DNA of 64,000 bases, taken from NCBI RefSeq assembly GCF_032883915.1, contig NZ_CP120717.1, forward strand, positions 5,968,501-6,032,500, read 5' to 3'. The stretch's first letter is position 1, and the number at the start of each line of letters is the position of its first letter. Below are positions 1-64,000 of the stretch, one piece after another. The position numbers were made by a program, and so were the translations under genes. Source of the DNA: Endozoicomonas sp. 8E. GTDB taxonomy: Bacteria; Pseudomonadota; Gammaproteobacteria; Pseudomonadales; Endozoicomonadaceae. A model generated the notes under the pieces. The model was given only the letters and a program-made list of their open reading frames with translations, searched no databases and was not told where the DNA came from.

Positions 1-2238
1 AATACAACCGCCCCTGCAGAGCAAGTCAACTGTAACCTGACAATAGTAGATAAGGATGGCCAGCTACGGAATTGCGAGAAAGTCTACAAAAGTGCTCAAT
101 CCCTTTTGAAGCACCAAAAAAGAGTCCACAGCGGCAAAAAAACCTGTCTTGTGCCTGTGGTCGGAAACGATGGTCAGCTGCGACCATGCGGGGAGGTCCG
201 GAAAAATACCGTTGTCCTGTCTTATCACAGAATAACAGCGCACACCGGGCAACAAACCTGTGAAGTCATAATGGTCACAGAGGATGGTCAGGAACGGCCA
301 TGTGGAAAGGTCTGCATGAATGCCAGAGCCCTGTCGGATCACAAAAAAAGTGCCCACACCGGGCAAAGAACCTGTGATGTCACCGTGGTCGGGGAGGATG
401 GTCTGCAGCGGCCATGCGGGAAACTCTGCAAGAGTTCTCAATCTCTCTCGTGTCATAAATTCAGACAACACAACGGAAATAAAACCTGTGACGTGAACAT
501 AGTCTCAGAGGATGGCCAGCAACGACCTTGCGGAACAGTCTGCAAGAATGTCTGCGCTCTAAGGTATCACAAAAAAACCACTCACTCCGGGCAAGAAACC
601 TGTGACGTTATGATGGTCAGGGAGGATGGCCGACGACAGCCATGTGGAAAGGTTTGCAAGAATGCCCGTAGCCTGTCAGATCACAAAAAAAGAAATCACA
701 GCGGGCAAAAAGCCTGTGATGTGATCGTGACCGATGAGGATGGCCATCAGCGGCCATGTGGGAAGGTCTGCAAGAGTGTCGGCATTCTGCAGGAGCACAA
801 AAGAAGAGCTCACACCGAGCAACAAACCTGTGACGTTATGATGTTTGGGGAGGATGGCCAGCGACGGCCATGCGGAAAGGTTTTCAAGAAGAGCCGGGAT
901 CTTGGTAATCACAAAAGAAGAACCCACACCGGGCAACAAACCTGCGACGTTATAATACTCGAAGAGGACAGCCAGCCACGACGCTGTGGAACGATCTGCA
1001 GGAGTGCCGATGAGCTGTCGAAACACAAAAGAAGAGAGCACTCCGGGCGACAAGCCTGTGACGTCAAAATAGTCACAGAGGATGGCCAACGGCGACAATG
1101 CGGGAAGGTCTACAAGAATAAGCATGTCCTCTGGAATCACAAAAAAAAAGGTCACATCGCGCAACCAATCTGTGACTTCATAATGGTCGGGGAGGATGGT
1201 CAAACATACCCATGTGGAAAAGTCTGCAGGAGCACTAAAAGACTGTACATTCATAAAAGAAGCGTCCACATCGTGCAAAGAACCTGTGATGTGATCGTGG
1301 CCGATGAGGATGGCCAGCAGCGGCCATGCGGGACTCTCTGCAAGAATTATAAAAAGTTGTCGGTCCACAAAAGAAGCTTCCACACCCCAGAACAAAACTG
1401 TGATACGACCGTGATCGGGGAGAATGGCCAACCTCGCCCATGCGGAAAAGTCTGCAAGAGTGTTCGAGCCCTGTCATGTCACAAAAGCAGATACCACACC
1501 GGGCAAAAAACCTGCAACGCTATATTGGTCGGCGAGGATGACCAGCAAAGGCCGTGCGGGAGGGTCTGCAAGAATAGCCAGGTCCTGTCGGATCACAAAA
1601 GAAGCACCCACACCGCGCAAAAAACCTGTGATGTGACCTTGGTCGGGGAGGATGGTCAGCCGCAGCCATGTGGAAAGGTTTTCAAGAATATATATACCCT
1701 GTCTAAGCACAAAAGAATGCATCGAAAACGTAAGCTTGTTGGTGCGGACCAAAGTATGATGGTCGGGGGAGATGGCGAGCGACGGCCATGCGGAACAGTT
1801 TGCAAGAATAGCCCATCCCTTTGTAATCACAAGAGAAGTACCCACACCGGGCGACAAACCTGCAAGGTTATAATACTCGGGGAGGACAGCCAGCCACGAG
1901 CATGTGAAAAAGTCTGCAAGAATGCTCGAGCCCTAATATGTCACAAAAGCAAATACCACACCGGGCAACAAACCTGCAAAGCTATAATGATCGACGAGAA
2001 GGACGAGCAACGGCCGTGCGGGAAGGTCTTCAAGAATAGTCAGGCACTCTCGAGTCACAAAAGACGCCACCACACCGGGCAACAAACCTGTGATGTGACC
2101 CTGGTCGGGGAGGATGGTCAGCCGCGGCTATGTGGTAAGGTTTACAAGAATGCAATTACCCTGTATCAGCACAAAAGAATACATCGAAAACGCAAGCCTG
2201 TTGATACGGACCAGAAAGACGGTCTCAACCCTCCATGA
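1..2238 (+). CDS. Unit 1: C2H2-repeat protein, 5' partial, with an internal tail from a gene fusion
   Basis: The reading frame is open from base 1; the signal peptide and N-terminal domain lie before the window. Nineteen finger units are seen, the most in the window, beginning with the family's usual first finger (CNLTIVDKDGQLRNC). Finger 15 ends in H-x3-H followed by RKRKLVGADQ, which is the normal C-terminal tail, but the frame then runs straight into the second half of another finger that lacks its first Cys (about 1717-1760), then three more fingers and a second tail. This looks like an in-frame fusion of the 3' end of one unit to the middle of another. The stop is TGA, followed by vestigial codons ending in a TAA. 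Confidence 0.9.
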   Translation, partial: NTTAPAEQVNCNLTIVDKDGQLRNCEKVYKSAQSLLKHQKRVHSGKKTCLVPVVGNDGQLRPCGEVRKNTVVLSYHRITAHTGQQTCEVIMVTEDGQERPCGKVCMNARALSDHKKSAHTGQRTCDVTVVGEDGLQRPCGKLCKSSQSLSCHKFRQHNGNKTCDVNIVSEDGQQRPCGTVCKNVCALRYHKKTTHSGQETCDVMMVREDGRRQPCGKVCKNARSLSDHKKRNHSGQKACDVIVTDEDGHQRPCGKVCKSVGILQEHKRRAHTEQQTCDVMMFGEDGQRRPCGKVFKKSRDLGNHKRRTHTGQQTCDVIILEEDSQPRRCGTICRSADELSKHKRREHSGRQACDVKIVTEDGQRRQCGKVYKNKHVLWNHKKKGHIAQPICDFIMVGEDGQTYPCGKVCRSTKRLYIHKRSVHIVQRTCDVIVADEDGQQRPCGTLCKNYKKLSVHKRSFHTPEQNCDTTVIGENGQPRPCGKVCKSVRALSCHKSRYHTGQKTCNAILVGEDDQQRPCGRVCKNSQVLSDHKRSTHTAQKTCDVTLVGEDGQPQPCGKVFKNIYTLSKHKRMHRKRKLVGADQSMMVGGDGERRPCGTVCKNSPSLCNHKRSTHTGRQTCKVIILGEDSQPRACEKVCKNARALICHKSKYHTGQQTCKAIMIDEKDEQRPCGKVFKNSQALSSHKRRHHTGQQTCDVTLVGEDGQPRLCGKVYKNAITLYQHKRIHRKRKPVDTDQKDGLNPP
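1717..1760 (+). other. Fusion junction: C-terminal tail joined to an internal finger
   Basis: Codons for the tail RKRKLVGADQ are followed without a stop by MMVGGDGERRPC, the later part of a finger whose opening Cys is missing. Everywhere else in the array the tail is followed by a stop within about 15 codons. Confidence 0.8.
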
Positions 2239-2258
2239 GGTAATGTGAATAAGTAATG

Positions 2259-2278
2259 ACCTTTAGCAGAAGGTTTTT
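2259..2278 (+). terminator. Weak terminator-like hairpin after unit 1
   Basis: ACCTT (2259-2263) and AAGGT (2270-2274) form a 5 bp stem with loop TAGCAG and a short T run that merges into TTGACA. The element recurs after most units. The stem is short, so termination would be inefficient. Confidence 0.35.
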
Positions 2279-2305
2279 GACAGAAAAACACGCCTGCTTT
2301 CTTGA

Positions 2306-2350
2306 TCTATCTTTCCTCTCTGTGCGTCTGGAAGCAAGGATAAAATCATT
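2306..2350 (+). promoter_or_regulatory. SD-sequestering hairpin and AUU start of unit 2
   Basis: The 5' arm (2306-2314, TCTATCTTT) can pair with the 3' arm (2336-2344, AAGGATAAA), which contains the Shine-Dalgarno AAGGA; one pair is G.U and one position is mismatched. The loop is 21 nt. ATC (2345) and ATT (2348) follow at once; ATT lies 7 nt after AAGGA. A TTGACA box is at 2277-2282 with only a poor -10 (CTTGAT) downstream. Later entries give arms and variants only. Confidence 0.65.
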
Positions 2351-5074
2351 AAATACTCACTCTTTGCGGCACCTCTGCTGCTACTTTCCCTGACTGTCGC
2401 CTGTCAGGCCGAAACGTTGACCAGACGTTTTATTGTCGAGCTTCAGCAGGATGCAGTTTTTTCAAACCAGAGTTTTTCTATAAAAACAGACCAACGTTCA
2501 CTGTCGGATAACCCGTCAGATATTGCTGACAAAAACGGCTTTAAAAGACCAGATTTAGTCTCTGATTATAAACGACAGAGTTTTTTTAGTTACAAAGAAA
2601 AAACAACCCTCATTGAGTCGATTTCCTGGCAGTTGCTTTACGCCACGAATTTGCTGGTTGCCTTCGAACTGATCATGACCAGCAAAGCCCCTCCTCTGGG
2701 TGCTACCTCTTATTCATGGCTACCGATAGAAGGGATTGTCACTGTCGGCTGGCTTTTGAAAAGCTATTGGAACCCCGACTCACTACTGTTTAAACCGATT
2801 GAACAATCAGAAATGAGGTTGACACAGGGGAGTCAACCCTTTGCGATCACTGCTATGATGCACGGCTCCGGAGATGACCAACAACAACCACAACAACAAA
2901 GCCAGACACCAGAGTCATCTGGCCAGCATGCCCTCAGCCAGCCAACAGGCGCTTTCACCAGCCCTCTCTATTCTGGCTCCGGTGATGGCCATGGAGACCC
3001 TCAACGAAACGCACATACTTTAGGTTTAGATTGTTTCGTCCACCCCTGTCATGGCGTTTGTAAATTCCGATCATCTTCCGAAAACATGGGGCCAGCTGAA
3101 AGGTCGCTGAATTCTGAAGAAAGTCGGGCTAGCCGTACAGGAGCAACATCCGGACAAAACTCATGTCCCCATAATTGTCAGTGCTATCGTTGCACCTGGC
3201 ATTCTGATCCTGCAAATGAAACATCAAATGATCCCTTTGCCATTCAACTCCAATGCACTTCTGGCCAACTGGTACATGGCATTGATGATAACCCGGTCAA
3301 TACAACCGCCCCTGCAGAGCAAATCGCCTGTAACCTGAAAATGGTCGATAAGGATGGCCAGCTACGGAATTGCGAGAAAGTTTACAAGAGTGCTCAATCC
3401 CTTTTGAATCACAGAAGAGCATACCACACCGGTAAAAAAACCTGTCTCGCGCCCGTGGTCGGGAAGGATGGCCGACTGCGACCATGCGGGGAGGTCCGGA
3501 AAAATGCCGTTGCCCTGTCGTATCACAAAAGAACAGCGCACACCGGGCAACAAACCTGTAACGTCATGATAGTCACAGAGGATGGTCAGGAACGGCCATG
3601 CGGAAAGGTCTGCATAAATGCCAGCGCCCTGTCGGATCACAAAAAAAACGCCCACAGCGAGCAAAAAGCCTGTGAAGTCATCGTGATCGGCAAGGATGGT
3701 AAACCGCAACCATGCGGGAAGGTCTGCAAAAATGCCAGAGCCCTGTCGAATCACAAAAGAGACACCCACAGCGGGAAAAAAGCCTGTGAAGTCATCGTGG
3801 TCGGCAAGGACGGTAAACCGCAACCATGCGGGAAGGCCTGCAAAAATGCCAGTGCCCTGTCGAAGCACAAAGGAAGTGCGCACACGGAGCAAAAAAACTG
3901 TGACGTGACCGTGATCGAAGAGGATGGCAAGCAGCGACCTTGCGGAACGGTCTGCAAGAGCGCCAAAGCCCTGTCGTCTCACAAGCTTGGATGCCACAGC
4001 GGGCAAAAAACCTGTGAAGTCATCGTGGTCGGCAAGGATGGTAGACCGCAACCATGCGGGAGGGTCTGCAAGAATGCCTATATCCTGTCGAATCACAAAA
4101 ATAGCACCCACACCGGGCAAAGAACCTGTGATCTGACGGTGGTCAGCGAGGATGGTCAACCGCAGCCATGCGGGAGACTCTTCAAGAGTGCTCAATCTCT
4201 CGCGTGTCACAAATTGAGACACCACAGCGGGCAAAAAACCTGTGACCTGATCATGGTCGAAGAGGATGGCCAACAGCGACCTTGCGGAGCTGTCTGCAAG
4301 AACGCCAGAGCCTGGTCGTCTCACAAGCTTGGATACCACAGCGGGCAAAAAGCCTGTGAAGTCATCGTGGTCGGCAAGGATGGTAAGCCGCAACCGTGCG
4401 GGAAGGTCTGCAAAAATGCCAGTGCCCTGTCGAAGCACAAAGGAAGGGCGCACACGGAGCAAAAAAACTGTGACGTGACCGTGGTCGAAGAGGATGGCAA
4501 GCAGCGACCTTGCGGAAGGGTCTGCAAGAGCGCCAAAGCCCTGTCGTCTCACAAGCTTGGATACCACAGCGGGCAAAAAACCTGCGAAGTCATCGTGGTC
4601 GGCAAGGATGGTAAACCGCAACCATGCGGGAGGGTCTGCAAGAATGCCTATATCCTGTCGAAGCACAAAAATAACGCCCACACCGGGCAAAAAAACTGTG
4701 ACCTGACCGTGGTCGAAGAGGATGGCCGACAGCGACCTTGCGGAACGGTCTGCAAGAGCGCCATAGCTCTGTCGTCTCACAAGCTTGGATACCACAGCGG
4801 GCAAATGACCTGTGAAGTCATCGTGGTCGGCAAGGATGGTAAACCGCAACCATGCGGGAGGGTCTGCAAGACTGCCTATACCCTGTCAGATCACAAAAAA
4901 AGACAACACAGCGGGCAAAAAACCTGCGATGTGATCGTGGCCGATAAGGATGGCCAGCAGCGGCTATGTGGAAAGGTTTACAAGAATATATATACCCTGT
5001 CTGTGCACAAAAGAATACATCGAAAACGCAAGCTTGTTGATGCGGACCAGAAAGACGGTCTCAGCCCTCTTTAA
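2348..5074 (+). CDS. Unit 2: secreted C2H2-repeat protein, subfamily I, 15 fingers
   Basis: Predicted 908 residues from ATT. Residues 1-21 are a signal peptide (K-Y-S then a Leu-rich core, ending CQA before E22). The N-terminal domain has two hydrophobic stretches at about 92-109 and 125-141. A Gln-rich spacer follows, then C229-x4-C-x3-C238 and a second Cys cluster CPHNCQCYRC (C273-C282). Fingers start at C328. In each, the second Cys begins CGKVCKN, aligning with Krueppel CGKxF, and LSxH aligns with LxxH. The last finger is H-x3-H followed by RKRKLVD. The only NTG near the 5' end is a TTG at 2417, after the signal peptide and without a Shine-Dalgarno. Fingers 5-7 and 10-12 are a duplicated triplet. 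Function is unknown; zinc-dependent nucleic-acid or protein binding is inferred from the finger pattern. Confidence 0.9.
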   Translation: MKYSLFAAPLLLLSLTVACQAETLTRRFIVELQQDAVFSNQSFSIKTDQRSLSDNPSDIADKNGFKRPDLVSDYKRQSFFSYKEKTTLIESISWQLLYATNLLVAFELIMTSKAPPLGATSYSWLPIEGIVTVGWLLKSYWNPDSLLFKPIEQSEMRLTQGSQPFAITAMMHGSGDDQQQPQQQSQTPESSGQHALSQPTGAFTSPLYSGSGDGHGDPQRNAHTLGLDCFVHPCHGVCKFRSSSENMGPAERSLNSEESRASRTGATSGQNSCPHNCQCYRCTWHSDPANETSNDPFAIQLQCTSGQLVHGIDDNPVNTTAPAEQIACNLKMVDKDGQLRNCEKVYKSAQSLLNHRRAYHTGKKTCLAPVVGKDGRLRPCGEVRKNAVALSYHKRTAHTGQQTCNVMIVTEDGQERPCGKVCINASALSDHKKNAHSEQKACEVIVIGKDGKPQPCGKVCKNARALSNHKRDTHSGKKACEVIVVGKDGKPQPCGKACKNASALSKHKGSAHTEQKNCDVTVIEEDGKQRPCGTVCKSAKALSSHKLGCHSGQKTCEVIVVGKDGRPQPCGRVCKNAYILSNHKNSTHTGQRTCDLTVVSEDGQPQPCGRLFKSAQSLACHKLRHHSGQKTCDLIMVEEDGQQRPCGAVCKNARAWSSHKLGYHSGQKACEVIVVGKDGKPQPCGKVCKNASALSKHKGRAHTEQKNCDVTVVEEDGKQRPCGRVCKSAKALSSHKLGYHSGQKTCEVIVVGKDGKPQPCGRVCKNAYILSKHKNNAHTGQKNCDLTVVEEDGRQRPCGTVCKSAIALSSHKLGYHSGQMTCEVIVVGKDGKPQPCGRVCKTAYTLSDHKKRQHSGQKTCDVIVADKDGQQRLCGKVYKNIYTLSVHKRIHRKRKLVDADQKDGLSPL
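3781..4695 (+). repeat. Duplicated three-finger block in unit 2
   Basis: A 342 bp, three-finger block at about 3781-4122 recurs at about 4351-4692, offset by exactly 570 bp (five finger periods). The two copies share finger order (ASALSKHK, AKALSSHK, AYILSxHK types) and differ at few bases, so the duplication is recent. Confidence 0.85.
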
Positions 5075-5141
5075 GGTAATGTGAATAAGTAACCACCTTT
5101 AACAGAAGGTTTTTGACAGAAAAACACGCTTACTTTCTTGA

Positions 5142-5186
5142 TCTATCCTTCCTCTCTGTATATCTGGAGGCGAGGATAAAATCATT
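5142..5186 (+). promoter_or_regulatory. SD-sequestering hairpin and AUU start of unit 3
   Basis: Arms 5142-5150 (TCTATCCTT) and 5172-5180 (GAGGATAAA); the A-to-G change at the first paired base keeps pairing as G.U. ATT is at 5184. A GGAGG lies in the loop. Confidence 0.6.
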
Positions 5187-6866
5187 AAATACTCAGTCTG
5201 TACGGCACCCCTGCTGCTACTTTCCCTGACTCTCGCCTGCCAGGCCGAAACGTTGACCAGACGTTTTATTGTCGAACCTCAGCAGGATGCTGTTTTTTCA
5301 AACCGGAGTTTTTCTATAAAAACAGACAAATGTTTACTGTCGTATAAACCGTCAGGTATTGCCAACAAAAACGGCTTCAAAAGACCAGATTTACCCTCTG
5401 ATGATAAGCGACAAAGATTTTTCAGTTACGAAGTAAAAACAACCCTCATTGAATCGATCTCATGGCATGTGCTTTACGCCACAAATTTGCTGGTTGCCTT
5501 CGAACTGATCATTACCAGCAAAACCTCCTCTCTGGGTTCCAGTGCCTATTCAAGGCTACCGATAGAAGAGATTGTCACTGTCGGCTGGCTTTTGGAAAGC
5601 TATTGGAACCCCGACTCACCGCTGTTTAAACCGACTGAACAAGCAGAGGTGAGGTTGACACAGGGGAGTCAACCCTTTGCGATCGCTGCTATGATGCACG
5701 GCTCCGGAGATGACCAACAACAAAGCCAGCTATCGGAGTCATCTGGCCAACAAGCCCCAGAGGCCACCAGCCAACCAGCAAGTGTTTTCACCAGCCCTCT
5801 GTCTTCTGGCTCCGGTGACGGCTACCGAGACCCTCAACAACACGTACATACTTTAGGTTTAGATTGTTTCGTCCACCCCTGTCATGGCATTTGTAAATTA
5901 CGACCACCTTTCGAAAACATGGGGCCAGCCGAAAGGTCGCTGATTTCTGAAGGTAGTCTGGCAAGCCATACAGGAGCAATTGGCATTGTTGACAACCCGG
6001 TCAATACAACCGCTCCTGCAGTGCCAGTCCCCTGTAACCTGACAATGCTTGATGAGGATGGTCAGCTTCGGAATTGCGAGAAAGTCTACAAGAGTGTTCA
6101 ATCCCTTTTGAATCACCAAAGAAAAATCCACACCGGTAAAAAAACCTGTCTTACGACCGTGGTCGGAAACGATGGCCGGTTGCGACCATGCGGGGAGGTC
6201 TGGAAAAATGCCGTTGCCCTGTTGCATCACAGAAGAACGGCGCACACGAGTCAACAAACCTGTGACCTCATAATGGTCACAGAGGATGGCCAGGAACGGC
6301 CATGCGGAAAGGTCTGCATGAATGCCAGCGCCCTGTCGAGTCACAGAACAAACATCCACACCGGGCAAAGAACCTGTGATGTGACCCTGATCGGGGAGTA
6401 TGGTCAGCCGCGGCCATGCGGAAAGGTTTGCAACAATACTCAAGCCCTTTATTATCACAAAAGAAGAGAACACACCGGGCGACAAACCTGTGTCGTTATG
6501 ATGGCTGGGGAGGATGGCGAGCGACGGCCATGCGGAAAGGTATGCAACAATGCCCAAGCCCTTAATAATCACAAAAGAAGAGAACACACCGGACGACAAA
6601 CCTGTGGCCTTATGATGGTCACAGAGGATGGCCAGCGGCGACCATGCGGGAAGGTCTACAAGAATAGAAAGACCCTCTGGGATCACAAAAAAAATGCCCA
6701 CACCGGGCAAAAAGCCTGTGATGTGATCCTGGCCGATGAGGATGGCCAACAGCGGCCATGTGGAAAGGTTTACAAGAATGCCAAAGACCTGTCTGTGCAC
6801 AAAAGAACACATCTCAAACGCAAGCCTGTTGATACGAACCAGAAAGACGGTCTCAGCCCTCCATAA
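5184..6866 (+). CDS. Unit 3: secreted C2H2-repeat protein, subfamily I, 7 fingers
   Basis: Predicted 560 residues from ATT, one of the shortest intact subfamily I members. The spacer has lost the CPHNCxCYRC cluster and its flanks, jumping from 'SHTGAI' to 'DNPVNTTAP', but keeps the C-x4-C-x3-C motif. Fingers start at C284. Fingers 4 and 5 are near copies (CNNxQALxxHKRREH). The last finger carries the HLKRKPVD variant of the basic tail. It ends in TAA, with a vestigial GKVNK reading just beyond. Confidence 0.9.
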   Translation: MKYSVCTAPLLLLSLTLACQAETLTRRFIVEPQQDAVFSNRSFSIKTDKCLLSYKPSGIANKNGFKRPDLPSDDKRQRFFSYEVKTTLIESISWHVLYATNLLVAFELIITSKTSSLGSSAYSRLPIEEIVTVGWLLESYWNPDSPLFKPTEQAEVRLTQGSQPFAIAAMMHGSGDDQQQSQLSESSGQQAPEATSQPASVFTSPLSSGSGDGYRDPQQHVHTLGLDCFVHPCHGICKLRPPFENMGPAERSLISEGSLASHTGAIGIVDNPVNTTAPAVPVPCNLTMLDEDGQLRNCEKVYKSVQSLLNHQRKIHTGKKTCLTTVVGNDGRLRPCGEVWKNAVALLHHRRTAHTSQQTCDLIMVTEDGQERPCGKVCMNASALSSHRTNIHTGQRTCDVTLIGEYGQPRPCGKVCNNTQALYYHKRREHTGRQTCVVMMAGEDGERRPCGKVCNNAQALNNHKRREHTGRQTCGLMMVTEDGQRRPCGKVYKNRKTLWDHKKNAHTGQKACDVILADEDGQQRPCGKVYKNAKDLSVHKRTHLKRKPVDTNQKDGLSPP

Positions 6867-6933
6867 GGTAAAGTGAATAAGCAACGACCTTTAGCAGAAG
6901 GTTTTTGACAGAAAAACAAACTTACTTTCTTGA

Positions 6934-6978
6934 CCTATCCTTCCTCTCTGTGTATATAGAGGCAAGGATAAAATCATT
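6934..6978 (+). promoter_or_regulatory. SD-sequestering hairpin and AUU start of unit 4
   Basis: Arms 6934-6942 (CCTATCCTT) and 6964-6972 (AAGGATAAA), seven contiguous pairs. ATT is at 6976. The whole 5' region is nearly identical to that of unit 16, 25 kb away. Confidence 0.6.
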
Positions 6979-9225
6979 AAATACTCACTCTTTGCGGCAC
7001 CTCTGCTACTTTCGCTGACTGTCGCCTGTCAGGCCGAAACGTTGAAAAGACGTTATATTGTCGAGCTTCAACAGGATGCAGCTTTTTCAAACCAGAGTTT
7101 TTCCATAAAGCCAGACCAACGTGCGCTGTCCGATAGCCCGTCAGATATTGCCAACAAAAACGGCTTTAAAAGACCAGATTTACCCTCTGATTATAAACGA
7201 CAAAGATTTTTCAGTTACGAAGTAAAAACAACTCTGATTGAATCGATCTCATGGCAGTTGCTTTACGCCACGAATTTGCTGGTTGCCTTCGAACTGATCA
7301 CGACCAGCAAAGCCCCCCCTTTGGGTATTACCTCTTATTCATGGCTACCGATAGAAGGGATTATCACTGTCGGCTGGCTTTTGAAAAGCTATTGGAACTC
7401 AGACTCACCGCTGTTTAAACCGACTGAACAAACAGAGGTGAGTTTGACACAGGGGAGTCAACCGTTTGCGATCATTGCTATGATGCACGGCTCCGCATAT
7501 GACCAACAACAAAGCCAGCTATCAGAGTCATCTGGCCAACAGGCTCCAAAGGCCAACAGCCAACCAGCAAGTGTTTTCACCAGCCCTCTGTCTTATGGCT
7601 CCGGTGACGGCTACGGAGACCCTCAACAACACTCGCATACCTTGGGTTTAGATTGTTTCGTCGACCCCTGTCATGGCGTTTGTAAATTCCGATCATCTTC
7701 CGAAAACACAGGGCCAGCTGAAGGGGCGCTGAATTCTGGAGAAATTCTGGCAAGCCATACAGGAGCAATACCCGGACAAAACTCATGCCCCCATAATTGT
7801 CTCTGCTATCGTTGCATCTGGAATTTTGATCCTGCAAATGAAACATCAAGTGATCCCTTTGGCATTCAACTCCAATGGGCTTCTGACCTACTATTTCAGA
7901 TACACGGCATTGATGACAACCCGGTCAATACAACCGCCCCTGAGGATACAGTCAGCTGTAACCTGACAATGGTCAATGAGGATGGCCAGCTACAGTATTG
8001 CGAGAAAGTCTACAAGAGTGTTCAATCCCTTTCGAATCACCAAAGAAAATTCCACACCGGTAAAAAAGCCTGTCTCGCGCCCGTGGTCGGGAAGGATGAC
8101 CGGCTGCGACCATGCGGGGAGGTCTGCAAAAATGCCAGTGCCCTGTCGAATCACAAAAGAAGGGCCCACACCGGGCAACAGACCTGCGACGTGACAGTGA
8201 TCGAAGAGGATGGCCAGCAGCGACCTTGTGGGAAGGTCCGGAAAAATGCCGGAGCCCTATCGAATCACAAGATAAGGGCCCACACCGGGCAACAAACCTG
8301 CGACGTGACAGTGATCGAAGAGGATGGCCAGCAGCGACCTTGCACAACGGTCTGCAAGAGCACTATAGCCTTGTCGTCTCAAAAGGTCAGCTGTAACCTG
8401 ACAATGGTCGATGAGGATGGCCAGCTACGGTATTGCGAGAAAGTCTACAAGAGTGTTCAATCCCTTTCGGATCACCAAAGAAAAGTCCACACCGGTAAAA
8501 AAAACTGTCTCGCGCCCGTAGTCGGGAAGGATGGTCGGCTGCGACCATGCGGGAAGGTCTGCAAAAATGCCAGTGCCCTGTCGAATCACAAAAGAAGGAC
8601 CCACACCGGGCAACAGACCTGTGACGTGACAGTGGTCGAAGAGGATGGCCAGCAGCGACCTTGTGGGAAGGTCTGGAAAAATGCCGGTGCCCTGTCAAAT
8701 CACAAGATAAGGACCCACACCGGGCAACAAACCTGCGACGTGACAGTGATCGAAGAGGATGGCCAGCAGCGACCTTGCGGAACGGTCTGCAAGAGCTCCA
8801 GAGCCTTGTCGTCTCACAAGCGTGGATGCCACAGCGGGCAAAAAACCTGTGAAGTAATCGTGGTCGGCAAGGATGATAAGCCGCAACCATGCGGGAGGGT
8901 CTGCAAGAGCGTCATCGCCCTGTCGAGTCACAAAAGAAACGCCCACACCGGGCAAAGAATCTGTGACCTGACCGTGGTCGGGGAGGATGGTCAGGCGCGG
9001 CCATGCGGAACACTCTGCAAGAGTGCTCAATCTTTCTCGTGTCATAAATTCAGCCACCACACCGGGGAAAAAATCTGTGACGTGACCGTGGTCGACGAAT
9101 ATGGCCAGCCGAGGTTATGTGGAAAGGTTTACAAGAATGCATGTACCCTGTCTAAGCACAAAAGAGCACATCAAAAACGAAAGCCTGTTGATGCGGACCT
9201 GAAAGACGGCCTCAACCCTCCATAA
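6976..9225 (+). CDS. Unit 4: secreted C2H2-repeat protein, subfamily I, with a 435 bp internal duplication
   Basis: Predicted 749 residues. The signal peptide has one Leu fewer than its neighbours, and the mature start reads TLKRRYIVEL, both shared only with unit 16. Fingers start at C328. Eleven finger units are present: the first four (the fixed opening set) occur twice because of an in-frame tandem duplication. The fourth finger is broken at the junction: its first His is Gln (ALSSQK) and the second is lost. The tail is HQKRKPVD. Confidence 0.9.
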   Translation: MKYSLFAAPLLLSLTVACQAETLKRRYIVELQQDAAFSNQSFSIKPDQRALSDSPSDIANKNGFKRPDLPSDYKRQRFFSYEVKTTLIESISWQLLYATNLLVAFELITTSKAPPLGITSYSWLPIEGIITVGWLLKSYWNSDSPLFKPTEQTEVSLTQGSQPFAIIAMMHGSAYDQQQSQLSESSGQQAPKANSQPASVFTSPLSYGSGDGYGDPQQHSHTLGLDCFVDPCHGVCKFRSSSENTGPAEGALNSGEILASHTGAIPGQNSCPHNCLCYRCIWNFDPANETSSDPFGIQLQWASDLLFQIHGIDDNPVNTTAPEDTVSCNLTMVNEDGQLQYCEKVYKSVQSLSNHQRKFHTGKKACLAPVVGKDDRLRPCGEVCKNASALSNHKRRAHTGQQTCDVTVIEEDGQQRPCGKVRKNAGALSNHKIRAHTGQQTCDVTVIEEDGQQRPCTTVCKSTIALSSQKVSCNLTMVDEDGQLRYCEKVYKSVQSLSDHQRKVHTGKKNCLAPVVGKDGRLRPCGKVCKNASALSNHKRRTHTGQQTCDVTVVEEDGQQRPCGKVWKNAGALSNHKIRTHTGQQTCDVTVIEEDGQQRPCGTVCKSSRALSSHKRGCHSGQKTCEVIVVGKDDKPQPCGRVCKSVIALSSHKRNAHTGQRICDLTVVGEDGQARPCGTLCKSAQSFSCHKFSHHTGEKICDVTVVDEYGQPRLCGKVYKNACTLSKHKRAHQKRKPVDADLKDGLNPP
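7951..8820 (+). repeat. 435 bp in-frame tandem duplication in unit 4
   Basis: GTCAGCTGTAACCTGACAAT at 7951 recurs at 8386. The copies (7951-8385 and 8386-8820) cover nearly four fingers including the first-finger type, which otherwise occurs once per gene. The breakpoint is inside a finger, not at a finger boundary. Confidence 0.9.
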
Positions 9226-9292
9226 GGTAATGTGAATAAGCAACCACTTTTAGCAAAAGATTTTTGACAGAAAAACACGTTTGCTTTCTTGA

Positions 9293-9337
9293 TCTATCCT
9301 TCCTCTCTGTATATCTGGAGGCAAGGATAAAATCATT
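9293..9337 (+). promoter_or_regulatory. SD-sequestering hairpin and AUU start of unit 5
   Basis: Arms 9293-9301 and 9323-9331 (AAGGATAAA); ATT at 9335. The upstream terminator-like hairpin has decayed (CACTTTTAGCAAAAGAT). Confidence 0.6.
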
Positions 9338-11278
9338 AAATACTCACTCTTTGCGGCACCTCTGCTGCTACTTTCGCTGACTGTCGCCTGTCAGGCCGAA
9401 ACGTTGACCAGACGATATATTGTCGAGCTTAAACAGGATGCAGTTTTTTCAAACCAAAGTTTTTCTATAAAGCCAGACCAACGTGTATTGTCGTATAATA
9501 CGTCGGATATTGCCCACAAAAAAGGCTCTATAAGATCAGATTTACCCTCTGATTATAATCGACAAAAATTTTTCAGTTACGAAGTAAAAACAACCCTCAT
9601 TGAGTCGATTTCCTGGCAGTTGCTTTACGCCACGAATTTGCTGGTTGCCTTCGAACTGATTATGACCAGCAAAGCCCCACCTCTGGGTGCTACCTCTTAT
9701 TCATGGCTACCGGTAGAAGGGGTTGTCACTGCCGGCTGGCTTTTGAAAAGCTATTGGAACCCCGACTCAGAGCTGCTTAAACCGATTGAACAATCAGAAA
9801 TGAGGTTGATACTGGGGAATCAGCCCTTTGCGATCACTACTATGATGCACGGCTCCGGATATGGCCAACAACAAAGCCAGCTACCAGAGTCATCTGGCCA
9901 ACAGGCCCCACCAGCCACCAGCCACCAGCCAACAAGCGCTTTCACCAGCCCTCTGCATTCTGGCTCCGGTGACGGCTACGGAGACCCTCAACAAAACGCA
10001 CATACTTTAGGTTTAGATTGTTTCGTCCCCCCTTGTCATGGCGTTTGTAAGTTCCGATCATCATCTGAAAACATGGAGCCCGCTGAAAGGTCGCTGAATT
10101 CTGAAGAAAGTCTGGCGAGCCCTGCAGGAGCAGCACCCGGACAAAGCTCATGCCCCCATAATTGTCTCTGCTATCGTTGCATCAAACATTCTGATCCTGC
10201 AAATGAGACATCACATAATCCCTTTGCCATTCAACTCCAATGCGCTTCTGGCCAAGTATTTCAGATACATGACATTGATGACAATCCGGTCAATACAACC
10301 GCTCCTGCAGTGCCAGCCCCCTGTAACCTGAAAATCGTCGATCAGCATGGCCAGCTGCACAATTGCGAGAAAGTCTACAAGAGTGTTCAATCCCTTTTGA
10401 ATCACCAAAGAAAAATCCACACCGGCCAAAAAACCTGTCTCGCGCCCGTGGTCGGGAAGGATGGCCGACTGCGACCATGCGGGAAGGTCTGGAAAAATGC
10501 CGGTGCCCTGTCGAGTCACAAAAAAAAGACCCATACCGGGCAACAAATCTGTGCAGTCATAATGGTCACAGAGGATGGTCAGGAACGGCCATGCGGAAAG
10601 GTCTGCGTGAATGCCATCGCCCTGTCGAGCCACAAAAAAAGCGCCCACTCCGGACAAAGAACCTGTGATATGGCCGTGGTCGCAGAGGATGGTCAGCCGC
10701 GGCCATGCGGGAAACTCTGCAAAAGTGCTCAATCTCTCTCGTGCCATAAATTCAGACAACACACCGGGAAAAAAACCTGTGACGTAACCGTGGTCGGAGA
10801 GGATGGTAAACTGCAACCATGCGGGAGAGTCTGCAAGAGCGCCAAAACCCTGTCGTCTCACAAGCTTGGATGCCACAGCGGGAAAAAAACCTGTGACCTG
10901 ACCCTGGTCGGAGAGGATGGCCAGCAGCGGCCATGCGGGAAGGTCTGCGTGAATGTCAGGGCTCTAAAGTATCACAAAACAAGTGCTCACACCGGGCAAC
11001 AAACCTGTAGCGTAATGATGGTCGGGAAGAATGGCGAGCAATGGCCATGCGGTAAGGTTTGCAAGAATAGCCAGGCCCTTTATGTTCACAAAAGAATTCC
11101 CCACACTGGGCAACAAACCTGTGACGTCAAAATGGTCGGGGAGGATGGCCAACAGTGGCTATGTGGAAAGGTTTACAAGAATGTCAAAGCCCTGTCTGTG
11201 CACAAAAGAATACATCGCAAACGCAAGCCTGTCGATGCGAAACAGAAAGACGGTCTCAGCCCTCAAGTGAATAAGTGA
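9335..11278 (+). CDS. Unit 5: secreted C2H2-repeat protein, subfamily I, 8 fingers
   Basis: Predicted 647 residues. The N-terminal domain (KxGSIRSDLPSDYNRQ) and spacer (SHQPTSAFTSPLHSGS, SENMEPA) match unit 6, so these neighbours are a recent gene duplication. The Cys cluster CPHNCLCYRC is present. Fingers start at C330; the last two (SQALYVHKRIPH, QQWLCGKVYK) also match the end of unit 6, while the middle differs by insertion or loss of fingers. The stop is TGA after PQVNK, where a six-residue stretch seen in other tails is deleted. Confidence 0.9.
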   Translation: MKYSLFAAPLLLLSLTVACQAETLTRRYIVELKQDAVFSNQSFSIKPDQRVLSYNTSDIAHKKGSIRSDLPSDYNRQKFFSYEVKTTLIESISWQLLYATNLLVAFELIMTSKAPPLGATSYSWLPVEGVVTAGWLLKSYWNPDSELLKPIEQSEMRLILGNQPFAITTMMHGSGYGQQQSQLPESSGQQAPPATSHQPTSAFTSPLHSGSGDGYGDPQQNAHTLGLDCFVPPCHGVCKFRSSSENMEPAERSLNSEESLASPAGAAPGQSSCPHNCLCYRCIKHSDPANETSHNPFAIQLQCASGQVFQIHDIDDNPVNTTAPAVPAPCNLKIVDQHGQLHNCEKVYKSVQSLLNHQRKIHTGQKTCLAPVVGKDGRLRPCGKVWKNAGALSSHKKKTHTGQQICAVIMVTEDGQERPCGKVCVNAIALSSHKKSAHSGQRTCDMAVVAEDGQPRPCGKLCKSAQSLSCHKFRQHTGKKTCDVTVVGEDGKLQPCGRVCKSAKTLSSHKLGCHSGKKTCDLTLVGEDGQQRPCGKVCVNVRALKYHKTSAHTGQQTCSVMMVGKNGEQWPCGKVCKNSQALYVHKRIPHTGQQTCDVKMVGEDGQQWLCGKVYKNVKALSVHKRIHRKRKPVDAKQKDGLSPQVNK

Positions 11279-11328
11279 CGACCTTTAGCAGAAGATTTTT
11301 GACAGAAAAAACACGCTTACTTTCTTGA

Positions 11329-11373
11329 TCTATCCTTCCTCTCTGTAGATCTGGAGGCAAGGATAAAATCATT
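11329..11373 (+). promoter_or_regulatory. SD-sequestering hairpin and AUU start of unit 6
   Basis: Arms 11329-11337 and 11359-11367; ATT at 11371. The loop holds GGAGG, which could extend the stem against CCTC with a one-base bulge. Confidence 0.6.
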
Positions 11374-13998
11374 AAATACTCACTCTTTGCAGCACCTCTG
11401 CTGCTACTTTCGCTGACCGTTGCCTGTCAGGCCGATACGTTGACCAGACGTTATATTGTCGAGCTTAAACAGGATGCAGTTTTTTCAAACCAGAGTTTTT
11501 CTATAAAGCCAGACCAACGTGCACTGTCGGTTAATCGATCGGATATTGCCGACAAAAACGGCTCTATAAGATCAGATTTACCCTCTGATTATAATCGACA
11601 AAGATTGTTCAGTTACGAAGTAAAAACAACCCTCATTGATTCGGTTTCCTGGCAGCTGCTTTACGCCACGAATTTGCTGGTTGCCTTCGAACTGATCATG
11701 ACCAGCAAAGCCCCCCCTCTGGGTGCTACCTCTTGTTCATGGCTACCGGTAGAAGGGATTGTCACTGCCGGCTGGCTTTTGAAAAGCTATTGGAACCCCG
11801 ACTCACCGCTGTTTAAACCGACTGAACAAGCAGAGGTGAGGTTGACACAGGGGAGTCAACCCTTTGCGATCACTACTATGATGCACGGCTCCGGATATGA
11901 CCAGCAACAAAGCCAGCTACCAGAGTCATCTGGCCAACAGGCCCCACCAGCCATCAGCCACCAGCCAACAAGCGCTTTCACCAGCCCTCTGCATTCTGGC
12001 TCCGGTGACGGCTACGGAGACCCTCAACAAAACGCACATACTTTAGGCTTAGATTGTTTCGTCCACCCCTGTCATGGCGTTTGTAAGTTCCGATCTTCAT
12101 CTGAAAACATGGAGCCCGCTGCATGGTCGCTGAATTCTGAAGAAAGTCTGGCAAGCCCTGCAGGAGCAACACCCGGACAAAACTCATGCCCCCATAATTG
12201 TCTCTGCTATCGTTGCATCAGACATTCTGATCCTGCAAATGAGACATCACATAATCCCTTTGCCATTCAACTCCAATGCGCTTCTGGCCAGGTATTTCAG
12301 GTACATGACATTGATGAGAATCCGGTCAATACAACCGCTCCTGCAGTGCCAGTCCCCTGTAACCTGAAAATCGTCGATAAGCATGGCCAGCCGCGCAATT
12401 GCGAGAAAGTCTACAAGAATACTCAATCCCTTTTGAATCACAAAAGAAAAGTCCACACCGGTAAAAAAACCTGTTTCTCGCCCGTGGTCGGGAAGGATGG
12501 CCAGCTGCGACCATGCGGAGAGATCTGGAAAAATGCCCTTGCCCTGTCGAATCACAGAAGAAAGGTGCACAGCGGGCAACAAACCTGTAACGTCATAATG
12601 GTCATAGAAGATGGTCAGGAACGGCCATGCGGAAAGATCTGCATGAATGCCAATGCTCTGTCGAGTCACAAAAAAGGTGCCCACACAGGGCAAAGAGCCT
12701 GTGATGTGACCGTGGTCGCAGAGAATGGCCAGCAACGGCCTTGCGCAAAGGTCTGCAAAAGCGCCAGAGCCTTGTCGACTCACAAGCTTGGATACCACAG
12801 CGGGCAAAAAACCTGTGAAGTAATCCTGGTCGGCAAGGATGGTAAACAGCAACCATGCGGGAGGGTCTGCAAGAATGCCAGCGCCCTGTCGAGTCACAAA
12901 AAAAACGCCCACACCGGGCAAAGAACCTGTAATGTGACCGTGGTCGGGAAGGATGGTCAGCTGCGGCCATGCGGGAAACTCTGCAAGAGCACTCAATCTC
13001 TCTATTCTCATAAGTTCAATCAACACAGCGGGCAAAAAACCTGTGACGTAACCCTGGTCGTAGAGGATGGCCAGCAGCAACCTTGCGGAACGGCCTGCAA
13101 GAGCGCCAGAGCCTTGTCGGCTCACAAGCTTGGATGCCACAGCGGGCAAAAAATCTGTGAAGTAATCGTGATCGGCAAGGATGGTAAACCGCAGCCATGC
13201 GGGAGGGTCTGCATGAATGCCAATGCTCTGTCGAGTCACAAAAAAGCTGCCCACACAGGGCAAAGAGCCTGTGATGTGACCGTGGTCGCAGAGGATGGTC
13301 AGCCGCGGCCATGTGGGACAATCTGCAAGAGTGCTCAACTTCTCTCGTCTCATAAATTCGATCAACACAGCGGGCAAAAAACCTGTGACTTAACCGTGGT
13401 CGGAGAGGATAGCCAGCAGCGACCTTGCGGAACCGCCTGCAAGAGCGCCAGAGCCTTGTCGTCTCACAAGCTTGGATGCCACAGCGGGCAAAAAACCTGC
13501 AATATGCTCGTTGCCGATGAGGATGGCCAGCAGCGGCCATGCGGGAAGGTCTGTATGAATATCAACGCTCTGCGGTATCACAAAAAAAGCGCTCACACCG
13601 AGCAACGAACCTGTAACGTTATGATGGTCGGTGAGGATGGCCAGCAGCGGCCATGCGGGAAAGTCTGTATGAATATCAACACTCTACGGTATCACAAAAA
13701 AATCACTCACACCGGGCAACAAACCTGTAGCGTTATGATGATCGGGGAGGATGGCGAGCAACGACCATGCGGTAAGGTTTGCAAGAATAGCCAGGCCCTT
13801 TATGATCACAAAAGAATTCCCCACACTGGGCAACAAGCCTGTGGCGTCAAAATGGTCGGGGAGGATGGCCAGCAGTGGCTATGTGGAAAGGTTTACAAGA
13901 ATGCCAAAGCCCTGTCTGTACACAAAAGAATACATCGCAAACGCAAGCCTGTCGATGCGAAAGAGAAAGACGGTCTCAGCCCTCCAGTGAATAAATGA
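11371..13998 (+). CDS. Unit 6: secreted C2H2-repeat protein, subfamily I, 14 fingers
   Basis: Predicted 875 residues. It is the sister of unit 5 but has six more fingers. Fingers start at C330. The central fingers alternate between an ALSxHKLGxH type and an ALSSHKKxAH type, and fingers 11 and 12 (CMNINALRYHKK and CMNINTLRYHKK) are near copies, both consistent with local finger amplification. The tail RKRKPVDAKEKDGLSPPVNK ends in TGA. Confidence 0.9.
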   Translation: MKYSLFAAPLLLLSLTVACQADTLTRRYIVELKQDAVFSNQSFSIKPDQRALSVNRSDIADKNGSIRSDLPSDYNRQRLFSYEVKTTLIDSVSWQLLYATNLLVAFELIMTSKAPPLGATSCSWLPVEGIVTAGWLLKSYWNPDSPLFKPTEQAEVRLTQGSQPFAITTMMHGSGYDQQQSQLPESSGQQAPPAISHQPTSAFTSPLHSGSGDGYGDPQQNAHTLGLDCFVHPCHGVCKFRSSSENMEPAAWSLNSEESLASPAGATPGQNSCPHNCLCYRCIRHSDPANETSHNPFAIQLQCASGQVFQVHDIDENPVNTTAPAVPVPCNLKIVDKHGQPRNCEKVYKNTQSLLNHKRKVHTGKKTCFSPVVGKDGQLRPCGEIWKNALALSNHRRKVHSGQQTCNVIMVIEDGQERPCGKICMNANALSSHKKGAHTGQRACDVTVVAENGQQRPCAKVCKSARALSTHKLGYHSGQKTCEVILVGKDGKQQPCGRVCKNASALSSHKKNAHTGQRTCNVTVVGKDGQLRPCGKLCKSTQSLYSHKFNQHSGQKTCDVTLVVEDGQQQPCGTACKSARALSAHKLGCHSGQKICEVIVIGKDGKPQPCGRVCMNANALSSHKKAAHTGQRACDVTVVAEDGQPRPCGTICKSAQLLSSHKFDQHSGQKTCDLTVVGEDSQQRPCGTACKSARALSSHKLGCHSGQKTCNMLVADEDGQQRPCGKVCMNINALRYHKKSAHTEQRTCNVMMVGEDGQQRPCGKVCMNINTLRYHKKITHTGQQTCSVMMIGEDGEQRPCGKVCKNSQALYDHKRIPHTGQQACGVKMVGEDGQQWLCGKVYKNAKALSVHKRIHRKRKPVDAKEKDGLSPPVNK

Positions 13999-14047
13999 CG
14001 ACCTTTAGCAGAAGATTTTTGACAGGAAAACACGTTTACTTTCTTGA

Positions 14048-14092
14048 TCTATCCTTCCTCTCTGTACATCTGGAGACAAGGATAAAATCATT
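14048..14092 (+). promoter_or_regulatory. SD-sequestering hairpin and AUU start of unit 7
   Basis: Arms 14048-14056 and 14078-14086; ATT at 14090. The loop reads GGAGAC in place of GGAGGC, so only the main stem is available. Confidence 0.6.
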
Positions 14093-16348
14093 AAATATTC
14101 ACTCTTTGCGGCACCTCTGCTGCTACTTTCGCTGACTGTCTCCTGCCAGGCCGAAACGTTGACCAGACGTTTTATTGTTGAGCTTCAACAGGATGCCGTT
14201 TTTTCAAACCAGAGTTTTTCTATAAAGCCAGACAAACGCTCACTGTCGCATAATATGTCAGGTATTGCCGACAAAAACGGCTTTATAAGATCATATTTAC
14301 ACTCTGATTATAAACGACAGTTTTTTTTCAGTTACGAAGTAAAAACAACCCTCATTGAGTCGATTTCCTGGCAGTTACTTTACACCACGAATTTGCTGGT
14401 TGCCTTCGAACTGATCATGACCAGCAAAGCCCCTCCTCTGGGTGCTACCTCTTATTCATGGCTACCGATAGAAGGGATTGTCACTGTCGGCTGGCTTTTG
14501 AAAAGCTATTGGAACCCCGACTCACCGCTGTTTAAATCGACTGAACAAACAGAGGTGAGGTTGACACAGGGGAGTCAACCCTTTGCGATCACTGCTATGA
14601 TGCACGACCCCGGAGATGACCAACAACAACCACAACAACAAAGCCAGCTACCAGAGTCATCTGGCCAACAACCCCCACAGGCTACCAATCAACCAACAAG
14701 TACTTTCGCCAGCTCTCTGTATTCTGGCTCCGGTGACGGCTACGGTGACCCCCAACAACACTCACACACTTTGGGTTTAGATTGTTTCGTCCACCCCTGT
14801 TATGGCGTTTGTAAATTCCGATCACACTCTGATTCAGCAAATGAAAGGTCAAATGATCCCTTTACTATTCAACTTCAGGTGCATGGCATTAATGACAACC
14901 CGGTCAATACAACCGCTCCTGCAGTGCCAGTCAACTGTAACCTGACAATGGTCGATGAGGATGGCCAGCCTCGGAATTGCGAGGGAGTCTACAAGAGCGT
15001 TCAATCCCTTTTGAATCATCAAAGAAAAGTCCACTCCGTTAAAAAAACCTGTCTCGCGCCCGTGGTCGGGGAGGGTGGTGTACAACGGCCATGCGGGAAG
15101 GTCTGCAAGAATGCCAGAGCCTTGTCGTCTCACAAGTTTGGACTCCACAGTGGGCAAAAAACCTGTGACGTAACCCTGGTCACAGAGGACGGCCAGCAGC
15201 GAACTTGCGGAACGGTCTGCAAGAATGTCGACGCTCTACGGTATCACAAAAAAAGCACTCACACCGGGCAACAAACCTGTGACGTTATGATGTTTCGGGA
15301 GGATGGCCAGCAACGACCTTGCGGAACGGTCTGCAAGAGCACCAGAGCCTTGTCGGCTCACAAGCTTGGATGCCACAGTGGGCAAAAAACCTGTGACGTA
15401 ATTGTGGTCGGTAAGGATGGTAAAGCGCAACCATGCAGGAGGACCTGCAAAAATGCCGGCGCCCTGTCGTATCACAAAAGAAGCGCCCACACACGGCAAA
15501 GAACCTGTGATGTGACCGTGGTCGGAGAGGATGATCAGACGCGGCCATGCGGGACACTCTGCAAGAGTGCTCAACTTCTCGCGGGTCATAAATTCGATCA
15601 CCACACCGGGCAAAGAACCTGTGATGTGACCGTGGTCGCGGAGGATAGCCAGCAGCGACCTTGCGGAGCGACCTGCAAGAGCGCCAGAGCCTTGTCGGCT
15701 CACAAGCTTGGATTCCACAGCGGGCAAAAAACCTGCAATATGCTCGTTGCCGATGAGGATGGCCAACAGCGGCCATGCGGGAAGGTCTGCATGAATGTCA
15801 ACGCCCTGAAGTATCACAAAAGAAGCGCTCACACAGAGCAACGAATCTGTAACGATATGGTGGTCGAGGAGAGTGGCCTAAAACGACCATGCGGGATTCT
15901 GTGCAAAAATTCCAAAGCCCTGTCAGATCACAAAAGCAGATACCACTCCAGACAACAAACCTGTATAGTAACCGAGACTGGGGAAAATGGCCAACCTCGG
16001 GCATGCGGCAAGGTCTTCAAGAATGTCAGTGCTCTATGGTATCACAAAAAAAGCACCCACACCGGGCAACAAACCTGTGACGTTATGATGGTTGGAGAGG
16101 ATGGCGAGCGACAGCTGTGCGGAAAGGTTTGCAAGAATAGCAAGGTCCTTTATCATCACAAAAGAATTACCCACACCGAACGACAAACCTGTGACGTCAT
16201 AATGGTCTCAGAGGATGGCCAGCGTTGGCCATGTGGAAAGGTTTACAAGAATACCAAAGCCCTGTCTGCGCACAAAAGAGTACATCGCAAACGCAAGCCT
16301 GTCGATGCGAAAGAGAAAGACGGTCTCAGCTCTCCAGTGAATAAGTGA
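14090..16348 (+). CDS. Unit 7: secreted C2H2-repeat protein, subfamily I short-spacer form, 12 fingers
   Basis: Predicted 752 residues. It belongs to the short-spacer form (with 11, 13-16): the region after C-x4-C-x3-C jumps to HSDSANERSNDPF, removing the CPHNCLCYRC cluster. Fingers start at C283. The CNMLVADEDGQQRPC finger followed by two unusual fingers (EESGLKRPC, CIVTETGENGQPRAC) is shared with units 14 and 15. The stop is TGA at 16346-16348, and the next unit follows with its own 5' region deleted. Confidence 0.9.
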   Translation: MKYSLFAAPLLLLSLTVSCQAETLTRRFIVELQQDAVFSNQSFSIKPDKRSLSHNMSGIADKNGFIRSYLHSDYKRQFFFSYEVKTTLIESISWQLLYTTNLLVAFELIMTSKAPPLGATSYSWLPIEGIVTVGWLLKSYWNPDSPLFKSTEQTEVRLTQGSQPFAITAMMHDPGDDQQQPQQQSQLPESSGQQPPQATNQPTSTFASSLYSGSGDGYGDPQQHSHTLGLDCFVHPCYGVCKFRSHSDSANERSNDPFTIQLQVHGINDNPVNTTAPAVPVNCNLTMVDEDGQPRNCEGVYKSVQSLLNHQRKVHSVKKTCLAPVVGEGGVQRPCGKVCKNARALSSHKFGLHSGQKTCDVTLVTEDGQQRTCGTVCKNVDALRYHKKSTHTGQQTCDVMMFREDGQQRPCGTVCKSTRALSAHKLGCHSGQKTCDVIVVGKDGKAQPCRRTCKNAGALSYHKRSAHTRQRTCDVTVVGEDDQTRPCGTLCKSAQLLAGHKFDHHTGQRTCDVTVVAEDSQQRPCGATCKSARALSAHKLGFHSGQKTCNMLVADEDGQQRPCGKVCMNVNALKYHKRSAHTEQRICNDMVVEESGLKRPCGILCKNSKALSDHKSRYHSRQQTCIVTETGENGQPRACGKVFKNVSALWYHKKSTHTGQQTCDVMMVGEDGERQLCGKVCKNSKVLYHHKRITHTERQTCDVIMVSEDGQRWPCGKVYKNTKALSAHKRVHRKRKPVDAKEKDGLSSPVNK

Positions 16349-16378
16349 CGACCTTTAGCAGAAGGTTTTTGACAGAAA

Positions 16379-17461
16379 AGATTGCCACTGTCGGCTGGCT
16401 TTTGAAAAGCTATTGGAACCCCGACTCAGCGCTGTTTAAACCGACTGGACAAACAGAGGTGAGGTTGACACAGGGGAGTCAACCCTTTGCGATCACTGCT
16501 ATGATGCATGGCTCCGGAGATGAGCAACAACAAAACCAGCCATCAGAATCATCTGGCCAACAAGCTCCACAGGCCATCAGTCAACCAACAAGTGCTTTCA
16601 CCAGCCCTCTGTATTCTGGCTCCGGTGACGGCTACGAAGACCCTCAACAACACTCACACACTTTGGCTTTAGATTGTTTCGTTCACCCCTGTCACGGCGT
16701 TTGTAAATTCCGACCATCTTCCGAAAACATGGGGCCAACTGAAAGGGCCTGAATTCTAAAGAAAGTCTTGCAAGCCGAACAGCTGCATCACCCGGACAAG
16801 ACTCATGCCCCATAATTGCCTCTGCCATCGTTGCATCAGGCATTCTGATCCTGCAAATAAAACATCAAATGATCCCTTTGCCATTCAACTCCAATGCACT
16901 TCTGGCCAACTGGCACATGGCATTGATGACAACCCGGTCAATACAACCGCCCCTGCAGAGCAAATCGCCTGTAACCTGAAAATGGTCGATAAGGATGGCC
17001 GGCTACGACCATGCGGGGAGGTCTGGAAAAATGTCAGTGCTCTGGCGAATCACAGAATAAAGGCGCACACCGGGCAACAAACCTTTAACGTCATAATGAT
17101 CACAGAGGATGGTCAGGAACGGCCATGCGGAAAGGTCTGCATGAATGCCAGAGCCCTGTCGAATCACAAAAAAAGCACGCACACCGGGCAAAGAACCTGT
17201 GACGTAACCCTGGTCGGACAGGATGGCCAGCAGCGACCCTGCGGAACGGTCTGCAAGAGCACAAAAGCCTTGTCAGCTCACAAGCTTGGATGCCACAGCG
17301 GGCAAAAAACCTGTGAAGTAATTGTGGTCGGTAAGGAGGGTAAAGCGCAACCATGCGGGAGGACCTGCAAGAATGCCGGCGCCCTGTCGAATCACAAAAG
17401 AATACACCGAAAACGCAAGCCTTTTGATGCGAACCAGAAAGACGGCTCAAGCCCTCCATAA
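16379..17461 (+). pseudogene. Unit 8: truncated and frameshifted C2H2-repeat remnant
   Basis: The spacer after unit 7 breaks off at about 16379 and joins directly to the middle of the N-terminal domain (IATVGWLLKSYW). This removes the hairpin, start, signal peptide and roughly 110 codons. Compared with intact units there is a one-base deletion near 16747, giving TGA at 16750, and a second one-base deletion near 16809 (four C instead of five). The finger part stays open from 16805 to 17461: four fingers, the first fused from fingers 1 and 2 (CNLKMVDKDGRLRPC) and the second with Cys changed to Phe (TFNVIM). No signal peptide can be reached in frame. Confidence 0.85.
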
Positions 17462-17528
17462 GGTAAAGTGAATAACCAGGAACCTTTAGCAGAAGGTTTT
17501 TGACAGAAAAACACGTTTACTTTCTTGA

Positions 17529-17573
17529 TCTATCCTTCCTCTCTGTATATCTGGAGGTAAGGATAAAATCATT
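17529..17573 (+). promoter_or_regulatory. SD-sequestering hairpin and AUU start of unit 9
   Basis: Arms 17529-17537 and 17559-17567; ATT at 17571. The loop has GGAGGT before the arm. Confidence 0.6.
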
Positions 17574-19511
17574 AAATACTCACTCTTTGCAGCACCTCTG
17601 CTGCTACTTTCGCTGACTGTCGCCTGTCAGGCCGAAACGTTGACCAGACATTATATTGTCGAGCTTCAACAGGATGCAGTTTTTTCAAACCAGAGTTTTT
17701 GCATAAAGCCAGACCAACGTTCACTGTCTTATAATCCGTCAGATATTGCCGAAAAAAAAGGCTTTATAACACCAGATTTACCCTCTGATGATAAACGACA
17801 AAGATTTTTCAGTTACGAAGTAAAAACAACCCTCATTGAGTCGGTTCCCTGGCAGTTGCTTTACGCCACGAACTTGCTGGTTGCCTTCGAACTTATTGCG
17901 ACCAGCAAAGCCCCCTCTCTGGCTGCTACCTCTTATTCATGGCAACCAATAGAAGGGATTGTCACTGTCGGCTGGCTTTTGAAAAGCTATTGGAACCCCG
18001 GCTCAGCAATGTTTAAACCGATTGAACAATCAGAAATGAGGTTGACACAGGGAAATAAGCCCTTTGCGATCACTACTGTGATGCACTGCTCCGGATATAA
18101 CCAACAACAACCACAACAACAAAGCCAGCTATCAGAATCATCTGGCCAACAAGCCCCACAGGCCATCAGTCAACCAACAAGTGCTTTCACCAGCCCTCTG
18201 TCTTCTGGCTCTGGTGACGGCTACGAAGACCCTCAACAACACGCACATACAATGGGTTTAGATTGTTTCGTTCACCCCTGTCATGGCATTTGTAAATTCC
18301 GACCATCTCCCGAAAACATGGGGCCAGCAGAAAGATCGCTGAATTCTGAAGAAAGCCTTGCAAGCCATGCAGCACCACCACCCGGACAAAACCCATGCCC
18401 CGATAATTGTCTCTGTTATCGTTGCATCAGACATTCTGATCCTGCAAATGAGACATCACATAATCCCTTTGCCATTCAACTCCAATGCGCTTCTGGCCAA
18501 GTATTTCAGGTCCATCGCATTGATAACAATCCGGTCAATACAACCGCTCCGGTGCCAGTCCCCTGTAACCTGACAATGCTTGATAAGGATGGTCAGCTAC
18601 GGAATTGCGAGAAAGTCTACAAGAGTGTTCAATCCCTTTTGAATCACCAAAGAAAAGTCCACGCCGGAAAAAAAACCTGTTTCGCGCCCGTGGTCGGGGA
18701 GGATGGCCGACTGCGACCATGCGGGGAGGTCTGGAAAAATGCCGGTGCCCTGTCGAGTCACAGAAGAAAGGCCCACACCGGGCATCAAATCTGTGAAGTC
18801 ACAATAGTCACAGAGGATGGTCAGAAACGGCCATGCGGAAAGGTCTGCATGAATGCCAGCGCCCTGTCGAATCACAAAAAAAACGCCCACACCGGGCAAA
18901 GAACCTGTGATGTGACCGTGGTTGGGGAGGATGGTCAGCCGCGGCCATGCGGGAAACTCTGCAAGAGTGCTCAATCCCTCTCGAGTCATAAATTCAGACA
19001 ACACACCGGGAAAAAAACCTGTGACGTAACCGTAGTCGGAGAGAATTGCCAGCAGCGGCCTTGCGGAAAGGTCTGCAAGAGCGCCAGAGCCCTGTCGTCT
19101 CACAAGCTTGGATGCCACAGCGGGCAAAAAACCTGTGACGTGACCCTGGTCGAAGAGGATGGCCAGCAGCGACCTTGCGGAACGGTCTGCAAGAATGTCA
19201 ACGCCCTGGGGTATCACAAAAGAAGTACCCACACCGGGCAACAAACCTGTGACGTTATGATGGTCACAGAGGATGGCCAGCGACGGCCATGCGGAGAGGT
19301 TTGCAAGAATGACTATAGCCTGTCAGATCACAAAAATAGAAAGCACAGCGGGCAACAAACCTGTGATGTGACGGTGGTCGGGGAGAATGGTCAGCCGCGG
19401 CCATGTGGAAAGGTTTACAAGAATACATGTACCCTAAATAAGCACAAAAGAACACATCGAAAACGCAAGCCTGTTGATGCGAACCAGAAAGACGGCCTAA
19501 GCCCTCCATAA
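17571..19511 (+). CDS. Unit 9: secreted C2H2-repeat protein, subfamily I, 8 fingers
   Basis: Predicted 646 residues. The N-terminal domain shares FCIKPD, KKGFITPDLPSDDKRQ and SWQPIEG with unit 10 only, marking another adjacent duplicate pair. The spacer has CPDNCLCYRC. Fingers start at C332 and show the full fixed order: opening types 1-4 (last one SSHKFRQH), an ALSSHKLGCH finger, an NVNALGYHK finger, a DYSLSDHKNRKH finger and the terminal finger. This unit is close to a minimal complete layout for subfamily I. Confidence 0.9.
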   Translation: MKYSLFAAPLLLLSLTVACQAETLTRHYIVELQQDAVFSNQSFCIKPDQRSLSYNPSDIAEKKGFITPDLPSDDKRQRFFSYEVKTTLIESVPWQLLYATNLLVAFELIATSKAPSLAATSYSWQPIEGIVTVGWLLKSYWNPGSAMFKPIEQSEMRLTQGNKPFAITTVMHCSGYNQQQPQQQSQLSESSGQQAPQAISQPTSAFTSPLSSGSGDGYEDPQQHAHTMGLDCFVHPCHGICKFRPSPENMGPAERSLNSEESLASHAAPPPGQNPCPDNCLCYRCIRHSDPANETSHNPFAIQLQCASGQVFQVHRIDNNPVNTTAPVPVPCNLTMLDKDGQLRNCEKVYKSVQSLLNHQRKVHAGKKTCFAPVVGEDGRLRPCGEVWKNAGALSSHRRKAHTGHQICEVTIVTEDGQKRPCGKVCMNASALSNHKKNAHTGQRTCDVTVVGEDGQPRPCGKLCKSAQSLSSHKFRQHTGKKTCDVTVVGENCQQRPCGKVCKSARALSSHKLGCHSGQKTCDVTLVEEDGQQRPCGTVCKNVNALGYHKRSTHTGQQTCDVMMVTEDGQRRPCGEVCKNDYSLSDHKNRKHSGQQTCDVTVVGENGQPRPCGKVYKNTCTLNKHKRTHRKRKPVDANQKDGLSPP

Positions 19512-19578
19512 GGTAAAGTGAATAAGTAAGAACCTTTAGCAGAAGGTTTTTGACAGAAAAACACCTTTATTTTCTTGA

Positions 19579-19623
19579 TCTATCCTTCCTCTCTGTATAT
19601 CTGGAGACAAGGATAAAATCATT
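19579..19623 (+). promoter_or_regulatory. SD-sequestering hairpin and AUU start of unit 10
   Basis: Arms 19579-19587 and 19609-19617; ATT at 19621. Confidence 0.6.
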
Positions 19624-21891
19624 AAATACTCACTCTTTGCGGCACCACTGCTGCTACTTTCGCTGGCTGTCGCCTGTCAGGCCAAAACGTTGACCGGACG
19701 TTTTATTGTCGAGCTTCAACAGGATGCAGTTTTTTCAAACCAGAGTTTTTGCATAAAGCCAGACCATCGCGCACTGTCGGATAATCCGTCAGATATTGCC
19801 GACAAAAAAGGCTTTATAACACCAGATTTACCCTCTGATGATAAACGACAAAGATTTTTCAGTTACGAAGTGAAAACAACCCTCATTGAGTCGGTTTCCT
19901 GGCAGTTGCTTTACGTCACGAATTTGCTGGTTGCCTTCGAACTTATTACGACCAGCAAAGCCCCCTCTCTGGGTGCTACCTCTTATTCATGGCAACCAAT
20001 AGAAGGGATTGTCGCTGTCGGCTGGCTTTTGAAAAGCTATTGGAACCCCGACTCACTGCTGTTTAAACTGACTGGACAAACAGAGGTGAGGTTGACACAG
20101 GGGAGTCAACCCTTTGCGGTCACTGCTATGATGCACGGCTCCGGAGATGACCAGCAACAAAGCCAGCTATCAGAGTCATCTGGCCAACAACCCCCACAGG
20201 CTACCAGTCAACCAACAAGTGTTTTCACCAGCCCTCTGTCTTCTGGCTCCGGTGACGGCTACGGAGACCCTCAACAAAACGCACATACTTTGGGTTTAGA
20301 TTGTTTCGTCAACCCCTGTTATGGCGTTTGTAAATTCCGATCACCTTCCGAAAACATGGGGCCAGCTGAAAGGTGGCTGAATTGTGAAGAAAGTCTGGCA
20401 AGCCACACAGAAACAACACCCGGACAAAACTCATACCCCCATAATTGTCTCTGCTATCGTTGCGTCTGGCATTATGATCCTGCAAATAAAGCATCAAATG
20501 ACCCCTTTGCCATTCAACTCCAATGGGCTTCTGACCAACTATTTCAGGTACATGATATTGATGACAACCCGGTCAATACAACCGCTCCTGCAGTGCCAGT
20601 CCCCTGTAACCTGACAATGCTCGATGAGGATGGTCAGCTACGGAATTGCGAGAAAGTCTACAAGAGTGTTCAATGCCTTTTGAATCACAAAAAAAAAGTT
20701 CACACCGGTAAAAAAACCTGTTTCGCGCCCGTGGTCTGGAAGGATGGCCGGTTGCAACCATGCGGGGAGGTTTTGAAAAATGCCGGTGCCCTGTCGAATC
20801 ACAAAAGACAAGCCCACACCGGGCAACTAACCTGTGAAGTCATAATAGTCACAAAGGATGGTCAGGAACGGCCATGCGGAAAGATCTGCATGAATGCCAT
20901 CGCCCTGTCGAATCACAAAAGAAGCACGCACACAGGGCAAAGAGCCTGTGATGTGACCGTGATCGAAAAGGATGGCCAGCAGCGACCTTGCGGAACGGTC
21001 TGCAAGAGTGCCAAAGCCTTGTCATCACACAAGTTTGGATGCCACAGCGGGCAAAAAACCTGTGAAGTAATCGTGGTCGGCAAGGATGGTAAACAGCGAC
21101 CATGCGGGACACTCTGCAAGAATGCCAACTGCCTCAGGGATCACAAAAAAAACGCCCACACTCGGCAAAGAACCTGTGACGCAACCATGGTCGGAGAGGG
21201 TGGTCTGCAGCGACCATGCGGAACGGTCTGCAAGAGCGCCAAAGCCCTTTCATCTCACAAGGCTGGATACCACAGCGGGCAAAAAACCTGTACAGTACTT
21301 GTGGTCGGCAAGGATGGTAAACCGCAACCGTGTGGGAGTGTCTTCAAGAATGCCTATATCCTGTCAGATCACAAAAAAAGAGAGCACAGCGGGCAAAAAA
21401 CCTGTGATGTGATCTTGGCCGATAAGGATGGTCAGCAGCGGCCATGCGGGACATTCTGCAAGAGTGCTAAATCTCTCTACTCCCACAAGTTCAATTACCA
21501 CACCGGGCAAAAAACCTGTGACGTGACCCTGGTCGGAAAGGATGGCCAGCAGCGGTCATGCGGGAAGGTCTGCATCAATGTCTGGGCTCTAAGGTATCAC
21601 AAAAAAAGCGCTCACACCGGGCAACAAACCTGTGACGTTATTATGGTCGGGGCGGATGGCGAGCGACGGCCATGCGGAAAGGTTTGCAAGAATAGCCAGG
21701 CCCTTTATGATCACAAAAGAACTCCCCACAATGGGCAAGCCTGTGATGTGATGGTGGTCGGAGAGGATGGTCAGCCGCGACCGTGTAGAAAGGTTTACAA
21801 GAATGTATTTACCCTGTCCAAGCACAAAAGAATACACCGAAAACGCAAGCCTGTTGATGCGAACCAGAAAGACGGTCTCAGCCCTCCATAA
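19621..21891 (+). CDS. Unit 10: secreted C2H2-repeat protein, subfamily I, 11 fingers
   Basis: Predicted 756 residues. The mature start reads KTLTGRFIVEL. The spacer cluster is YPHNCLCYRC, so its first Cys is replaced by Tyr. Fingers start at C329. The last linker is shortened to HNGQAC, one residue less than normal, and the final two fingers (SQALYDHKR, VFTLSKHKRIH) match the end of unit 11. Its N-terminus groups with unit 9, so the gene is a mosaic of its two neighbours. Confidence 0.9.
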   Translation: MKYSLFAAPLLLLSLAVACQAKTLTGRFIVELQQDAVFSNQSFCIKPDHRALSDNPSDIADKKGFITPDLPSDDKRQRFFSYEVKTTLIESVSWQLLYVTNLLVAFELITTSKAPSLGATSYSWQPIEGIVAVGWLLKSYWNPDSLLFKLTGQTEVRLTQGSQPFAVTAMMHGSGDDQQQSQLSESSGQQPPQATSQPTSVFTSPLSSGSGDGYGDPQQNAHTLGLDCFVNPCYGVCKFRSPSENMGPAERWLNCEESLASHTETTPGQNSYPHNCLCYRCVWHYDPANKASNDPFAIQLQWASDQLFQVHDIDDNPVNTTAPAVPVPCNLTMLDEDGQLRNCEKVYKSVQCLLNHKKKVHTGKKTCFAPVVWKDGRLQPCGEVLKNAGALSNHKRQAHTGQLTCEVIIVTKDGQERPCGKICMNAIALSNHKRSTHTGQRACDVTVIEKDGQQRPCGTVCKSAKALSSHKFGCHSGQKTCEVIVVGKDGKQRPCGTLCKNANCLRDHKKNAHTRQRTCDATMVGEGGLQRPCGTVCKSAKALSSHKAGYHSGQKTCTVLVVGKDGKPQPCGSVFKNAYILSDHKKREHSGQKTCDVILADKDGQQRPCGTFCKSAKSLYSHKFNYHTGQKTCDVTLVGKDGQQRSCGKVCINVWALRYHKKSAHTGQQTCDVIMVGADGERRPCGKVCKNSQALYDHKRTPHNGQACDVMVVGEDGQPRPCRKVYKNVFTLSKHKRIHRKRKPVDANQKDGLSPP

Positions 21892-21910
21892 GGTAATGTG
21901 AATAAGTAAC

Positions 21911-21931
21911 AACCTTTAGCAGAAGGTTTTT
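21911..21931 (+). terminator. Terminator-like hairpin after unit 10
   Basis: AACCTT (21911-21916) and AAGGTT (21923-21928) form a perfect 6 bp stem with loop TAGCAG, followed by more T. This is the best-formed copy of the spacer hairpin in subfamily I. Confidence 0.4.
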
Positions 21932-21959
21932 GACAGAAAAAACACGCTTGCTTTCTTGA

Positions 21960-22004
21960 TCTATCCTTCCTCTCTGTATATCTCGAGACAAGGATAAAAT
22001 CATT
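21960..22004 (+). promoter_or_regulatory. SD-sequestering hairpin and AUU start of unit 11
   Basis: Arms 21960-21968 and 21990-21998; ATT at 22002. The loop contains CTCGAGAC. Confidence 0.6.
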
Positions 22005-23669
22005 AAATATTCACTCTTTGCGGCACCTCTGCTGCTACTTTCGCTGACTGTCGCCTGTCATGCCGAAACGTTGACCAGACGTTATGTTGTCGAGCTTCAA
22101 CAGGATACAGCTTCTTCAAACCAGAGTTTTTCTATGAATCCATACCAACGTTTACTGCCGTATAACACGTCAGACATTGCCAACAAAGACGGCTTTAAAA
22201 AACCAGATTTACCCTCTGATTATAAACGACAAAGATTTTTCACTGACGAAGTAAAAACAACCCTTATTGAATCGATCTCATGGCAGTTGCTTTACGCCAA
22301 GAATTTGCTGGTTACCTTCGAACTGATCACAACCAGCAAAGCCCCCCCTTTGGGTACTACCTCTTATTCATGGCTACCGTTAGAAGGGATTGTCACTGTC
22401 GGCTGGCTTTTGAAAAGCTATTGGTATCCCGACTCACCGCTGTTTAAACCGACTGAACAAACAGAGGTGAGGTCGACACAGGGGAGTCAACCCTTTGCGA
22501 TCACTGTTATGATGCACAGCTCCAGAGCTGACCAACAACAAAGCCAGCTATCAGAGTCATCTGGCCAACAACCTCCACAGGCTACCAGTCAACCAACAAG
22601 TTCTTTCGCCAACTCTCTGTATTCTGGCTCCGGTGACGGCTACGCAGACCCTCAACAACACTCACACACTTTGGGTTTAGATTGTTTCGTCCACTCTTGT
22701 CATGGCGTTTGTAAATTCCGATCACATTCTGATTCGGCAAATGAAAGGTCAAATGATCCCTTTGCCATTCAACTTCAGGTACATGGCATTGATGACAACC
22801 CGGTCAATACAACCGCCCCTCCAGTGCCAATCCCCTGTAACCTGACAATGGTCGATAAGGATGGCCAGTTAAGGAATTGCGAGAAAGTCTACAAAAGTAC
22901 TCAATCCCTTTTGAAACACCAAAAAAGAGTCCACAGCGGCAAAAAAACCTGTCTCGCGCCCGTGGTCGGGAAGGATGGCCGGCTGCAATCATGCGGGGAG
23001 GTCTGGAAAAATGCCGGTGCCCTGTCGGACCACAAAAGAAAGGCGCACACCGGGCAACAAACCTGTAAGGTCATAATGGTCACAGAGGATGATCAGGAAC
23101 GACCATGTGGAAAAGTCTGCATGAATGCCAGCGCCCTGTCGAGTCACAAAAAAAGCGCCCACACCAGGCAACAAACCTGTGATGTGACCGTGGTCGGGGA
23201 GGGTGGTCAGCTGCAGCCATGCGGGACACTGTGCAAGAGTGCCCAATCTCTCTCGTGTCATAAATCCAGACACCACTACGGGCAAAAAACCTGCGACGTA
23301 ATTCTGGTCGCAGAGGATGGCCAGCAGCGACCTTGCGGAACGGTCTGCAAGAATGTCGACGCTCTACGGTACCACAAAAAAAGCACTCACACCGGGCAAC
23401 AAACCTGTGACGTTATGATGGTCATGAAGAATGGCGAGCGACGGCCATGCGGTAAGGTTTGCAAGAATAGCCAGGCCCTTTATGATCACAAAAGAATTTC
23501 CCACAATGGGCAACAAACCTGTGATGTGATGGTGGTCGGAGAGGATGGTCAGCCGCGACCGTGTGGAAAGGTTTACAAGAATGTATTTACCCTGTCTCAG
23601 CACAAAGGAATACACCGAAAACGCAAGCCATTTGATGCGAACCAGAAAGACGGTCTCAGCCCTCCATGA
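22002..23669 (+). CDS. Unit 11: secreted C2H2-repeat protein, subfamily I short-spacer form, 7 fingers
   Basis: Predicted 555 residues. The signal peptide ends ACHA instead of ACQA. Several substitutions in the N-terminal domain (FTDEVKTT, LLYAKNLLVTFEL, SYWYPDS) are private to this unit. The Cys motif is CFVHSCHGVC. Fingers start at C279: the four opening types, NVDALRYHK, SQALYDHK and the terminal finger, with HKGIHRKRKPFD as the tail. Confidence 0.9.
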   Translation: MKYSLFAAPLLLLSLTVACHAETLTRRYVVELQQDTASSNQSFSMNPYQRLLPYNTSDIANKDGFKKPDLPSDYKRQRFFTDEVKTTLIESISWQLLYAKNLLVTFELITTSKAPPLGTTSYSWLPLEGIVTVGWLLKSYWYPDSPLFKPTEQTEVRSTQGSQPFAITVMMHSSRADQQQSQLSESSGQQPPQATSQPTSSFANSLYSGSGDGYADPQQHSHTLGLDCFVHSCHGVCKFRSHSDSANERSNDPFAIQLQVHGIDDNPVNTTAPPVPIPCNLTMVDKDGQLRNCEKVYKSTQSLLKHQKRVHSGKKTCLAPVVGKDGRLQSCGEVWKNAGALSDHKRKAHTGQQTCKVIMVTEDDQERPCGKVCMNASALSSHKKSAHTRQQTCDVTVVGEGGQLQPCGTLCKSAQSLSCHKSRHHYGQKTCDVILVAEDGQQRPCGTVCKNVDALRYHKKSTHTGQQTCDVMMVMKNGERRPCGKVCKNSQALYDHKRISHNGQQTCDVMVVGEDGQPRPCGKVYKNVFTLSQHKGIHRKRKPFDANQKDGLSPP

Positions 23670-23736
23670 GGTAATGTGAATAAGTAACAACCTTTAGCAG
23701 AAGGTTTTTGACAGAAAAACACGTTTAATTTCTTCA

Positions 23737-23781
23737 TCTATCCTTCCTCTCTGTATATCTGGAGACAAGGATAAAATCATT
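23737..23781 (+). promoter_or_regulatory. SD-sequestering hairpin and AUU start of unit 12
   Basis: Arms 23737-23745 and 23767-23775; ATT at 23779. The normally invariant CTTGAT before the arm is CTTCAT here. Confidence 0.6.
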
Positions 23782-26289
23782 AAATATTCACTCTTTGCGG
23801 CACCTCTGCTGCTACTTTCGCTGACTGTCTCCTGCCAGGCCGAAACGTTGACCAGACGTTATATTGTCGAGCTTAAACAGGATGCAGTTTTTTCAAACCA
23901 GAGTTTTTCTATAAAGCCAGAGCAACGTGCACTGTCGGATAATCCGTCAGATATTGCCGACAAAAACGGTTTTATAAGATCAGGTTTACCCTCTGATTAT
24001 AAACGACAGATTTTTTTCATTTACGAAGTAAAAACAACCACCATTGAGTCGATTTCCTGGCAGTTGCTTTACACCACGAATTTGCTGGTTGCCTTCGAAC
24101 TGATCATGACCAGCAAAGCCTCCTCTTTGGGTATTTCCTCTTATTCATGGCTACCGATAGAAGGGATTGTCACTGTCGGCTGGCTTTTGAAAAGCTATTG
24201 GAACCCCGGCTCAGCAATGTTTAAACCGAATGAACAATCAGAAATGAGGTTGACACAGGGGAATCAGCCCTTTGCGATCACCACTATGATGCACGGCTCC
24301 GGATATGACCAACAACAACCACAAAGCCAGCTATCAGAATCATCTGGCCAACAAGCCCCACAGGCCACCAGCCAGTCAACAAGCGCTTTCACCAGCCCTC
24401 TGTCTTCTGGCTCCGGTGACGGCTACGGAGACCCTCAACAACACGCACATACTTTGGGTTTAGATTGTTTCGTTCACCCCTGTCATGGCGTTTGTGAATT
24501 CCGACCATCTTCCGAAAACATGGGGCCAGCTGAAAGATCGCTGAATTCTGAAGAAAGTCTGACTAGCCATACAGGAGCAACATCCGGACAAAAATCATGC
24601 ACCCATAATTGTCAATGCTATCGTTGCATCTGGCATTCTGATCCAGCAAATGAAACATCGAATGATCCGTTTGCCATTCAACTGCAATGCACTTCTGGTC
24701 AACTATCTCAGGCACACGGCATTGATGACAACCTGGTCAATACAACCGCCCCTGCAAAGCAAGTCGCCTGTAACCTGAAAATGGTCGATAGGAATGGCCA
24801 GCTTCGGAATTGCGAGAAAGTCTACAAGAGTGCTAAATCACTTTTGAATCACAGAAGAGGATACCACACCGGGAATAAAATCTGTCTCGCGCCCGTGGTC
24901 GGGAAGAATGGCCGACTGCGACCCTGCGGAGAGGTCTGGAAAAATGCCAGTGCCCTGTCGAGCCACAGAAGAAGGAGGCACACCGCGCCACAAACCTGTG
25001 AAATCATAATGGTCACAGAGGATGGTCAGGAACGTCAATGCGGAAAGGTCTGCAAGAATGCCAACGCCCTGTCGAGTCACAAAACAAGCGCCCATTCCGG
25101 GCAAAGAACCTGTGATGTTAGCGTGGTCGGTGAGGATGGTCAGTTGCGGCTTTGCGGGAAGGTCTGCAAGAATGCCAGCGCCATTTCGGATCACAAAAGA
25201 GACGCCCACACCGGGCAACAAATCTGTGACGTGACCCTGGTCGGAGAGAATGGCCGGCAGCAACCTTGCGGAAAGGTCTGCAAAAGTGCCAGAGCCTTGT
25301 CGTCTCACAAGTTTGGATGTCACAGTGGGCAAAGAACCTGTGAAGTAATCGTGGTCGGCGAGGATGATAAACCGCAACCATGCGGGAGGGTCTGCATGAA
25401 TACCAGCGCCCTGTCGAGTCACAAAAAAAGCGCTCACACCGGGCAAAGAACCTGTGATGTGACCGTGGTCGGGGAGGATGGTCAGCCGCGGCCATGCGGG
25501 AAACTCTGCAATAGTGCTGATTCTCTCTCGTGTCATAAATTCAAACAACACACCGGGAAAAAAACCTGTGACGTAACCATGTTCGCAGAGGATGGCCAGC
25601 CGCGACCTTGCGGAACTGTCTGCAAGAATGTCGGCGCTCTACAGTATCACAAAAGAAGCACCCACACCGGGCAAAAAACCTGTGACGTTATGATGGTCGG
25701 GGAGGATGGCCAGCAACGGCCATGCGGAGAGGTTTGCAAGAATGACTATAGCCTGTCAAATCACAAAAATAGAAAGCACAGCGGGCAAAGAGCCTGTGAT
25801 GTGACCGTGGTCGGGGAGGATGGTCAACCGCGGCCATGCGGGAAGGTCTGCAAGCATGCTGGCATTCTGCAGGAGCACAAAAGAAGTGCTCACGACAGGC
25901 AACAAACCTGTGACGTTATGATGGTCGGGAAGGATGGCCAGCGACGGCCATGCGGAACAGTTTGCAAGAATCGCCGAGCCCTTTGTAATCACAAAAGAAA
26001 TGCCCACACAGGGCAACAAACCTGTGACTTAATGATAGTCGGGGAGAATGGTCAGCGACGACCATGCGGGAAGGTCTACAAGAATAAGCCGGTCCTTGCG
26101 GATCACAAAAAAAACGCCCACCACACCGGGCAACAAACCTGTGACGTTATGATAGTCGGGGAGGATGGTCAACAACGACCATGTAGAAAGGTTTACAAGA
26201 ATGGCAAAACCCTGTCTAAACACAAAAGAATTCATCGAAAACGCAAGCCTGTTGATGCGAACCAGAAAGACGACTCAAGCCCTCCATAA
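23779..26289 (+). CDS. Unit 12: secreted C2H2-repeat protein, subfamily I, 13 fingers
   Basis: Predicted 836 residues. The signal peptide ends VSCQA. The spacer cluster is CTHNCQCYRC. Fingers start at C331. Near the end a linker has an extra His (KKNAHHTGQQ), lengthening one period to 39 residues. The finger types ILQEHKR and LGNHKR-like seen in unit 1 recur at positions 10-11, linking these two long genes. The tail RKRKPVDANQKDDSSPP ends in TAA. Confidence 0.9.
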   Translation: MKYSLFAAPLLLLSLTVSCQAETLTRRYIVELKQDAVFSNQSFSIKPEQRALSDNPSDIADKNGFIRSGLPSDYKRQIFFIYEVKTTTIESISWQLLYTTNLLVAFELIMTSKASSLGISSYSWLPIEGIVTVGWLLKSYWNPGSAMFKPNEQSEMRLTQGNQPFAITTMMHGSGYDQQQPQSQLSESSGQQAPQATSQSTSAFTSPLSSGSGDGYGDPQQHAHTLGLDCFVHPCHGVCEFRPSSENMGPAERSLNSEESLTSHTGATSGQKSCTHNCQCYRCIWHSDPANETSNDPFAIQLQCTSGQLSQAHGIDDNLVNTTAPAKQVACNLKMVDRNGQLRNCEKVYKSAKSLLNHRRGYHTGNKICLAPVVGKNGRLRPCGEVWKNASALSSHRRRRHTAPQTCEIIMVTEDGQERQCGKVCKNANALSSHKTSAHSGQRTCDVSVVGEDGQLRLCGKVCKNASAISDHKRDAHTGQQICDVTLVGENGRQQPCGKVCKSARALSSHKFGCHSGQRTCEVIVVGEDDKPQPCGRVCMNTSALSSHKKSAHTGQRTCDVTVVGEDGQPRPCGKLCNSADSLSCHKFKQHTGKKTCDVTMFAEDGQPRPCGTVCKNVGALQYHKRSTHTGQKTCDVMMVGEDGQQRPCGEVCKNDYSLSNHKNRKHSGQRACDVTVVGEDGQPRPCGKVCKHAGILQEHKRSAHDRQQTCDVMMVGKDGQRRPCGTVCKNRRALCNHKRNAHTGQQTCDLMIVGENGQRRPCGKVYKNKPVLADHKKNAHHTGQQTCDVMIVGEDGQQRPCRKVYKNGKTLSKHKRIHRKRKPVDANQKDDSSPP

Positions 26290-26353
26290 GGTGAAGTGAA
26301 TAAGTAAGAACCTTCAGCAGAAGGTTTTTGAAAGAAAAAACTTACTTTCTTGA

Positions 26354-26398
26354 TCTATCCTTCTTCTCTGTATATCTGGAGGCAAGGATAAAATCATT
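26354..26398 (+). promoter_or_regulatory. SD-sequestering hairpin and AUU start of unit 13
   Basis: Arms 26354-26362 and 26384-26392; ATT at 26396. The preceding TTGACA box is TTGAAA here. Confidence 0.6.
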
Positions 26399-27730
26399 AA
26401 ATACTCACTCTTCGCGGCACCTCTGCTGCTACTTTCGCTGACTGTCACCTGTCAGGCCGAAACGTTGACCAGACGTTATATTGTCGAGCTTAAACAGGAT
26501 GCACTTTTTTCAAACCAGAGTTTTTTTATAAAGCCAGAGCAACGTGCACTGTCGGATAATCCATCAGATATTGCCGACAAAAACGGCTTTGTAAGATCAG
26601 GTTTACCTTCTGATTATAAACGACAAAGATTTTTCAGTTACGAAGTAAAAACAACCTTCATTGAGTCGATTTCCTGGCAATTGCTTTACGCCACGAATTT
26701 GCTGTTTGCCTTCGAACTGATCACCACCAGCAAAGCTCCCCCTTTGGGTACTACCTCTTATTCATGGCTACCGATAGAAGGGATTGTCACTGTCGGCTGG
26801 CTTTTGAAAAGCTATTGGAATCCCGACTCAACGCTGTTTAAACCGAGTGAACAAACAGAGGTGAGGTTGACACAGGGGAGTCAACCCTTTGCGATCACTG
26901 CTATGATGCATGGCTCCGGAGATGAGCAACAACAAAGCCAGCTATCAGAGTCATCTGGCCAACAACCTCCACAGGCTACCAGTCAGCCAACAAGTGCTTT
27001 CGCCAGCTCTCTGTATTCTGGCTCCGGTGACGGCTACGGAGACCCCCAACAACACTCACACACTTTGGGTTTAGATTGTTTCGTCCACCCCTGTCATGGC
27101 GTTTGTACATTCCGATCACATCCTGATTCGGCAAATGAAAGGTCAGATGATCCCTTTGACATTCAACTTCAGGTACGTGGCATAAATGACAACCCGGTCA
27201 ATACAACCGCTCCTGCAGTGCCAGTCAACTGTAAACTGACAATCGTCGATGAGGATGGCCAGCTTCGCAATTGCGAGGGAGTCTACAAGAGCGTTAAATC
27301 CCTTTTGGATCACCAAAGAAGAGTCCACTCCGGTAAAAAAACCTGTCTCGCGACCGTGGTCGAGAAGGATGGCCGACGGCGCCCATGCGGTAAGCTCTGC
27401 AAGAATGCCAAGACCCTGTCGGATCACAAAAGAAGGGCGCACTCCGGGCAAAAAAAATGTGTCGTGACCGTGGTCGGGAGGGATGGTCTGCAACGGCCAT
27501 GCGGGAAGATCTGCAAGAGCACCAAAGCCTTGTCGTCTCACAGGCTAGGATTCCACAGCGGGCAATAAACCTGTGACCTAACCCTGATCGGAGAGGATGG
27601 CCAGCAGCGACCTTGGGCAACGGTCTGCAAGAATGCCAAAACCCTGCCTGTGCACAAAAGAACACATCAAAAACGCAAGCCTGTTGATGCGAAACAGAAA
27701 GACGGTCTCAGCCCTCCAGCGAATAAATGA
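26396..27730 (+). pseudogene. Unit 13: C2H2-repeat gene cut short by a nonsense codon
   Basis: The first 390 codons encode the signal peptide, N-terminal domain, short spacer and three fingers (from C279), then CAA-TAA at 27563-27568 replaces the usual CAA-AAA of the linker. The frame continues beyond the stop into a fourth finger whose second Cys is lost (RPWATV), then a normal tail HQKRKPVDAKQ and TGA at 27728. A 390-residue product without the terminal finger could still be made and secreted. The N-terminal domain (KPEQRALSDNPSDIADKNGF) is closest to unit 12. Confidence 0.8.
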
Positions 27731-27779
27731 CGACCTTTAGCAGAAGGTTTTTGACAGAAAAACAAACTTACTTTCTTGA

Positions 27780-27823
27780 TCTATCCTTCCTCTCTGTATA
27801 TCTGAGGCAAGGATAAAATCATT
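27780..27823 (+). promoter_or_regulatory. SD-sequestering hairpin and AUU start of unit 14
   Basis: Arms 27780-27788 and 27809-27817; ATT at 27821. The loop is 20 nt instead of 21 (one G missing from GGAGGC). Confidence 0.6.
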
Positions 27824-29557
27824 AAATACTCACTCTTTGCGGCACCTTTACTGCTACTTTCGCTGACTGTCGCTTGTCAGGCCGGAACGTTGACAAGACG
27901 TTATGTTATAGAGCTTCAACAGAATGCAGTTTTTTCTAACCAGAGTTTTTCTATAAAGCCAGACCAACGTGCACTACCGTATAACCCGTCAGACATTGCC
28001 AACAAAAACGGCTTTAAAAAACCAGATTTACCCTCTGATTATAAACGACAAAAATTTTTCAGTTACGCAGTAAAAACAACCCTCATTGAATCGGTTTCCT
28101 GGCAGTTGCTTTACGCCACGAGTTTGCTGGTTGTCTTCGAACTGATCACGACCAGCAAAGCCCACCCTTTGGGAGCTACCTCTTATTCATGGCTACCGAT
28201 AGAAGGGATTGTCACTGTCGGCTGGCTTTTGAAAAGCTATTGGAACCCCGGCTCGCCGCTGTTTAAACCGACTGGACAAACAGAGGTGAGGTTGACACAG
28301 GGGAGTCAACCCTTTGCGATCACTGCTATGATGTACGGCTCCGGGGATGACCAACAACAAAGCCAGCTATCAGAGTCATCTGGCCAACAACCTCCACAGG
28401 CTACCAGTCAACCAACAAGTGCTTTCACCAGCCCTCTGTATTCTGGCTCCGGCGACGGCTACGAAGACCCTCAACAACACTCACACACTTTGGGTTTAGA
28501 TTGTTTCGTCCACCCCTGTCATGGCGTTTGTAAATTCCGATCACATTCTGATTCAGCAAATGAAAGGTCAAATGATCCCTTTGCCATTCAACTTCAGGTA
28601 CATGGCATTGCTGACAACCCGGTCAATACAACGGTCCCTGTAGTGCCAGTCCCCTGTGACCTGACAACAGTCGATAAGGATGGCCAGCTACGGAAATGCG
28701 AGAAAGTCTACAACAGTGCTCAATCCCTTTCGAATCACCGAAAAAGAGTCCACAGCGGCCAAAGAACCTGTCTCGCGCCCGTTGTCGGGAAGGATGGCCG
28801 GCTGCGACCATGCGGGGAGGTCTGGAAAAATGCCGGTGCCCTCTCGGATCACAAAAGAAAGACGCACTCCGGGAAAAGAAACTGTGTCGTGACCGTGGTC
28901 GGGGAGGATGGTATGCAACGGTTATGCGGAAAGGTCTGCAAGAGCGCCAAAGCCTTGTCGGCTCACAAGATTGGATTTCACAGCGGGCAAAAAACCTGCA
29001 ATATGCTCGTTGCCGATGAAGATGGCCAGCAGCGGCCATGCGGGACGGTCTGCATGAATGTCAACGCCCTGAAGTATCACAAAAGAAGCGCTCACACCGA
29101 GCAACGACTATGCGGGACTCTGTGCAAGAATTCCAGAGCCCTGTCAGATCACAAAAGCAGATACCACTCCAGACAACAAACCTGTAAAGTAACCGAGACT
29201 GGAGAAAATGGCCAACCTCGGACATGCGGCAAGGTCTTCAAGAATGTCAGTGCTCTATGGAATCACAAACAAACCGCTCACACCGGGCGACGAATCTGTA
29301 ACGTTATGATGGTTGGAGAGGATGGCGAGCGACAGCCATGCGGAGAGGTTTGCAAGAGTAGCAAGGTCCTTTATGATCACCAAAGAGTTGCCCACACCTT
29401 ACCAACCTGTGACATCATAATGGTCACAGAGGATGGCCGACAGCAGCCATGTGGAAAGGTTTACAAGAATGCCAAAATACTGTCTGTTCACAAAAGCACA
29501 CATGGCAAACGCAAGCCTGTTGATATGCACCGGAAAGACGGTCTCAGCCCTCTATAA
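27821..29557 (+). CDS. Unit 14: secreted C2H2-repeat protein, subfamily I short-spacer form, 8 fingers, one truncated
   Basis: Predicted 578 residues. The mature start is GTLTRRYVIEL. Fingers start at C279. Finger 5 has lost its first Cys through a 42 bp in-frame deletion, reading TEQRLCGTLC. The linker before the last finger is also one residue short (HTLPTC). The series CNMLVADEDG, SRALSDHKSRYH, CKVTETGENGQ is shared with units 7 and 15. The tail HGKRKPVD ends in TAA. Confidence 0.88.
   Translation: MKYSLFAAPLLLLSLTVACQAGTLTRRYVIELQQNAVFSNQSFSIKPDQRALPYNPSDIANKNGFKKPDLPSDYKRQKFFSYAVKTTLIESVSWQLLYATSLLVVFELITTSKAHPLGATSYSWLPIEGIVTVGWLLKSYWNPGSPLFKPTGQTEVRLTQGSQPFAITAMMYGSGDDQQQSQLSESSGQQPPQATSQPTSAFTSPLYSGSGDGYEDPQQHSHTLGLDCFVHPCHGVCKFRSHSDSANERSNDPFAIQLQVHGIADNPVNTTVPVVPVPCDLTTVDKDGQLRKCEKVYNSAQSLSNHRKRVHSGQRTCLAPVVGKDGRLRPCGEVWKNAGALSDHKRKTHSGKRNCVVTVVGEDGMQRLCGKVCKSAKALSAHKIGFHSGQKTCNMLVADEDGQQRPCGTVCMNVNALKYHKRSAHTEQRLCGTLCKNSRALSDHKSRYHSRQQTCKVTETGENGQPRTCGKVFKNVSALWNHKQTAHTGRRICNVMMVGEDGERQPCGEVCKSSKVLYDHQRVAHTLPTCDIIMVTEDGRQQPCGKVYKNAKILSVHKSTHGKRKPVDMHRKDGLSPL
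29102..29107 (+). other. Scar of a 42 bp deletion between CAACGA direct repeats
   Basis: Unit 15 has CAACGA at 31745 and again at 31787, 42 bp apart, flanking the first part of a finger. Unit 14 keeps a single CAACGA here and lacks the 42 bp between, as expected from slippage or recombination between the two repeats. Confidence 0.8.
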
Positions 29558-29623
29558 CGTAATGTGAATAAGTAACGACCTTAGCAGAAGGTTTTTGATA
29601 GAAAAACACGCTTGCTTTCTTGA

Positions 29624-29668
29624 TCTATCCTTCCTCTCTGTATATCTGGAGGCAAGGATAAAATCATT
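29624..29668 (+). promoter_or_regulatory. SD-sequestering hairpin and AUU start of unit 15
   Basis: Arms 29624-29632 and 29654-29662; ATT at 29666. The upstream box is TTGATA instead of TTGACA. Confidence 0.6.
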
Positions 29669-32131
29669 AAATATTCACTCTTTGCGGCACCTCTGCTGCT
29701 ACTTTCGCTGACTGTCGCCTGTCAGGCCGAAACGTTGACCAGACGTTTTATTTTCGAGCTTCAGCAGGATGCAGTTTTTTCAAACCAGAGTTTTTCTATA
29801 AAACCAGACCAACGTTTACTGTCGTATAATCCGTCAGATATTGCCGACAAAAACGGATTTAAAAGACCAGACTTACCCTCTGATTATAAACGACAGAGTT
29901 TTTTTAGTTACAAAGAAAAAACACACCTCATTGAGTCGATTTCCTGGCAGTTGCTTTACGCCACGAATTTGCTGGTTGCCTTCGAACTGATCATCACCAG
30001 CAAAGCCCCTCCTCTGGGTGCTACCTCTTATTCATGGCTACCGATAGAAGGGATTATCACCGTCGGCTGGCTTTTGAAAAGCTATTGGAATCCCGACTCC
30101 CCCCTGTTTAAACCGACTGAACAAACAGAGGCCAGGTCGACACTGGGGAGTCAACCCTTTGCGATCACTGTTATGATGCACGGCTCCGGAGATGATCAAC
30201 AACAAAGCCAGCTATCAGAGTCATCTGGCCAACAACCTCCACAGGCTACCGGTCAACCAACAAGTGCTTTCGCCAGCTCTCTGTATTCTGGCTCCGGCGA
30301 CGGCTACGAAGACCCTCAACAACACTCACACACTTTGGCTTTAGATTGTTTCATCCACCCCTGTCATGGCGTTTGTAAATTCCGATCACACTCTGATTCG
30401 GCAAATGAAAGGTCAAATGATCCCTTTGCCATTCCACTTCAGACACATGACATTGATGACAACCCGGTCAATACCCCTCCCCCTGTAGTGCCAGTCCCCT
30501 GTAACCTGACAACGGTCGATAAGGATGGCCAGCTACGGAATTGCGTGAAAGTCTACAAAAGTGCTCAATCCCTTTTGTATCATCAAAAAAGAGTCCACAG
30601 CGGCAAAAAAACCTGTCTCGCGCCCGTGGTCGGGAAGGATGGCCGGCTGCAACCATGCGGGGAGGTTTGTAAAAATGCCGGTGCCCTGTCTGACCATAAA
30701 AGAAAGGCGCACACCGGGCAAAAAACCTGTAACGCCATAATAGTCACAGAGGATGGTCAGGAACGGCCATGTGGAAAGATCTTCATGAATGCCAGCGTCC
30801 TGTCGTATCACAGAAGAAAGGTCCACACTGGGCGACAAACCTGCGACATGACCCTGGTCGGAGAGGATGGCCAGCAGCGACCTTGCGGAACGGTCTGCAA
30901 GAGCGCCAAAGCCTTGTCGGATCACAAGCTTGGATGCCACAGCGGGCAAAAAACCTGTGAAGTAATCGTGGTCGGCAAGGATGGTAAACAGCGACCATGC
31001 GGGAGGGTCTACAAGAGTGCCAACGTCCTGTCGAGTCACAAAAGAAACGCCCACACCGGGCAAAGAACCTGTGATGTGGCCGTGGTCGGGGAGGATGGTC
31101 AGCTGCGTCCATGCGGGGCACTCTGCAGGAGCGCTCAATCTCTCTCGTGTCATAAATCCAGGCAACACACCGGGCAAAAAACCTGTGGCGTGACCCTGGT
31201 CGGACAGGATGGCCAGCAGCGACCCTGCGGAACGGTCTGCAAGAGCGCAAGAGCCTTGTCAGCTCACAAGTTTGGATGCCACAGCGGGCAAAAAACCTGT
31301 GAAGTCATTATGGTCGGTAAGGATGGTAAAGCACAACCATGCGGGAGGACCTGCAAGAATAGCAGCGCCCTGTCGAATCACAAAAGAAACGCCCACACCG
31401 GGCAAAGAACCTGTGATGTGACCGTGGTCGGAGAAGATGGTCAGACGCGGCCATGTGGGACACTCTGCAAGAATGCTCAAGTTCTCTCGTGTCATAAATT
31501 CGATCACCACACCGGGCAAAAAACCTGTGTCTTAACCGTTGTCGGAGAGGATGGCCAGCAGCGACCTTGCGGAACGGTCCACAAGAGCGCCAGAGCCTTG
31601 TTGGCTCACAAGCTTGCACGCCACAGCGGGCAAAAAACCTGCAACACGCTCGTTGCCGATGAGGATGGCCAGCAGCGGCCATGCGGGAAGGTCTGCATGA
31701 ATGTCAACGCTCTGAAGTATCACAAAAGAAGCGCCCACACCGAGCAACGAATCTGTAACCTCATGGTGGTCGGGGAGGCTGGCCTACAACGACCATGCGG
31801 GATTCTGTGCAAGAATTCCAGAGCCCTGTCAGATCACAAAAGCAAATACCACTCCAGGCAACAAACCTGTAAAGTAACCGAGACTGGGGAAAATGGCCAA
31901 CCTCGGGCATGCGGCAAGGTCTTCAAGAATGTCATCGCTCTTCAGCATCACAAAAAAAGCACCCACACCGGGCAACAAACCTGTGACCTTGTGATAGCCG
32001 GTGAGGATGGTCAACAGCGGCCATGTAGAAAGGTTTGCAAGAATGCCAAAACCCTGTCTGCGCACAAAAGAATACATCGAAAGCGCAAGCCTGTTGATGC
32101 GAACCAGAAAGACGGTCTCAGTCCTCCATAA
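29666..32131 (+). CDS. Unit 15: secreted C2H2-repeat protein, subfamily I short-spacer form, 14 fingers
   Basis: Predicted 821 residues. The N-terminal domain has SYKEKTHLIES; the 'YKEK' variant is shared with unit 2. Fingers start at C279. In finger 10 the residue at the Krueppel Phe position is His (GTVHKSA). Fingers 11-13 match units 7 and 14 and preserve the 42 bp lost in unit 14. The tail RKRKPVDANQ ends in TAA. Confidence 0.9.
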   Translation: MKYSLFAAPLLLLSLTVACQAETLTRRFIFELQQDAVFSNQSFSIKPDQRLLSYNPSDIADKNGFKRPDLPSDYKRQSFFSYKEKTHLIESISWQLLYATNLLVAFELIITSKAPPLGATSYSWLPIEGIITVGWLLKSYWNPDSPLFKPTEQTEARSTLGSQPFAITVMMHGSGDDQQQSQLSESSGQQPPQATGQPTSAFASSLYSGSGDGYEDPQQHSHTLALDCFIHPCHGVCKFRSHSDSANERSNDPFAIPLQTHDIDDNPVNTPPPVVPVPCNLTTVDKDGQLRNCVKVYKSAQSLLYHQKRVHSGKKTCLAPVVGKDGRLQPCGEVCKNAGALSDHKRKAHTGQKTCNAIIVTEDGQERPCGKIFMNASVLSYHRRKVHTGRQTCDMTLVGEDGQQRPCGTVCKSAKALSDHKLGCHSGQKTCEVIVVGKDGKQRPCGRVYKSANVLSSHKRNAHTGQRTCDVAVVGEDGQLRPCGALCRSAQSLSCHKSRQHTGQKTCGVTLVGQDGQQRPCGTVCKSARALSAHKFGCHSGQKTCEVIMVGKDGKAQPCGRTCKNSSALSNHKRNAHTGQRTCDVTVVGEDGQTRPCGTLCKNAQVLSCHKFDHHTGQKTCVLTVVGEDGQQRPCGTVHKSARALLAHKLARHSGQKTCNTLVADEDGQQRPCGKVCMNVNALKYHKRSAHTEQRICNLMVVGEAGLQRPCGILCKNSRALSDHKSKYHSRQQTCKVTETGENGQPRACGKVFKNVIALQHHKKSTHTGQQTCDLVIAGEDGQQRPCRKVCKNAKTLSAHKRIHRKRKPVDANQKDGLSPP

Positions 32132-32208
32132 GCTAAAGTGAATAAATGGCGACCTTTAGCAGAAGGTTTTTGACAGAAAAACAAACTTACTTTCTTGATC
32201 TATCCTTC

Positions 32209-32243
32209 CTCTCTGTATATCCAGAGGCAAGGATAAAATCATT
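32209..32243 (+). promoter_or_regulatory. SD-sequestering hairpin and AUU start of unit 16
   Basis: Arms 32209-32217 and 32229-32237; ATT at 32241. The loop here is shorter in sequence but keeps AGAGGC before the arm. Confidence 0.55.
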
Positions 32244-34154
32244 AAATACCCACTCTTTGCGGCACCTCTGCTACTTTCGCTGACTGTCGCCTGTCAGGCC
32301 GAAACGTTGAAAAGACGTTATATTGTCGAGCTTCAACAGGATGCAGCTTTTTCAAACCAGAGTTTTTCCATAAAGCCAGACCAACGTGCGCTGTCCGATA
32401 ACCCGTCAGATATTGCCAACAAAAACGGCTTTAAAAGACCAGATTTACCCTCTGATGATAAACAACAAAGATTTTTCAGTTACGAAGTAGAAACAACCCT
32501 CATTGAATCGATCTCATGGCAGTTGCTTTACGCCACGAATTTGCTGGTTGCCTTCGAATTGATCACGACCAGCAAAGCCCCCCCTTTGGGTACTACCTCT
32601 TATTCATGGCTACCGATAGAAGGGATTGTCACTGTCGGATGGCTTTTGAAAAGCTATTGGAATCCCGACTCACCGCTGTTTAAACCGACTGAACAAACAC
32701 AGGTGAGGCTGACACAGGGGAATCAGCTCTATGCGATCACTACTATGATGTACGGCTCCGGAGATGACCAACAACAAAGCCAGCTACCAGAGTCATCTGG
32801 CCAACAAGCCCCACAAACTACCCGCCAGCCAACAAGCGCTTTCACCAGCCCTCTGTCTTCTGGCTCCGGTGACGGCTACGAAGACCCTCAAAAACACTCA
32901 CACACTTTGGGTTTAGATTGTTTCGTCCACCCCTGTCATGGCGTTTGTAAATTCCGATCATATTCTGATTCGGCAAATGAAAGGTCAAATGATCCCTTTG
33001 CCATTCAACTTCAGGACCATGACATTAATGACAACCCTGTCAATACAACCGCATCGGCAGTGCCAGTCCACTGTAACATGAAAAAGGTCGATGATGATGG
33101 CCAGCTACGGAATTGCAGGGCAGTCTTCAAGAGCATTCAATCCCTTTTGAATCATCAAAAAAAAGTCCACTCCGGTAAAAAAACCTGCCTCGCGCACATG
33201 GTCGGGAAGGATTGCCGGCTGCGACCATGCGGTAAGTTCTGCAAGAGTGCCAAGACCCTGTCGGATCACAAAAGAAGGACGCACTCCGGGCAAAAAAACT
33301 GCGTCGAGACCGTGGTCGGGGAGGATGGTCTGCAACGACCATGCGAGAAGGTCTGCAAGAATGCCATGACCCCGCCGGATCACATAAAATTCGCCCACAG
33401 CGGCGAAACAACCTGTGATCTTACCGTACTCGGGGAGGATGGTCTGCAACGGCCATGCGGGAAGATCTGCAAGGATGCCATCGCCCTGTCGGATCACAAA
33501 AAAAACGCCCACACCAGACAGAGAACCTGTGACCTGACCATAGTCGGGGAGGATGGTCTGCAGCGGCTATGCGGGAAGCTCTGCAAGGATGCCAAGGCCC
33601 TGTCGAATCACAAAAAAAAACCCACCCACACCGGACTAAGAAGCTGTGACGTAACTCTGGTCGGAAAGGATGGCCAGCAGTGGCCTTGCGGAAGGGTCTG
33701 CAAGAACGACAGAATCTTATCGTTTCACAAGCTCAGATACCACAGCGGAAAAAAAACCTGTGAAGTAATCGTGGTCGGCAAGAATGGTAAACAGCAACCA
33801 TGCGGGAAGGTCTGCAATAATGCCTACGTCCTGTTAGATCACAAAAAAAGAAAGCACAGCGGACAAAGAACCTGTGTTGTGAACGTGTCCGATGATTTTG
33901 GCCGACCGTGGTCATGCGGGAAGGTCTGCAAGAATGCCAGCGCTCTGCGGGATCACAAAAGAGGCACTCACAACAAGCAACAAACCTGCGACATAGCAGT
34001 GGATGGCAAGGATGGTCGGCAGCGGCCATGCGGGACGGCCTGCAAGAATGCTCAGACCCTTTCAATTCACAAAAAAACACATCGAAAACGCAAGCCTGTT
34101 GATGTGGACCAGAATGATGACCTCAGCCCTCCAAAAGCTAAAGAGAGTAAGTAA
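32241..34154 (+). CDS. Unit 16: secreted C2H2-repeat protein, subfamily I short-spacer form, 9 fingers
   Basis: Predicted 637 residues. The 5' part is almost identical to unit 4 (one-Leu deletion in the signal peptide, TLKRRYIVEL), yet the fingers are the most diverged of subfamily I: Asp at the KN/KS site (CKDAIALSD, CKDAKALSN), PPDHIKFAH, and an 'SDDFGRPWSC' loop. Finger 5 has an extra residue before its second His (KKKPTH). Fingers start at C278. The tail SPPKAKESK is read through to the distal TAA, as in subfamily II, so the unit looks like a join of a subfamily I front to an older back. Confidence 0.9.
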   Translation: MKYPLFAAPLLLSLTVACQAETLKRRYIVELQQDAAFSNQSFSIKPDQRALSDNPSDIANKNGFKRPDLPSDDKQQRFFSYEVETTLIESISWQLLYATNLLVAFELITTSKAPPLGTTSYSWLPIEGIVTVGWLLKSYWNPDSPLFKPTEQTQVRLTQGNQLYAITTMMYGSGDDQQQSQLPESSGQQAPQTTRQPTSAFTSPLSSGSGDGYEDPQKHSHTLGLDCFVHPCHGVCKFRSYSDSANERSNDPFAIQLQDHDINDNPVNTTASAVPVHCNMKKVDDDGQLRNCRAVFKSIQSLLNHQKKVHSGKKTCLAHMVGKDCRLRPCGKFCKSAKTLSDHKRRTHSGQKNCVETVVGEDGLQRPCEKVCKNAMTPPDHIKFAHSGETTCDLTVLGEDGLQRPCGKICKDAIALSDHKKNAHTRQRTCDLTIVGEDGLQRLCGKLCKDAKALSNHKKKPTHTGLRSCDVTLVGKDGQQWPCGRVCKNDRILSFHKLRYHSGKKTCEVIVVGKNGKQQPCGKVCNNAYVLLDHKKRKHSGQRTCVVNVSDDFGRPWSCGKVCKNASALRDHKRGTHNKQQTCDIAVDGKDGRQRPCGTACKNAQTLSIHKKTHRKRKPVDVDQNDDLSPPKAKESK

Positions 34155-34156
34155 CG

Positions 34157-34177
34157 ATCTTTAACAGAAGATTTTTT
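34157..34177 (+). terminator. Terminator-like hairpin after unit 16
   Basis: ATCTT (34157-34161) pairs with AAGAT (34168-34172), followed by a run of T. Compared with ACCTT/AAGGT in earlier spacers both arms have changed together, which supports a real RNA stem. Confidence 0.4.
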
Positions 34178-34203
34178 GCAGAGAAACAAAATTACTTTCT
34201 TGA

Positions 34204-34248
34204 TCTATCCTTCCTCTCTGTAAGCCAAAAAGCAAAGATAGAATTATT
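34204..34248 (+). promoter_or_regulatory. SD-sequestering hairpin and AUU start of unit 17
   Basis: Arms 34204-34212 (TCTATCCTT) and 34234-34242 (AAAGATAGA), with one C-A mismatch that also weakens the Shine-Dalgarno. From here on the codon before the start is ATT rather than ATC. ATT is at 34246. Confidence 0.5.
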
Positions 34249-36027
34249 AAACAATCTCTCTTTACGGCATTGCTGTTGCCGCTGTTGTTGTCTTTCGTCT
34301 GCCGGGCCGAATTGTCGACGAGGCATTTTATCGTCGCGCTTCAACAGGATGCAGGTTCTCCAAACCAGAGTTTTTCTATAAAAACATACCGTCGTGTATT
34401 GGTGGGTGCCCCGTCAGACATTGACGATATCTACGGCTATTCAGGATCAGATTTTCTATTTTATGACAAACGACAAAAACCAGACGGTTATAGTGTCAAA
34501 ACGCCCCTCGTTGAATCGATTTCCTGGCAATGGCTTTACGCCACCAACTTGCTGGTTGCATACGAACTGATACTGACCACCAAAGAGCCCCCTTTGGGTC
34601 CCTTTTCATGGCTACCTGTAGAAACGGTTTTCGCTGTCGGCTGGCTTTTGAAAAGCTATGGGAACCTGGATTTACCGCTGTTTAACCCGATTCAACAACC
34701 GGAGGCAACATCAATGTTGACACAGGGGGGGCAACCGATTGCGATCACCACTATGATGCCAGGCTCTGGACACGACCAACAACAGGGCCAGCAACCAGAA
34801 TCATCCTGTGAACAGGCCTCACAAGCCACCAGCCTACCTACAGGTTCTTTCACCAGCCCACTGTATTCTGGCTCTGACGACGGTGACGGAGACTTTCAAG
34901 AACACTCACATACTTTGTGTTTAAATTGTTTCGTCCATCCCTGTCATGGCGTTTGCAGGTTCCGAACATCATCCGATAATACACATTCACCGGGAACAGA
35001 GGCTGCATACACTGACTCTAAAGAGTCGCTCAATAATAAAGCGCCAATGCCCGGGAATTCGTCTCTCTCCACTAATGACCTGGTTATAGTCAACGGTTTA
35101 CTCAAACTCCGTAGTCGCAGGCTTTTAAAAGGAGCCGTAACTTCCTGTCCGCTTGACCATTTCCCTCCCCCAATGGTGACTCCAGAAACACAACATACAA
35201 CAATAGTATCATCCCGATTAGGTGGAACCCCATCTTATCTGTCTCGTAGTGGCAAGGTACCAGCTACCGGCTCCGATGGACAACGAGCCTGTGATGTGAC
35301 AGTGGTCGGGCAGAATGGCCAGCAACAACCATGCGGAAAAATCTGCAACAATATTCAAGCCCTGTCGAATCACAAAATAAGAAATCACAGCGGTCAACAA
35401 ACCTGTGACGTGATCCTGATCGAGGAGGATCACCAGCAGCAGCCTTGCGGGGTTATTTGTAAGAATATCAGAGCCCTTTCGGCTCACAAAAGCAACTACC
35501 ACTCCGGACCCAGAACCTGCAATGTGGCTATAGTCGGAGAGGATAGCCAACAGAAACCATGCGGGATGGTCTGCAAGAATAGTCATGTCTTGTCGGAACA
35601 CAAAAGAAAAGCCCACAGCGGACAAAAAATCTGTGACATAATATCAGTCGGGAAGGATGGCCGACAACAGTCGTGCGGGAAACGCTGCAATAGCTCTAAA
35701 TCCCTGTCGCATCACAAAAGCAGATACCACACTGGGCAGCATACCTGTCAAGAGACTCTGATCACAGAGGATGGCCAACAACGACCATGCGGGAAAGTCT
35801 GCATGCATGCCCAGGCTCTGGCTGATCACAAAAGAAGACACCACACCGGACAAAAAACCTGTGAAGTGGAAGTGACCGCGATGAATGGCGAACTGCGGCC
35901 ATGTGGTAAGGTCTTCAAGGGTGCTCAAGGCCTGTCGGAGCACATAAGAAGACATCGAAAACGCAAGCCCGTCGATCTGGACCAGAACGATGACCTCAGT
36001 CCTTCAAAAGGTAAAGTGAATAAGTAA
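34246..36027 (+). CDS. Unit 17: secreted C2H2-repeat protein, first of subfamily II, 6 fingers
   Basis: Predicted 593 residues. The signal peptide ends VCRAE. The spacer after CFVHPCHGVC is unlike subfamily I: it has 'TNDLVIVNGLLKLRSRR' and no first-finger type. A TTG at 34270 lies inside the signal peptide core and would leave it without its basic start. Fingers start at C349 after SDGQRA; the last is H-x3-H with HRKRKPVDLDQ. The stop is the distal TAA after SKGKVNK, so the vestigial codons seen past the subfamily I stops are coding here. Confidence 0.9.
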   Translation: MKQSLFTALLLPLLLSFVCRAELSTRHFIVALQQDAGSPNQSFSIKTYRRVLVGAPSDIDDIYGYSGSDFLFYDKRQKPDGYSVKTPLVESISWQWLYATNLLVAYELILTTKEPPLGPFSWLPVETVFAVGWLLKSYGNLDLPLFNPIQQPEATSMLTQGGQPIAITTMMPGSGHDQQQGQQPESSCEQASQATSLPTGSFTSPLYSGSDDGDGDFQEHSHTLCLNCFVHPCHGVCRFRTSSDNTHSPGTEAAYTDSKESLNNKAPMPGNSSLSTNDLVIVNGLLKLRSRRLLKGAVTSCPLDHFPPPMVTPETQHTTIVSSRLGGTPSYLSRSGKVPATGSDGQRACDVTVVGQNGQQQPCGKICNNIQALSNHKIRNHSGQQTCDVILIEEDHQQQPCGVICKNIRALSAHKSNYHSGPRTCNVAIVGEDSQQKPCGMVCKNSHVLSEHKRKAHSGQKICDIISVGKDGRQQSCGKRCNSSKSLSHHKSRYHTGQHTCQETLITEDGQQRPCGKVCMHAQALADHKRRHHTGQKTCEVEVTAMNGELRPCGKVFKGAQGLSEHIRRHRKRKPVDLDQNDDLSPSKGKVNK

Positions 36028-36076
36028 TTATCTTTAACAGAAGGCTTTTAAGAAACAAACACACTTATTATCTTGA

Positions 36077-36121
36077 TCTATCCTTCCTCTCTGTAAACCA
36101 GAATGCAAGGATAGAATTATT
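36077..36121 (+). promoter_or_regulatory. SD-sequestering hairpin and AUU start of unit 18
   Basis: Arms 36077-36085 (TCTATCCTT) and 36107-36115 (AAGGATAGA): nine contiguous Watson-Crick pairs. ATT at 36119. Confidence 0.68.
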
Positions 36122-37879
36122 AAACACTCACTCTTTGTAGCACTGCTGTTGCTGACACTGCCATTATCCGTCGCCTGTCATGCCGAACCTTTGAAAAGAC
36201 GTTTTGTTATTGATCTTGAACAAGGTGCTGGTTTTCCTAACAGGAGCTACTCTACAAGCCATGACCAGCATAGATCGTCGGTTAACCCGTCAGTCATTGC
36301 TGGTGCCAACGGTTATCCAGAATCAGAATTTCCAGCTTATTATAAACGACAAAGACATTACAGTTACAGGGTAAAAACAACCCTCATTGAGTCGATTTCG
36401 TGGCAGTTGCTTTACGCCGCGAATCTGCTGGTTGCCTTCGAACTGTACCTGACCAGCAAAGATATCCGTTTCAGAACCACCCCTTACTCATCGCTGCCGA
36501 TAGAAGAGATTGTCGCTGTTTGTTGGCTTTTTAAAAGCTATTGGAATCCTGATTCAATGCTGTTTAACCCGATGAAACAACAAGAGTTGAGACAGGATGA
36601 GCCGTTTACAATTTCCACTATGACTGGCTCCGGACATGACCAACAACAAGGCCAGCTATCTGAATCGTCTGGCCAACAAACCTCACAAGACACCCGCCAA
36701 ACTACAAGCTCTTCCACCAGCACCCGGTATTCCTGCTCTGGCCAGGGTAACGGTAACGGAGACTCTCAACAACACTCACATACTTTGGGGTTAGTTTGTT
36801 TCGTCCATCCCTGTCGTGGCGTTTGTAAATTCCGTTCATCACCTGATGATGAGCACTCAATGAGAACAGGGGGAGCATATACTGCCACTGACGGGCCAAA
36901 CCATGATGATGCACCAATGCTCGGAAACTTGCCTGCCACCGCTGATGATTTGATTATAATCAACGGGTTACTCATTCTACGTGGTCATGGTCTTCACAGA
37001 GGAAACAGAATTTCCAGCACAATTACTCATTCTCCCTCTCTGATAGAGGCTTCAGAAATACAACAAGCAACAACAGGATCATCCCGTTCGGGTCAAAGCC
37101 CACCTCGTCATTCCCGGACAGTCACAGTGCAAGACCTGCCAGATCACAAAAACAGAGTCCACAGCGGGCAACCAACCTGTGACGAAACAGTGGTCGAGGA
37201 GAATGGTCAGCAGCGGCCATGCGGGAGATTATGCAAAAACGTTCGGGCCCTGTCGCAACACAAAAGAAGAATTCATAGCGGGCAAAAAACCTGCAACATG
37301 ACAGTGATTGGGGAGGATGGCCAACAGCGACCATGCGCAAAAGTATGCAACAATTTTAAAGCTCTGTTGAATCATAAAAGCAGCCACCATACCGGACAAA
37401 AAACCTGTCAATTACCCTTGGTTGGGAAGGATAGCCAACAGCGGTCATGCGGGAAGCTCTGCAGGAGTGCCAGAGCCCTGTCAGATCACAAAAGCAAATA
37501 CCACTCCGGGCAAAAAACCTGTGACATGAACTTGATCGGGAAAGATGGCCAACCAGAACCGTGCTGGGCTGTCTGCAGGAATACCAGAGCCCTGATTGCT
37601 CACAGAAACAGATTCCATAGAGTGCAAGAAACCTGTGACGTAACCGTGGTCGGAGAGAATAACCAGCCGCAACCATGCGGCGCAGGCTTCGAAAATGCTC
37701 GAGCCCTGTCAAATCACAAAATCAGCTTCCACAGCAGGCAACTAATATGTGACGTAACCGTGGTCAGGAAGGATGGCAAGCAGCGACCATGCGGGATGGC
37801 CTGCAAGAATGCTAAAGGGCTGTCGAATCACAAAAGAGCACATCGAAAACGCAAGCCTGTTGATGTGGATCAGGATTAG
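36119..37879 (+). CDS. Unit 18: secreted C2H2-repeat protein, subfamily II, 6 fingers plus a half finger
   Basis: Predicted 586 residues. The signal peptide is KHSLFVALLLL and ends VACHAE. The spacer has an extended Gly-Asn stretch (GQGNGNGDSQQ) and 'DDLIIINGLLILRGHG'. The array opens with only the back half of a finger (VQDLPDHKNRVH), then full fingers start at C354. Finger 4 has Trp after its second Cys (CWAVC). The stop is TAG directly after VDVDQD, so the SPPxGKxNK tail end is absent, as in units 19 and 20. Confidence 0.9.
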   Translation: MKHSLFVALLLLTLPLSVACHAEPLKRRFVIDLEQGAGFPNRSYSTSHDQHRSSVNPSVIAGANGYPESEFPAYYKRQRHYSYRVKTTLIESISWQLLYAANLLVAFELYLTSKDIRFRTTPYSSLPIEEIVAVCWLFKSYWNPDSMLFNPMKQQELRQDEPFTISTMTGSGHDQQQGQLSESSGQQTSQDTRQTTSSSTSTRYSCSGQGNGNGDSQQHSHTLGLVCFVHPCRGVCKFRSSPDDEHSMRTGGAYTATDGPNHDDAPMLGNLPATADDLIIINGLLILRGHGLHRGNRISSTITHSPSLIEASEIQQATTGSSRSGQSPPRHSRTVTVQDLPDHKNRVHSGQPTCDETVVEENGQQRPCGRLCKNVRALSQHKRRIHSGQKTCNMTVIGEDGQQRPCAKVCNNFKALLNHKSSHHTGQKTCQLPLVGKDSQQRSCGKLCRSARALSDHKSKYHSGQKTCDMNLIGKDGQPEPCWAVCRNTRALIAHRNRFHRVQETCDVTVVGENNQPQPCGAGFENARALSNHKISFHSRQLICDVTVVRKDGKQRPCGMACKNAKGLSNHKRAHRKRKPVDVDQD

Positions 37880-37918
37880 CAAAAGGTTTTTGACAGAAAA
37901 ACAAGCTTATTTTCTTGA

Positions 37919-37963
37919 TCTATCCTTCCTCTCTGTATGCCAGAATGCAGGGATAGAATTATT
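37919..37963 (+). promoter_or_regulatory. SD-sequestering hairpin, upstream ATG and AUU of unit 19
   Basis: Arms 37919-37927 and 37949-37957 (AGGGATAGA); the change leaves a U.G pair. An in-frame ATG at 37937 lies in the loop, preceded only by pyrimidines (CTTCCTCTCTGT). ATT is at 37961. Confidence 0.55.
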
Positions 37964-39676
37964 AAACACTCTCTCTTTGCGGCACCACTGCTGCTATTGT
38001 TGCCTGTCATCAGTCAGGCCGAACCGTTGACAAAGCGTTTTGTTGTCGAGCTCCAGCAGGATCCAGGTTCTCCAAACCAGGTTTTTTCTATAAAGCCAGT
38101 CCGGCGTAAATTGGCGGGTAAACCATCAGACATTGTCGGCATAAAAGGATATTCAGGACCTTTTCTACCTTATGAAAGACGACTAAGGCCATATAGTTAT
38201 CGCATAAAAACGTTCCTCATCGAGTCGATTTCCTGGCAATGGTATTACGCCACCAACCTGCTGGTTACTTACGAACTGATACTGACCACAAAAGATACCC
38301 CTCTGAGCCCCGACCTTTATTCATGGCTTCCGTTAGAAACAGTTGTCGCTGTCGGCTGGCTTTTAAAAAGCTACTGGAACCCCTATTCACCACTGTTCAA
38401 ACCAATTGAACTACAGTCGGCTTTTATTTTGGCACTGGGGGAGCATCCTTTTTCGGTCACAACTATGATGCCTGGCTCTGGAGATGAACAACAAAAAGGC
38501 CAACCATCAGGATGCTTTGACCAACAAACCCCCGTCACAACCACCCATCCTATAAGCTATCTCACCAGACTTCAGTATTCCGACTCTGGTGATGGTGATA
38601 AAGCCCCCCGACAACATACGTTGGATTTAAACTGTTTTGCCTATTCCTGCAATGGCGTTTGTAGATTTCGATCAGCACCTAATAGCAGAGGAGCCACCGA
38701 ATGGCCACTGAATTCCGAAGAAAGTGCAACAGGCTTCACGGGAGCAGCAGCCGGACCAGGCCCACACTACAATTTGACTGAAGGGGACTGCTCGAGATGG
38801 ATAAATGATTTTGATACTTTAAACGCCACGGATTCACGACAAAACCCACTTTTTGAAACATTGAATGGTCTACCTGACATTCAACACCGATGTGATTCTG
38901 TCCAGCCTTTTCAGACTCAGACTCATCTGCATGATAAAGCGCGAATGCCCGGGAATGAATCTGCCACCACTGATGATTTGATTATAATCAACGGATTACT
39001 CAATCTTCGTAATCAAAGATTTTTTAAAGTAACACGACAAACAACAACAGGCATCAGGCATGTCAGTCGTCACAGTGGGAAACTAACCTGTGTTGCGACA
39101 GTGATTAGAGAAGATGGCCTACAGACGCCATGCGGGATTGCCTTTAAGAATACTCAATCTCTGTCGTCTCACAAAAGTAGAGTCCACACCGGACAGAAAA
39201 CCTGTAACAAAAAACTGGTCGGGGAGGATGGTCGTCAGCGGCTTTGCGGTTCGCTGTACAAGAATGCCGGGGCTCTATCGAATCATAAAATCAGAGACCA
39301 CACCGAACAAAAAACCTGTGACGCGACAGTGGTTGGAGAGGATGGCCAGCCGCAGGCATGCGGGATGCTCTGCAAAAATGCCAGAGCAATGTCAGATCAC
39401 AAAAGCAAATACCACACTGGGCAAAAAACCTGTGACGCAATCATGGTCAAAGAGGATGGCCGGCAGCGTGCATGCAGAAAGGTCTTTAAGAATTCTAATT
39501 TACTGACGTATCACAAAAGGCAGGCCCATAGCGGAAAACAAACCTGTGACGAGACCCAAATCGGGGATGATGGAGTGCCACGGCCATGCAGAATGGTCTG
39601 CAAGAATGCCAATGCCTTGTCGAATCACAAAAGAGTACATCGAAAACGAAAGCCTGTTGATGAGGATCAGGATTAG
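37937..39676 (+). CDS. Unit 19: secreted C2H2-repeat protein, subfamily II, 5 fingers, with an ATG
   Basis: 579 residues from ATG (MPECRDRIIKHSLF) or 571 from ATT at 37961; the signal peptide is kept either way and ends ISQAE. The ATG has no Shine-Dalgarno, so the conserved AGGGA-ATT pair may still be the true start. The spacer is long, with 'DDLIIINGLLNLRNQR', and the Cys motif is CFAYSCNGVC. This unit has the fewest fingers of any intact member (from nt 39089). The tail RKRKPVDEDQD ends in TAG. Confidence 0.9.
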   Translation: MPECRDRIIKHSLFAAPLLLLLPVISQAEPLTKRFVVELQQDPGSPNQVFSIKPVRRKLAGKPSDIVGIKGYSGPFLPYERRLRPYSYRIKTFLIESISWQWYYATNLLVTYELILTTKDTPLSPDLYSWLPLETVVAVGWLLKSYWNPYSPLFKPIELQSAFILALGEHPFSVTTMMPGSGDEQQKGQPSGCFDQQTPVTTTHPISYLTRLQYSDSGDGDKAPRQHTLDLNCFAYSCNGVCRFRSAPNSRGATEWPLNSEESATGFTGAAAGPGPHYNLTEGDCSRWINDFDTLNATDSRQNPLFETLNGLPDIQHRCDSVQPFQTQTHLHDKARMPGNESATTDDLIIINGLLNLRNQRFFKVTRQTTTGIRHVSRHSGKLTCVATVIREDGLQTPCGIAFKNTQSLSSHKSRVHTGQKTCNKKLVGEDGRQRLCGSLYKNAGALSNHKIRDHTEQKTCDATVVGEDGQPQACGMLCKNARAMSDHKSKYHTGQKTCDAIMVKEDGRQRACRKVFKNSNLLTYHKRQAHSGKQTCDETQIGDDGVPRPCRMVCKNANALSNHKRVHRKRKPVDEDQD

Positions 39677-39715
39677 CAAATGTTATTTGACAGAAAAACA
39701 CGCTTATTTTCTTGA

Positions 39716-39760
39716 TCTATCCTTCCTCTCTGTATACCAGAAGGCAAGGATAGAATTATT
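39716..39760 (+). promoter_or_regulatory. SD-sequestering hairpin and AUU start of unit 20
   Basis: Arms 39716-39724 (TCTATCCTT) and 39746-39754 (AAGGATAGA), nine perfect pairs with a 21 nt loop. A competing pair CCTTC/GAAGG is available inside the loop. ATT at 39758. Confidence 0.68.
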
Positions 39761-42265
39761 AGACACTCACTCTTTGCGGCAGCGCTGTTACTGCTATTGT
39801 TGTCTGTCATCAGCCAGGCCGAACCGTTGACAAAGCGTTTTATAGTTGAGCTGCAACAGGATGCAGGTACTCCACACCAGAGTTTTACTATAAAGCCGGA
39901 CCGACTTAGATTGGCTAGTAACCCGTCAGACGTTGCTAACACAAATGTAAAACGGCAAATATCATATAGTTATGACGTAAAAATGACCTTCATTGAGTCA
40001 ATTTACTGGCAATGGCTTTACGCGACTAACCTGCTGGTTGTTTACGAGCTGATCCTGACCACTATAGAATCTCCAGTGAGTCCCAACCCTTATTCAAGGC
40101 TACCGATAGAAACGGTTGTTGCCGTCGGCTGGCTTTTAAAAAACTATTGGAACCCCAACTCACTGCTGTTTAAACCGATTGAACGACAGTCTGAATATAT
40201 ATTGACACAGGAGGGACACCCGTTTGTGGTCACCACTATGGTGACTGATTCCGGAGATGAACAACAAGGCCAACCCTCAGGATCATCTGACCAGCAAGCA
40301 CCCGAAACACCTATGGGCTCTATAGACTATTTCACCAGCGTTCAATATTCCAACTCTGGTAATGGTGACGAAGCCCCTCAACAACACCAACATACATTGC
40401 ATCTAAACTGTTTCGTCTATCCCTGTCATGGCGTTTGCAGGTTTCGATCATTGAATAGTCTTCAGCGCCAATGTAGTTCTGGCCAAACCTTTCAGCCTCA
40501 GGCTCATCAACCTGATAATCTGCGAATGCCCGGGAATGTGTCTGTCACCTCTGATGATTTGATTATAATCAACGGATTACTCAGCCTTTGTAATCAACGC
40601 CCTCTTAAAGAAACCGTAATTTCCTATGCGCCTGGCCATTACATCCCGTCAATGGAAACTTTAGTAACACAACAAACGACAGGACCATCCCAATGGGGTC
40701 AAAGACCACCTCATCTCTCTCAGACAGGCAACAGAAAAACCAGAAGCCGCAGCGGGAAACGAACTTGTGACTGGATGCTGGTCGAGGAGAGTGGCCAGCA
40801 ACGACGATGCGGGAAGGTCTTCAACAATACTCACTCCTTGGCAGCCCACAAAAGCAGATACCACAGCGGCCAAAGAACTTGCGAAGCATTAGTGGTCGGG
40901 AAGGATGGTCTGCGGCGACCATGCGGAAAGGTCTGCCAGAATGCTCGCGTCCTGACGGATCACAAAAGAAAAACCCACAGCGGACAACGAACCTGTCATG
41001 TAATGGTGATCGGAGAAGATGGCCTGCAGCAAAAATGCGGAAAGGTCTGCCAGAATGCTCGCATCCTGACGGATCACAAAAGAAGGACCCACAGCGGACA
41101 ACAAACCTGTAATGTGGTGGTGATCGGAGAAGATGGCCTGCAGCAAAAATGCGGGAAGATCTGCAAAAGTACTATAACCCTATCGGATCATAAAATCAGA
41201 AGCCACAGCAAACAAAAAACCTGTGAAGTCATCGTGGTCGGAGAGGATAGACGGCAGCGGCCATGCGGTAAGGTCTACAGGAGTATCAGAGCCCTGTCAG
41301 ATCACAAAAGCAAATACCATACCGGGCAAAAAACCTGTGACGTGACATTGGACGGGGATGACGACAAGGAGCGGCCATGCGGTAAGGTCTGCAGGAATGC
41401 TCAAGCCCTGCGGGATCACAACAGAAGGTACCACACCGGACAACAAATCTGTGACATAAAACTGGTCGGAGAGGATAGCCAGCAGCGAACATGCGGGAAG
41501 GTCTGCAAAAATTCTGCGGCCCTATCGAGTCATAAAGTCAGAGACCACAGCGAACAAAAAACCTGTGAAGCAACCGTGGTCGGAGAGGATGGCCAGCAGC
41601 GGACATGCGGTAGGGTCTACAATAGTGCCAGAGCCCTGTCGGATCACAAAGGCAAATACCATACCGGGCAAAAAACCTGTGACGTGATAGTGGTCGGCAA
41701 TGACGGTAAAGAGCGACCATGCGAAAAGCTCTGCAACAATGTTCAAGCCCTGTCGGATCACAAAAAAAAAGACCATACCGGGCAGCAAATCTGTGTCGCA
41801 AGAGTGGTCGGGAAGGATGGCCAGTGGCGAGCATGCGCAGAGGTCTGCCAGAATGCCCGGGCCATGACGAGTCACAAAAGAAAAAAACACACCGGGCAAA
41901 ACATCTGTGAAGTGGCCGTGTTCGGAATGGACGACCGGCCACGGCCGTGCGGGATACTGTGCAAGAATGCCAGAGCCCTGTCAGATCACAAATACAAATA
42001 CCACTCCAGGAAAAAAACCTGTGACGCAGCGTTGGTCACAAGGAATGGCCAGCAGCAGACATGCAGGAAGGTCTTCAAAAATTCTTATGTACTGGCGTAT
42101 CACAAAAGACAAGCCCACAGCGGGCAACAAATCTGTGACATGACCGTGGTCGGGGAGGATGGCGAGCCGTGGCCATGCGGAGTGGTTTGCAAGAATGCTA
42201 ATGCCCTGTCGAATCACAAAAGAATACATCGAAAACGCGGGCCTCTTTATGTGGATCAGGATTAG
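39758..42265 (+). CDS. Unit 20: secreted C2H2-repeat protein, subfamily II, 13 fingers
   Basis: Predicted 835 residues, the longest subfamily II member. Codon 2 is AGA rather than AAA. The N-terminal domain is shortened after NPSD (VANTNVKRQISYSYD). The spacer has 'DDLIIINGLLSLCNQR'. Fingers start at C337. Fingers 2-4 are recent tandem copies (CQNARxLTDHKRxTH, GEDGLQQKCGK at 41006 and 41120). The basic tail is damaged: HRKRGPLYVDQD replaces HRKRKPVDVDQD. The stop is TAG. Confidence 0.9.
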   Translation: MRHSLFAAALLLLLLSVISQAEPLTKRFIVELQQDAGTPHQSFTIKPDRLRLASNPSDVANTNVKRQISYSYDVKMTFIESIYWQWLYATNLLVVYELILTTIESPVSPNPYSRLPIETVVAVGWLLKNYWNPNSLLFKPIERQSEYILTQEGHPFVVTTMVTDSGDEQQGQPSGSSDQQAPETPMGSIDYFTSVQYSNSGNGDEAPQQHQHTLHLNCFVYPCHGVCRFRSLNSLQRQCSSGQTFQPQAHQPDNLRMPGNVSVTSDDLIIINGLLSLCNQRPLKETVISYAPGHYIPSMETLVTQQTTGPSQWGQRPPHLSQTGNRKTRSRSGKRTCDWMLVEESGQQRRCGKVFNNTHSLAAHKSRYHSGQRTCEALVVGKDGLRRPCGKVCQNARVLTDHKRKTHSGQRTCHVMVIGEDGLQQKCGKVCQNARILTDHKRRTHSGQQTCNVVVIGEDGLQQKCGKICKSTITLSDHKIRSHSKQKTCEVIVVGEDRRQRPCGKVYRSIRALSDHKSKYHTGQKTCDVTLDGDDDKERPCGKVCRNAQALRDHNRRYHTGQQICDIKLVGEDSQQRTCGKVCKNSAALSSHKVRDHSEQKTCEATVVGEDGQQRTCGRVYNSARALSDHKGKYHTGQKTCDVIVVGNDGKERPCEKLCNNVQALSDHKKKDHTGQQICVARVVGKDGQWRACAEVCQNARAMTSHKRKKHTGQNICEVAVFGMDDRPRPCGILCKNARALSDHKYKYHSRKKTCDAALVTRNGQQQTCRKVFKNSYVLAYHKRQAHSGQQICDMTVVGEDGEPWPCGVVCKNANALSNHKRIHRKRGPLYVDQD

Positions 42266-42304
42266 CAACAAGTTTTTGATAGAAAGGCAGGCTTGTTTTC
42301 TTGA

Positions 42305-42349
42305 TCTATCCTTCCTCTCTGTATACCAGAACGCAGGGATAGAATTATT
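42305..42349 (+). promoter_or_regulatory. SD-sequestering hairpin and AUU start of unit 21
   Basis: Arms 42305-42313 and 42335-42343 (AGGGATAGA), pairing kept through one U.G. ATT at 42347. Confidence 0.58.
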
Positions 42350-44446
42350 AAACTATCACTTTTTGCAGCATCCCTGCTGCTACTGTTGTTGTCTGTCATG
42401 GGTCAGGCAGAACCCTTGACAAGGCTTTATATTGTCGAGCTTCAACAGGATGCAGGTTCTCCAAACCAGAGTTTTTCTATAAAACCGGACTGGCATAGAT
42501 TGGCCGGTAACCCGTCAGACATTACCGACACAAAAAGCTCTTCAGGATCAGACTGTCCACCTTATGACAAACGACGAAGACCAGTTGGTTATGGTGTAAA
42601 AGCGACTCTCATTGGATCGATTTTCTGGCAATGGCTTTACGCCATAAACCTGCTCGTTGCTTACGAGCTGATTCTGACCACCAAAGACACCCCTCTTAAC
42701 CCCACCCCTTATTCGTGGCTACCGATAGAAAAGGCTATCGCTGTCGGCTGGCTTTTAAAAAGCTATTGGACCCCCTATTCACCGCTGTTTAAAGCAATTG
42801 ATCGACAAAAGGTATCTATGTTGACACGGGGAGGACACCCGTTCGCGGTCACCACTATGGTGCCTGGTTACGGAGATGACCAACAACAAGGCCAACCATC
42901 AGGATCATCTGATCAACAAGCCCTCGAAACACCCAACAGCCCTGCAAGCTATTTCATCAGCTTTCAGTATTACGACTCTGGTGATGGTGACGAAGCGCCC
43001 CAACAACACCAACATACCCTGGGTTTAAATTGTTTCGTTTATCCCTGTCATGGCGTTTGTAGATTTCGATCAGAATCTAATAGCAGTGAGACCGCAGAGT
43101 GGCCGCTGAATTCAGAAGAAAGTCGGACAGGCCAAACGGCAGCGACAGCCGGACAAAACTCACGCTCCCATTTGACTGAAGGACCCCGCCTGAGCTACAC
43201 AAGTGATTTTGATGCTTTAAACGCGTCGGATTCCCGACAGAGTCCACCTTTAGAAATATTGAATAGCCCCTCTTACGTAGAGTTCCAATGCGTTTCTGAT
43301 CAACCCTTTCAGGCTTATCAATCTGAAGATGCGCAAATGTACAGGAACGAATCAGTCACCGCTGATGATTTGACTATAGTCGACGGGTTACTGAGTCTTC
43401 GTAATCATGGTCCTCTTAAAGAAAGAGAAATTTCCTTCACGCCTGCCCATTCCCCCACCCCAATGGAGACTTTAGAAACACAACAAACAACAAGATCATT
43501 CCAATGGGTTCAAAGCCCACCCCATATTTCCCAGACCGGCACCAGTCAAACCACTGACCAGATGAAATCAACCTGTGACTTGTCCGTGGTTCAGGAGAAT
43601 GGCCCGCAGCAACCATGTGGGAAGTTCTTCAGGAATACTCATGCCCTGAAGCTTCACAAAAGCAGAGTCCACTCTGGGCGAAGAACCTGTGACGTGACAG
43701 TGATTGGGGATGATGATACAGGGCGACCTTGCGGGAAAAACTTCAAGAATATTCTCGCCTTGAGGGTTCACAAATGCAGATACCACTCCGGTCAAAAAAC
43801 CTGTTATATGACAGTCGTCGTAGAAGGTCGGAAGGAGCGGCCATGTAAAAAAGTCTTCAACAACGCTCAGGCCATGTTAGATCACCAACAAAGAGATCAC
43901 ACAGGGTATCAAAGCTGTGACACAAGAGTGCTCGGAAAGGACGGCCAACGGCAACCATGCGGAAAGGTCTGCCTGAATGCTCGTGCCTTGACGGATCACA
44001 AAAGAAGATACCACTCCGGACAAAAAACCTGTGACATAAAGGTGATCGGGGAGGATAACCAGCAGCGACCATGCGGGAAGGTCTTCAAGAATACTCCATC
44101 TCTGTCGTTCCACAAAAAAAGATACCACAGCGAAAAAAAAACCTGTGATATAGAGCTGGTCGGGGAGGATAACCAGCAGCGACCATGTGGGAGAGTCTTA
44201 AAGAGTGCTTATGCTCAGTGACTTCACAAAAATAGAGTCCACACAGGGCAAAGAGTCTGTGACGTGACATTGGTCGGGGATGATGCTGAAGAAGGACCAT
44301 GCGGGATGCTCTACCAGAATGCTCGCGCCCTGAAGGATCACAAAAGAAAACATCGAAAACGCAAGCCTGCTGATTTCGAGCAGATGCACCACAGCCCTCC
44401 AAAAAATAAAGCAAATAAGAAACGATCTTTAGCAGAAGGTTTTTGA
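42347..44446 (+). pseudogene. Unit 21: C2H2-repeat gene with a nonsense codon and a lost stop
   Basis: The frame encodes 624 residues: signal peptide, N-terminal domain, long spacer with 'DDLTIVDGLLSLRNHG', and fingers from C410. TGA at 44219-44221 then interrupts finger 6 just before its first His (SAYAQ, stop, LHKNRVH). The same frame stays open beyond it through a seventh finger and HRKRKPADFEQ. The normal final TAA is AAA (44420), so reading would run on to a TGA at 44444. Both changes are single-base. Loss must be recent, because the rest is intact. Confidence 0.82.
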
Positions 44447-44470
44447 CAGAAAACATAGTTGCTTTCTTGA

Positions 44471-44515
44471 TCTATCCTTCCTCTCTGTTAGCCAGAAAGC
44501 AAGGATAGAATTATT
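44471..44515 (+). promoter_or_regulatory. SD-sequestering hairpin and AUU start of unit 22
   Basis: Arms 44471-44479 and 44501-44509 (AAGGATAGA), nine perfect pairs. An in-frame TAG in the loop rules out any start further upstream. ATT at 44513. Confidence 0.68.
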
Positions 44516-46645
44516 ATACACTCACTCTATTCGGCACTGCTGTTGCCGCTACTGTTCTTGTCTTCCATCTGCCAGGCCGAACCATTGACAAGACATTTCA
44601 TTGCTGGGCTTCAACAGAATGCAGGTTTTCCAAATCAGAGCTTTTCTATAAAGCCAGTCCGCTATAAATTGCCAGGTAGACCGTCGTGCATTGCCAATAT
44701 AAACGGCTACACAGGACCAGATTCAGCACCTTATAATATACGCCACAAATTTAACAGTTACGAGATAGTAACAACTCTCACTGAGTCGATTTCCTGGCAA
44801 TTGCTTTACGCCAAGAATCTGCTGATTGCCTTCGAACTGATCCTGACCAACAGAGATATCCCTCCGGGCCTCAGCTCTTATTCATGGCTAAAGATAGAAA
44901 CGGATGTCGCTGTCGGTTGGTTTTTAAAAAGCTGGTGGAACCTCGATTCAGTGCAGCTTAATCTGCTTCAACAACAAAAGATAAGTCAGGATCAACCGTT
45001 TGTGATTGCCACCATGATGCATGGCCCTGTAAATTACCAACAACAAGGCCAAGCATCAGGATCAGCTGACCAACAAGCACCAACATCACCCGCCCACCCG
45101 ATAGGCTATTTCAACAGTCATCTCTATTGCGACTCTGGCGAAGGTAAAGGAGACCCTCAACAACACAGACACACTTTGAGTTTAAATTGTTTCGTTCATC
45201 CCTGTTATGGGGTTTGTCAACTGCGACCATCATCTGATAGCGAAACGCAGAATTCTGAAGAAACTTTGACAGGCTTCAGAGAAGCAAGACCCGGACAAAA
45301 CTCGTGCCCACACCTGGCGAATGGATCCTGCTTTAGTTGCACAGATAATTTTAACCCTGTAGACGTTATATATTCTGAACAAAACACACCTTTCGAAAGA
45401 TTGGATATTCATTCTGGCATTCAAGCCCCATTCGATTCTGGCCAACCATCTCAGGGGGAGGACCTTGATGAGAACTCAAAGAATAACTGCAACCCCCGAG
45501 CAGAGGTCGCCATAGACTTAATGAGTGCTGAAGCAACCTATACTATTGACACAACCGGGCCACTCAATCATGAACTCTCAATATCCCCGAATTTAACTGC
45601 CACCAGTGATAATTTGGGATGTATTGGTGAGCCACTCGATGTAAAGACTCTTCTCAAGGAAGAAGAAATTACCTCTACCCTACCCCATACGAATAAACGA
45701 CTGACAACCAATGAATCATCCCAACCGGATCAGAGCCATCCACATCTTTCACAGACAGGGCCAACACCAGCCAAAGACAACTTTGGTCAACTAATATGTA
45801 AAGTAGTCGTGGTCAGGAAGGATGGTTACCAACAACCATGCTGGACTTTCTGCAAGAATGCTCGTGCCATGTCGACTCACCAAAGCAGATACCACCGAGG
45901 ACAACGAACCTGTGAGTTGATGGTGGTCAGGAAGAATGGTCAGCAAAGACCATGCGGAAAGCTCTGCCAGAATGCCAATGCCCTATGGACTCACAAAAGA
46001 AGAGATCACAGCGGACAACAAACTTGTGACGAAACCGTGGTCGGGAAGGATGGCCGACTGCGGCCATGCGGAGTGGTCCTCAAGAACGCTCTATCTATGT
46101 CATGTCACAAAACCAAATACCACACTGGGGAAAAAATCTGTGACAAGCCCCTGGTCGAGGAGGATGGCTGGCAGCGGCCTTGTGGGGCGGTCTGCAAGAA
46201 TGCTGTATCTTTGTCGTATCACAGAAGAAAAAAGCACACCGAGCAAAAAACCTGCGTCGTAACAGTGATCGGGGAGGATGGCCAGCCGAGGCCATGCATG
46301 AAGGTCTTGAGCAGTTCTCAATGTCTGTCGTTTCACAAAAAAAGATACCACTCCGGACAAAAAACCTGTGACGTGCCCGTGGTCGGGACGGATGGTCAGC
46401 AGCAACCATGTGGAAAGGTCTACAAGAATCTTGCGTCTCTGGCGACTCACAAAAGCGGATACCACAGCGGAAAAAAAATCTGTGACATAGCTGTGGTCGC
46501 GAAAGGTGGCCAGCAGAGATCATGCGGAAAGGTCTTCAGCAATTCTGCATCTCTGTCGGAGCACAAAAGAAAACATCGAAAACGCAAGCCTGATAGTGTA
46601 GCGCAGGACGATGATCTCCCTCCGCAAGATAAAGCGAATAAGTAA
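44513..46645 (+). CDS. Unit 22: secreted C2H2-repeat protein, subfamily II, 7 fingers
   Basis: Predicted 710 residues. Here an in-frame TAG stands shortly before AAGGA, and the first NTG downstream is TTG at 44543 inside the Leu core. AUU is therefore the only codon that gives a whole signal peptide (ending ICQAE). The spacer is the longest of the family (about 200 residues between the Cys motif and C429). The first finger has CWTFC, and fingers 3 and 5 have Leu at the Krueppel Phe site. The tail HRKRKPDSVAQDDD ends in TAA. Confidence 0.9.
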   Translation: MIHSLYSALLLPLLFLSSICQAEPLTRHFIAGLQQNAGFPNQSFSIKPVRYKLPGRPSCIANINGYTGPDSAPYNIRHKFNSYEIVTTLTESISWQLLYAKNLLIAFELILTNRDIPPGLSSYSWLKIETDVAVGWFLKSWWNLDSVQLNLLQQQKISQDQPFVIATMMHGPVNYQQQGQASGSADQQAPTSPAHPIGYFNSHLYCDSGEGKGDPQQHRHTLSLNCFVHPCYGVCQLRPSSDSETQNSEETLTGFREARPGQNSCPHLANGSCFSCTDNFNPVDVIYSEQNTPFERLDIHSGIQAPFDSGQPSQGEDLDENSKNNCNPRAEVAIDLMSAEATYTIDTTGPLNHELSISPNLTATSDNLGCIGEPLDVKTLLKEEEITSTLPHTNKRLTTNESSQPDQSHPHLSQTGPTPAKDNFGQLICKVVVVRKDGYQQPCWTFCKNARAMSTHQSRYHRGQRTCELMVVRKNGQQRPCGKLCQNANALWTHKRRDHSGQQTCDETVVGKDGRLRPCGVVLKNALSMSCHKTKYHTGEKICDKPLVEEDGWQRPCGAVCKNAVSLSYHRRKKHTEQKTCVVTVIGEDGQPRPCMKVLSSSQCLSFHKKRYHSGQKTCDVPVVGTDGQQQPCGKVYKNLASLATHKSGYHSGKKICDIAVVAKGGQQRSCGKVFSNSASLSEHKRKHRKRKPDSVAQDDDLPPQDKANK

Positions 46646-46692
46646 CGGTCTTCAACAGAGGTTTCGACAGAGAAACACGCTTATTTTCTTGA

Positions 46693-46737
46693 TCTATCCT
46701 TCCTATCTGTATAATGGAACGCAAGGACAGGATTATT
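46693..46737 (+). promoter_or_regulatory. SD-sequestering hairpin, ATG and AUU of unit 23
   Basis: Arms 46693-46701 and 46723-46731 (AAGGACAGG); the stem is weaker, with two mismatches outside AAGGA. An in-frame ATG at 46714 lies in the loop, 7 codons before ATT at 46735. Confidence 0.5.
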
Positions 46738-48642
46738 AAACACTCACTTTTTTCGACACCGCTGTTGCTGCTACTGTTCTTATCTGGCATCGGCAAGGCC
46801 GAACTGTTGACCAGACGTTTTATTGTCGAGTTTCAACAGAATGCAGGTTTGACAAACCAGATTTTTTTCATAAAGCCAGACCGGCCTTCACTGTCAGGCA
46901 TTGCTGGTACAGACGGCTATGCAAGACCATATTTACGCCCTGACTATATACGTCAATGGCATTACTGTTGCGAAATAAAAACAACCACTATTGAGTCGAT
47001 TTCCTGGCAATGGCTTTACGCCAGGAATCTGCTTGCCGCTCATGAACTGATTCTGACCACCAGAAACCCTCTTCGCAGTCCCCCCACTTATTCATGGCTA
47101 CCAATAGAAGCGGCTATAGTTGTCGGTTGCTTTTTAAAAAGCTATTGGAACAACGATTTATCCCTGTTTAACTCTATTGAACAACAAAAGTCGACATCTA
47201 CCTTTACACAGGTAAGACACCCATTTACCAGCTCCACTGTGATGTTTGGCTCTGGAAATGACCAGCAACCCTATCAGCAACAAGAACAGCCATCAGAATC
47301 ATCCGGCCAGCATGCTCCGGCAGCCACAGACTATATAACCAGCGTCCTGCATGCTCGTTCGGGTGACGGTAACGAAAGCCCTCAACAAGAGCAACATACT
47401 TTGAGTTTGAATTGTTTCGTCCGCCCCTGTCATGGCGTTTGTCAATTCCGACTATCTAACGAAAGCATGTGGCCAGCTGAATGGTCACTGAATTGTGAGG
47501 AAGATTTCACAGCCCAGACAGGATCAACACCCGGACAAAGCTCAAGCCCTCATTTAGTCGATGAAGACAACCCTGAATATATAATCCATATCAGTTCTGT
47601 AAACGCTGCAGATTCTCAACAAGATTTGGGCTCGAAAATACTGAGCGAGATCTTTGACATTAAAGTCGGACTCAATCCTGACCAACTTTTTCAGCCACCA
47701 GCGCATCAGTCGCAGTCTCATAGCATGGATGCAGGCCTGACGAGTGCACAGGCAGTCTGCACAATTGCCCCTTCCAGGCAAAAAAACTGTGACCCGACTT
47801 TAGTCGGGGAGGATGGCCAGCAGCAGCCATGTGGAAAGGTCTGTAAAAATCCTCAATCTATCTCATCCCACAAGGCAAGCACCCACAACGGGCAACAAAC
47901 CTTTTTAATGCCCGTGTTCGGGGAGGTTGGCCTTATGTGCCCATGCGGGAGGATCTACAAGAATGCTAAAGCGCTGTCAGCTCACAAAAGCAGAGTACAC
48001 ACCGAGCCAAAAAGCTGTGTCGTGTCTGTATTCGGGGAGGATGGTCTCATACATCCATGCGGAAGGGTCTGCAAGAATGCACAAGCTCTGTCAATTCACA
48101 AAAGCAGAGATCACACTGGGACAATGTTCTGCAAAGCATCCGTGCCCGGGGAAGATGGCCTCCTTCGGCCATGCGGGAAGCTCTACAGCAATGCCAAAGC
48201 CCTGTCGTCTCACAAATACTCATACCACACCGGGCAAAAAACCTGTGACCTGATGGTGATCGGTGAGAATGGTCAGCAGCAGTTATGTGGGACGATCTTT
48301 AAGAATAAAAAAAGCCTCCATGAACACAAAAGAAGGTACCACAGCGGGGAAAGAACCTGTCTCACAAACGTAGTCGGGGAGGATGGCCGACAGCTGCCAT
48401 GCGGGATAATCTGCAACAATTCCGGAGCCCTGTCGGAACACAAAAGAAAACATCACACCGCGCAGCAAACCTGTTTTGAGACTGTGGTCGGCAAGGACGG
48501 CCAACAACGGCCATGCGGTAAGGTCTGCAACAATGCCAAAGCCTTTTCGGGTCACAGAAGAGTGCATCGAAAATGCAAGCCTGCTGATGTGGAGCATGAC
48601 GATGACTTTACTCCTCCAAAAGCTAAAAAAACGAAGCAGTAA
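46714..48642 (+). CDS. Unit 23: secreted C2H2-repeat protein, subfamily II, 7 fingers, with an ATG
   Basis: 642 residues from ATG (MERKDRIIKHSLF) or 635 from ATT. The signal peptide ends IGKAE. The Cys motif is CFVRPCHGVC. The 'NGLL' stretch is missing from the spacer. Fingers start at nt 47788. Finger 2 has lost its first Cys (QQTFLMPVF) and has an out-of-place Cys later (LMCPCGR). The basic tail is altered to HRKCKPADVEH. The stop is TAA after KAKKTKQ. Confidence 0.9.
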   Translation: MERKDRIIKHSLFSTPLLLLLFLSGIGKAELLTRRFIVEFQQNAGLTNQIFFIKPDRPSLSGIAGTDGYARPYLRPDYIRQWHYCCEIKTTTIESISWQWLYARNLLAAHELILTTRNPLRSPPTYSWLPIEAAIVVGCFLKSYWNNDLSLFNSIEQQKSTSTFTQVRHPFTSSTVMFGSGNDQQPYQQQEQPSESSGQHAPAATDYITSVLHARSGDGNESPQQEQHTLSLNCFVRPCHGVCQFRLSNESMWPAEWSLNCEEDFTAQTGSTPGQSSSPHLVDEDNPEYIIHISSVNAADSQQDLGSKILSEIFDIKVGLNPDQLFQPPAHQSQSHSMDAGLTSAQAVCTIAPSRQKNCDPTLVGEDGQQQPCGKVCKNPQSISSHKASTHNGQQTFLMPVFGEVGLMCPCGRIYKNAKALSAHKSRVHTEPKSCVVSVFGEDGLIHPCGRVCKNAQALSIHKSRDHTGTMFCKASVPGEDGLLRPCGKLYSNAKALSSHKYSYHTGQKTCDLMVIGENGQQQLCGTIFKNKKSLHEHKRRYHSGERTCLTNVVGEDGRQLPCGIICNNSGALSEHKRKHHTAQQTCFETVVGKDGQQRPCGKVCNNAKAFSGHRRVHRKCKPADVEHDDDFTPPKAKKTKQ

Positions 48643-48705
48643 TGATCTTTAACTGAGGGTCTTTAACGGAAGGTCTTTGACAGAAAAACTCCTTTATCTT
48701 CTTGT

Positions 48706-48750
48706 TCTATTCTTCTTCTCTGTATACCAGAACGCAAGGATAGAATTATT
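48706..48750 (+). promoter_or_regulatory. SD-sequestering hairpin and AUU start of unit 24
   Basis: Arms 48706-48714 (TCTATTCTT) and 48736-48744 (AAGGATAGA); the C-to-T change keeps pairing as U.G. ATT at 48748. Confidence 0.62.
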
Positions 48751-50553
48751 AAACACTCACTTTTTGCGGCAGCGCTGTTGCTGCTTCCGTTGCTGGCAGT
48801 CATCGGCCAGACCCAACCGCCGACAAAGCGTTTTATTGTCGAGATTCAACAGAGCCCGAGTCTTCCAAAACGGAGCTTTTTAATAAAGACATACCGGAAA
48901 AAATGCTCGGATAACCCGTCGGGCCCTGCTGACACCAATGGCCATGCAAGACTGGATTTACCATCCGATAATATACGTCAGAAATCTAACAGTTACGAAG
49001 TAAAAACAACTATCATTGAGTCGATTTTCTGGCGATGGCTTTACGCCACGAATCTGCTGGCTGCCGTCGAACTGATCTTTACTGCCAGAGTCTCCCCTCT
49101 TAGCTCCACACCTTGTTCATGGCTACCGGTAGAAGCTGCTATAGCTGCCGGTTGGTTTTTAAAAGGCTATGGGAGCCCCTATTCACTGCTGTTTAACCCG
49201 ATGGAACAACAAGAGGCGAGATCCATCTCGAGACAGAGGGATCAACCAGTTACCAAAATCGCTATAATGTATGGCTCAGGAAACAACCAACAACCTTGTC
49301 AGCAGCAAGAGCAGCCGTCAGAATCATCCGACCAGCAGGCTCCGGCAGCCCCGGGCTTCTCTACCAGTGTCCTGCATTCTCACTCGGGTGACGGTAACGA
49401 AGACCCTCAACAGCAGCATACTTTGGGTTTAAATTGTTTTGTCCAGCCCTGTTATGGCATTTGTATATTCCGACCATCTTCCAAAAGCATGGAATTGCCT
49501 GAATGTTCGCTGAATTATGAAGACGGGTTCGCCCCGGATTCAATAGACACAGGGACAACCGATACAACGGCCCCCGCCGGGCAGGCAAGCTGCAACGTGG
49601 TAATGGTCGGGAAAACTGGCCAGCTGTGGCAATGCGAGAGAGCCTTCAAAAGTGCTCAAGCCCTGTGTAAACACAAAAAAAAAGACCATTCCCAAAAAAT
49701 CTGTGACGTGGCCGTGTTCAGGAAGGATGGCCAGCTGCGGCCATGCGGGATGGTCTGCAAGAGTTATAAGGCACAGTTGGATCACAAAAGAAGATTCCAC
49801 ACTGGTGAACAAATCTGTAACGTGACTGTGGTTGGCGAAGATCACCAACCACGGCTATGCGGAAAGGTCTGCAAGAATGCTCAAACCCTGTCAGTTCACA
49901 AAAGCAAATTCCACAGCGGCCAAAAAACCTGTAACTTGATCGCGGTTGGGGAAGATGGCCAGCCGCGGCGATGCGGGGCGGTCTACAAGAATTCTGGAGC
50001 TCTGTCGGATCACAAAAGAAAAGACCACACCGGGCAACAAACCTGTGACGTGAACTTAGTCGGAAAGGAGGGTCAGCAACAGCCATGTGGGAAAGTCTGC
50101 AAGAATGCCAGTGCTCTCTCCGTTCACAAAAGCAGATATCACACCGGGCAACAAACCTGTGACGTGAACGTGGTTGGGGAGGATGGTCAGCAACAGCCAT
50201 GCGGAAAAGTCTACAAGAATGCCTGTAACCTCTCTATTCACAAAAGCAGATATCACACCGGGCAACAAAACTGTGCCATGATCGTGGTCGGGGAGGATGG
50301 TCAGCAGCAGCCATGCGGGAAAATCTGCAAAAATGCCATTGCCCTCTCCGTTCACAAAAGCAGACACCACACCAGACAACAAACCTGTGACGTGACCGTG
50401 GTCGGGGAGAATAGTCAGCAGCAGCCATGCGGGACGGTCTGCAGAAGTGCTCAAGATCTCTCGAATCACAAAAGAATACACCAAAAACGCAAGCCTGTTG
50501 ATGTTAGCCAGAATGATGACCTCACTACTCCAGAAGGTAAAGCCAACAGGTAA
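48748..50553 (+). CDS. Unit 24: secreted C2H2-repeat protein, first of subfamily III, 8 fingers
   Basis: Predicted 601 residues. Subfamily III signals: the cleavage region IGQTQPPTKR, IQQSPSLPKRSF in place of LQQDAxxxNQSF, LFxTRVSPLSSTPCSW, and a Cys motif CFVQPCYGIC. The spacer is short and runs into AGQASCNVVMVG. Fingers start at C282; the first linker is short (HSQKIC). Fingers 5-8 are close copies of one type (QQQPCGKVxKNA, LSVHKSRYHTGQQ), a recent local expansion. The tail HQKRKPVDVSQ ends in TAA after KANR. Confidence 0.9.
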   Translation: MKHSLFAAALLLLPLLAVIGQTQPPTKRFIVEIQQSPSLPKRSFLIKTYRKKCSDNPSGPADTNGHARLDLPSDNIRQKSNSYEVKTTIIESIFWRWLYATNLLAAVELIFTARVSPLSSTPCSWLPVEAAIAAGWFLKGYGSPYSLLFNPMEQQEARSISRQRDQPVTKIAIMYGSGNNQQPCQQQEQPSESSDQQAPAAPGFSTSVLHSHSGDGNEDPQQQHTLGLNCFVQPCYGICIFRPSSKSMELPECSLNYEDGFAPDSIDTGTTDTTAPAGQASCNVVMVGKTGQLWQCERAFKSAQALCKHKKKDHSQKICDVAVFRKDGQLRPCGMVCKSYKAQLDHKRRFHTGEQICNVTVVGEDHQPRLCGKVCKNAQTLSVHKSKFHSGQKTCNLIAVGEDGQPRRCGAVYKNSGALSDHKRKDHTGQQTCDVNLVGKEGQQQPCGKVCKNASALSVHKSRYHTGQQTCDVNVVGEDGQQQPCGKVYKNACNLSIHKSRYHTGQQNCAMIVVGEDGQQQPCGKICKNAIALSVHKSRHHTRQQTCDVTVVGENSQQQPCGTVCRSAQDLSNHKRIHQKRKPVDVSQNDDLTTPEGKANR

Positions 50554-50602
50554 CGATTACTGACAGAAGTCTTTTGACAGAAACGCATCTTTATTTTCTT
50601 GA

Positions 50603-50647
50603 TCTATCCTTCCTTTCTGTAAGCCGGAGCGCAAGGATAGAATTATT
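50603..50647 (+). promoter_or_regulatory. SD-sequestering hairpin and AUU start of unit 25
   Basis: Arms 50603-50611 and 50633-50641 (AAGGATAGA), nine perfect pairs. The loop (CCTTTCTGTAAGCCGGAGCG) is well diverged from subfamily I while the arms are not. ATT at 50645. Confidence 0.68.
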
Positions 50648-52465
50648 AAGCACACACCCTTTGCGGTAATACTGTTGCTGCTAACGTTGTTACCTGCCAT
50701 CGGCCAGACCGAACCGCTGACAAGGCGTTTTATTGTCGAACTTCAACAGAGTTCAGGTCTTCCGAAACAAGGCTTTTCAATAAAGCCATACCGGAGTAAA
50801 TGGTCGGATAACCCGTCAGGCCTTGCCGACAACAATGGCTACGCAAGACTAGATTTAGCCTCTAATTGTATACGTCAGATATCTAATAATTATGAAGTAA
50901 AAACAACTATCATCGAGTCGATTTCTTGGCGGTGGCTTTGCGCCACGAACCTGCTGGCTGCCGTCAAACTGATCTTTACCACCAGATTTTCTCCTCTGAG
51001 CTCCACACCTTGTTCATGGCTACCGGTAGAAGCCGCTATAGCTGTCGGTAGGCTTTTAAAAGGCCATTGGAACTCCGATTCACCGATATTTAACCCGATT
51101 GAACATCGCAATGAGACAACAGCGTTGACACAAAGGGGACACCCATTTGCCATCATCACTATGATGTTCGGCTCTGGAAATAATCAACAAACCTGTCAGC
51201 AAAAAGACCAACCACCAGAGTCATCCTGCCAGTCCCCACCGGTGGCCACTGGCTACTTCACCAGTGTCCTTTATCCTTGGTCGGGTGACGGTAACAAGGG
51301 CCCTCAACAACAGCAACATACTTTGAGTTTAAATTGTTTCGTCCAGCTCTGTTATGGCGTTTGTAAATTCAGACCATCTTCTGAAAGCCCAGGGCCAGCT
51401 GAACGGTCGCTGAACTGTGAAGAAGGAGTCGCCTCAGACGGAGTCACTCCGGACTCAACACGGGCAACCGCCACAACCTCCCCTGCCGGGCAGGCAACCT
51501 GCTACCTGATAGAGGTTGGGAAGGATGGCCAGCTTCGACAATGCGAGAAAGTCTACAAAAGTACTCAAGCCCTATCGAATCACAAAAGAAGAGTCCATTC
51601 CAGACAAAAAACCTGTAACGTGACCGTCTCCATGGAGGATGGCCAGCTGCAGCCATGTGGAAAGGTCTGCAAAAATGCTCACTCTCTGACGTCTCACAAA
51701 AGAAACTTCCATACCGGGGAAAAAACCTGTGAGGTAACTATGATCGGGGGGAATGGCCAGCTGCGGCCATGTGGAAAGGTCTGCAAGAGTGCTCAAGACC
51801 TGTCGATTCACAAAAGCAAATCCCATAGCGGGCAAAGAACCTGTGACATGACCATTATCGGGAAAAATAATCAGCCGCAACCCTGTGGGAAGGTCAACAA
51901 GAATGCTTATACCCTGTCGCTTCACAAATGCAGAGTTCACGGCAGGCGAAGAATCTGTTACGAAACAGTGATCGAAGAGGATGGCCAGCAGCGACCATGC
52001 AGAACAGTCTGCAAGAATGCTAGAGTTTTTTCGGATCACAAAAGAAGTTTCCACACTGGGCTTCAAACCTGTGACGTGACCGTGGTCGGGAAAGATGGCC
52101 AGCAACAGCCGTGTGGAAAGACCTACAAAAATGCTAAATCTCTATCCAGCCACAAGAGCCATTACCACACCGGACAAAGAACCTGTGACGTGATTTTTGT
52201 CGGAAAGGATGGGCAATTGCAGCTATGTGGAAGGGACTACAAGAATGCTAAGGCCTTGTCAGATCACAAATCAAAAGTTCATAGAGGGAAAAAAAACTTT
52301 GACATTGCAATAGTTGGAGAGGGTGGCCAGCAGCGGACGTGCGAAAAAGTCTTTAAGAACGCTAAAGTCATGTCTGAGCACAAAAGAAAACATCGAAAAC
52401 GCAAGCTTATTGATGTGGAGCAGAATGATGACCTCAGCCCTCCAGAAGGTAAAGCGAATGAGTAA
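50645..52465 (+). CDS. Unit 25: secreted C2H2-repeat protein, subfamily III, 8 fingers
   Basis: Predicted 606 residues. Codon 2 is AAG and the signal peptide start is KHTPFAVILLL, ending IGQTE. The Cys motif is CFVQLCYGVC. The spacer contains EEGVASDGVTPDS, a seed of the VALDG-type repeat that is amplified in unit 29. Fingers start at C286. Finger 8 has Cys changed to Phe at its start (KKNFDIAIVG), leaving three ligands. The tail HRKRKLIDVEQ ends in TAA after KANE. Confidence 0.9.
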   Translation: MKHTPFAVILLLLTLLPAIGQTEPLTRRFIVELQQSSGLPKQGFSIKPYRSKWSDNPSGLADNNGYARLDLASNCIRQISNNYEVKTTIIESISWRWLCATNLLAAVKLIFTTRFSPLSSTPCSWLPVEAAIAVGRLLKGHWNSDSPIFNPIEHRNETTALTQRGHPFAIITMMFGSGNNQQTCQQKDQPPESSCQSPPVATGYFTSVLYPWSGDGNKGPQQQQHTLSLNCFVQLCYGVCKFRPSSESPGPAERSLNCEEGVASDGVTPDSTRATATTSPAGQATCYLIEVGKDGQLRQCEKVYKSTQALSNHKRRVHSRQKTCNVTVSMEDGQLQPCGKVCKNAHSLTSHKRNFHTGEKTCEVTMIGGNGQLRPCGKVCKSAQDLSIHKSKSHSGQRTCDMTIIGKNNQPQPCGKVNKNAYTLSLHKCRVHGRRRICYETVIEEDGQQRPCRTVCKNARVFSDHKRSFHTGLQTCDVTVVGKDGQQQPCGKTYKNAKSLSSHKSHYHTGQRTCDVIFVGKDGQLQLCGRDYKNAKALSDHKSKVHRGKKNFDIAIVGEGGQQRTCEKVFKNAKVMSEHKRKHRKRKLIDVEQNDDLSPPEGKANE

Positions 52466-52513
52466 CAATCTTTAACAGAAGTTTTTTGACAGAGAAACAC
52501 GCTTATTTATTGA

Positions 52514-52558
52514 TCTATCCTTCCTCTCTGTAAATCAGAAGGCAAGGATAGAATTATT
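52514..52558 (+). promoter_or_regulatory. SD-sequestering hairpin and AUU start of unit 26
   Basis: Arms 52514-52522 and 52544-52552 (AAGGATAGA), nine perfect pairs. ATT at 52556. Confidence 0.68.
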
Positions 52559-54880
52559 AAGTACTCATTCTTTCCGGCACCGCTGTTGCTGATACTGTTA
52601 TTGTCTTTCAGCGGCCAGGCCGAACCGTTGACAAGACGCTTTATTTTCGAGCTTCAACAAGTTGCAGGTTCTTCAGACCAGAGCTTTTCCGTAAAGTCAG
52701 ACAGGCCTGCATTGTCGGGTTATCCGTCAGTTATTGTCGGCACTGACGGCAAATCAGGATCAGATTTCCCATCTGATTATAAACGACAAAAGATTAACAG
52801 TTTCGAGGTAAAAACAACCCTCATCAAGCCGACTTCCTGGCAGTTGCATTACACCATGAATCTGATGATTTCCTTTGAACTGATCCTGACCACCAAAGAC
52901 ACCCCTCTGATCCCCATCACTTATTCATGGCTACCAATAGAAACGGTTGTCGCTATAGGCTGGCTTTTAAAAAGCTATTGGAATCCCGATTCACCTCTGT
53001 TTAACCCGGTTGAACGAAACGAGGCGACACCCGCATTGACACAGCGGGAACATCCATTTGCCACTATCACTATGATGTTTGGCTCTGGAAATAAGCAACA
53101 GCCCTGTCAGCAACAGGGCCAAGCATCAGAATCATCTAACCGACAGGTCCCGTTAGCCAAAGGCTATTTCACCAGCGTACTGTATTCTCGCTCGGGTGAC
53201 GGTAACGAGGACCCTCAACAACAGCAACATACTTTGGGTTTAAATTGTTTTGTCCACCCCTGTCATGGCGTTTGTCGAATCCCACCAGCATCCGATGATA
53301 AAGAGGCTGCTGAATGGCCAATGAATTCCGAAGAAAGTTCGACAGGCCATATGGGAGCAACTCCCGGACAAAGCTCACGCCCCCATTTAACCGAAGGCCA
53401 CTGCTTGAGTTGCATAGGTAGTTCTTATGCTTTAAAGGCCAGAGATTCACGACAAAACCCGCCTCACAAAATATTGAATAGTCTCTCTACCATTCAACGC
53501 CAATGCCCTTCTGAGCAACCCTTTCAGCCTCAGGTTCATCAGCCTGATGATACGCGAATGAACAGGAATGTGCCTGCCACCTCTGATGATATGATTATAA
53601 TCAAAGGGTTACTCGATCTACATAATCATAGACCTCTTGAAGAAGCCGAAATTTCACATTCTCCTGCCCATTTCACTACCTCAATAGAGAATTCAGAAAG
53701 ACAACAAACGACGACAGGATCATTTCAATTGGCTCAAAGCCCAACTCATCTTTCTGAGACACGCACGAAGCAGGCCACAGACAACAACGGGCAACAAACC
53801 TGTTTCAAGACATTGACCGGGAAGGATGGCCAGCAACGGCGATGCGGAAAGATCTGCAATAATGCTCGAGCCCTGTCGAATCACAAAAAAAGAGACCACA
53901 CCGGGCAACAAACCTGCAACCTGACAGTAATCGGAAAAGATGGCCACCAACTGCGATGCAGGAAGGTCTGCAATAATGCTCGCGCCCTTTTGGATCACAA
54001 AAGAAACTCCCACACCGGGCGACAAACCTGCAACTTAACAGTCACAGGGAAGGATGGTCAGCCGAGCCTGTGCGCAGCAGTCTTCAAGAATCTTAGATCG
54101 TTTACATCTCACAAAACCAGAATCCACACCGGGCAAAAAAAATGTGAAGTGATCGTGGTCGGGGAGGAGGGTCATGAACGGCCATGTGGTATGGTCTGCA
54201 AGAATTCTCAAGCCCTTTGGGATCACAAACAAAAAAAACACACCGGACAAAAAATCTGTCACGCGACAGTGGACGCAGAGGATGGCCAGCAGCAACCATG
54301 CGGGAAGATCTGCCAGAATGCTCGTTCCCTGTCGGATCACAAAAGCAAATACCACAGTGGACAAAAAATCTGTGGTGTAATATTGGTCGGTAAGGATGAC
54401 CAGCAGCGACCGTGCGGGAAGCTCTGCAAGCATTCCAGAGCCCTGGAGCTTCACAAAAAAAGTGCACACGCCGGGCAAAAAACCTGCCACTCAGCAATAG
54501 TAGGGAAGGATGGTCAGCCAAAGCCGTGCGGAGTAGTCTTTAGGAATCTTCAATCTCTGACATCTCACAAACGCAGATTCCACAGCGGGCAAAAAACCTG
54601 TGGTGTGATAGTGGCAGTGGAGGATGGCCAGCCTCAGCCATGCGGGATGGTCTGCAGGAGTTCTGGAGCTCTGTCGGATCACAAAAGAAGAGACCATAGC
54701 GGGCAAAAAACCTGTTATGTGATGCTGGCAGAGGAGGATGGCCAGCCGCAGCCATGCGGCATGGTCTGTAAAAGTGCTCAAGATCTCTCGAATCACAAAA
54801 GAATACATCGAAAACGCAAGCCTGTTGATGTCAGCCAGAGTGATGACCTCAGTGCTTCAGGAGGTAAAGCCAACAGGTAA
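52556..54880 (+). CDS. Unit 26: secreted C2H2-repeat protein, subfamily II member set among subfamily III, 9 fingers
   Basis: Predicted 774 residues. The signal peptide is KYSFFPAPLLLI, ending SGQAE. Its spacer carries 'DDMIIIKGLLDLHNHR' and LTEGHCLSC, as in units 19 and 21, although both neighbours are subfamily III. Part of the front (TALTQRxHPFAxITMMFGSGN) instead matches unit 25, so the gene is mosaic. Fingers start at C416; fingers 3 and 7 share an odd type (VFKNLRSFTSHK, VFRNLQSLTSHK). The last finger (SAQDLSNHKRIH) matches unit 24. The stop is TAA after KANR. Confidence 0.9.
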   Translation: MKYSFFPAPLLLILLLSFSGQAEPLTRRFIFELQQVAGSSDQSFSVKSDRPALSGYPSVIVGTDGKSGSDFPSDYKRQKINSFEVKTTLIKPTSWQLHYTMNLMISFELILTTKDTPLIPITYSWLPIETVVAIGWLLKSYWNPDSPLFNPVERNEATPALTQREHPFATITMMFGSGNKQQPCQQQGQASESSNRQVPLAKGYFTSVLYSRSGDGNEDPQQQQHTLGLNCFVHPCHGVCRIPPASDDKEAAEWPMNSEESSTGHMGATPGQSSRPHLTEGHCLSCIGSSYALKARDSRQNPPHKILNSLSTIQRQCPSEQPFQPQVHQPDDTRMNRNVPATSDDMIIIKGLLDLHNHRPLEEAEISHSPAHFTTSIENSERQQTTTGSFQLAQSPTHLSETRTKQATDNNGQQTCFKTLTGKDGQQRRCGKICNNARALSNHKKRDHTGQQTCNLTVIGKDGHQLRCRKVCNNARALLDHKRNSHTGRQTCNLTVTGKDGQPSLCAAVFKNLRSFTSHKTRIHTGQKKCEVIVVGEEGHERPCGMVCKNSQALWDHKQKKHTGQKICHATVDAEDGQQQPCGKICQNARSLSDHKSKYHSGQKICGVILVGKDDQQRPCGKLCKHSRALELHKKSAHAGQKTCHSAIVGKDGQPKPCGVVFRNLQSLTSHKRRFHSGQKTCGVIVAVEDGQPQPCGMVCRSSGALSDHKRRDHSGQKTCYVMLAEEDGQPQPCGMVCKSAQDLSNHKRIHRKRKPVDVSQSDDLSASGGKANR

Positions 54881-54929
54881 AGATCACCAACAGAAGTCTT
54901 TTGACAGAAAAGCACCTTTATTTTCCTGA

Positions 54930-54974
54930 TCTATCCTTCCTCTCTGTAAGTCGGAACACAAGGATAGAATTATT
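54930..54974 (+). promoter_or_regulatory. SD-sequestering hairpin and AUU start of unit 27
   Basis: Arms 54930-54938 and 54960-54968 (AAGGATAGA), nine perfect pairs. ATT at 54972. Confidence 0.68.
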
Positions 54975-57002
54975 AAGCACACACTGTTTGCGGCGCTGCC
55001 GTTGCTGCTACCGTTGTTGTCTGCCATCAGCCAGACCGAACCATTGACAGGGCGTTTTATTGTCGAGCTTCAACAGAGTTCAAGTCTTCCAAAACAGAGC
55101 TTTTCAATAAAGCCATACCGGAGTAAATGGTCGGATAACCCGTCAGACCCTGCCGACACTTACTCAAGACTGGATTTACCATCCGATAATATACGTCAGA
55201 TATCTAACAATTACGAAGTAAAAACAACTATCATTGAGTCAATTTCCTGGCGATGGCTTTACTTCACGAATCTGCTGACTGCCGTCGAACTGATCTTTAC
55301 CACCAGAGTCTCCCCTCTGAGTTCCACGCCCTGTTCATGGCTACCAGTAGAAGCCGCTATAGCTGTCAGTTGGTTTTTACAAGGCTATTGGAGCCCCAGT
55401 TCACTGCAGTTAAATCCGATGGAGCATCAAGAGGCAACATCCATCTTGAGACAGGGAGATCAACCATTTACCAACATCGCTATAATGTTTGGCTCTGGAA
55501 ATAACCAACAACTTTATCAGCAACAAGATCAGCCATCAGAATCATCCGGCCAGCACGCTCCGGTTGCCACGGGCTACTCTACCAGTATCCTGTATTCTCG
55601 CTCGGGTGACGGTAACGACGACCCTCCACAGCATCATACCTTGGGTTTAAATTGTTTTGTCCAGCCCTGTTATGGCGTATGTAAATTCCGACCCTCTTTC
55701 GAAAGCATGGAATTAGCTGAATGTTCGCTGAATGATGAAAACGGAGTCGCCTCGGATTCAATAGACGCTGGAACAACCGATAAAACGGCCACTGCCGGGC
55801 AGGAAACCTGCAACATAGTAGTGGTCAGGGGGAGTGGCCAGCCGCGGCAATGCGAGAAAGTCTTCAAAAGTGCTCAAGCCCTGTGTAGACACAAAAAAAG
55901 AGTCCATAGCAGGCAAAAAATCTGCGCCCTGGCCGTGTTCAGGGAGGATGGCCAGTTGCGAACATGCGGAAAAATTTGTAAAAATGCCGACTCGTTGAGG
56001 TCTCACAAAAGACGCTTCCACAGCGGAGAGCAAACCTGTGATGCCACCGTGATCGGGGAGGATGGCCAGCTGGAGCCATGCGGACAGGTCTGCGAGAGTG
56101 CTCAAACCCTGTCAACTCACAAAAGCAAAGTCCATAGCGGGCTGAAAACCTGTGACTCGACCGAGGTTGGGGAGTACGGCCAGCTAAAGCCATGCGGGGT
56201 GGTCTGCAAGGGTAATAAGGCACTGTCGGATCACAAAAGAAGATTCCACACTGGTGAACAAATCTGTGACGTGACCTTAGTTGAGAAGGATCACCAACCG
56301 CGGCTATGCGGAAAAGTCTGCAAGAGTGCTCAAGCCCTGTCAACTCATAAAAGCAAACTCCACAGCGGCCAAAGAACGTGTAACTTGACTGTGGTTGGGG
56401 AAGATGGGCAGCCGCGGCGATGCGGGGTGGTCTTAAGGAGTTCTCAAGCTCTGTTGGGTCACAAAAGACGAGACCACTCCGGGCCACAAACCTGTGACGT
56501 AAAATTGGTCGGAAAGGAGGGTCAGCAGCTACTATGTGGGAAAATCTGCAAGAATGCCAGTGCTCTTTCCGTTCACAAAAGCAGATCTCACAGCGGGCAA
56601 CAAACCTGTGAAGTGACCGTGGTCGGGGAGAATCGTCAGCAACAGCCATGCGGAAAAGTCTACAAGAATGCCAGTAGCCTCTCCGTTCACAAAAGCAGAT
56701 ATCACACTGGGCAACAAACCTGTGACGTGAACGTGATCGGGGAGGATGGTCAGCAGCAGCCATGCGGGAAGGTCTGCCAGAATGCTCGTGCCCTGTCGGA
56801 TCACAAAAGAACAAGCCACACCGGGCAACAAACCTGCAACGCGATCCTGGCCGCAGAGAATGGCCGACCGCAGCCATGCGGGATGGTCTGCAAAAATGCT
56901 CAACATCTCTCGAATCACAAAAGAATACATCGAAAACGCAAACCTGTTGATGAGGAACAGGACGATGACCTCACTCCTCCAGAAGGTAAAACGAAAAAGT
57001 AA
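54972..57002 (+). CDS. Unit 27: secreted C2H2-repeat protein, subfamily III, 10 fingers
   Basis: Predicted 676 residues. The front (SGxADTYSRLDLPSDNIRQISNNYEVKTT) is closest to units 24 and 25. The spacer has ENGVASDSIDAG. Fingers start at C280; the first is the subfamily III opening type (QPRQCEKVFKSAQALCRHKKRVH). Fingers 5-9 follow the same order as fingers 3-7 of unit 24, with two more inserted before them. The tail HRKRKPVDEEQDDD ends in TAA after KTKK. Confidence 0.9.
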   Translation: MKHTLFAALPLLLPLLSAISQTEPLTGRFIVELQQSSSLPKQSFSIKPYRSKWSDNPSDPADTYSRLDLPSDNIRQISNNYEVKTTIIESISWRWLYFTNLLTAVELIFTTRVSPLSSTPCSWLPVEAAIAVSWFLQGYWSPSSLQLNPMEHQEATSILRQGDQPFTNIAIMFGSGNNQQLYQQQDQPSESSGQHAPVATGYSTSILYSRSGDGNDDPPQHHTLGLNCFVQPCYGVCKFRPSFESMELAECSLNDENGVASDSIDAGTTDKTATAGQETCNIVVVRGSGQPRQCEKVFKSAQALCRHKKRVHSRQKICALAVFREDGQLRTCGKICKNADSLRSHKRRFHSGEQTCDATVIGEDGQLEPCGQVCESAQTLSTHKSKVHSGLKTCDSTEVGEYGQLKPCGVVCKGNKALSDHKRRFHTGEQICDVTLVEKDHQPRLCGKVCKSAQALSTHKSKLHSGQRTCNLTVVGEDGQPRRCGVVLRSSQALLGHKRRDHSGPQTCDVKLVGKEGQQLLCGKICKNASALSVHKSRSHSGQQTCEVTVVGENRQQQPCGKVYKNASSLSVHKSRYHTGQQTCDVNVIGEDGQQQPCGKVCQNARALSDHKRTSHTGQQTCNAILAAENGRPQPCGMVCKNAQHLSNHKRIHRKRKPVDEEQDDDLTPPEGKTKK

Positions 57003-57051
57003 TGATCTTTAGCAGAAGGTCTTGAACAGAAAAACACCCTTATTTTCCTGA

Positions 57052-57096
57052 TCTATCCTTCTTCTCGTAAAGTCAGAAAGCAAGGATAGAATTATT
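57052..57096 (+). promoter_or_regulatory. SD-sequestering hairpin and AUU start of unit 28
   Basis: Arms 57052-57060 and 57082-57090 (AAGGATAGA), nine perfect pairs. The TTGACA box has become TTGAACA. ATT at 57094. Confidence 0.65.
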
Positions 57097-59160
57097 AAAC
57101 ATTCATTTTTTGTGGGGCCGCTGTTGCTGCTAGCGTTGTTGTTTGTCAGCGGCCAGGCCGAATCGTTGACAAAGCATTTTATTGTCGAGTTTCAACAGAG
57201 TTCAGGTCTTCCAAACCAGGGTTTTTCTATAAATCCAGACCAACGAACATGGTCGGATAGCCTGTCAGGCCTTGCCGACACAAACAGTTATGCAAGACCA
57301 GACTTACCACCCGATAATAAACGACATATATCTATCAATTACGGAATAAAAACAACCATCATTAACTCGATTTCCTGTCGATGGCTTTACGCCACGAATC
57401 TGCTGGTTGCCTTCGAACTGATCCTGACCACCAGAGCCCCCCCTCTGAGCTCCTCACCTTATTCATGGCTACCGGTAGAAGCGGCTGTCGCTTCTGGCTG
57501 GCTTTTAAAAAGCTATTGGAGCTCCTATTCACTGTTGTTTAACCCGATCGAACAACAAGAGACGACATCCATCTTCAGACAAGAGGATCAGCCATTTACC
57601 AATATCGCTATAATGTTTGGCTACGGAAATAATCAACAACCCTGTCAGCAACAGGACCAGCCATCAGAATCATCCAGTCGGCAAGCTCCGACAGCCAGAG
57701 GCTATTTCTCCAACGTCGTATCTTCTCGCTCGGGTGACGGTAACGAAGGCCCTCAACAACAGCAACATACTTTGGATTTAAATTGCTTCGTCCAGCCCTG
57801 TTATGGCGTTTGTGAATTCCGACTATCTTCCGAAAGCGTGGGGCCAACTGAATCTTCGCTGAATTATCAAGACGGGGTCGCCTCAGACGGGGTCGCCTCA
57901 GACAGGGTCATCCCGAACTCAATGGGTGCAGCAGCAACCAATAAAAGAGCCTCTGCCGGGCAGGCAACCTGCAACGTTGTAATGGTTGGGGAGGTTGGGC
58001 AGCTGCTGCAATGCGAGAGGATCTTCAAAACTGCTCAAGCCCTGCGTAATCACAAAAAAAGAGTCCATACCGGGCAAAAAATCTGTGATGCAACCGTGTT
58101 CAGGGAGGATGGCCAGCCGCGGCCATGTGGAAAAGTCTACAAAAATGCTGATTCTCTGTCGTCTCACAAAAGACTCTTCCACACCAGGCAACAAACCTGT
58201 GACGTGACAGTGGTCGGGGAGGATGGTCAGCAGCCATGCGGGAAAGTCTGCAAGAACGCTCATTCTCTGTTGTCTCACAAAAGAAACTTCCACACCGGGA
58301 AACAAGTCTGTGACGTTAATGTGATCGGGGGGGATGGCCAACAGCAGCCATGCGGAATAGTCTGCAGGAGTGCTCAAAACCTGTCGGAACACAAAAACAA
58401 ATTCCACGGTGGGCAAAAAACCTGTGAACTGGCCATTATCGGGGAAGATGGCCAGCCGCAACCCTGCGGGAGGATCTGCAAGAATACTTATAACCTGTTG
58501 TTCCACAAATACAGAGTCCACGGCAAGCAACAAATCTGTGACACGTTAGTGGTCGGGGAAGGTGGCAAGCAGCGACAATGCAAGAAGGTCTGCAAAAATG
58601 CTCTTGCCCTGTCGGCTCACAAAAGCAAGTACCACAGAGGGCAACAAAACTGTGACGTGACCGTGGTCTGGGAGGATGGCCAGTCGCGACCATGCGGGAG
58701 AGTCTGCAAGAATGCCAGTGTCCTTTCAAGTCACAAAAGCAGATTCCACAGTGGAGAAAGAGCCTGTGACTCAGTCGTGATTGGAGAAGATGGCCAGCTG
58801 CGGCCATGCGGGATGGTCTGCAGGAGTTATGGAGCTCTGTGCGATCACAGAAGAAAAGACCACACCGGGCCAAAAACCTGTAACGTGAACCTGGTCAGAA
58901 AGGCGGGTCAGCAGCAGCCATGTGGGAAAATCTGCAAGAATGCCAGTGCTCTCTCAGTTCACAAAAGCAAATGCCACAGTAGACAACACACCTGTAACAC
59001 GACAGTAGTTGGGGTGGACAGCCAGCCGCGGCCATGCGGGAAGGTCTGTAAAAGTGCTCAAGATCTCCCGAATCACAAAGGAACACATCGAAAACGCAAG
59101 CCTGTTGATGCGAACCAGGAGGGTGACCTCACTACTCCAAAAGGTAAAGCCGACAGATAA
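57094..59160 (+). CDS. Unit 28: secreted C2H2-repeat protein, subfamily III, 10 fingers
   Basis: Predicted 688 residues. The signal peptide is KHSFFVGPLLLLALLF, ending SGQAE. A GTG at 57112 falls after its basic start and would remove it. The spacer has two copies of the GVASD unit. Fingers start at C293; the third is one residue short between its Cys pair (GEDGQQPC, C-x12-C), a change shared with unit 30. The tail HRKRKPVDANQ ends in TAA after KADR. Confidence 0.9.
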   Translation: MKHSFFVGPLLLLALLFVSGQAESLTKHFIVEFQQSSGLPNQGFSINPDQRTWSDSLSGLADTNSYARPDLPPDNKRHISINYGIKTTIINSISCRWLYATNLLVAFELILTTRAPPLSSSPYSWLPVEAAVASGWLLKSYWSSYSLLFNPIEQQETTSIFRQEDQPFTNIAIMFGYGNNQQPCQQQDQPSESSSRQAPTARGYFSNVVSSRSGDGNEGPQQQQHTLDLNCFVQPCYGVCEFRLSSESVGPTESSLNYQDGVASDGVASDRVIPNSMGAAATNKRASAGQATCNVVMVGEVGQLLQCERIFKTAQALRNHKKRVHTGQKICDATVFREDGQPRPCGKVYKNADSLSSHKRLFHTRQQTCDVTVVGEDGQQPCGKVCKNAHSLLSHKRNFHTGKQVCDVNVIGGDGQQQPCGIVCRSAQNLSEHKNKFHGGQKTCELAIIGEDGQPQPCGRICKNTYNLLFHKYRVHGKQQICDTLVVGEGGKQRQCKKVCKNALALSAHKSKYHRGQQNCDVTVVWEDGQSRPCGRVCKNASVLSSHKSRFHSGERACDSVVIGEDGQLRPCGMVCRSYGALCDHRRKDHTGPKTCNVNLVRKAGQQQPCGKICKNASALSVHKSKCHSRQHTCNTTVVGVDSQPRPCGKVCKSAQDLPNHKGTHRKRKPVDANQEGDLTTPKGKADR

Positions 59161-59164
59161 CGGT

Positions 59165-59176
59165 CTTCAACTGAAG
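59165..59176 (+). terminator. Short inverted repeat after unit 28
   Basis: CTTCA/TGAAG with almost no loop replaces the ACCTT/AAGGT stem of earlier spacers at the same place; the same sequence follows unit 29. Too small to be a convincing terminator by itself. Confidence 0.25.
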
Positions 59177-59209
59177 GTTATTGACAGAGTAACACCCTTA
59201 TTTTTCTGG

Positions 59210-59254
59210 TCTATCCTTCCTTTCTGTAAACTAGAACGCAAGAATAGAATTATT
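59210..59254 (+). promoter_or_regulatory. SD-sequestering hairpin and AUU start of unit 29
   Basis: Arms 59210-59218 (TCTATCCTT) and 59240-59248 (AAGAATAGA), one C-A mismatch and a weakened Shine-Dalgarno. ATT at 59252. Confidence 0.5.
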
Positions 59255-61789
59255 AAACTCTCACTCCCTGCGGCACTGCAGTTGCTGCTAGCTTTGTTGA
59301 CCGTCATCGACCAGGCCGAAGCGTTGACAAGCCGTTTTATTGTCGAGCTTCAACAGAGTGCAGACCTTCCAAAACAGAGCTTTTCAATAAAGCCAGTACA
59401 GCGTACATGGTCCGATAAACCGTCAGGCCCTGCCTTCAAAAACGGCTATGCAAGACCAGATTTACCCACTGATAACAAACGACAAATATCCACCAATTAC
59501 GGAGTAAAAAAAACCATCATTGAGTCGATTTCCTGGCAATGGCTTTACGCCACGAATCTGCTGGTTGCCTTCGAACTGACCCTTATAACCAGAGACGCCC
59601 CCCCTCTGAGCTCTACACCCTGTTCACGCCTACCGGTAGAAGCAGCTACAGCTGTCGGGTGGTTTTTAAAAAGTTACTGGAGTCTCAATTCACTGCTGTT
59701 TAACCCGATGGAACATCAAAAGGAACAACAAGAGGCGACATCCATCCTGAAACAGGAGGATCAGCCATTTAGCAACATCGCTATGATGTTTGGTTCTGGA
59801 AATAACCAACAACCCTGTCAGCAACTGGACCAGCGATCAGAATCATTTAGCCAGCAGACCTCGGTGGCCACAGGCTATTTCAACAGCTCCCCGTATTCTC
59901 GCTCGGGGGACGGTAACGAAGATCCTCAACAACATCACCATACTATGGGTTTAAATTGCTTCGTCCAACCCTGTTATGGCGTTTGTATATTTCGACCATC
60001 TTCCGAAAGCACGGGGCCAGCTGAATGGTTGTTGAATTGTGAAGACGGGGTCGCCTTAGATGGGGTCGCCTTAGACGGGGTCGCCTTAGACGGGGTCTCC
60101 TTAGACGGGGTCTCCTTAGACGGGGTCGCCCTGGACGGGATCGCCCTGGACGAGTTCGCCTTAGACGAGTTCGCCCCGAACTCAATGTGTGCATGGACAA
60201 CCGATACAAGAGCCTCTGCCGGGCAGATAACCTGCAACATGGAAGTAGTTGGGGTGGGTGGCCAGCTTCAGCAATGCGGGAGAGTCTTCAAGAGTGCTCA
60301 AGGTCTGCTGGTTCACAAGAGTAAATTACACAACGGGCAAAAAACCTGTGACCTGTCCATTAAAACCTGTGACCTGGCCATTATCGGGAAAGATGGTAAG
60401 TCGCAACCATGCGGGAAAGTCTACAAAAATGCCCTTGCCCTCTCGGTCCACAAAAGCGGATACCATACCGGGCAACAAACCTGTGACTTAACCATAGTCG
60501 GGGAAGATGGCCAGCAGCAGCCATGCGGGAAAGTCTGCAAGAATTCCCTTGCCCTGTCCGTTCACAAAAGCGGATACCATACTGGGCAACAAACCTGTGG
60601 CTTAACCATAGTCGGGGAGTATGGTCAGCAGCAGCCATGCGGGAAAGTCTGCAAGAATTCCCTTGCCCTGTCCGTTCACAAAAGCGGATACCATAGCGGG
60701 CAAAAAATCTGTGACTTTCCCCTGGTTGGGGAGGATCACCAACCGCAGCCATGCGGAACAATCTGCAAAAATGCTCATTCTCTGTGGTCTCACAAAAGAA
60801 ACTTCCACACCGGGAGAAAAATCTGTGACGTCACCGTGATCGGGTTGAATGGCCAGCAGCAGCCATGCGGAAAAGTCTGCAGGACTGCTCAGGGCTTGTC
60901 GTATCACAAAAGCAAATTCCACGGCGGGCAAAAAACCTGTAACGTAAACGTGGTTGGCGAGGATCAACAATCATCGCCATGCGGAAGGATTTTCGAGAGT
61001 GCTCAAACCCTGTTAAATCACAAATACAAATTCCACAGCGACCAAAAAACCTGTAACTCGATCGTGATTGGAGAGAATGGCCTGCCGCGGCCATGCGGTG
61101 AAGTCTGCAAGGGTTCTCACGCTCTTTCGGATCACAAAAGAAGACACCACAGCGAGCAAAAAATCTGTAACTCCAACGTGATTGGGGAGGACGGCCAACC
61201 GCGGCCATGCGGAAATATCTACAAGAATGCTAAAGCCCTGTCAGCTCACAAAAGCGCATTCCACAGTGGAGAAAGAACCTGTAACTCCAACGTGATTGGG
61301 GAGGATGGCCAGCAGCGGCGATGTGGGATGGTCTGCAGGAGTTATGGAGCTCTGTCGAATCACAAAAGAAGATACCACACCGGGCCAAAAGCCTGCGACG
61401 TGAACCTGGTCGGAAAGGAGGGTCAGCGGCGGCCATGTGGGAAAATCTGCAAGAATTCCAGTGCTCTCTCCGTTCACAAAAGCAGATCCCACAGCGGGCA
61501 ACAAACCTATGACGTGACCCTGGTTGGTGAGGATCAGCAACTGCGACCATGCGCAGAAGTCTTCAATTGTTCTCAAACCCTGTCAAATGACAAAAGCAAA
61601 TGCCACACTGGACAACAAACCTGTAACACGACCGTAGTTGGGATGAGCGGCCAGCCGCGGCCATGCGGGAAGGTCTGTAAAAGTGCTCAAGATCTCTCGA
61701 ATCACAAAGGAACACATCGAAAACGCAAGCCTGTTGATGTGAACCAGGATGGTGACCTCACTCCTCCAAAAGGTAAAGCTGACAGATAA
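59252..61789 (+). CDS. Unit 29: secreted C2H2-repeat protein, subfamily III, 13 fingers, with a 15 bp minisatellite
   Basis: Predicted 845 residues from ATT. The frame is also open back to 59009, but that part overlaps the end of unit 28 and is not homologous to other units, so it is rejected as a start. The signal peptide is KLSLPAALQLLLALL, ending IDQAE. The spacer contains the VALDG repeats. Fingers start at C328. A 21 bp duplication adds CDLSIKT before finger 2. Fingers 3 and 4 are near identical (NSLALSVHKSGYH). Finger 12 is degenerate (Cys to Tyr, His to Asp: TYDVTLVG, LSNDKSKCH). The last linker is HKGTHRKRKPVD. Confidence 0.9.
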   Translation: MKLSLPAALQLLLALLTVIDQAEALTSRFIVELQQSADLPKQSFSIKPVQRTWSDKPSGPAFKNGYARPDLPTDNKRQISTNYGVKKTIIESISWQWLYATNLLVAFELTLITRDAPPLSSTPCSRLPVEAATAVGWFLKSYWSLNSLLFNPMEHQKEQQEATSILKQEDQPFSNIAMMFGSGNNQQPCQQLDQRSESFSQQTSVATGYFNSSPYSRSGDGNEDPQQHHHTMGLNCFVQPCYGVCIFRPSSESTGPAEWLLNCEDGVALDGVALDGVALDGVSLDGVSLDGVALDGIALDEFALDEFAPNSMCAWTTDTRASAGQITCNMEVVGVGGQLQQCGRVFKSAQGLLVHKSKLHNGQKTCDLSIKTCDLAIIGKDGKSQPCGKVYKNALALSVHKSGYHTGQQTCDLTIVGEDGQQQPCGKVCKNSLALSVHKSGYHTGQQTCGLTIVGEYGQQQPCGKVCKNSLALSVHKSGYHSGQKICDFPLVGEDHQPQPCGTICKNAHSLWSHKRNFHTGRKICDVTVIGLNGQQQPCGKVCRTAQGLSYHKSKFHGGQKTCNVNVVGEDQQSSPCGRIFESAQTLLNHKYKFHSDQKTCNSIVIGENGLPRPCGEVCKGSHALSDHKRRHHSEQKICNSNVIGEDGQPRPCGNIYKNAKALSAHKSAFHSGERTCNSNVIGEDGQQRRCGMVCRSYGALSNHKRRYHTGPKACDVNLVGKEGQRRPCGKICKNSSALSVHKSRSHSGQQTYDVTLVGEDQQLRPCAEVFNCSQTLSNDKSKCHTGQQTCNTTVVGMSGQPRPCGKVCKSAQDLSNHKGTHRKRKPVDVNQDGDLTPPKGKADR
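60047..60166 (+). repeat. 15 bp minisatellite, eight copies, in unit 29
   Basis: Eight in-frame copies of a 15 bp unit close to GGGGTCGCCTTAGAC encode GVALD/GVSLD/GIALD/EFALD, and a ninth partial copy (EFAPN) follows. Units 25, 28 and 30 hold one or two copies at the same place. Confidence 0.92.
60342..60383 (+). repeat. 21 bp tandem duplication at the start of a finger in unit 29
   Basis: AAACCTGTGACCTGxCCATT occurs at 60342 and again at 60363, adding seven residues (an extra CDLSIKT) without changing the frame. Confidence 0.88.
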
Positions 61790-61838
61790 CGGTCTTCAAC
61801 TGAAGGTTGTTGACAGAGTAACACCCTTATTTTTCTGG

Positions 61839-61883
61839 TCTATCCTTCTTTTCTGTAAGCCAGAACGCAAGGATAGAATTATT
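61839..61883 (+). promoter_or_regulatory. SD-sequestering hairpin and AUU start of unit 30
   Basis: Arms 61839-61847 (TCTATCCTT) and 61869-61877 (AAGGATAGA), nine perfect pairs, although the flank is now CTGGTCT and the loop has changed. ATT at 61881. Confidence 0.68.
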
Positions 61884-64000
61884 AATCTCTCGCTCTTTGC
61901 GGCACTGCTGTTGCTGCTCCCGTTGTTGCCCGTCATCGGCCACGGCGAACTGTTGACAAAGCGTTTTATTGTCGAGCTTCAACAGAGTGCAGGCCCTCCA
62001 AAACAGAGCTTTTCAATAAAGCCAGATGAGTGCACATGGTCGTATACCCTGTCAGGACGTGCCGATAAAAACGGCTATCCAAGGCCAGGTTTACCGCCCG
62101 GTAACAAACGACAAATACCCACCAATTACGGAGTAAAAAAAACCATCATTGAGTCGATTTCGTGGCAATGGCTTTACGCCACGAGTCTGCTGATTGCCTT
62201 CGAACTGACCCTTGCTACCAGAGACGCCGCCCCTCTGAGTTCCATAGCTTGTTCATGGCTACCGGTAGAAGCGGCTATAGCTATCGGTTGGTTTTTAAAA
62301 AGTTACTGGAGTACCAGTTCAATGCTGTTTAACCCGTTGGAACATCAAGAGGAACATCAAGAGGAACAACAAGAGGAACAACAAGAGGCGACCTCCATCT
62401 TGAGACAGGGGGATCAACCATTTAGCAACATCGCTATAACGTTTGGCTCTGAAAATAACCAACAATCTTGTCAGCAACAAGACCAGCCATCAGAACCATC
62501 CGGCCAGCAGACCTCGGTGGCCATAGGCTATTTCACCAGCGTCCTGTATTCTCGCTCGGGGGACGGTAACGAAGGTCCTCAACAACAGCAGCATACTTTG
62601 GGTTTAAATTGCTTTGTCCAGTCCTGTTATGGTGTTTGTAAATTCCGACTATCTTCCGAAAGCACGGGGCCAGCTGAATGGTCGCTGAATTTTGATGACG
62701 GGGTCGCCTTAGACGGGGTCGCCTCAGACAGTGTCGTCCCGAACTCAATGGTTGCAGGGGCAACCGATGCAGGGGCCTCTGCCGGGCAAGCATCCTGCAA
62801 TGTGGTAGTGTTTGGGGAGACTGGGCAGCTACTGCAATGCGAGAGAATCTTCAAAACGGCTCAAGCCCTGCGTAAACACAAAAAAAGAGTCCATACCGGG
62901 CAAAAAATCTGTGACCTGGCCATGCTCAGGAAGAATGGCCAGCTGCGGCCATGCGGAAAAGTCTACAAAAATGCTGATTCTCTGTCGTCTCACAAAAGAC
63001 TCTTCCACACGAGGCAACAAACCTGTGACGTGACCGTGGTCGGAGAGGATGGTCAGCAGCCATGCGGGAAAGTCTGCAAGAATTCGCTTGCCCTGTGTGT
63101 TCACAAAAGCAGATACCATACCGGGCAACAAACCTGTGACTTAACCATAGTCGGGGAGTATGGTCAGCAGCGGCCATGCGGGAAAGTCTGCAAGAACTCC
63201 CTTGCCCTGTCCAATCACAAAAGGGGATACCATAGCGGGCAAAAAATCTGTGACTTAACCATAGTCGGGGAGTATGGCAAGCCGCGGCCATGCGGGAAAG
63301 TCTGCAAGAATTCCCATGCTCTGTCCACTCACAAAAGCGGATACCATAGCGGGCAAAAAATCTGTGACTTTCCCCTGTTTGGCGAGGATCACCCACCGCG
63401 GCCATGCGGAACAGTCTGCAAAAATGCTCATTCTCTGTCGTCTCACAAAAGAAACTTCCACACCGGGAAAAAAGTCTGTGACGTCAATGTGATCGGGGGG
63501 AATGGCCAGCATCGGCCATGCGGAGTAGTCTGCAGGAGTGTTCAAAACCTGTCGGAACACAAAAACAAATTCCACGGCGGGCAAAAATCCTGTGACCTGG
63601 TCATTATCGGGGAAGATGGCCAGCCGCGGCCATGCGGGATGGTCTTGAAGAGTTATGGAACTCTGTTGGATCACAAAAGAAGCTTCCACACTGGACGACA
63701 AATCTGTGACGTGACCGTGGTTAACGGGGATCAACAACCCCGGTCATGCGCAAAGGTCTTCAATAATGCCCGAGTCCTGTCAAGTCACAAAAGCAGATAC
63801 CACAGCGGGCAAAAAACCTGTGACTCGACCGTGGTTGGGGAGGATGGTCAGCCGCGGTCTTGTGGGTTGGTCTGCAAGAGCTCCGGAACTCTGTCAGATC
63901 ACAAAAGAAGAGAACACACCGGACAAAAAACCTGCAACATGATTCTGGATACAGAGGATGGCCAGCTGCGGCGATGCATGATGGTCTGCCGAAATGCTCG
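61881..64000 (+). CDS. Unit 30: secreted C2H2-repeat protein, subfamily III, 3' partial
   Basis: Open from ATT to the window end (706 codons and two bases; no stop found on reading it through). The signal peptide starts I-N-L-S-L-F and ends IGHGE. The N-terminal domain carries an acidic-Gln insert of four EHQE/EQQE repeats. The spacer has DGVALDGVASD and no long minisatellite. Fingers start at C306: ten complete and an eleventh cut by the window end. Fingers 3-5 are close copies (KNSLALxxHKxxYH, GEYGxxRPC), and several fingers match units 28 and 29 in order. Confidence 0.9.
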   Translation, partial: MNLSLFAALLLLLPLLPVIGHGELLTKRFIVELQQSAGPPKQSFSIKPDECTWSYTLSGRADKNGYPRPGLPPGNKRQIPTNYGVKKTIIESISWQWLYATSLLIAFELTLATRDAAPLSSIACSWLPVEAAIAIGWFLKSYWSTSSMLFNPLEHQEEHQEEQQEEQQEATSILRQGDQPFSNIAITFGSENNQQSCQQQDQPSEPSGQQTSVAIGYFTSVLYSRSGDGNEGPQQQQHTLGLNCFVQSCYGVCKFRLSSESTGPAEWSLNFDDGVALDGVASDSVVPNSMVAGATDAGASAGQASCNVVVFGETGQLLQCERIFKTAQALRKHKKRVHTGQKICDLAMLRKNGQLRPCGKVYKNADSLSSHKRLFHTRQQTCDVTVVGEDGQQPCGKVCKNSLALCVHKSRYHTGQQTCDLTIVGEYGQQRPCGKVCKNSLALSNHKRGYHSGQKICDLTIVGEYGKPRPCGKVCKNSHALSTHKSGYHSGQKICDFPLFGEDHPPRPCGTVCKNAHSLSSHKRNFHTGKKVCDVNVIGGNGQHRPCGVVCRSVQNLSEHKNKFHGGQKSCDLVIIGEDGQPRPCGMVLKSYGTLLDHKRSFHTGRQICDVTVVNGDQQPRSCAKVFNNARVLSSHKSRYHSGQKTCDSTVVGEDGQPRSCGLVCKSSGTLSDHKRREHTGQKTCNMILDTEDGQLRRCMMVCRNA
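62340..62387 (+). repeat. 12 bp repeat, four copies, in unit 30
   Basis: Four in-frame copies of GAACATCAAGAG or GAACAACAAGAG encode EHQE EHQE EQQE EQQE. Unit 29 has a shorter relative at the same position (EHQKEQQE). Confidence 0.9.

Follow-up and report, generated by a model that had tools for sequence, protein, structure and literature searches.

The leader shared by a large family of Endozoicomonas genes is, on balance, probably a two-part translational lock, in which a buried Shine-Dalgarno (SD) sequence is combined with an IF3-sensitive AUU start codon. In the first part, TCTATCCTT would pair with AAGGATAGA, so that a stem of 7-9 bp would hide the SD AAGGA. In the second, the reading frame would begin 3 nt beyond the stem at AUU (AUA or AUC in some copies), usually followed by a lysine codon; AUU belongs to the class of start codons that initiation factor IF3 discriminates against, as for infC. 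By default, the family would be translated at a very low level, with a joint rise when the stem is opened or when the stringency of start codon selection is relaxed. We infer that the stem is present in vivo and inhibits translation, that IF3 acts at these starts, and that the two parts are one control. Through the shared leader, a single unusual brake on translation would then act on the whole family.

The family consists of related genes for predicted secreted C2H2-finger proteins in this marine symbiont genus. The window that we analyzed is a stretch of 64,000 nt of Endozoicomonas sp. 8E (contig NZ_CP120717.1, 5,968,501-6,032,500), in which 28 family units form a tandem array, all on the same strand and with short spacers (Table 1).

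Table 1. Hairpins, start codons, and open reading frames of the family units in the window.
Unit	Hairpin to start (strand)	Hairpin	Start codon	ORF end	Remarks
1	2306..2350 (+)	hairpin	ATT 2348-2350	5074	arms 2306-2314 (left) and 2336-2344 (right, containing the SD)
2	5142..5186 (+)	hairpin	ATT 5184-5186	6866	
3	6934..6978 (+)	hairpin	ATT 6976-6978	9225	7/9 pairs
4	9293..9337 (+)	hairpin	ATT 9335-9337	11278	
5	11329..11373 (+)	hairpin	ATT 11371-11373	13998	
6	14048..14092 (+)	hairpin	ATT 14090-14092	16348	
7	17529..17573 (+)	hairpin	ATT 17571-17573	19511	
8	19579..19623 (+)	hairpin	ATT 19621-19623	21891	
9	21960..22004 (+)	hairpin	ATT 22002-22004	23669	
10	23737..23781 (+)	hairpin	ATT 23779-23781	26289	
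11	26354..26398 (+)	hairpin	ATT 26396-26398	27568	
12	27780..27823 (+)	hairpin	ATT 27821-27823	29557	20-nt loop
13	29624..29668 (+)	hairpin	ATT 29666-29668	32131	
14	32199..32243 (+)	hairpin	ATT 32241-32243	34154	
15	34204..34248 (+)	hairpin	ATT 34246-34248	36027	
16	36077..36121 (+)	hairpin	ATT 36119-36121	37879	9 Watson-Crick pairs
17	37919..37963 (+)	hairpin	ATT 37961-37963	39676	in-frame ATG also in loop (37937)
18	39716..39760 (+)	hairpin	ATT 39758-39760	42265	
19	42305..42349 (+)	hairpin	ATT 42347-42349	44221	
20	44471..44515 (+)	hairpin	ATT 44513-44515	46645	
21	46693..46737 (+)	hairpin	ATT 46735-46737	48642	in-frame ATG also in loop (46714)
22	48706..48750 (+)	hairpin	ATT 48748-48750	50553	
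23	50603..50647 (+)	hairpin	ATT 50645-50647	52465	
24	52514..52558 (+)	hairpin	ATT 52556-52558	54880	
25	54930..54974 (+)	hairpin	ATT 54972-54974	57002	
26	57052..57096 (+)	hairpin	ATT 57094-57096	59160	
27	59210..59254 (+)	hairpin	ATT 59252-59254	61789	
28	61839..61883 (+)	hairpin	ATT 61881-61883		ORF continues past window end

The hairpin over the Shine-Dalgarno sequence

The sequence-only reading had described a hairpin over the SD in all 28 intact spacers, and we recovered it in 28/28. All 9 positions pair in 11 units (8 of them entirely Watson-Crick, 3 with one G.U), 8 positions in 16 units, and 7 in 1. The left arm is exactly TCTATCCTT in 25/28 units and the right arm exactly AAGGATARA in 22/28. 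The distance between them, given before as 20-21 nt, is 21 nt in 27 units and 20 nt in the one at 27809. The pattern TCTATCCTT-N(10-35)-AAGGATA has 27 matches on the two strands of the window and none in 100 dinucleotide shuffles. Mismatches had been ascribed to units 17, 23, and 29; they are commoner than this (17/28 window units) because units 1-14, which carry AAGGATAAA or GAGGATAAA, all have C.A in place of the second pair. Beyond the window, the hairpin is found in 189/206 readable family start regions of the Endozoicomonas sp. 8E genome, in 97/104 of a second Endozoicomonas species, and in 12 or 13 of the 25 start regions of three further species combined.

Folding energy, which had been named as a check, speaks for the stem, with z = -2.9 to -4.2 in five window units and a mean z of -2.96 (74% below -2) over 223 distinct 39-mers from Endozoicomonas sp. 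8E and the second species. In these models the SD is part of a stable local stem: it is predicted to be wholly paired in the minimum-energy fold of 160/197 hairpin units in Endozoicomonas sp. 8E and of 80/103 in the second species; in genome G026, all five SD bases are paired in 0/3 units folded. An SD inside a hairpin would also suit an RNA thermometer, one of the mechanisms proposed before, but prediction keeps the SD about 90% paired over 15-50 C, its exposure going from 0.07 to 0.12 (60/197 hairpin units sampled), which makes a thermometer extremely unlikely.

Covariation, the other check proposed, did not bear out the pairing. In the Endozoicomonas sp. 8E genome pairing is not above that of shuffles (406/2000 reach the observed value), in the second species the excess is weak (29/2000), and in a 16-sequence cross-species alignment the score is 0.161 vs 0.162 for shuffled sequence; the test has little power because the arms are nearly invariant. 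The idea that arm changes are often G.U compatible holds in the second species, where right-arm changes that keep pairing (A>G, 57 cells) outnumber those that break it (G>A, 15 cells), but not over the 197 units of Endozoicomonas sp. 8E (54 vs 48 cells). Since the copies are paralogues and do not covary, shared ancestry or gene conversion could in principle account for the hairpin without any function. Two observations argue against this and render it very improbable: conservation is highest in the left arm and codon 2, above the adjoining loop and coding sequence, and both arms are retained in species whose loop has changed. An SD-covering hairpin that is common to the family and kept across species therefore probably serves translational control; this part of the sequence-only reading stands, while the covariation it looked for is absent.

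The predicted start codon beyond the stem

The sequence-only reading overlooked that translation would begin at AUU, apparently one of the two halves of the device. Codon 2 of the family (the AUU position) is ATT in 190/207 units of Endozoicomonas sp. 8E and in 98/104 of the second species; elsewhere in the domain, ATT makes up 49.9% of the isoleucine codons (983/1969). These start counts leave out units whose domain match begins past model position 12 (40/365 matches). Two units are mis-anchored: G000 6125508, which is included among the 207 units of the start-codon counts and excluded from the 206-unit counts, and G023 4457917, which is misread in the start-codon, covariation, and SD-pairing counts and read correctly in the comparison of arms with starts.

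As in infC-type AUH starts, 192/207 units have no ATG, GTG, or TTG at codons 1-2. In 137 of these there is also an in-frame stop within 45 nt upstream with no such codon in between, and 16 have one in frame at most 45 nt upstream; downstream, the first typically comes at codon 7-25. From codon 2, the open reading frame is at least 350 aa long in 193/206 units, and codons 3-24 have a pN/pS of 0.39. AAGGA ends 7 nt before codon 2, which puts the SD at a working distance from AUU, AUC, or AUA. The signal peptide begins with AUU AAA, and paralogues lacking the hairpin have ATG, GTG, or TTG there; nine paralogues read one of these codons and then lysine at its head (profile alignment puts five at codon 2, and the rest are placed by position). 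In five genes of two relatives (L054, L166, L168, L170, and L172) an in-frame stop lies four codons before ATA AAA, so that AUA is the only sensible start. Exclusion and homology together show AUU or AUA as the predicted start position, and the whole family in the five Endozoicomonas genomes appears to use such starts.

Two further ideas were considered. A special initiator tRNA was rejected: the six exact initiator-type anticodon arms all have the anticodon CAT, and two further matches have one mismatch. An upstream leader peptide led by ATG was rejected as well, since the T that makes the loop ATG is present in just 31/106 units tallied, a column count that serves as a guide only (a strict family filter kept 122/153 loose matches). 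Gene finders restricted to ATG, GTG, and TTG would start most family proteins within or after the signal peptide, and the export of these proteins would be missed. A Foldseek search with the three-finger model gave no match at E <= 0.001, the best being CTCF fingers (E 0.083).

Arms and starts across species

The inter-arm loop is 21 nt in Endozoicomonas sp. 8E and 23-26 nt in three other species, where the arms are kept and the loop sequence has changed. The loop had been said to vary between subfamilies while the arms persist; this is borne out and extends to its length. In the three relatives, genes with arms have 12 AUH starts to 1 NTG and genes without them 2 to 10 (Fisher p = 2e-4); the association is also found in the Endozoicomonas sp. 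8E genome (p = 8e-7), all p-values being optimistic given the paralogues and near-identical copies among the units. By eye the counts are 12:0 and 2:11; the script differs in accepting an arm pair in L173 where there is no true SD. Among the 12 cross-species arm pairs, three (L054, L073, and L177, with 7/8 positions) are, taken alone, no better than shuffled sequence. The second species shows no association of arms with start type (p = 0.70), and 41/104 of its units combine an ATG at codon 1 with a retained hairpin. The comparison shows a predicted stem that persists across species, with arms that go with AUU or AUA in three relatives. A replacement hairpin (CTTGTCC/GGACAAG) considered in the paralogue L063 was dropped, as 108/200 shuffles reach the same score.

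An inverted repeat with a nearly invariant left arm and a single spacing in 257/310 hairpin units could also be a palindrome acting at the DNA level, as an operator or part of a promoter, with the RNA stem as a by-product. We find this unlikely. Between species the arms are kept but their spacing differs by 2-5 bp, which would turn DNA half-sites against each other, and the right arm sits exactly on the SD. Furthermore, right-arm changes in the second species are mostly A>G (57/111 cells), which keeps RNA pairing but breaks DNA symmetry; in Endozoicomonas sp. 8E this class is not a majority (54/141 cells).

The left arm is more conserved (0.94-0.97) than the right arm (0.83-0.87) and more than pairing requires, and may therefore have another role. 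It could be a -10 element: a promoter of each gene would start the RNA downstream of the left arm and leave the SD free, whereas transcripts reading in from an adjacent gene would carry both arms and be silent. IS10 and IS50 transposases are insulated in this way, with silent read-through transcripts that carry both arms and own transcripts with a free SD. The same-strand array with short spacers and the diverse sequence upstream of the hairpin-start module would suit such insulation, another of the earlier proposals. However, sigma-70-like promoters are not in excess (13 vs 15.3 expected in window positions 1-20000, i.e., 20 of 64 kb), no conserved -35 partner for TATCCT was seen by eye, and the AUU start is left unexplained. 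We give insulation a low probability. A literature search on read-through protection found nothing.

The extra conservation of the left arm could instead reflect a trans-acting key, i.e., a small RNA, an RNA-binding protein, or a ligand that, as a family-wide switch, binds the left arm or loop and thereby exposes the SD. A U-rich stretch just upstream of the hairpin, conserved in most units, would fit, but the loop differs from species to species and an Rfam scan of the window for riboswitches and leaders gave 0 matches above the gathering score. Such a key, which we see as possible though rather doubtful, would not conflict with the lock but supply the step that opens it. As a further reading, judged less likely than not, about 200 probably secreted proteins could form one regulon under the common control of the AUU start and the buried SD, all switched together by IF3 activity or a stem-opening factor. 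If real, the lock would be a candidate control of symbiont-host proteins, and its hundreds of natural copies could be used side by side to test the combined effect of SD burial and the choice of start codon.

Relation to known systems

Hairpins of the 5'-UTR that sequester the SD are known from thermometers, translational riboswitches, and transposase leaders. The Endozoicomonas leader resembles them in having the SD buried in a stem; it differs in that it is not melted by temperature in prediction, has no recognised ligand domain, is paired with an AUU start, and is spread across a whole paralogue family. To our knowledge, bacterial starts besides AUG, GUG, and UUG have been documented in only a small number of single genes. 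Each part of the putative lock is known singly, and our literature search found no report of a gene family sharing both.

Three known starts resemble the second part. The AUU start of Borrelia bbe22/pncA was likewise overlooked by annotation, the longer N-terminus being the true one; it belongs to a single enzyme gene, and the available part of the source mentions no hairpin (PMC13398362). The GTC start of Streptomyces sigR is repressed by IF3 and misannotated in databases, so that here too a non-canonical start holds down a regulated gene, but sigR is a single gene and the accessible portion of its source mentions no SD hairpin (PMC5472188). The same source describes the AUU or AUC start of infC as the class repressed by IF3 (PMC5472188). 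Autoregulation of infC concerns one self-controlling gene, in contrast to a family of about 200 genes per genome with an added SD-covering stem; the start class is alike, and the infC of Endozoicomonas sp. 8E itself reads ATC.

Pairing and conservation of the leader hairpin

The hairpin proposed by the sequence-only reading for all intact spacers was present in each of them (28/28 in the window), and its exact pattern exceeded chance, with 27 matches in the window vs 0 in 100 shuffles; the whole genome of Endozoicomonas sp. 8E (G000) holds 89 occurrences on the forward strand. All five Shine-Dalgarno (SD) bases are paired in the minimum-energy folds of 160/197 hairpin units of this genome and 80/103 of Endozoicomonas sp. 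ISHI1 (G027), and in three further species in 1/2 (G020), 4/5 (G023) and 0/3 (G026), counts that include mis-anchored units. Folding energy also supported the hairpin (mean z -2.96 against dinucleotide shuffles; 223 distinct 39-mers of standard spacing). Shuffling the loop alone gave a mean z of -1.18 on these 39-mers, so the loop contributes some inner pairing.

Mean pairwise identity (within G000/within G027/between; 257/310 hairpin units, standard spacing) was 0.963/0.971/0.967 at codon 2, 0.936/0.967/0.950 in the left arm, 0.865/0.831/0.837 in the right arm, 0.760/0.730/0.723 in the loop and 0.743/0.764/0.743 at codons 3-11. That the arms persist while the loop changes holds further afield, the loops of G020, G023 and G026 being 23-26 nt long and different in sequence. 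Comparison of the genomes establishes that the leader is conserved across species, and sequence and prediction together establish the putative stem. The covariation that might have been expected did not appear: G000 gave 1644/1773 possible pairs vs a shuffle mean of 1641.8 (406/2000 shuffles as high), G027 showed little (864/927 pairs, 29/2000 shuffles as high), and a 16-sequence alignment showed none. Right-arm changes were A>G in 54 and G>A in 48 of 141 cells in G000, and A>G in 57 and G>A in 15 of 111 cells in G027.

Conservation is higher in the left arm than in the right, an excess that pairing alone does not account for. It would fit a binding partner or either of two other possible roles, insulation from read-through transcription or an element acting at the DNA level. 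An RNA thermometer had also been suggested; predicted SD exposure rises only from 0.073 at 15 C to 0.121 at 50 C (60 sampled units), hence temperature is unlikely to be the key.

Position of the start codon

ATG, GTG and TTG are absent from codons 1-2 in 192/207 G000 units with a readable start region (among 227 N-domain matches; one of the 207 is mis-anchored) and in 63/104 ISHI1 units. Codon 2 is ATT in 190/207 and 98/104 units, respectively (otherwise 6 ATC, 1 ATA, 4 GTT and others in G000), and codon 3 is Lys in 186/207 and 96/104; codon 1 is more variable (ATT, ATC, ATG, ACT, TTT, GTT and others). Across the remaining domain, only 49.9% (983/1969) of Ile codons are ATT; the constraint on codon 2, judged from codon usage, is therefore on nucleotides and not merely on Ile. 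A total of 137 units have a stop in frame at most 45 nt away, and the interval from that stop to codon 3 holds no ATG, GTG or TTG. The substitution pattern of codons 3-24 is that of a coding region (pN/pS 0.39; N-domain 0.53; 245 pairs from 195 units, each pair at least 60% identical). ATG is present in 41/104 ISHI1 units; one subfamily there (e.g., L081, L087, L094) has it at codon 1 (ATG ATT AAA) with the hairpin kept and the right arm often AAGGGTAGA.

Hairpin genes in G020, G023 and G026 have GCT, GCC, ACC, ACT or GTC at codon 1, so that the role of candidate start falls to codon 2 (ATT or ATA). The order is stop-AAG-GAT-AGA-GCC-ATA-AAA in L166, L168, L170 and L172, and stop-AAG-GAG-AGA-ACC-ATA-AAA in L054. 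Nine paralogues of G020 and G026 (L053, L058, L063, L070, L075, L080, L173, L174, L175) begin the signal-peptide head with ATG, GTG or TTG and have Lys as the next codon, and profile alignment places the ATG, GTG or TTG at codon 2 in five (L053, L058, L063, L174, L175); L065 and L167 have ATG at the head and a next codon other than Lys. On sequence grounds, exclusion and homology identify AUU/AUA as the start position.

Hairpin, start type and initiation machinery

Searching G020, G023 and G026 by protein alone gave 31 matches, about 27 genes, of which 25 were classified (of the remaining two, one showed no start region and the other was a weak match). Genes with arms (left arm at most 2 mismatches from CTATCCTT and at least 7/8 pairs) comprised 12 with AUH starts (AUU/AUA/AUC; 8 ATT, 4 ATA) and one with ATG (L173, in which the paired arms include no genuine SD); those without arms comprised 2 AUH (L078, L168) and 10 ATG/GTG/TTG (Fisher p = 2e-4, with many copies near-identical and independent events fewer). 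Upstream sequence in L078 and L168 is unlike that of their sisters and looks replaced. All 8 pairs occur in 9/12 AUH genes with arms; the 7-pair genes L054, L073 and L177 are each alone no better than shuffles. Left-arm remnants without a matching right arm occur in L053, L058, L174 and L175 (G026; GTG, ATG or TTG starts), which may mean that the arms erode in genes that have gained a canonical start. In G000, ATG/GTG/TTG occurs in 6/189 units with at least 7/9 pairs vs 8/17 of the rest (p = 8e-7). The corresponding ISHI1 counts, 39/97 vs 2/7 (p = 0.70), show no association because of the subfamily that has ATG at codon 1 yet keeps the hairpin. Hence, the hairpin does not depend on AUU, whereas AUU, except in ISHI1, is almost always accompanied by the hairpin.

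SD burial in a stem and an AUU-type start are each known means of keeping translation low. We favor a two-part translational lock, in which the stem would repress translation, IF3 would act at the AUU starts of the finger-protein genes, and the family could be released in coordination; both halves together predict very low default translation and shared release. In infC of G000, the sequence ACAGGAGATACACCC-ATC-AGA-CGT shares the frame of the IF3 match, and the gene seems to start at AUC, so IF3 autoregulation through a non-AUG start probably exists there. Nothing unusual appeared in the initiator tRNAs, whose six exact arms all carry the anticodon CAT. According to PMC5472188, infC begins with ATT in E. 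coli and with ATC in Streptomyces, and IF3 represses non-canonical starts; PMC10158994 reports that in vitro initiation at AUU decoded by a CAU anticodon fell as IF3 was raised.

In the Endozoicomonas zinc-finger or C2H2 literature (mostly non-subscription papers) we found no report of a hairpin and AUU-start leader on such a family, and passages of PMC9743535 and PMC12491435 mention zinc-finger domains without such an array or leader. Among the matches listed, none on SD, start codons, thermometers or riboswitches named Endozoicomonas, and none on AUU/ATT starts reported such a family-wide leader. The pcnB gene is a single bacterial gene with an AUU start. As single-gene AUU starts are already known (infC, bbe22, pcnB), we file the Endozoicomonas leader as a variation on known kinds; for bbe22, the start is described in PMC13398362.

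Encoded proteins and genomic setting

Read from the codon-2 ATT, window ORFs span 390 to 908 aa, the last running 706 aa to the window end and continuing past it. A signal-peptide-like head and a conserved N-domain precede an average of nine C-x13-C-x12-H-x3-5-H repeats (252 across 28 units; spacing 13/4 in 224). Pfam found C2H2-type fingers in 6/6 scanned proteins, 5 at or above a curated cut-off. A three-repeat model built from window sequences (mean pLDDT 87.6) has two strands and one helix per repeat, and a PDB search with it gave no significant match. We infer that the proteins are secreted and bind zinc.

The N-domain and leader model R1 mark the same 5 among 37 genomes of the family, and these 5 belong to a single genus out of 8; R1 contains ATTAAA columns, scored only 150 candidates per genome and so would miss leaders with other starts, and part of its matches were assigned to genes. 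G000 is a single 7.38-Mb contig. Its 227 N-domain matches (alignment A1), a lower bound from fetched stretches covering part of the genome, lie mostly on the + strand (220) and between 5.80 and 6.30 Mb (214/227), the remainder being scattered. Two hairpins fall outside the N-domain set.

Coordinates of features in G000
Feature	Position	Remarks
Window	G000:C1:5968501-6032500	
Giant tandem array	G000:C1 ~5,800,000-6,300,000	nearly all one strand; finger-repeat proteins, probably secreted
Left arm TCTATCCTT	window 2306-61883	overlaps a GATC in most window copies
Short ORF	window 16805-17461	ATG-led, with finger repeats; not one of the 28 units with a leader; may be a truncated copy
Hairpin outside N-domain set	G000:C1:153673 (-)	AT-rich start, codon 2 ATC, frame stops after ~44 codons; probably a decayed copy
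Hairpin outside N-domain set	5432254	N-domain shortened
infC candidate start ATC	L101 ~1468-1470	
Units with two leader forms (example)	G000:C1:5924824-5931116	leader 5' of TGATCTATCC

The two leader forms upstream of TGATCTATCC, TTATTTTCT or CATGAGG, suggest recombination at the module edge.
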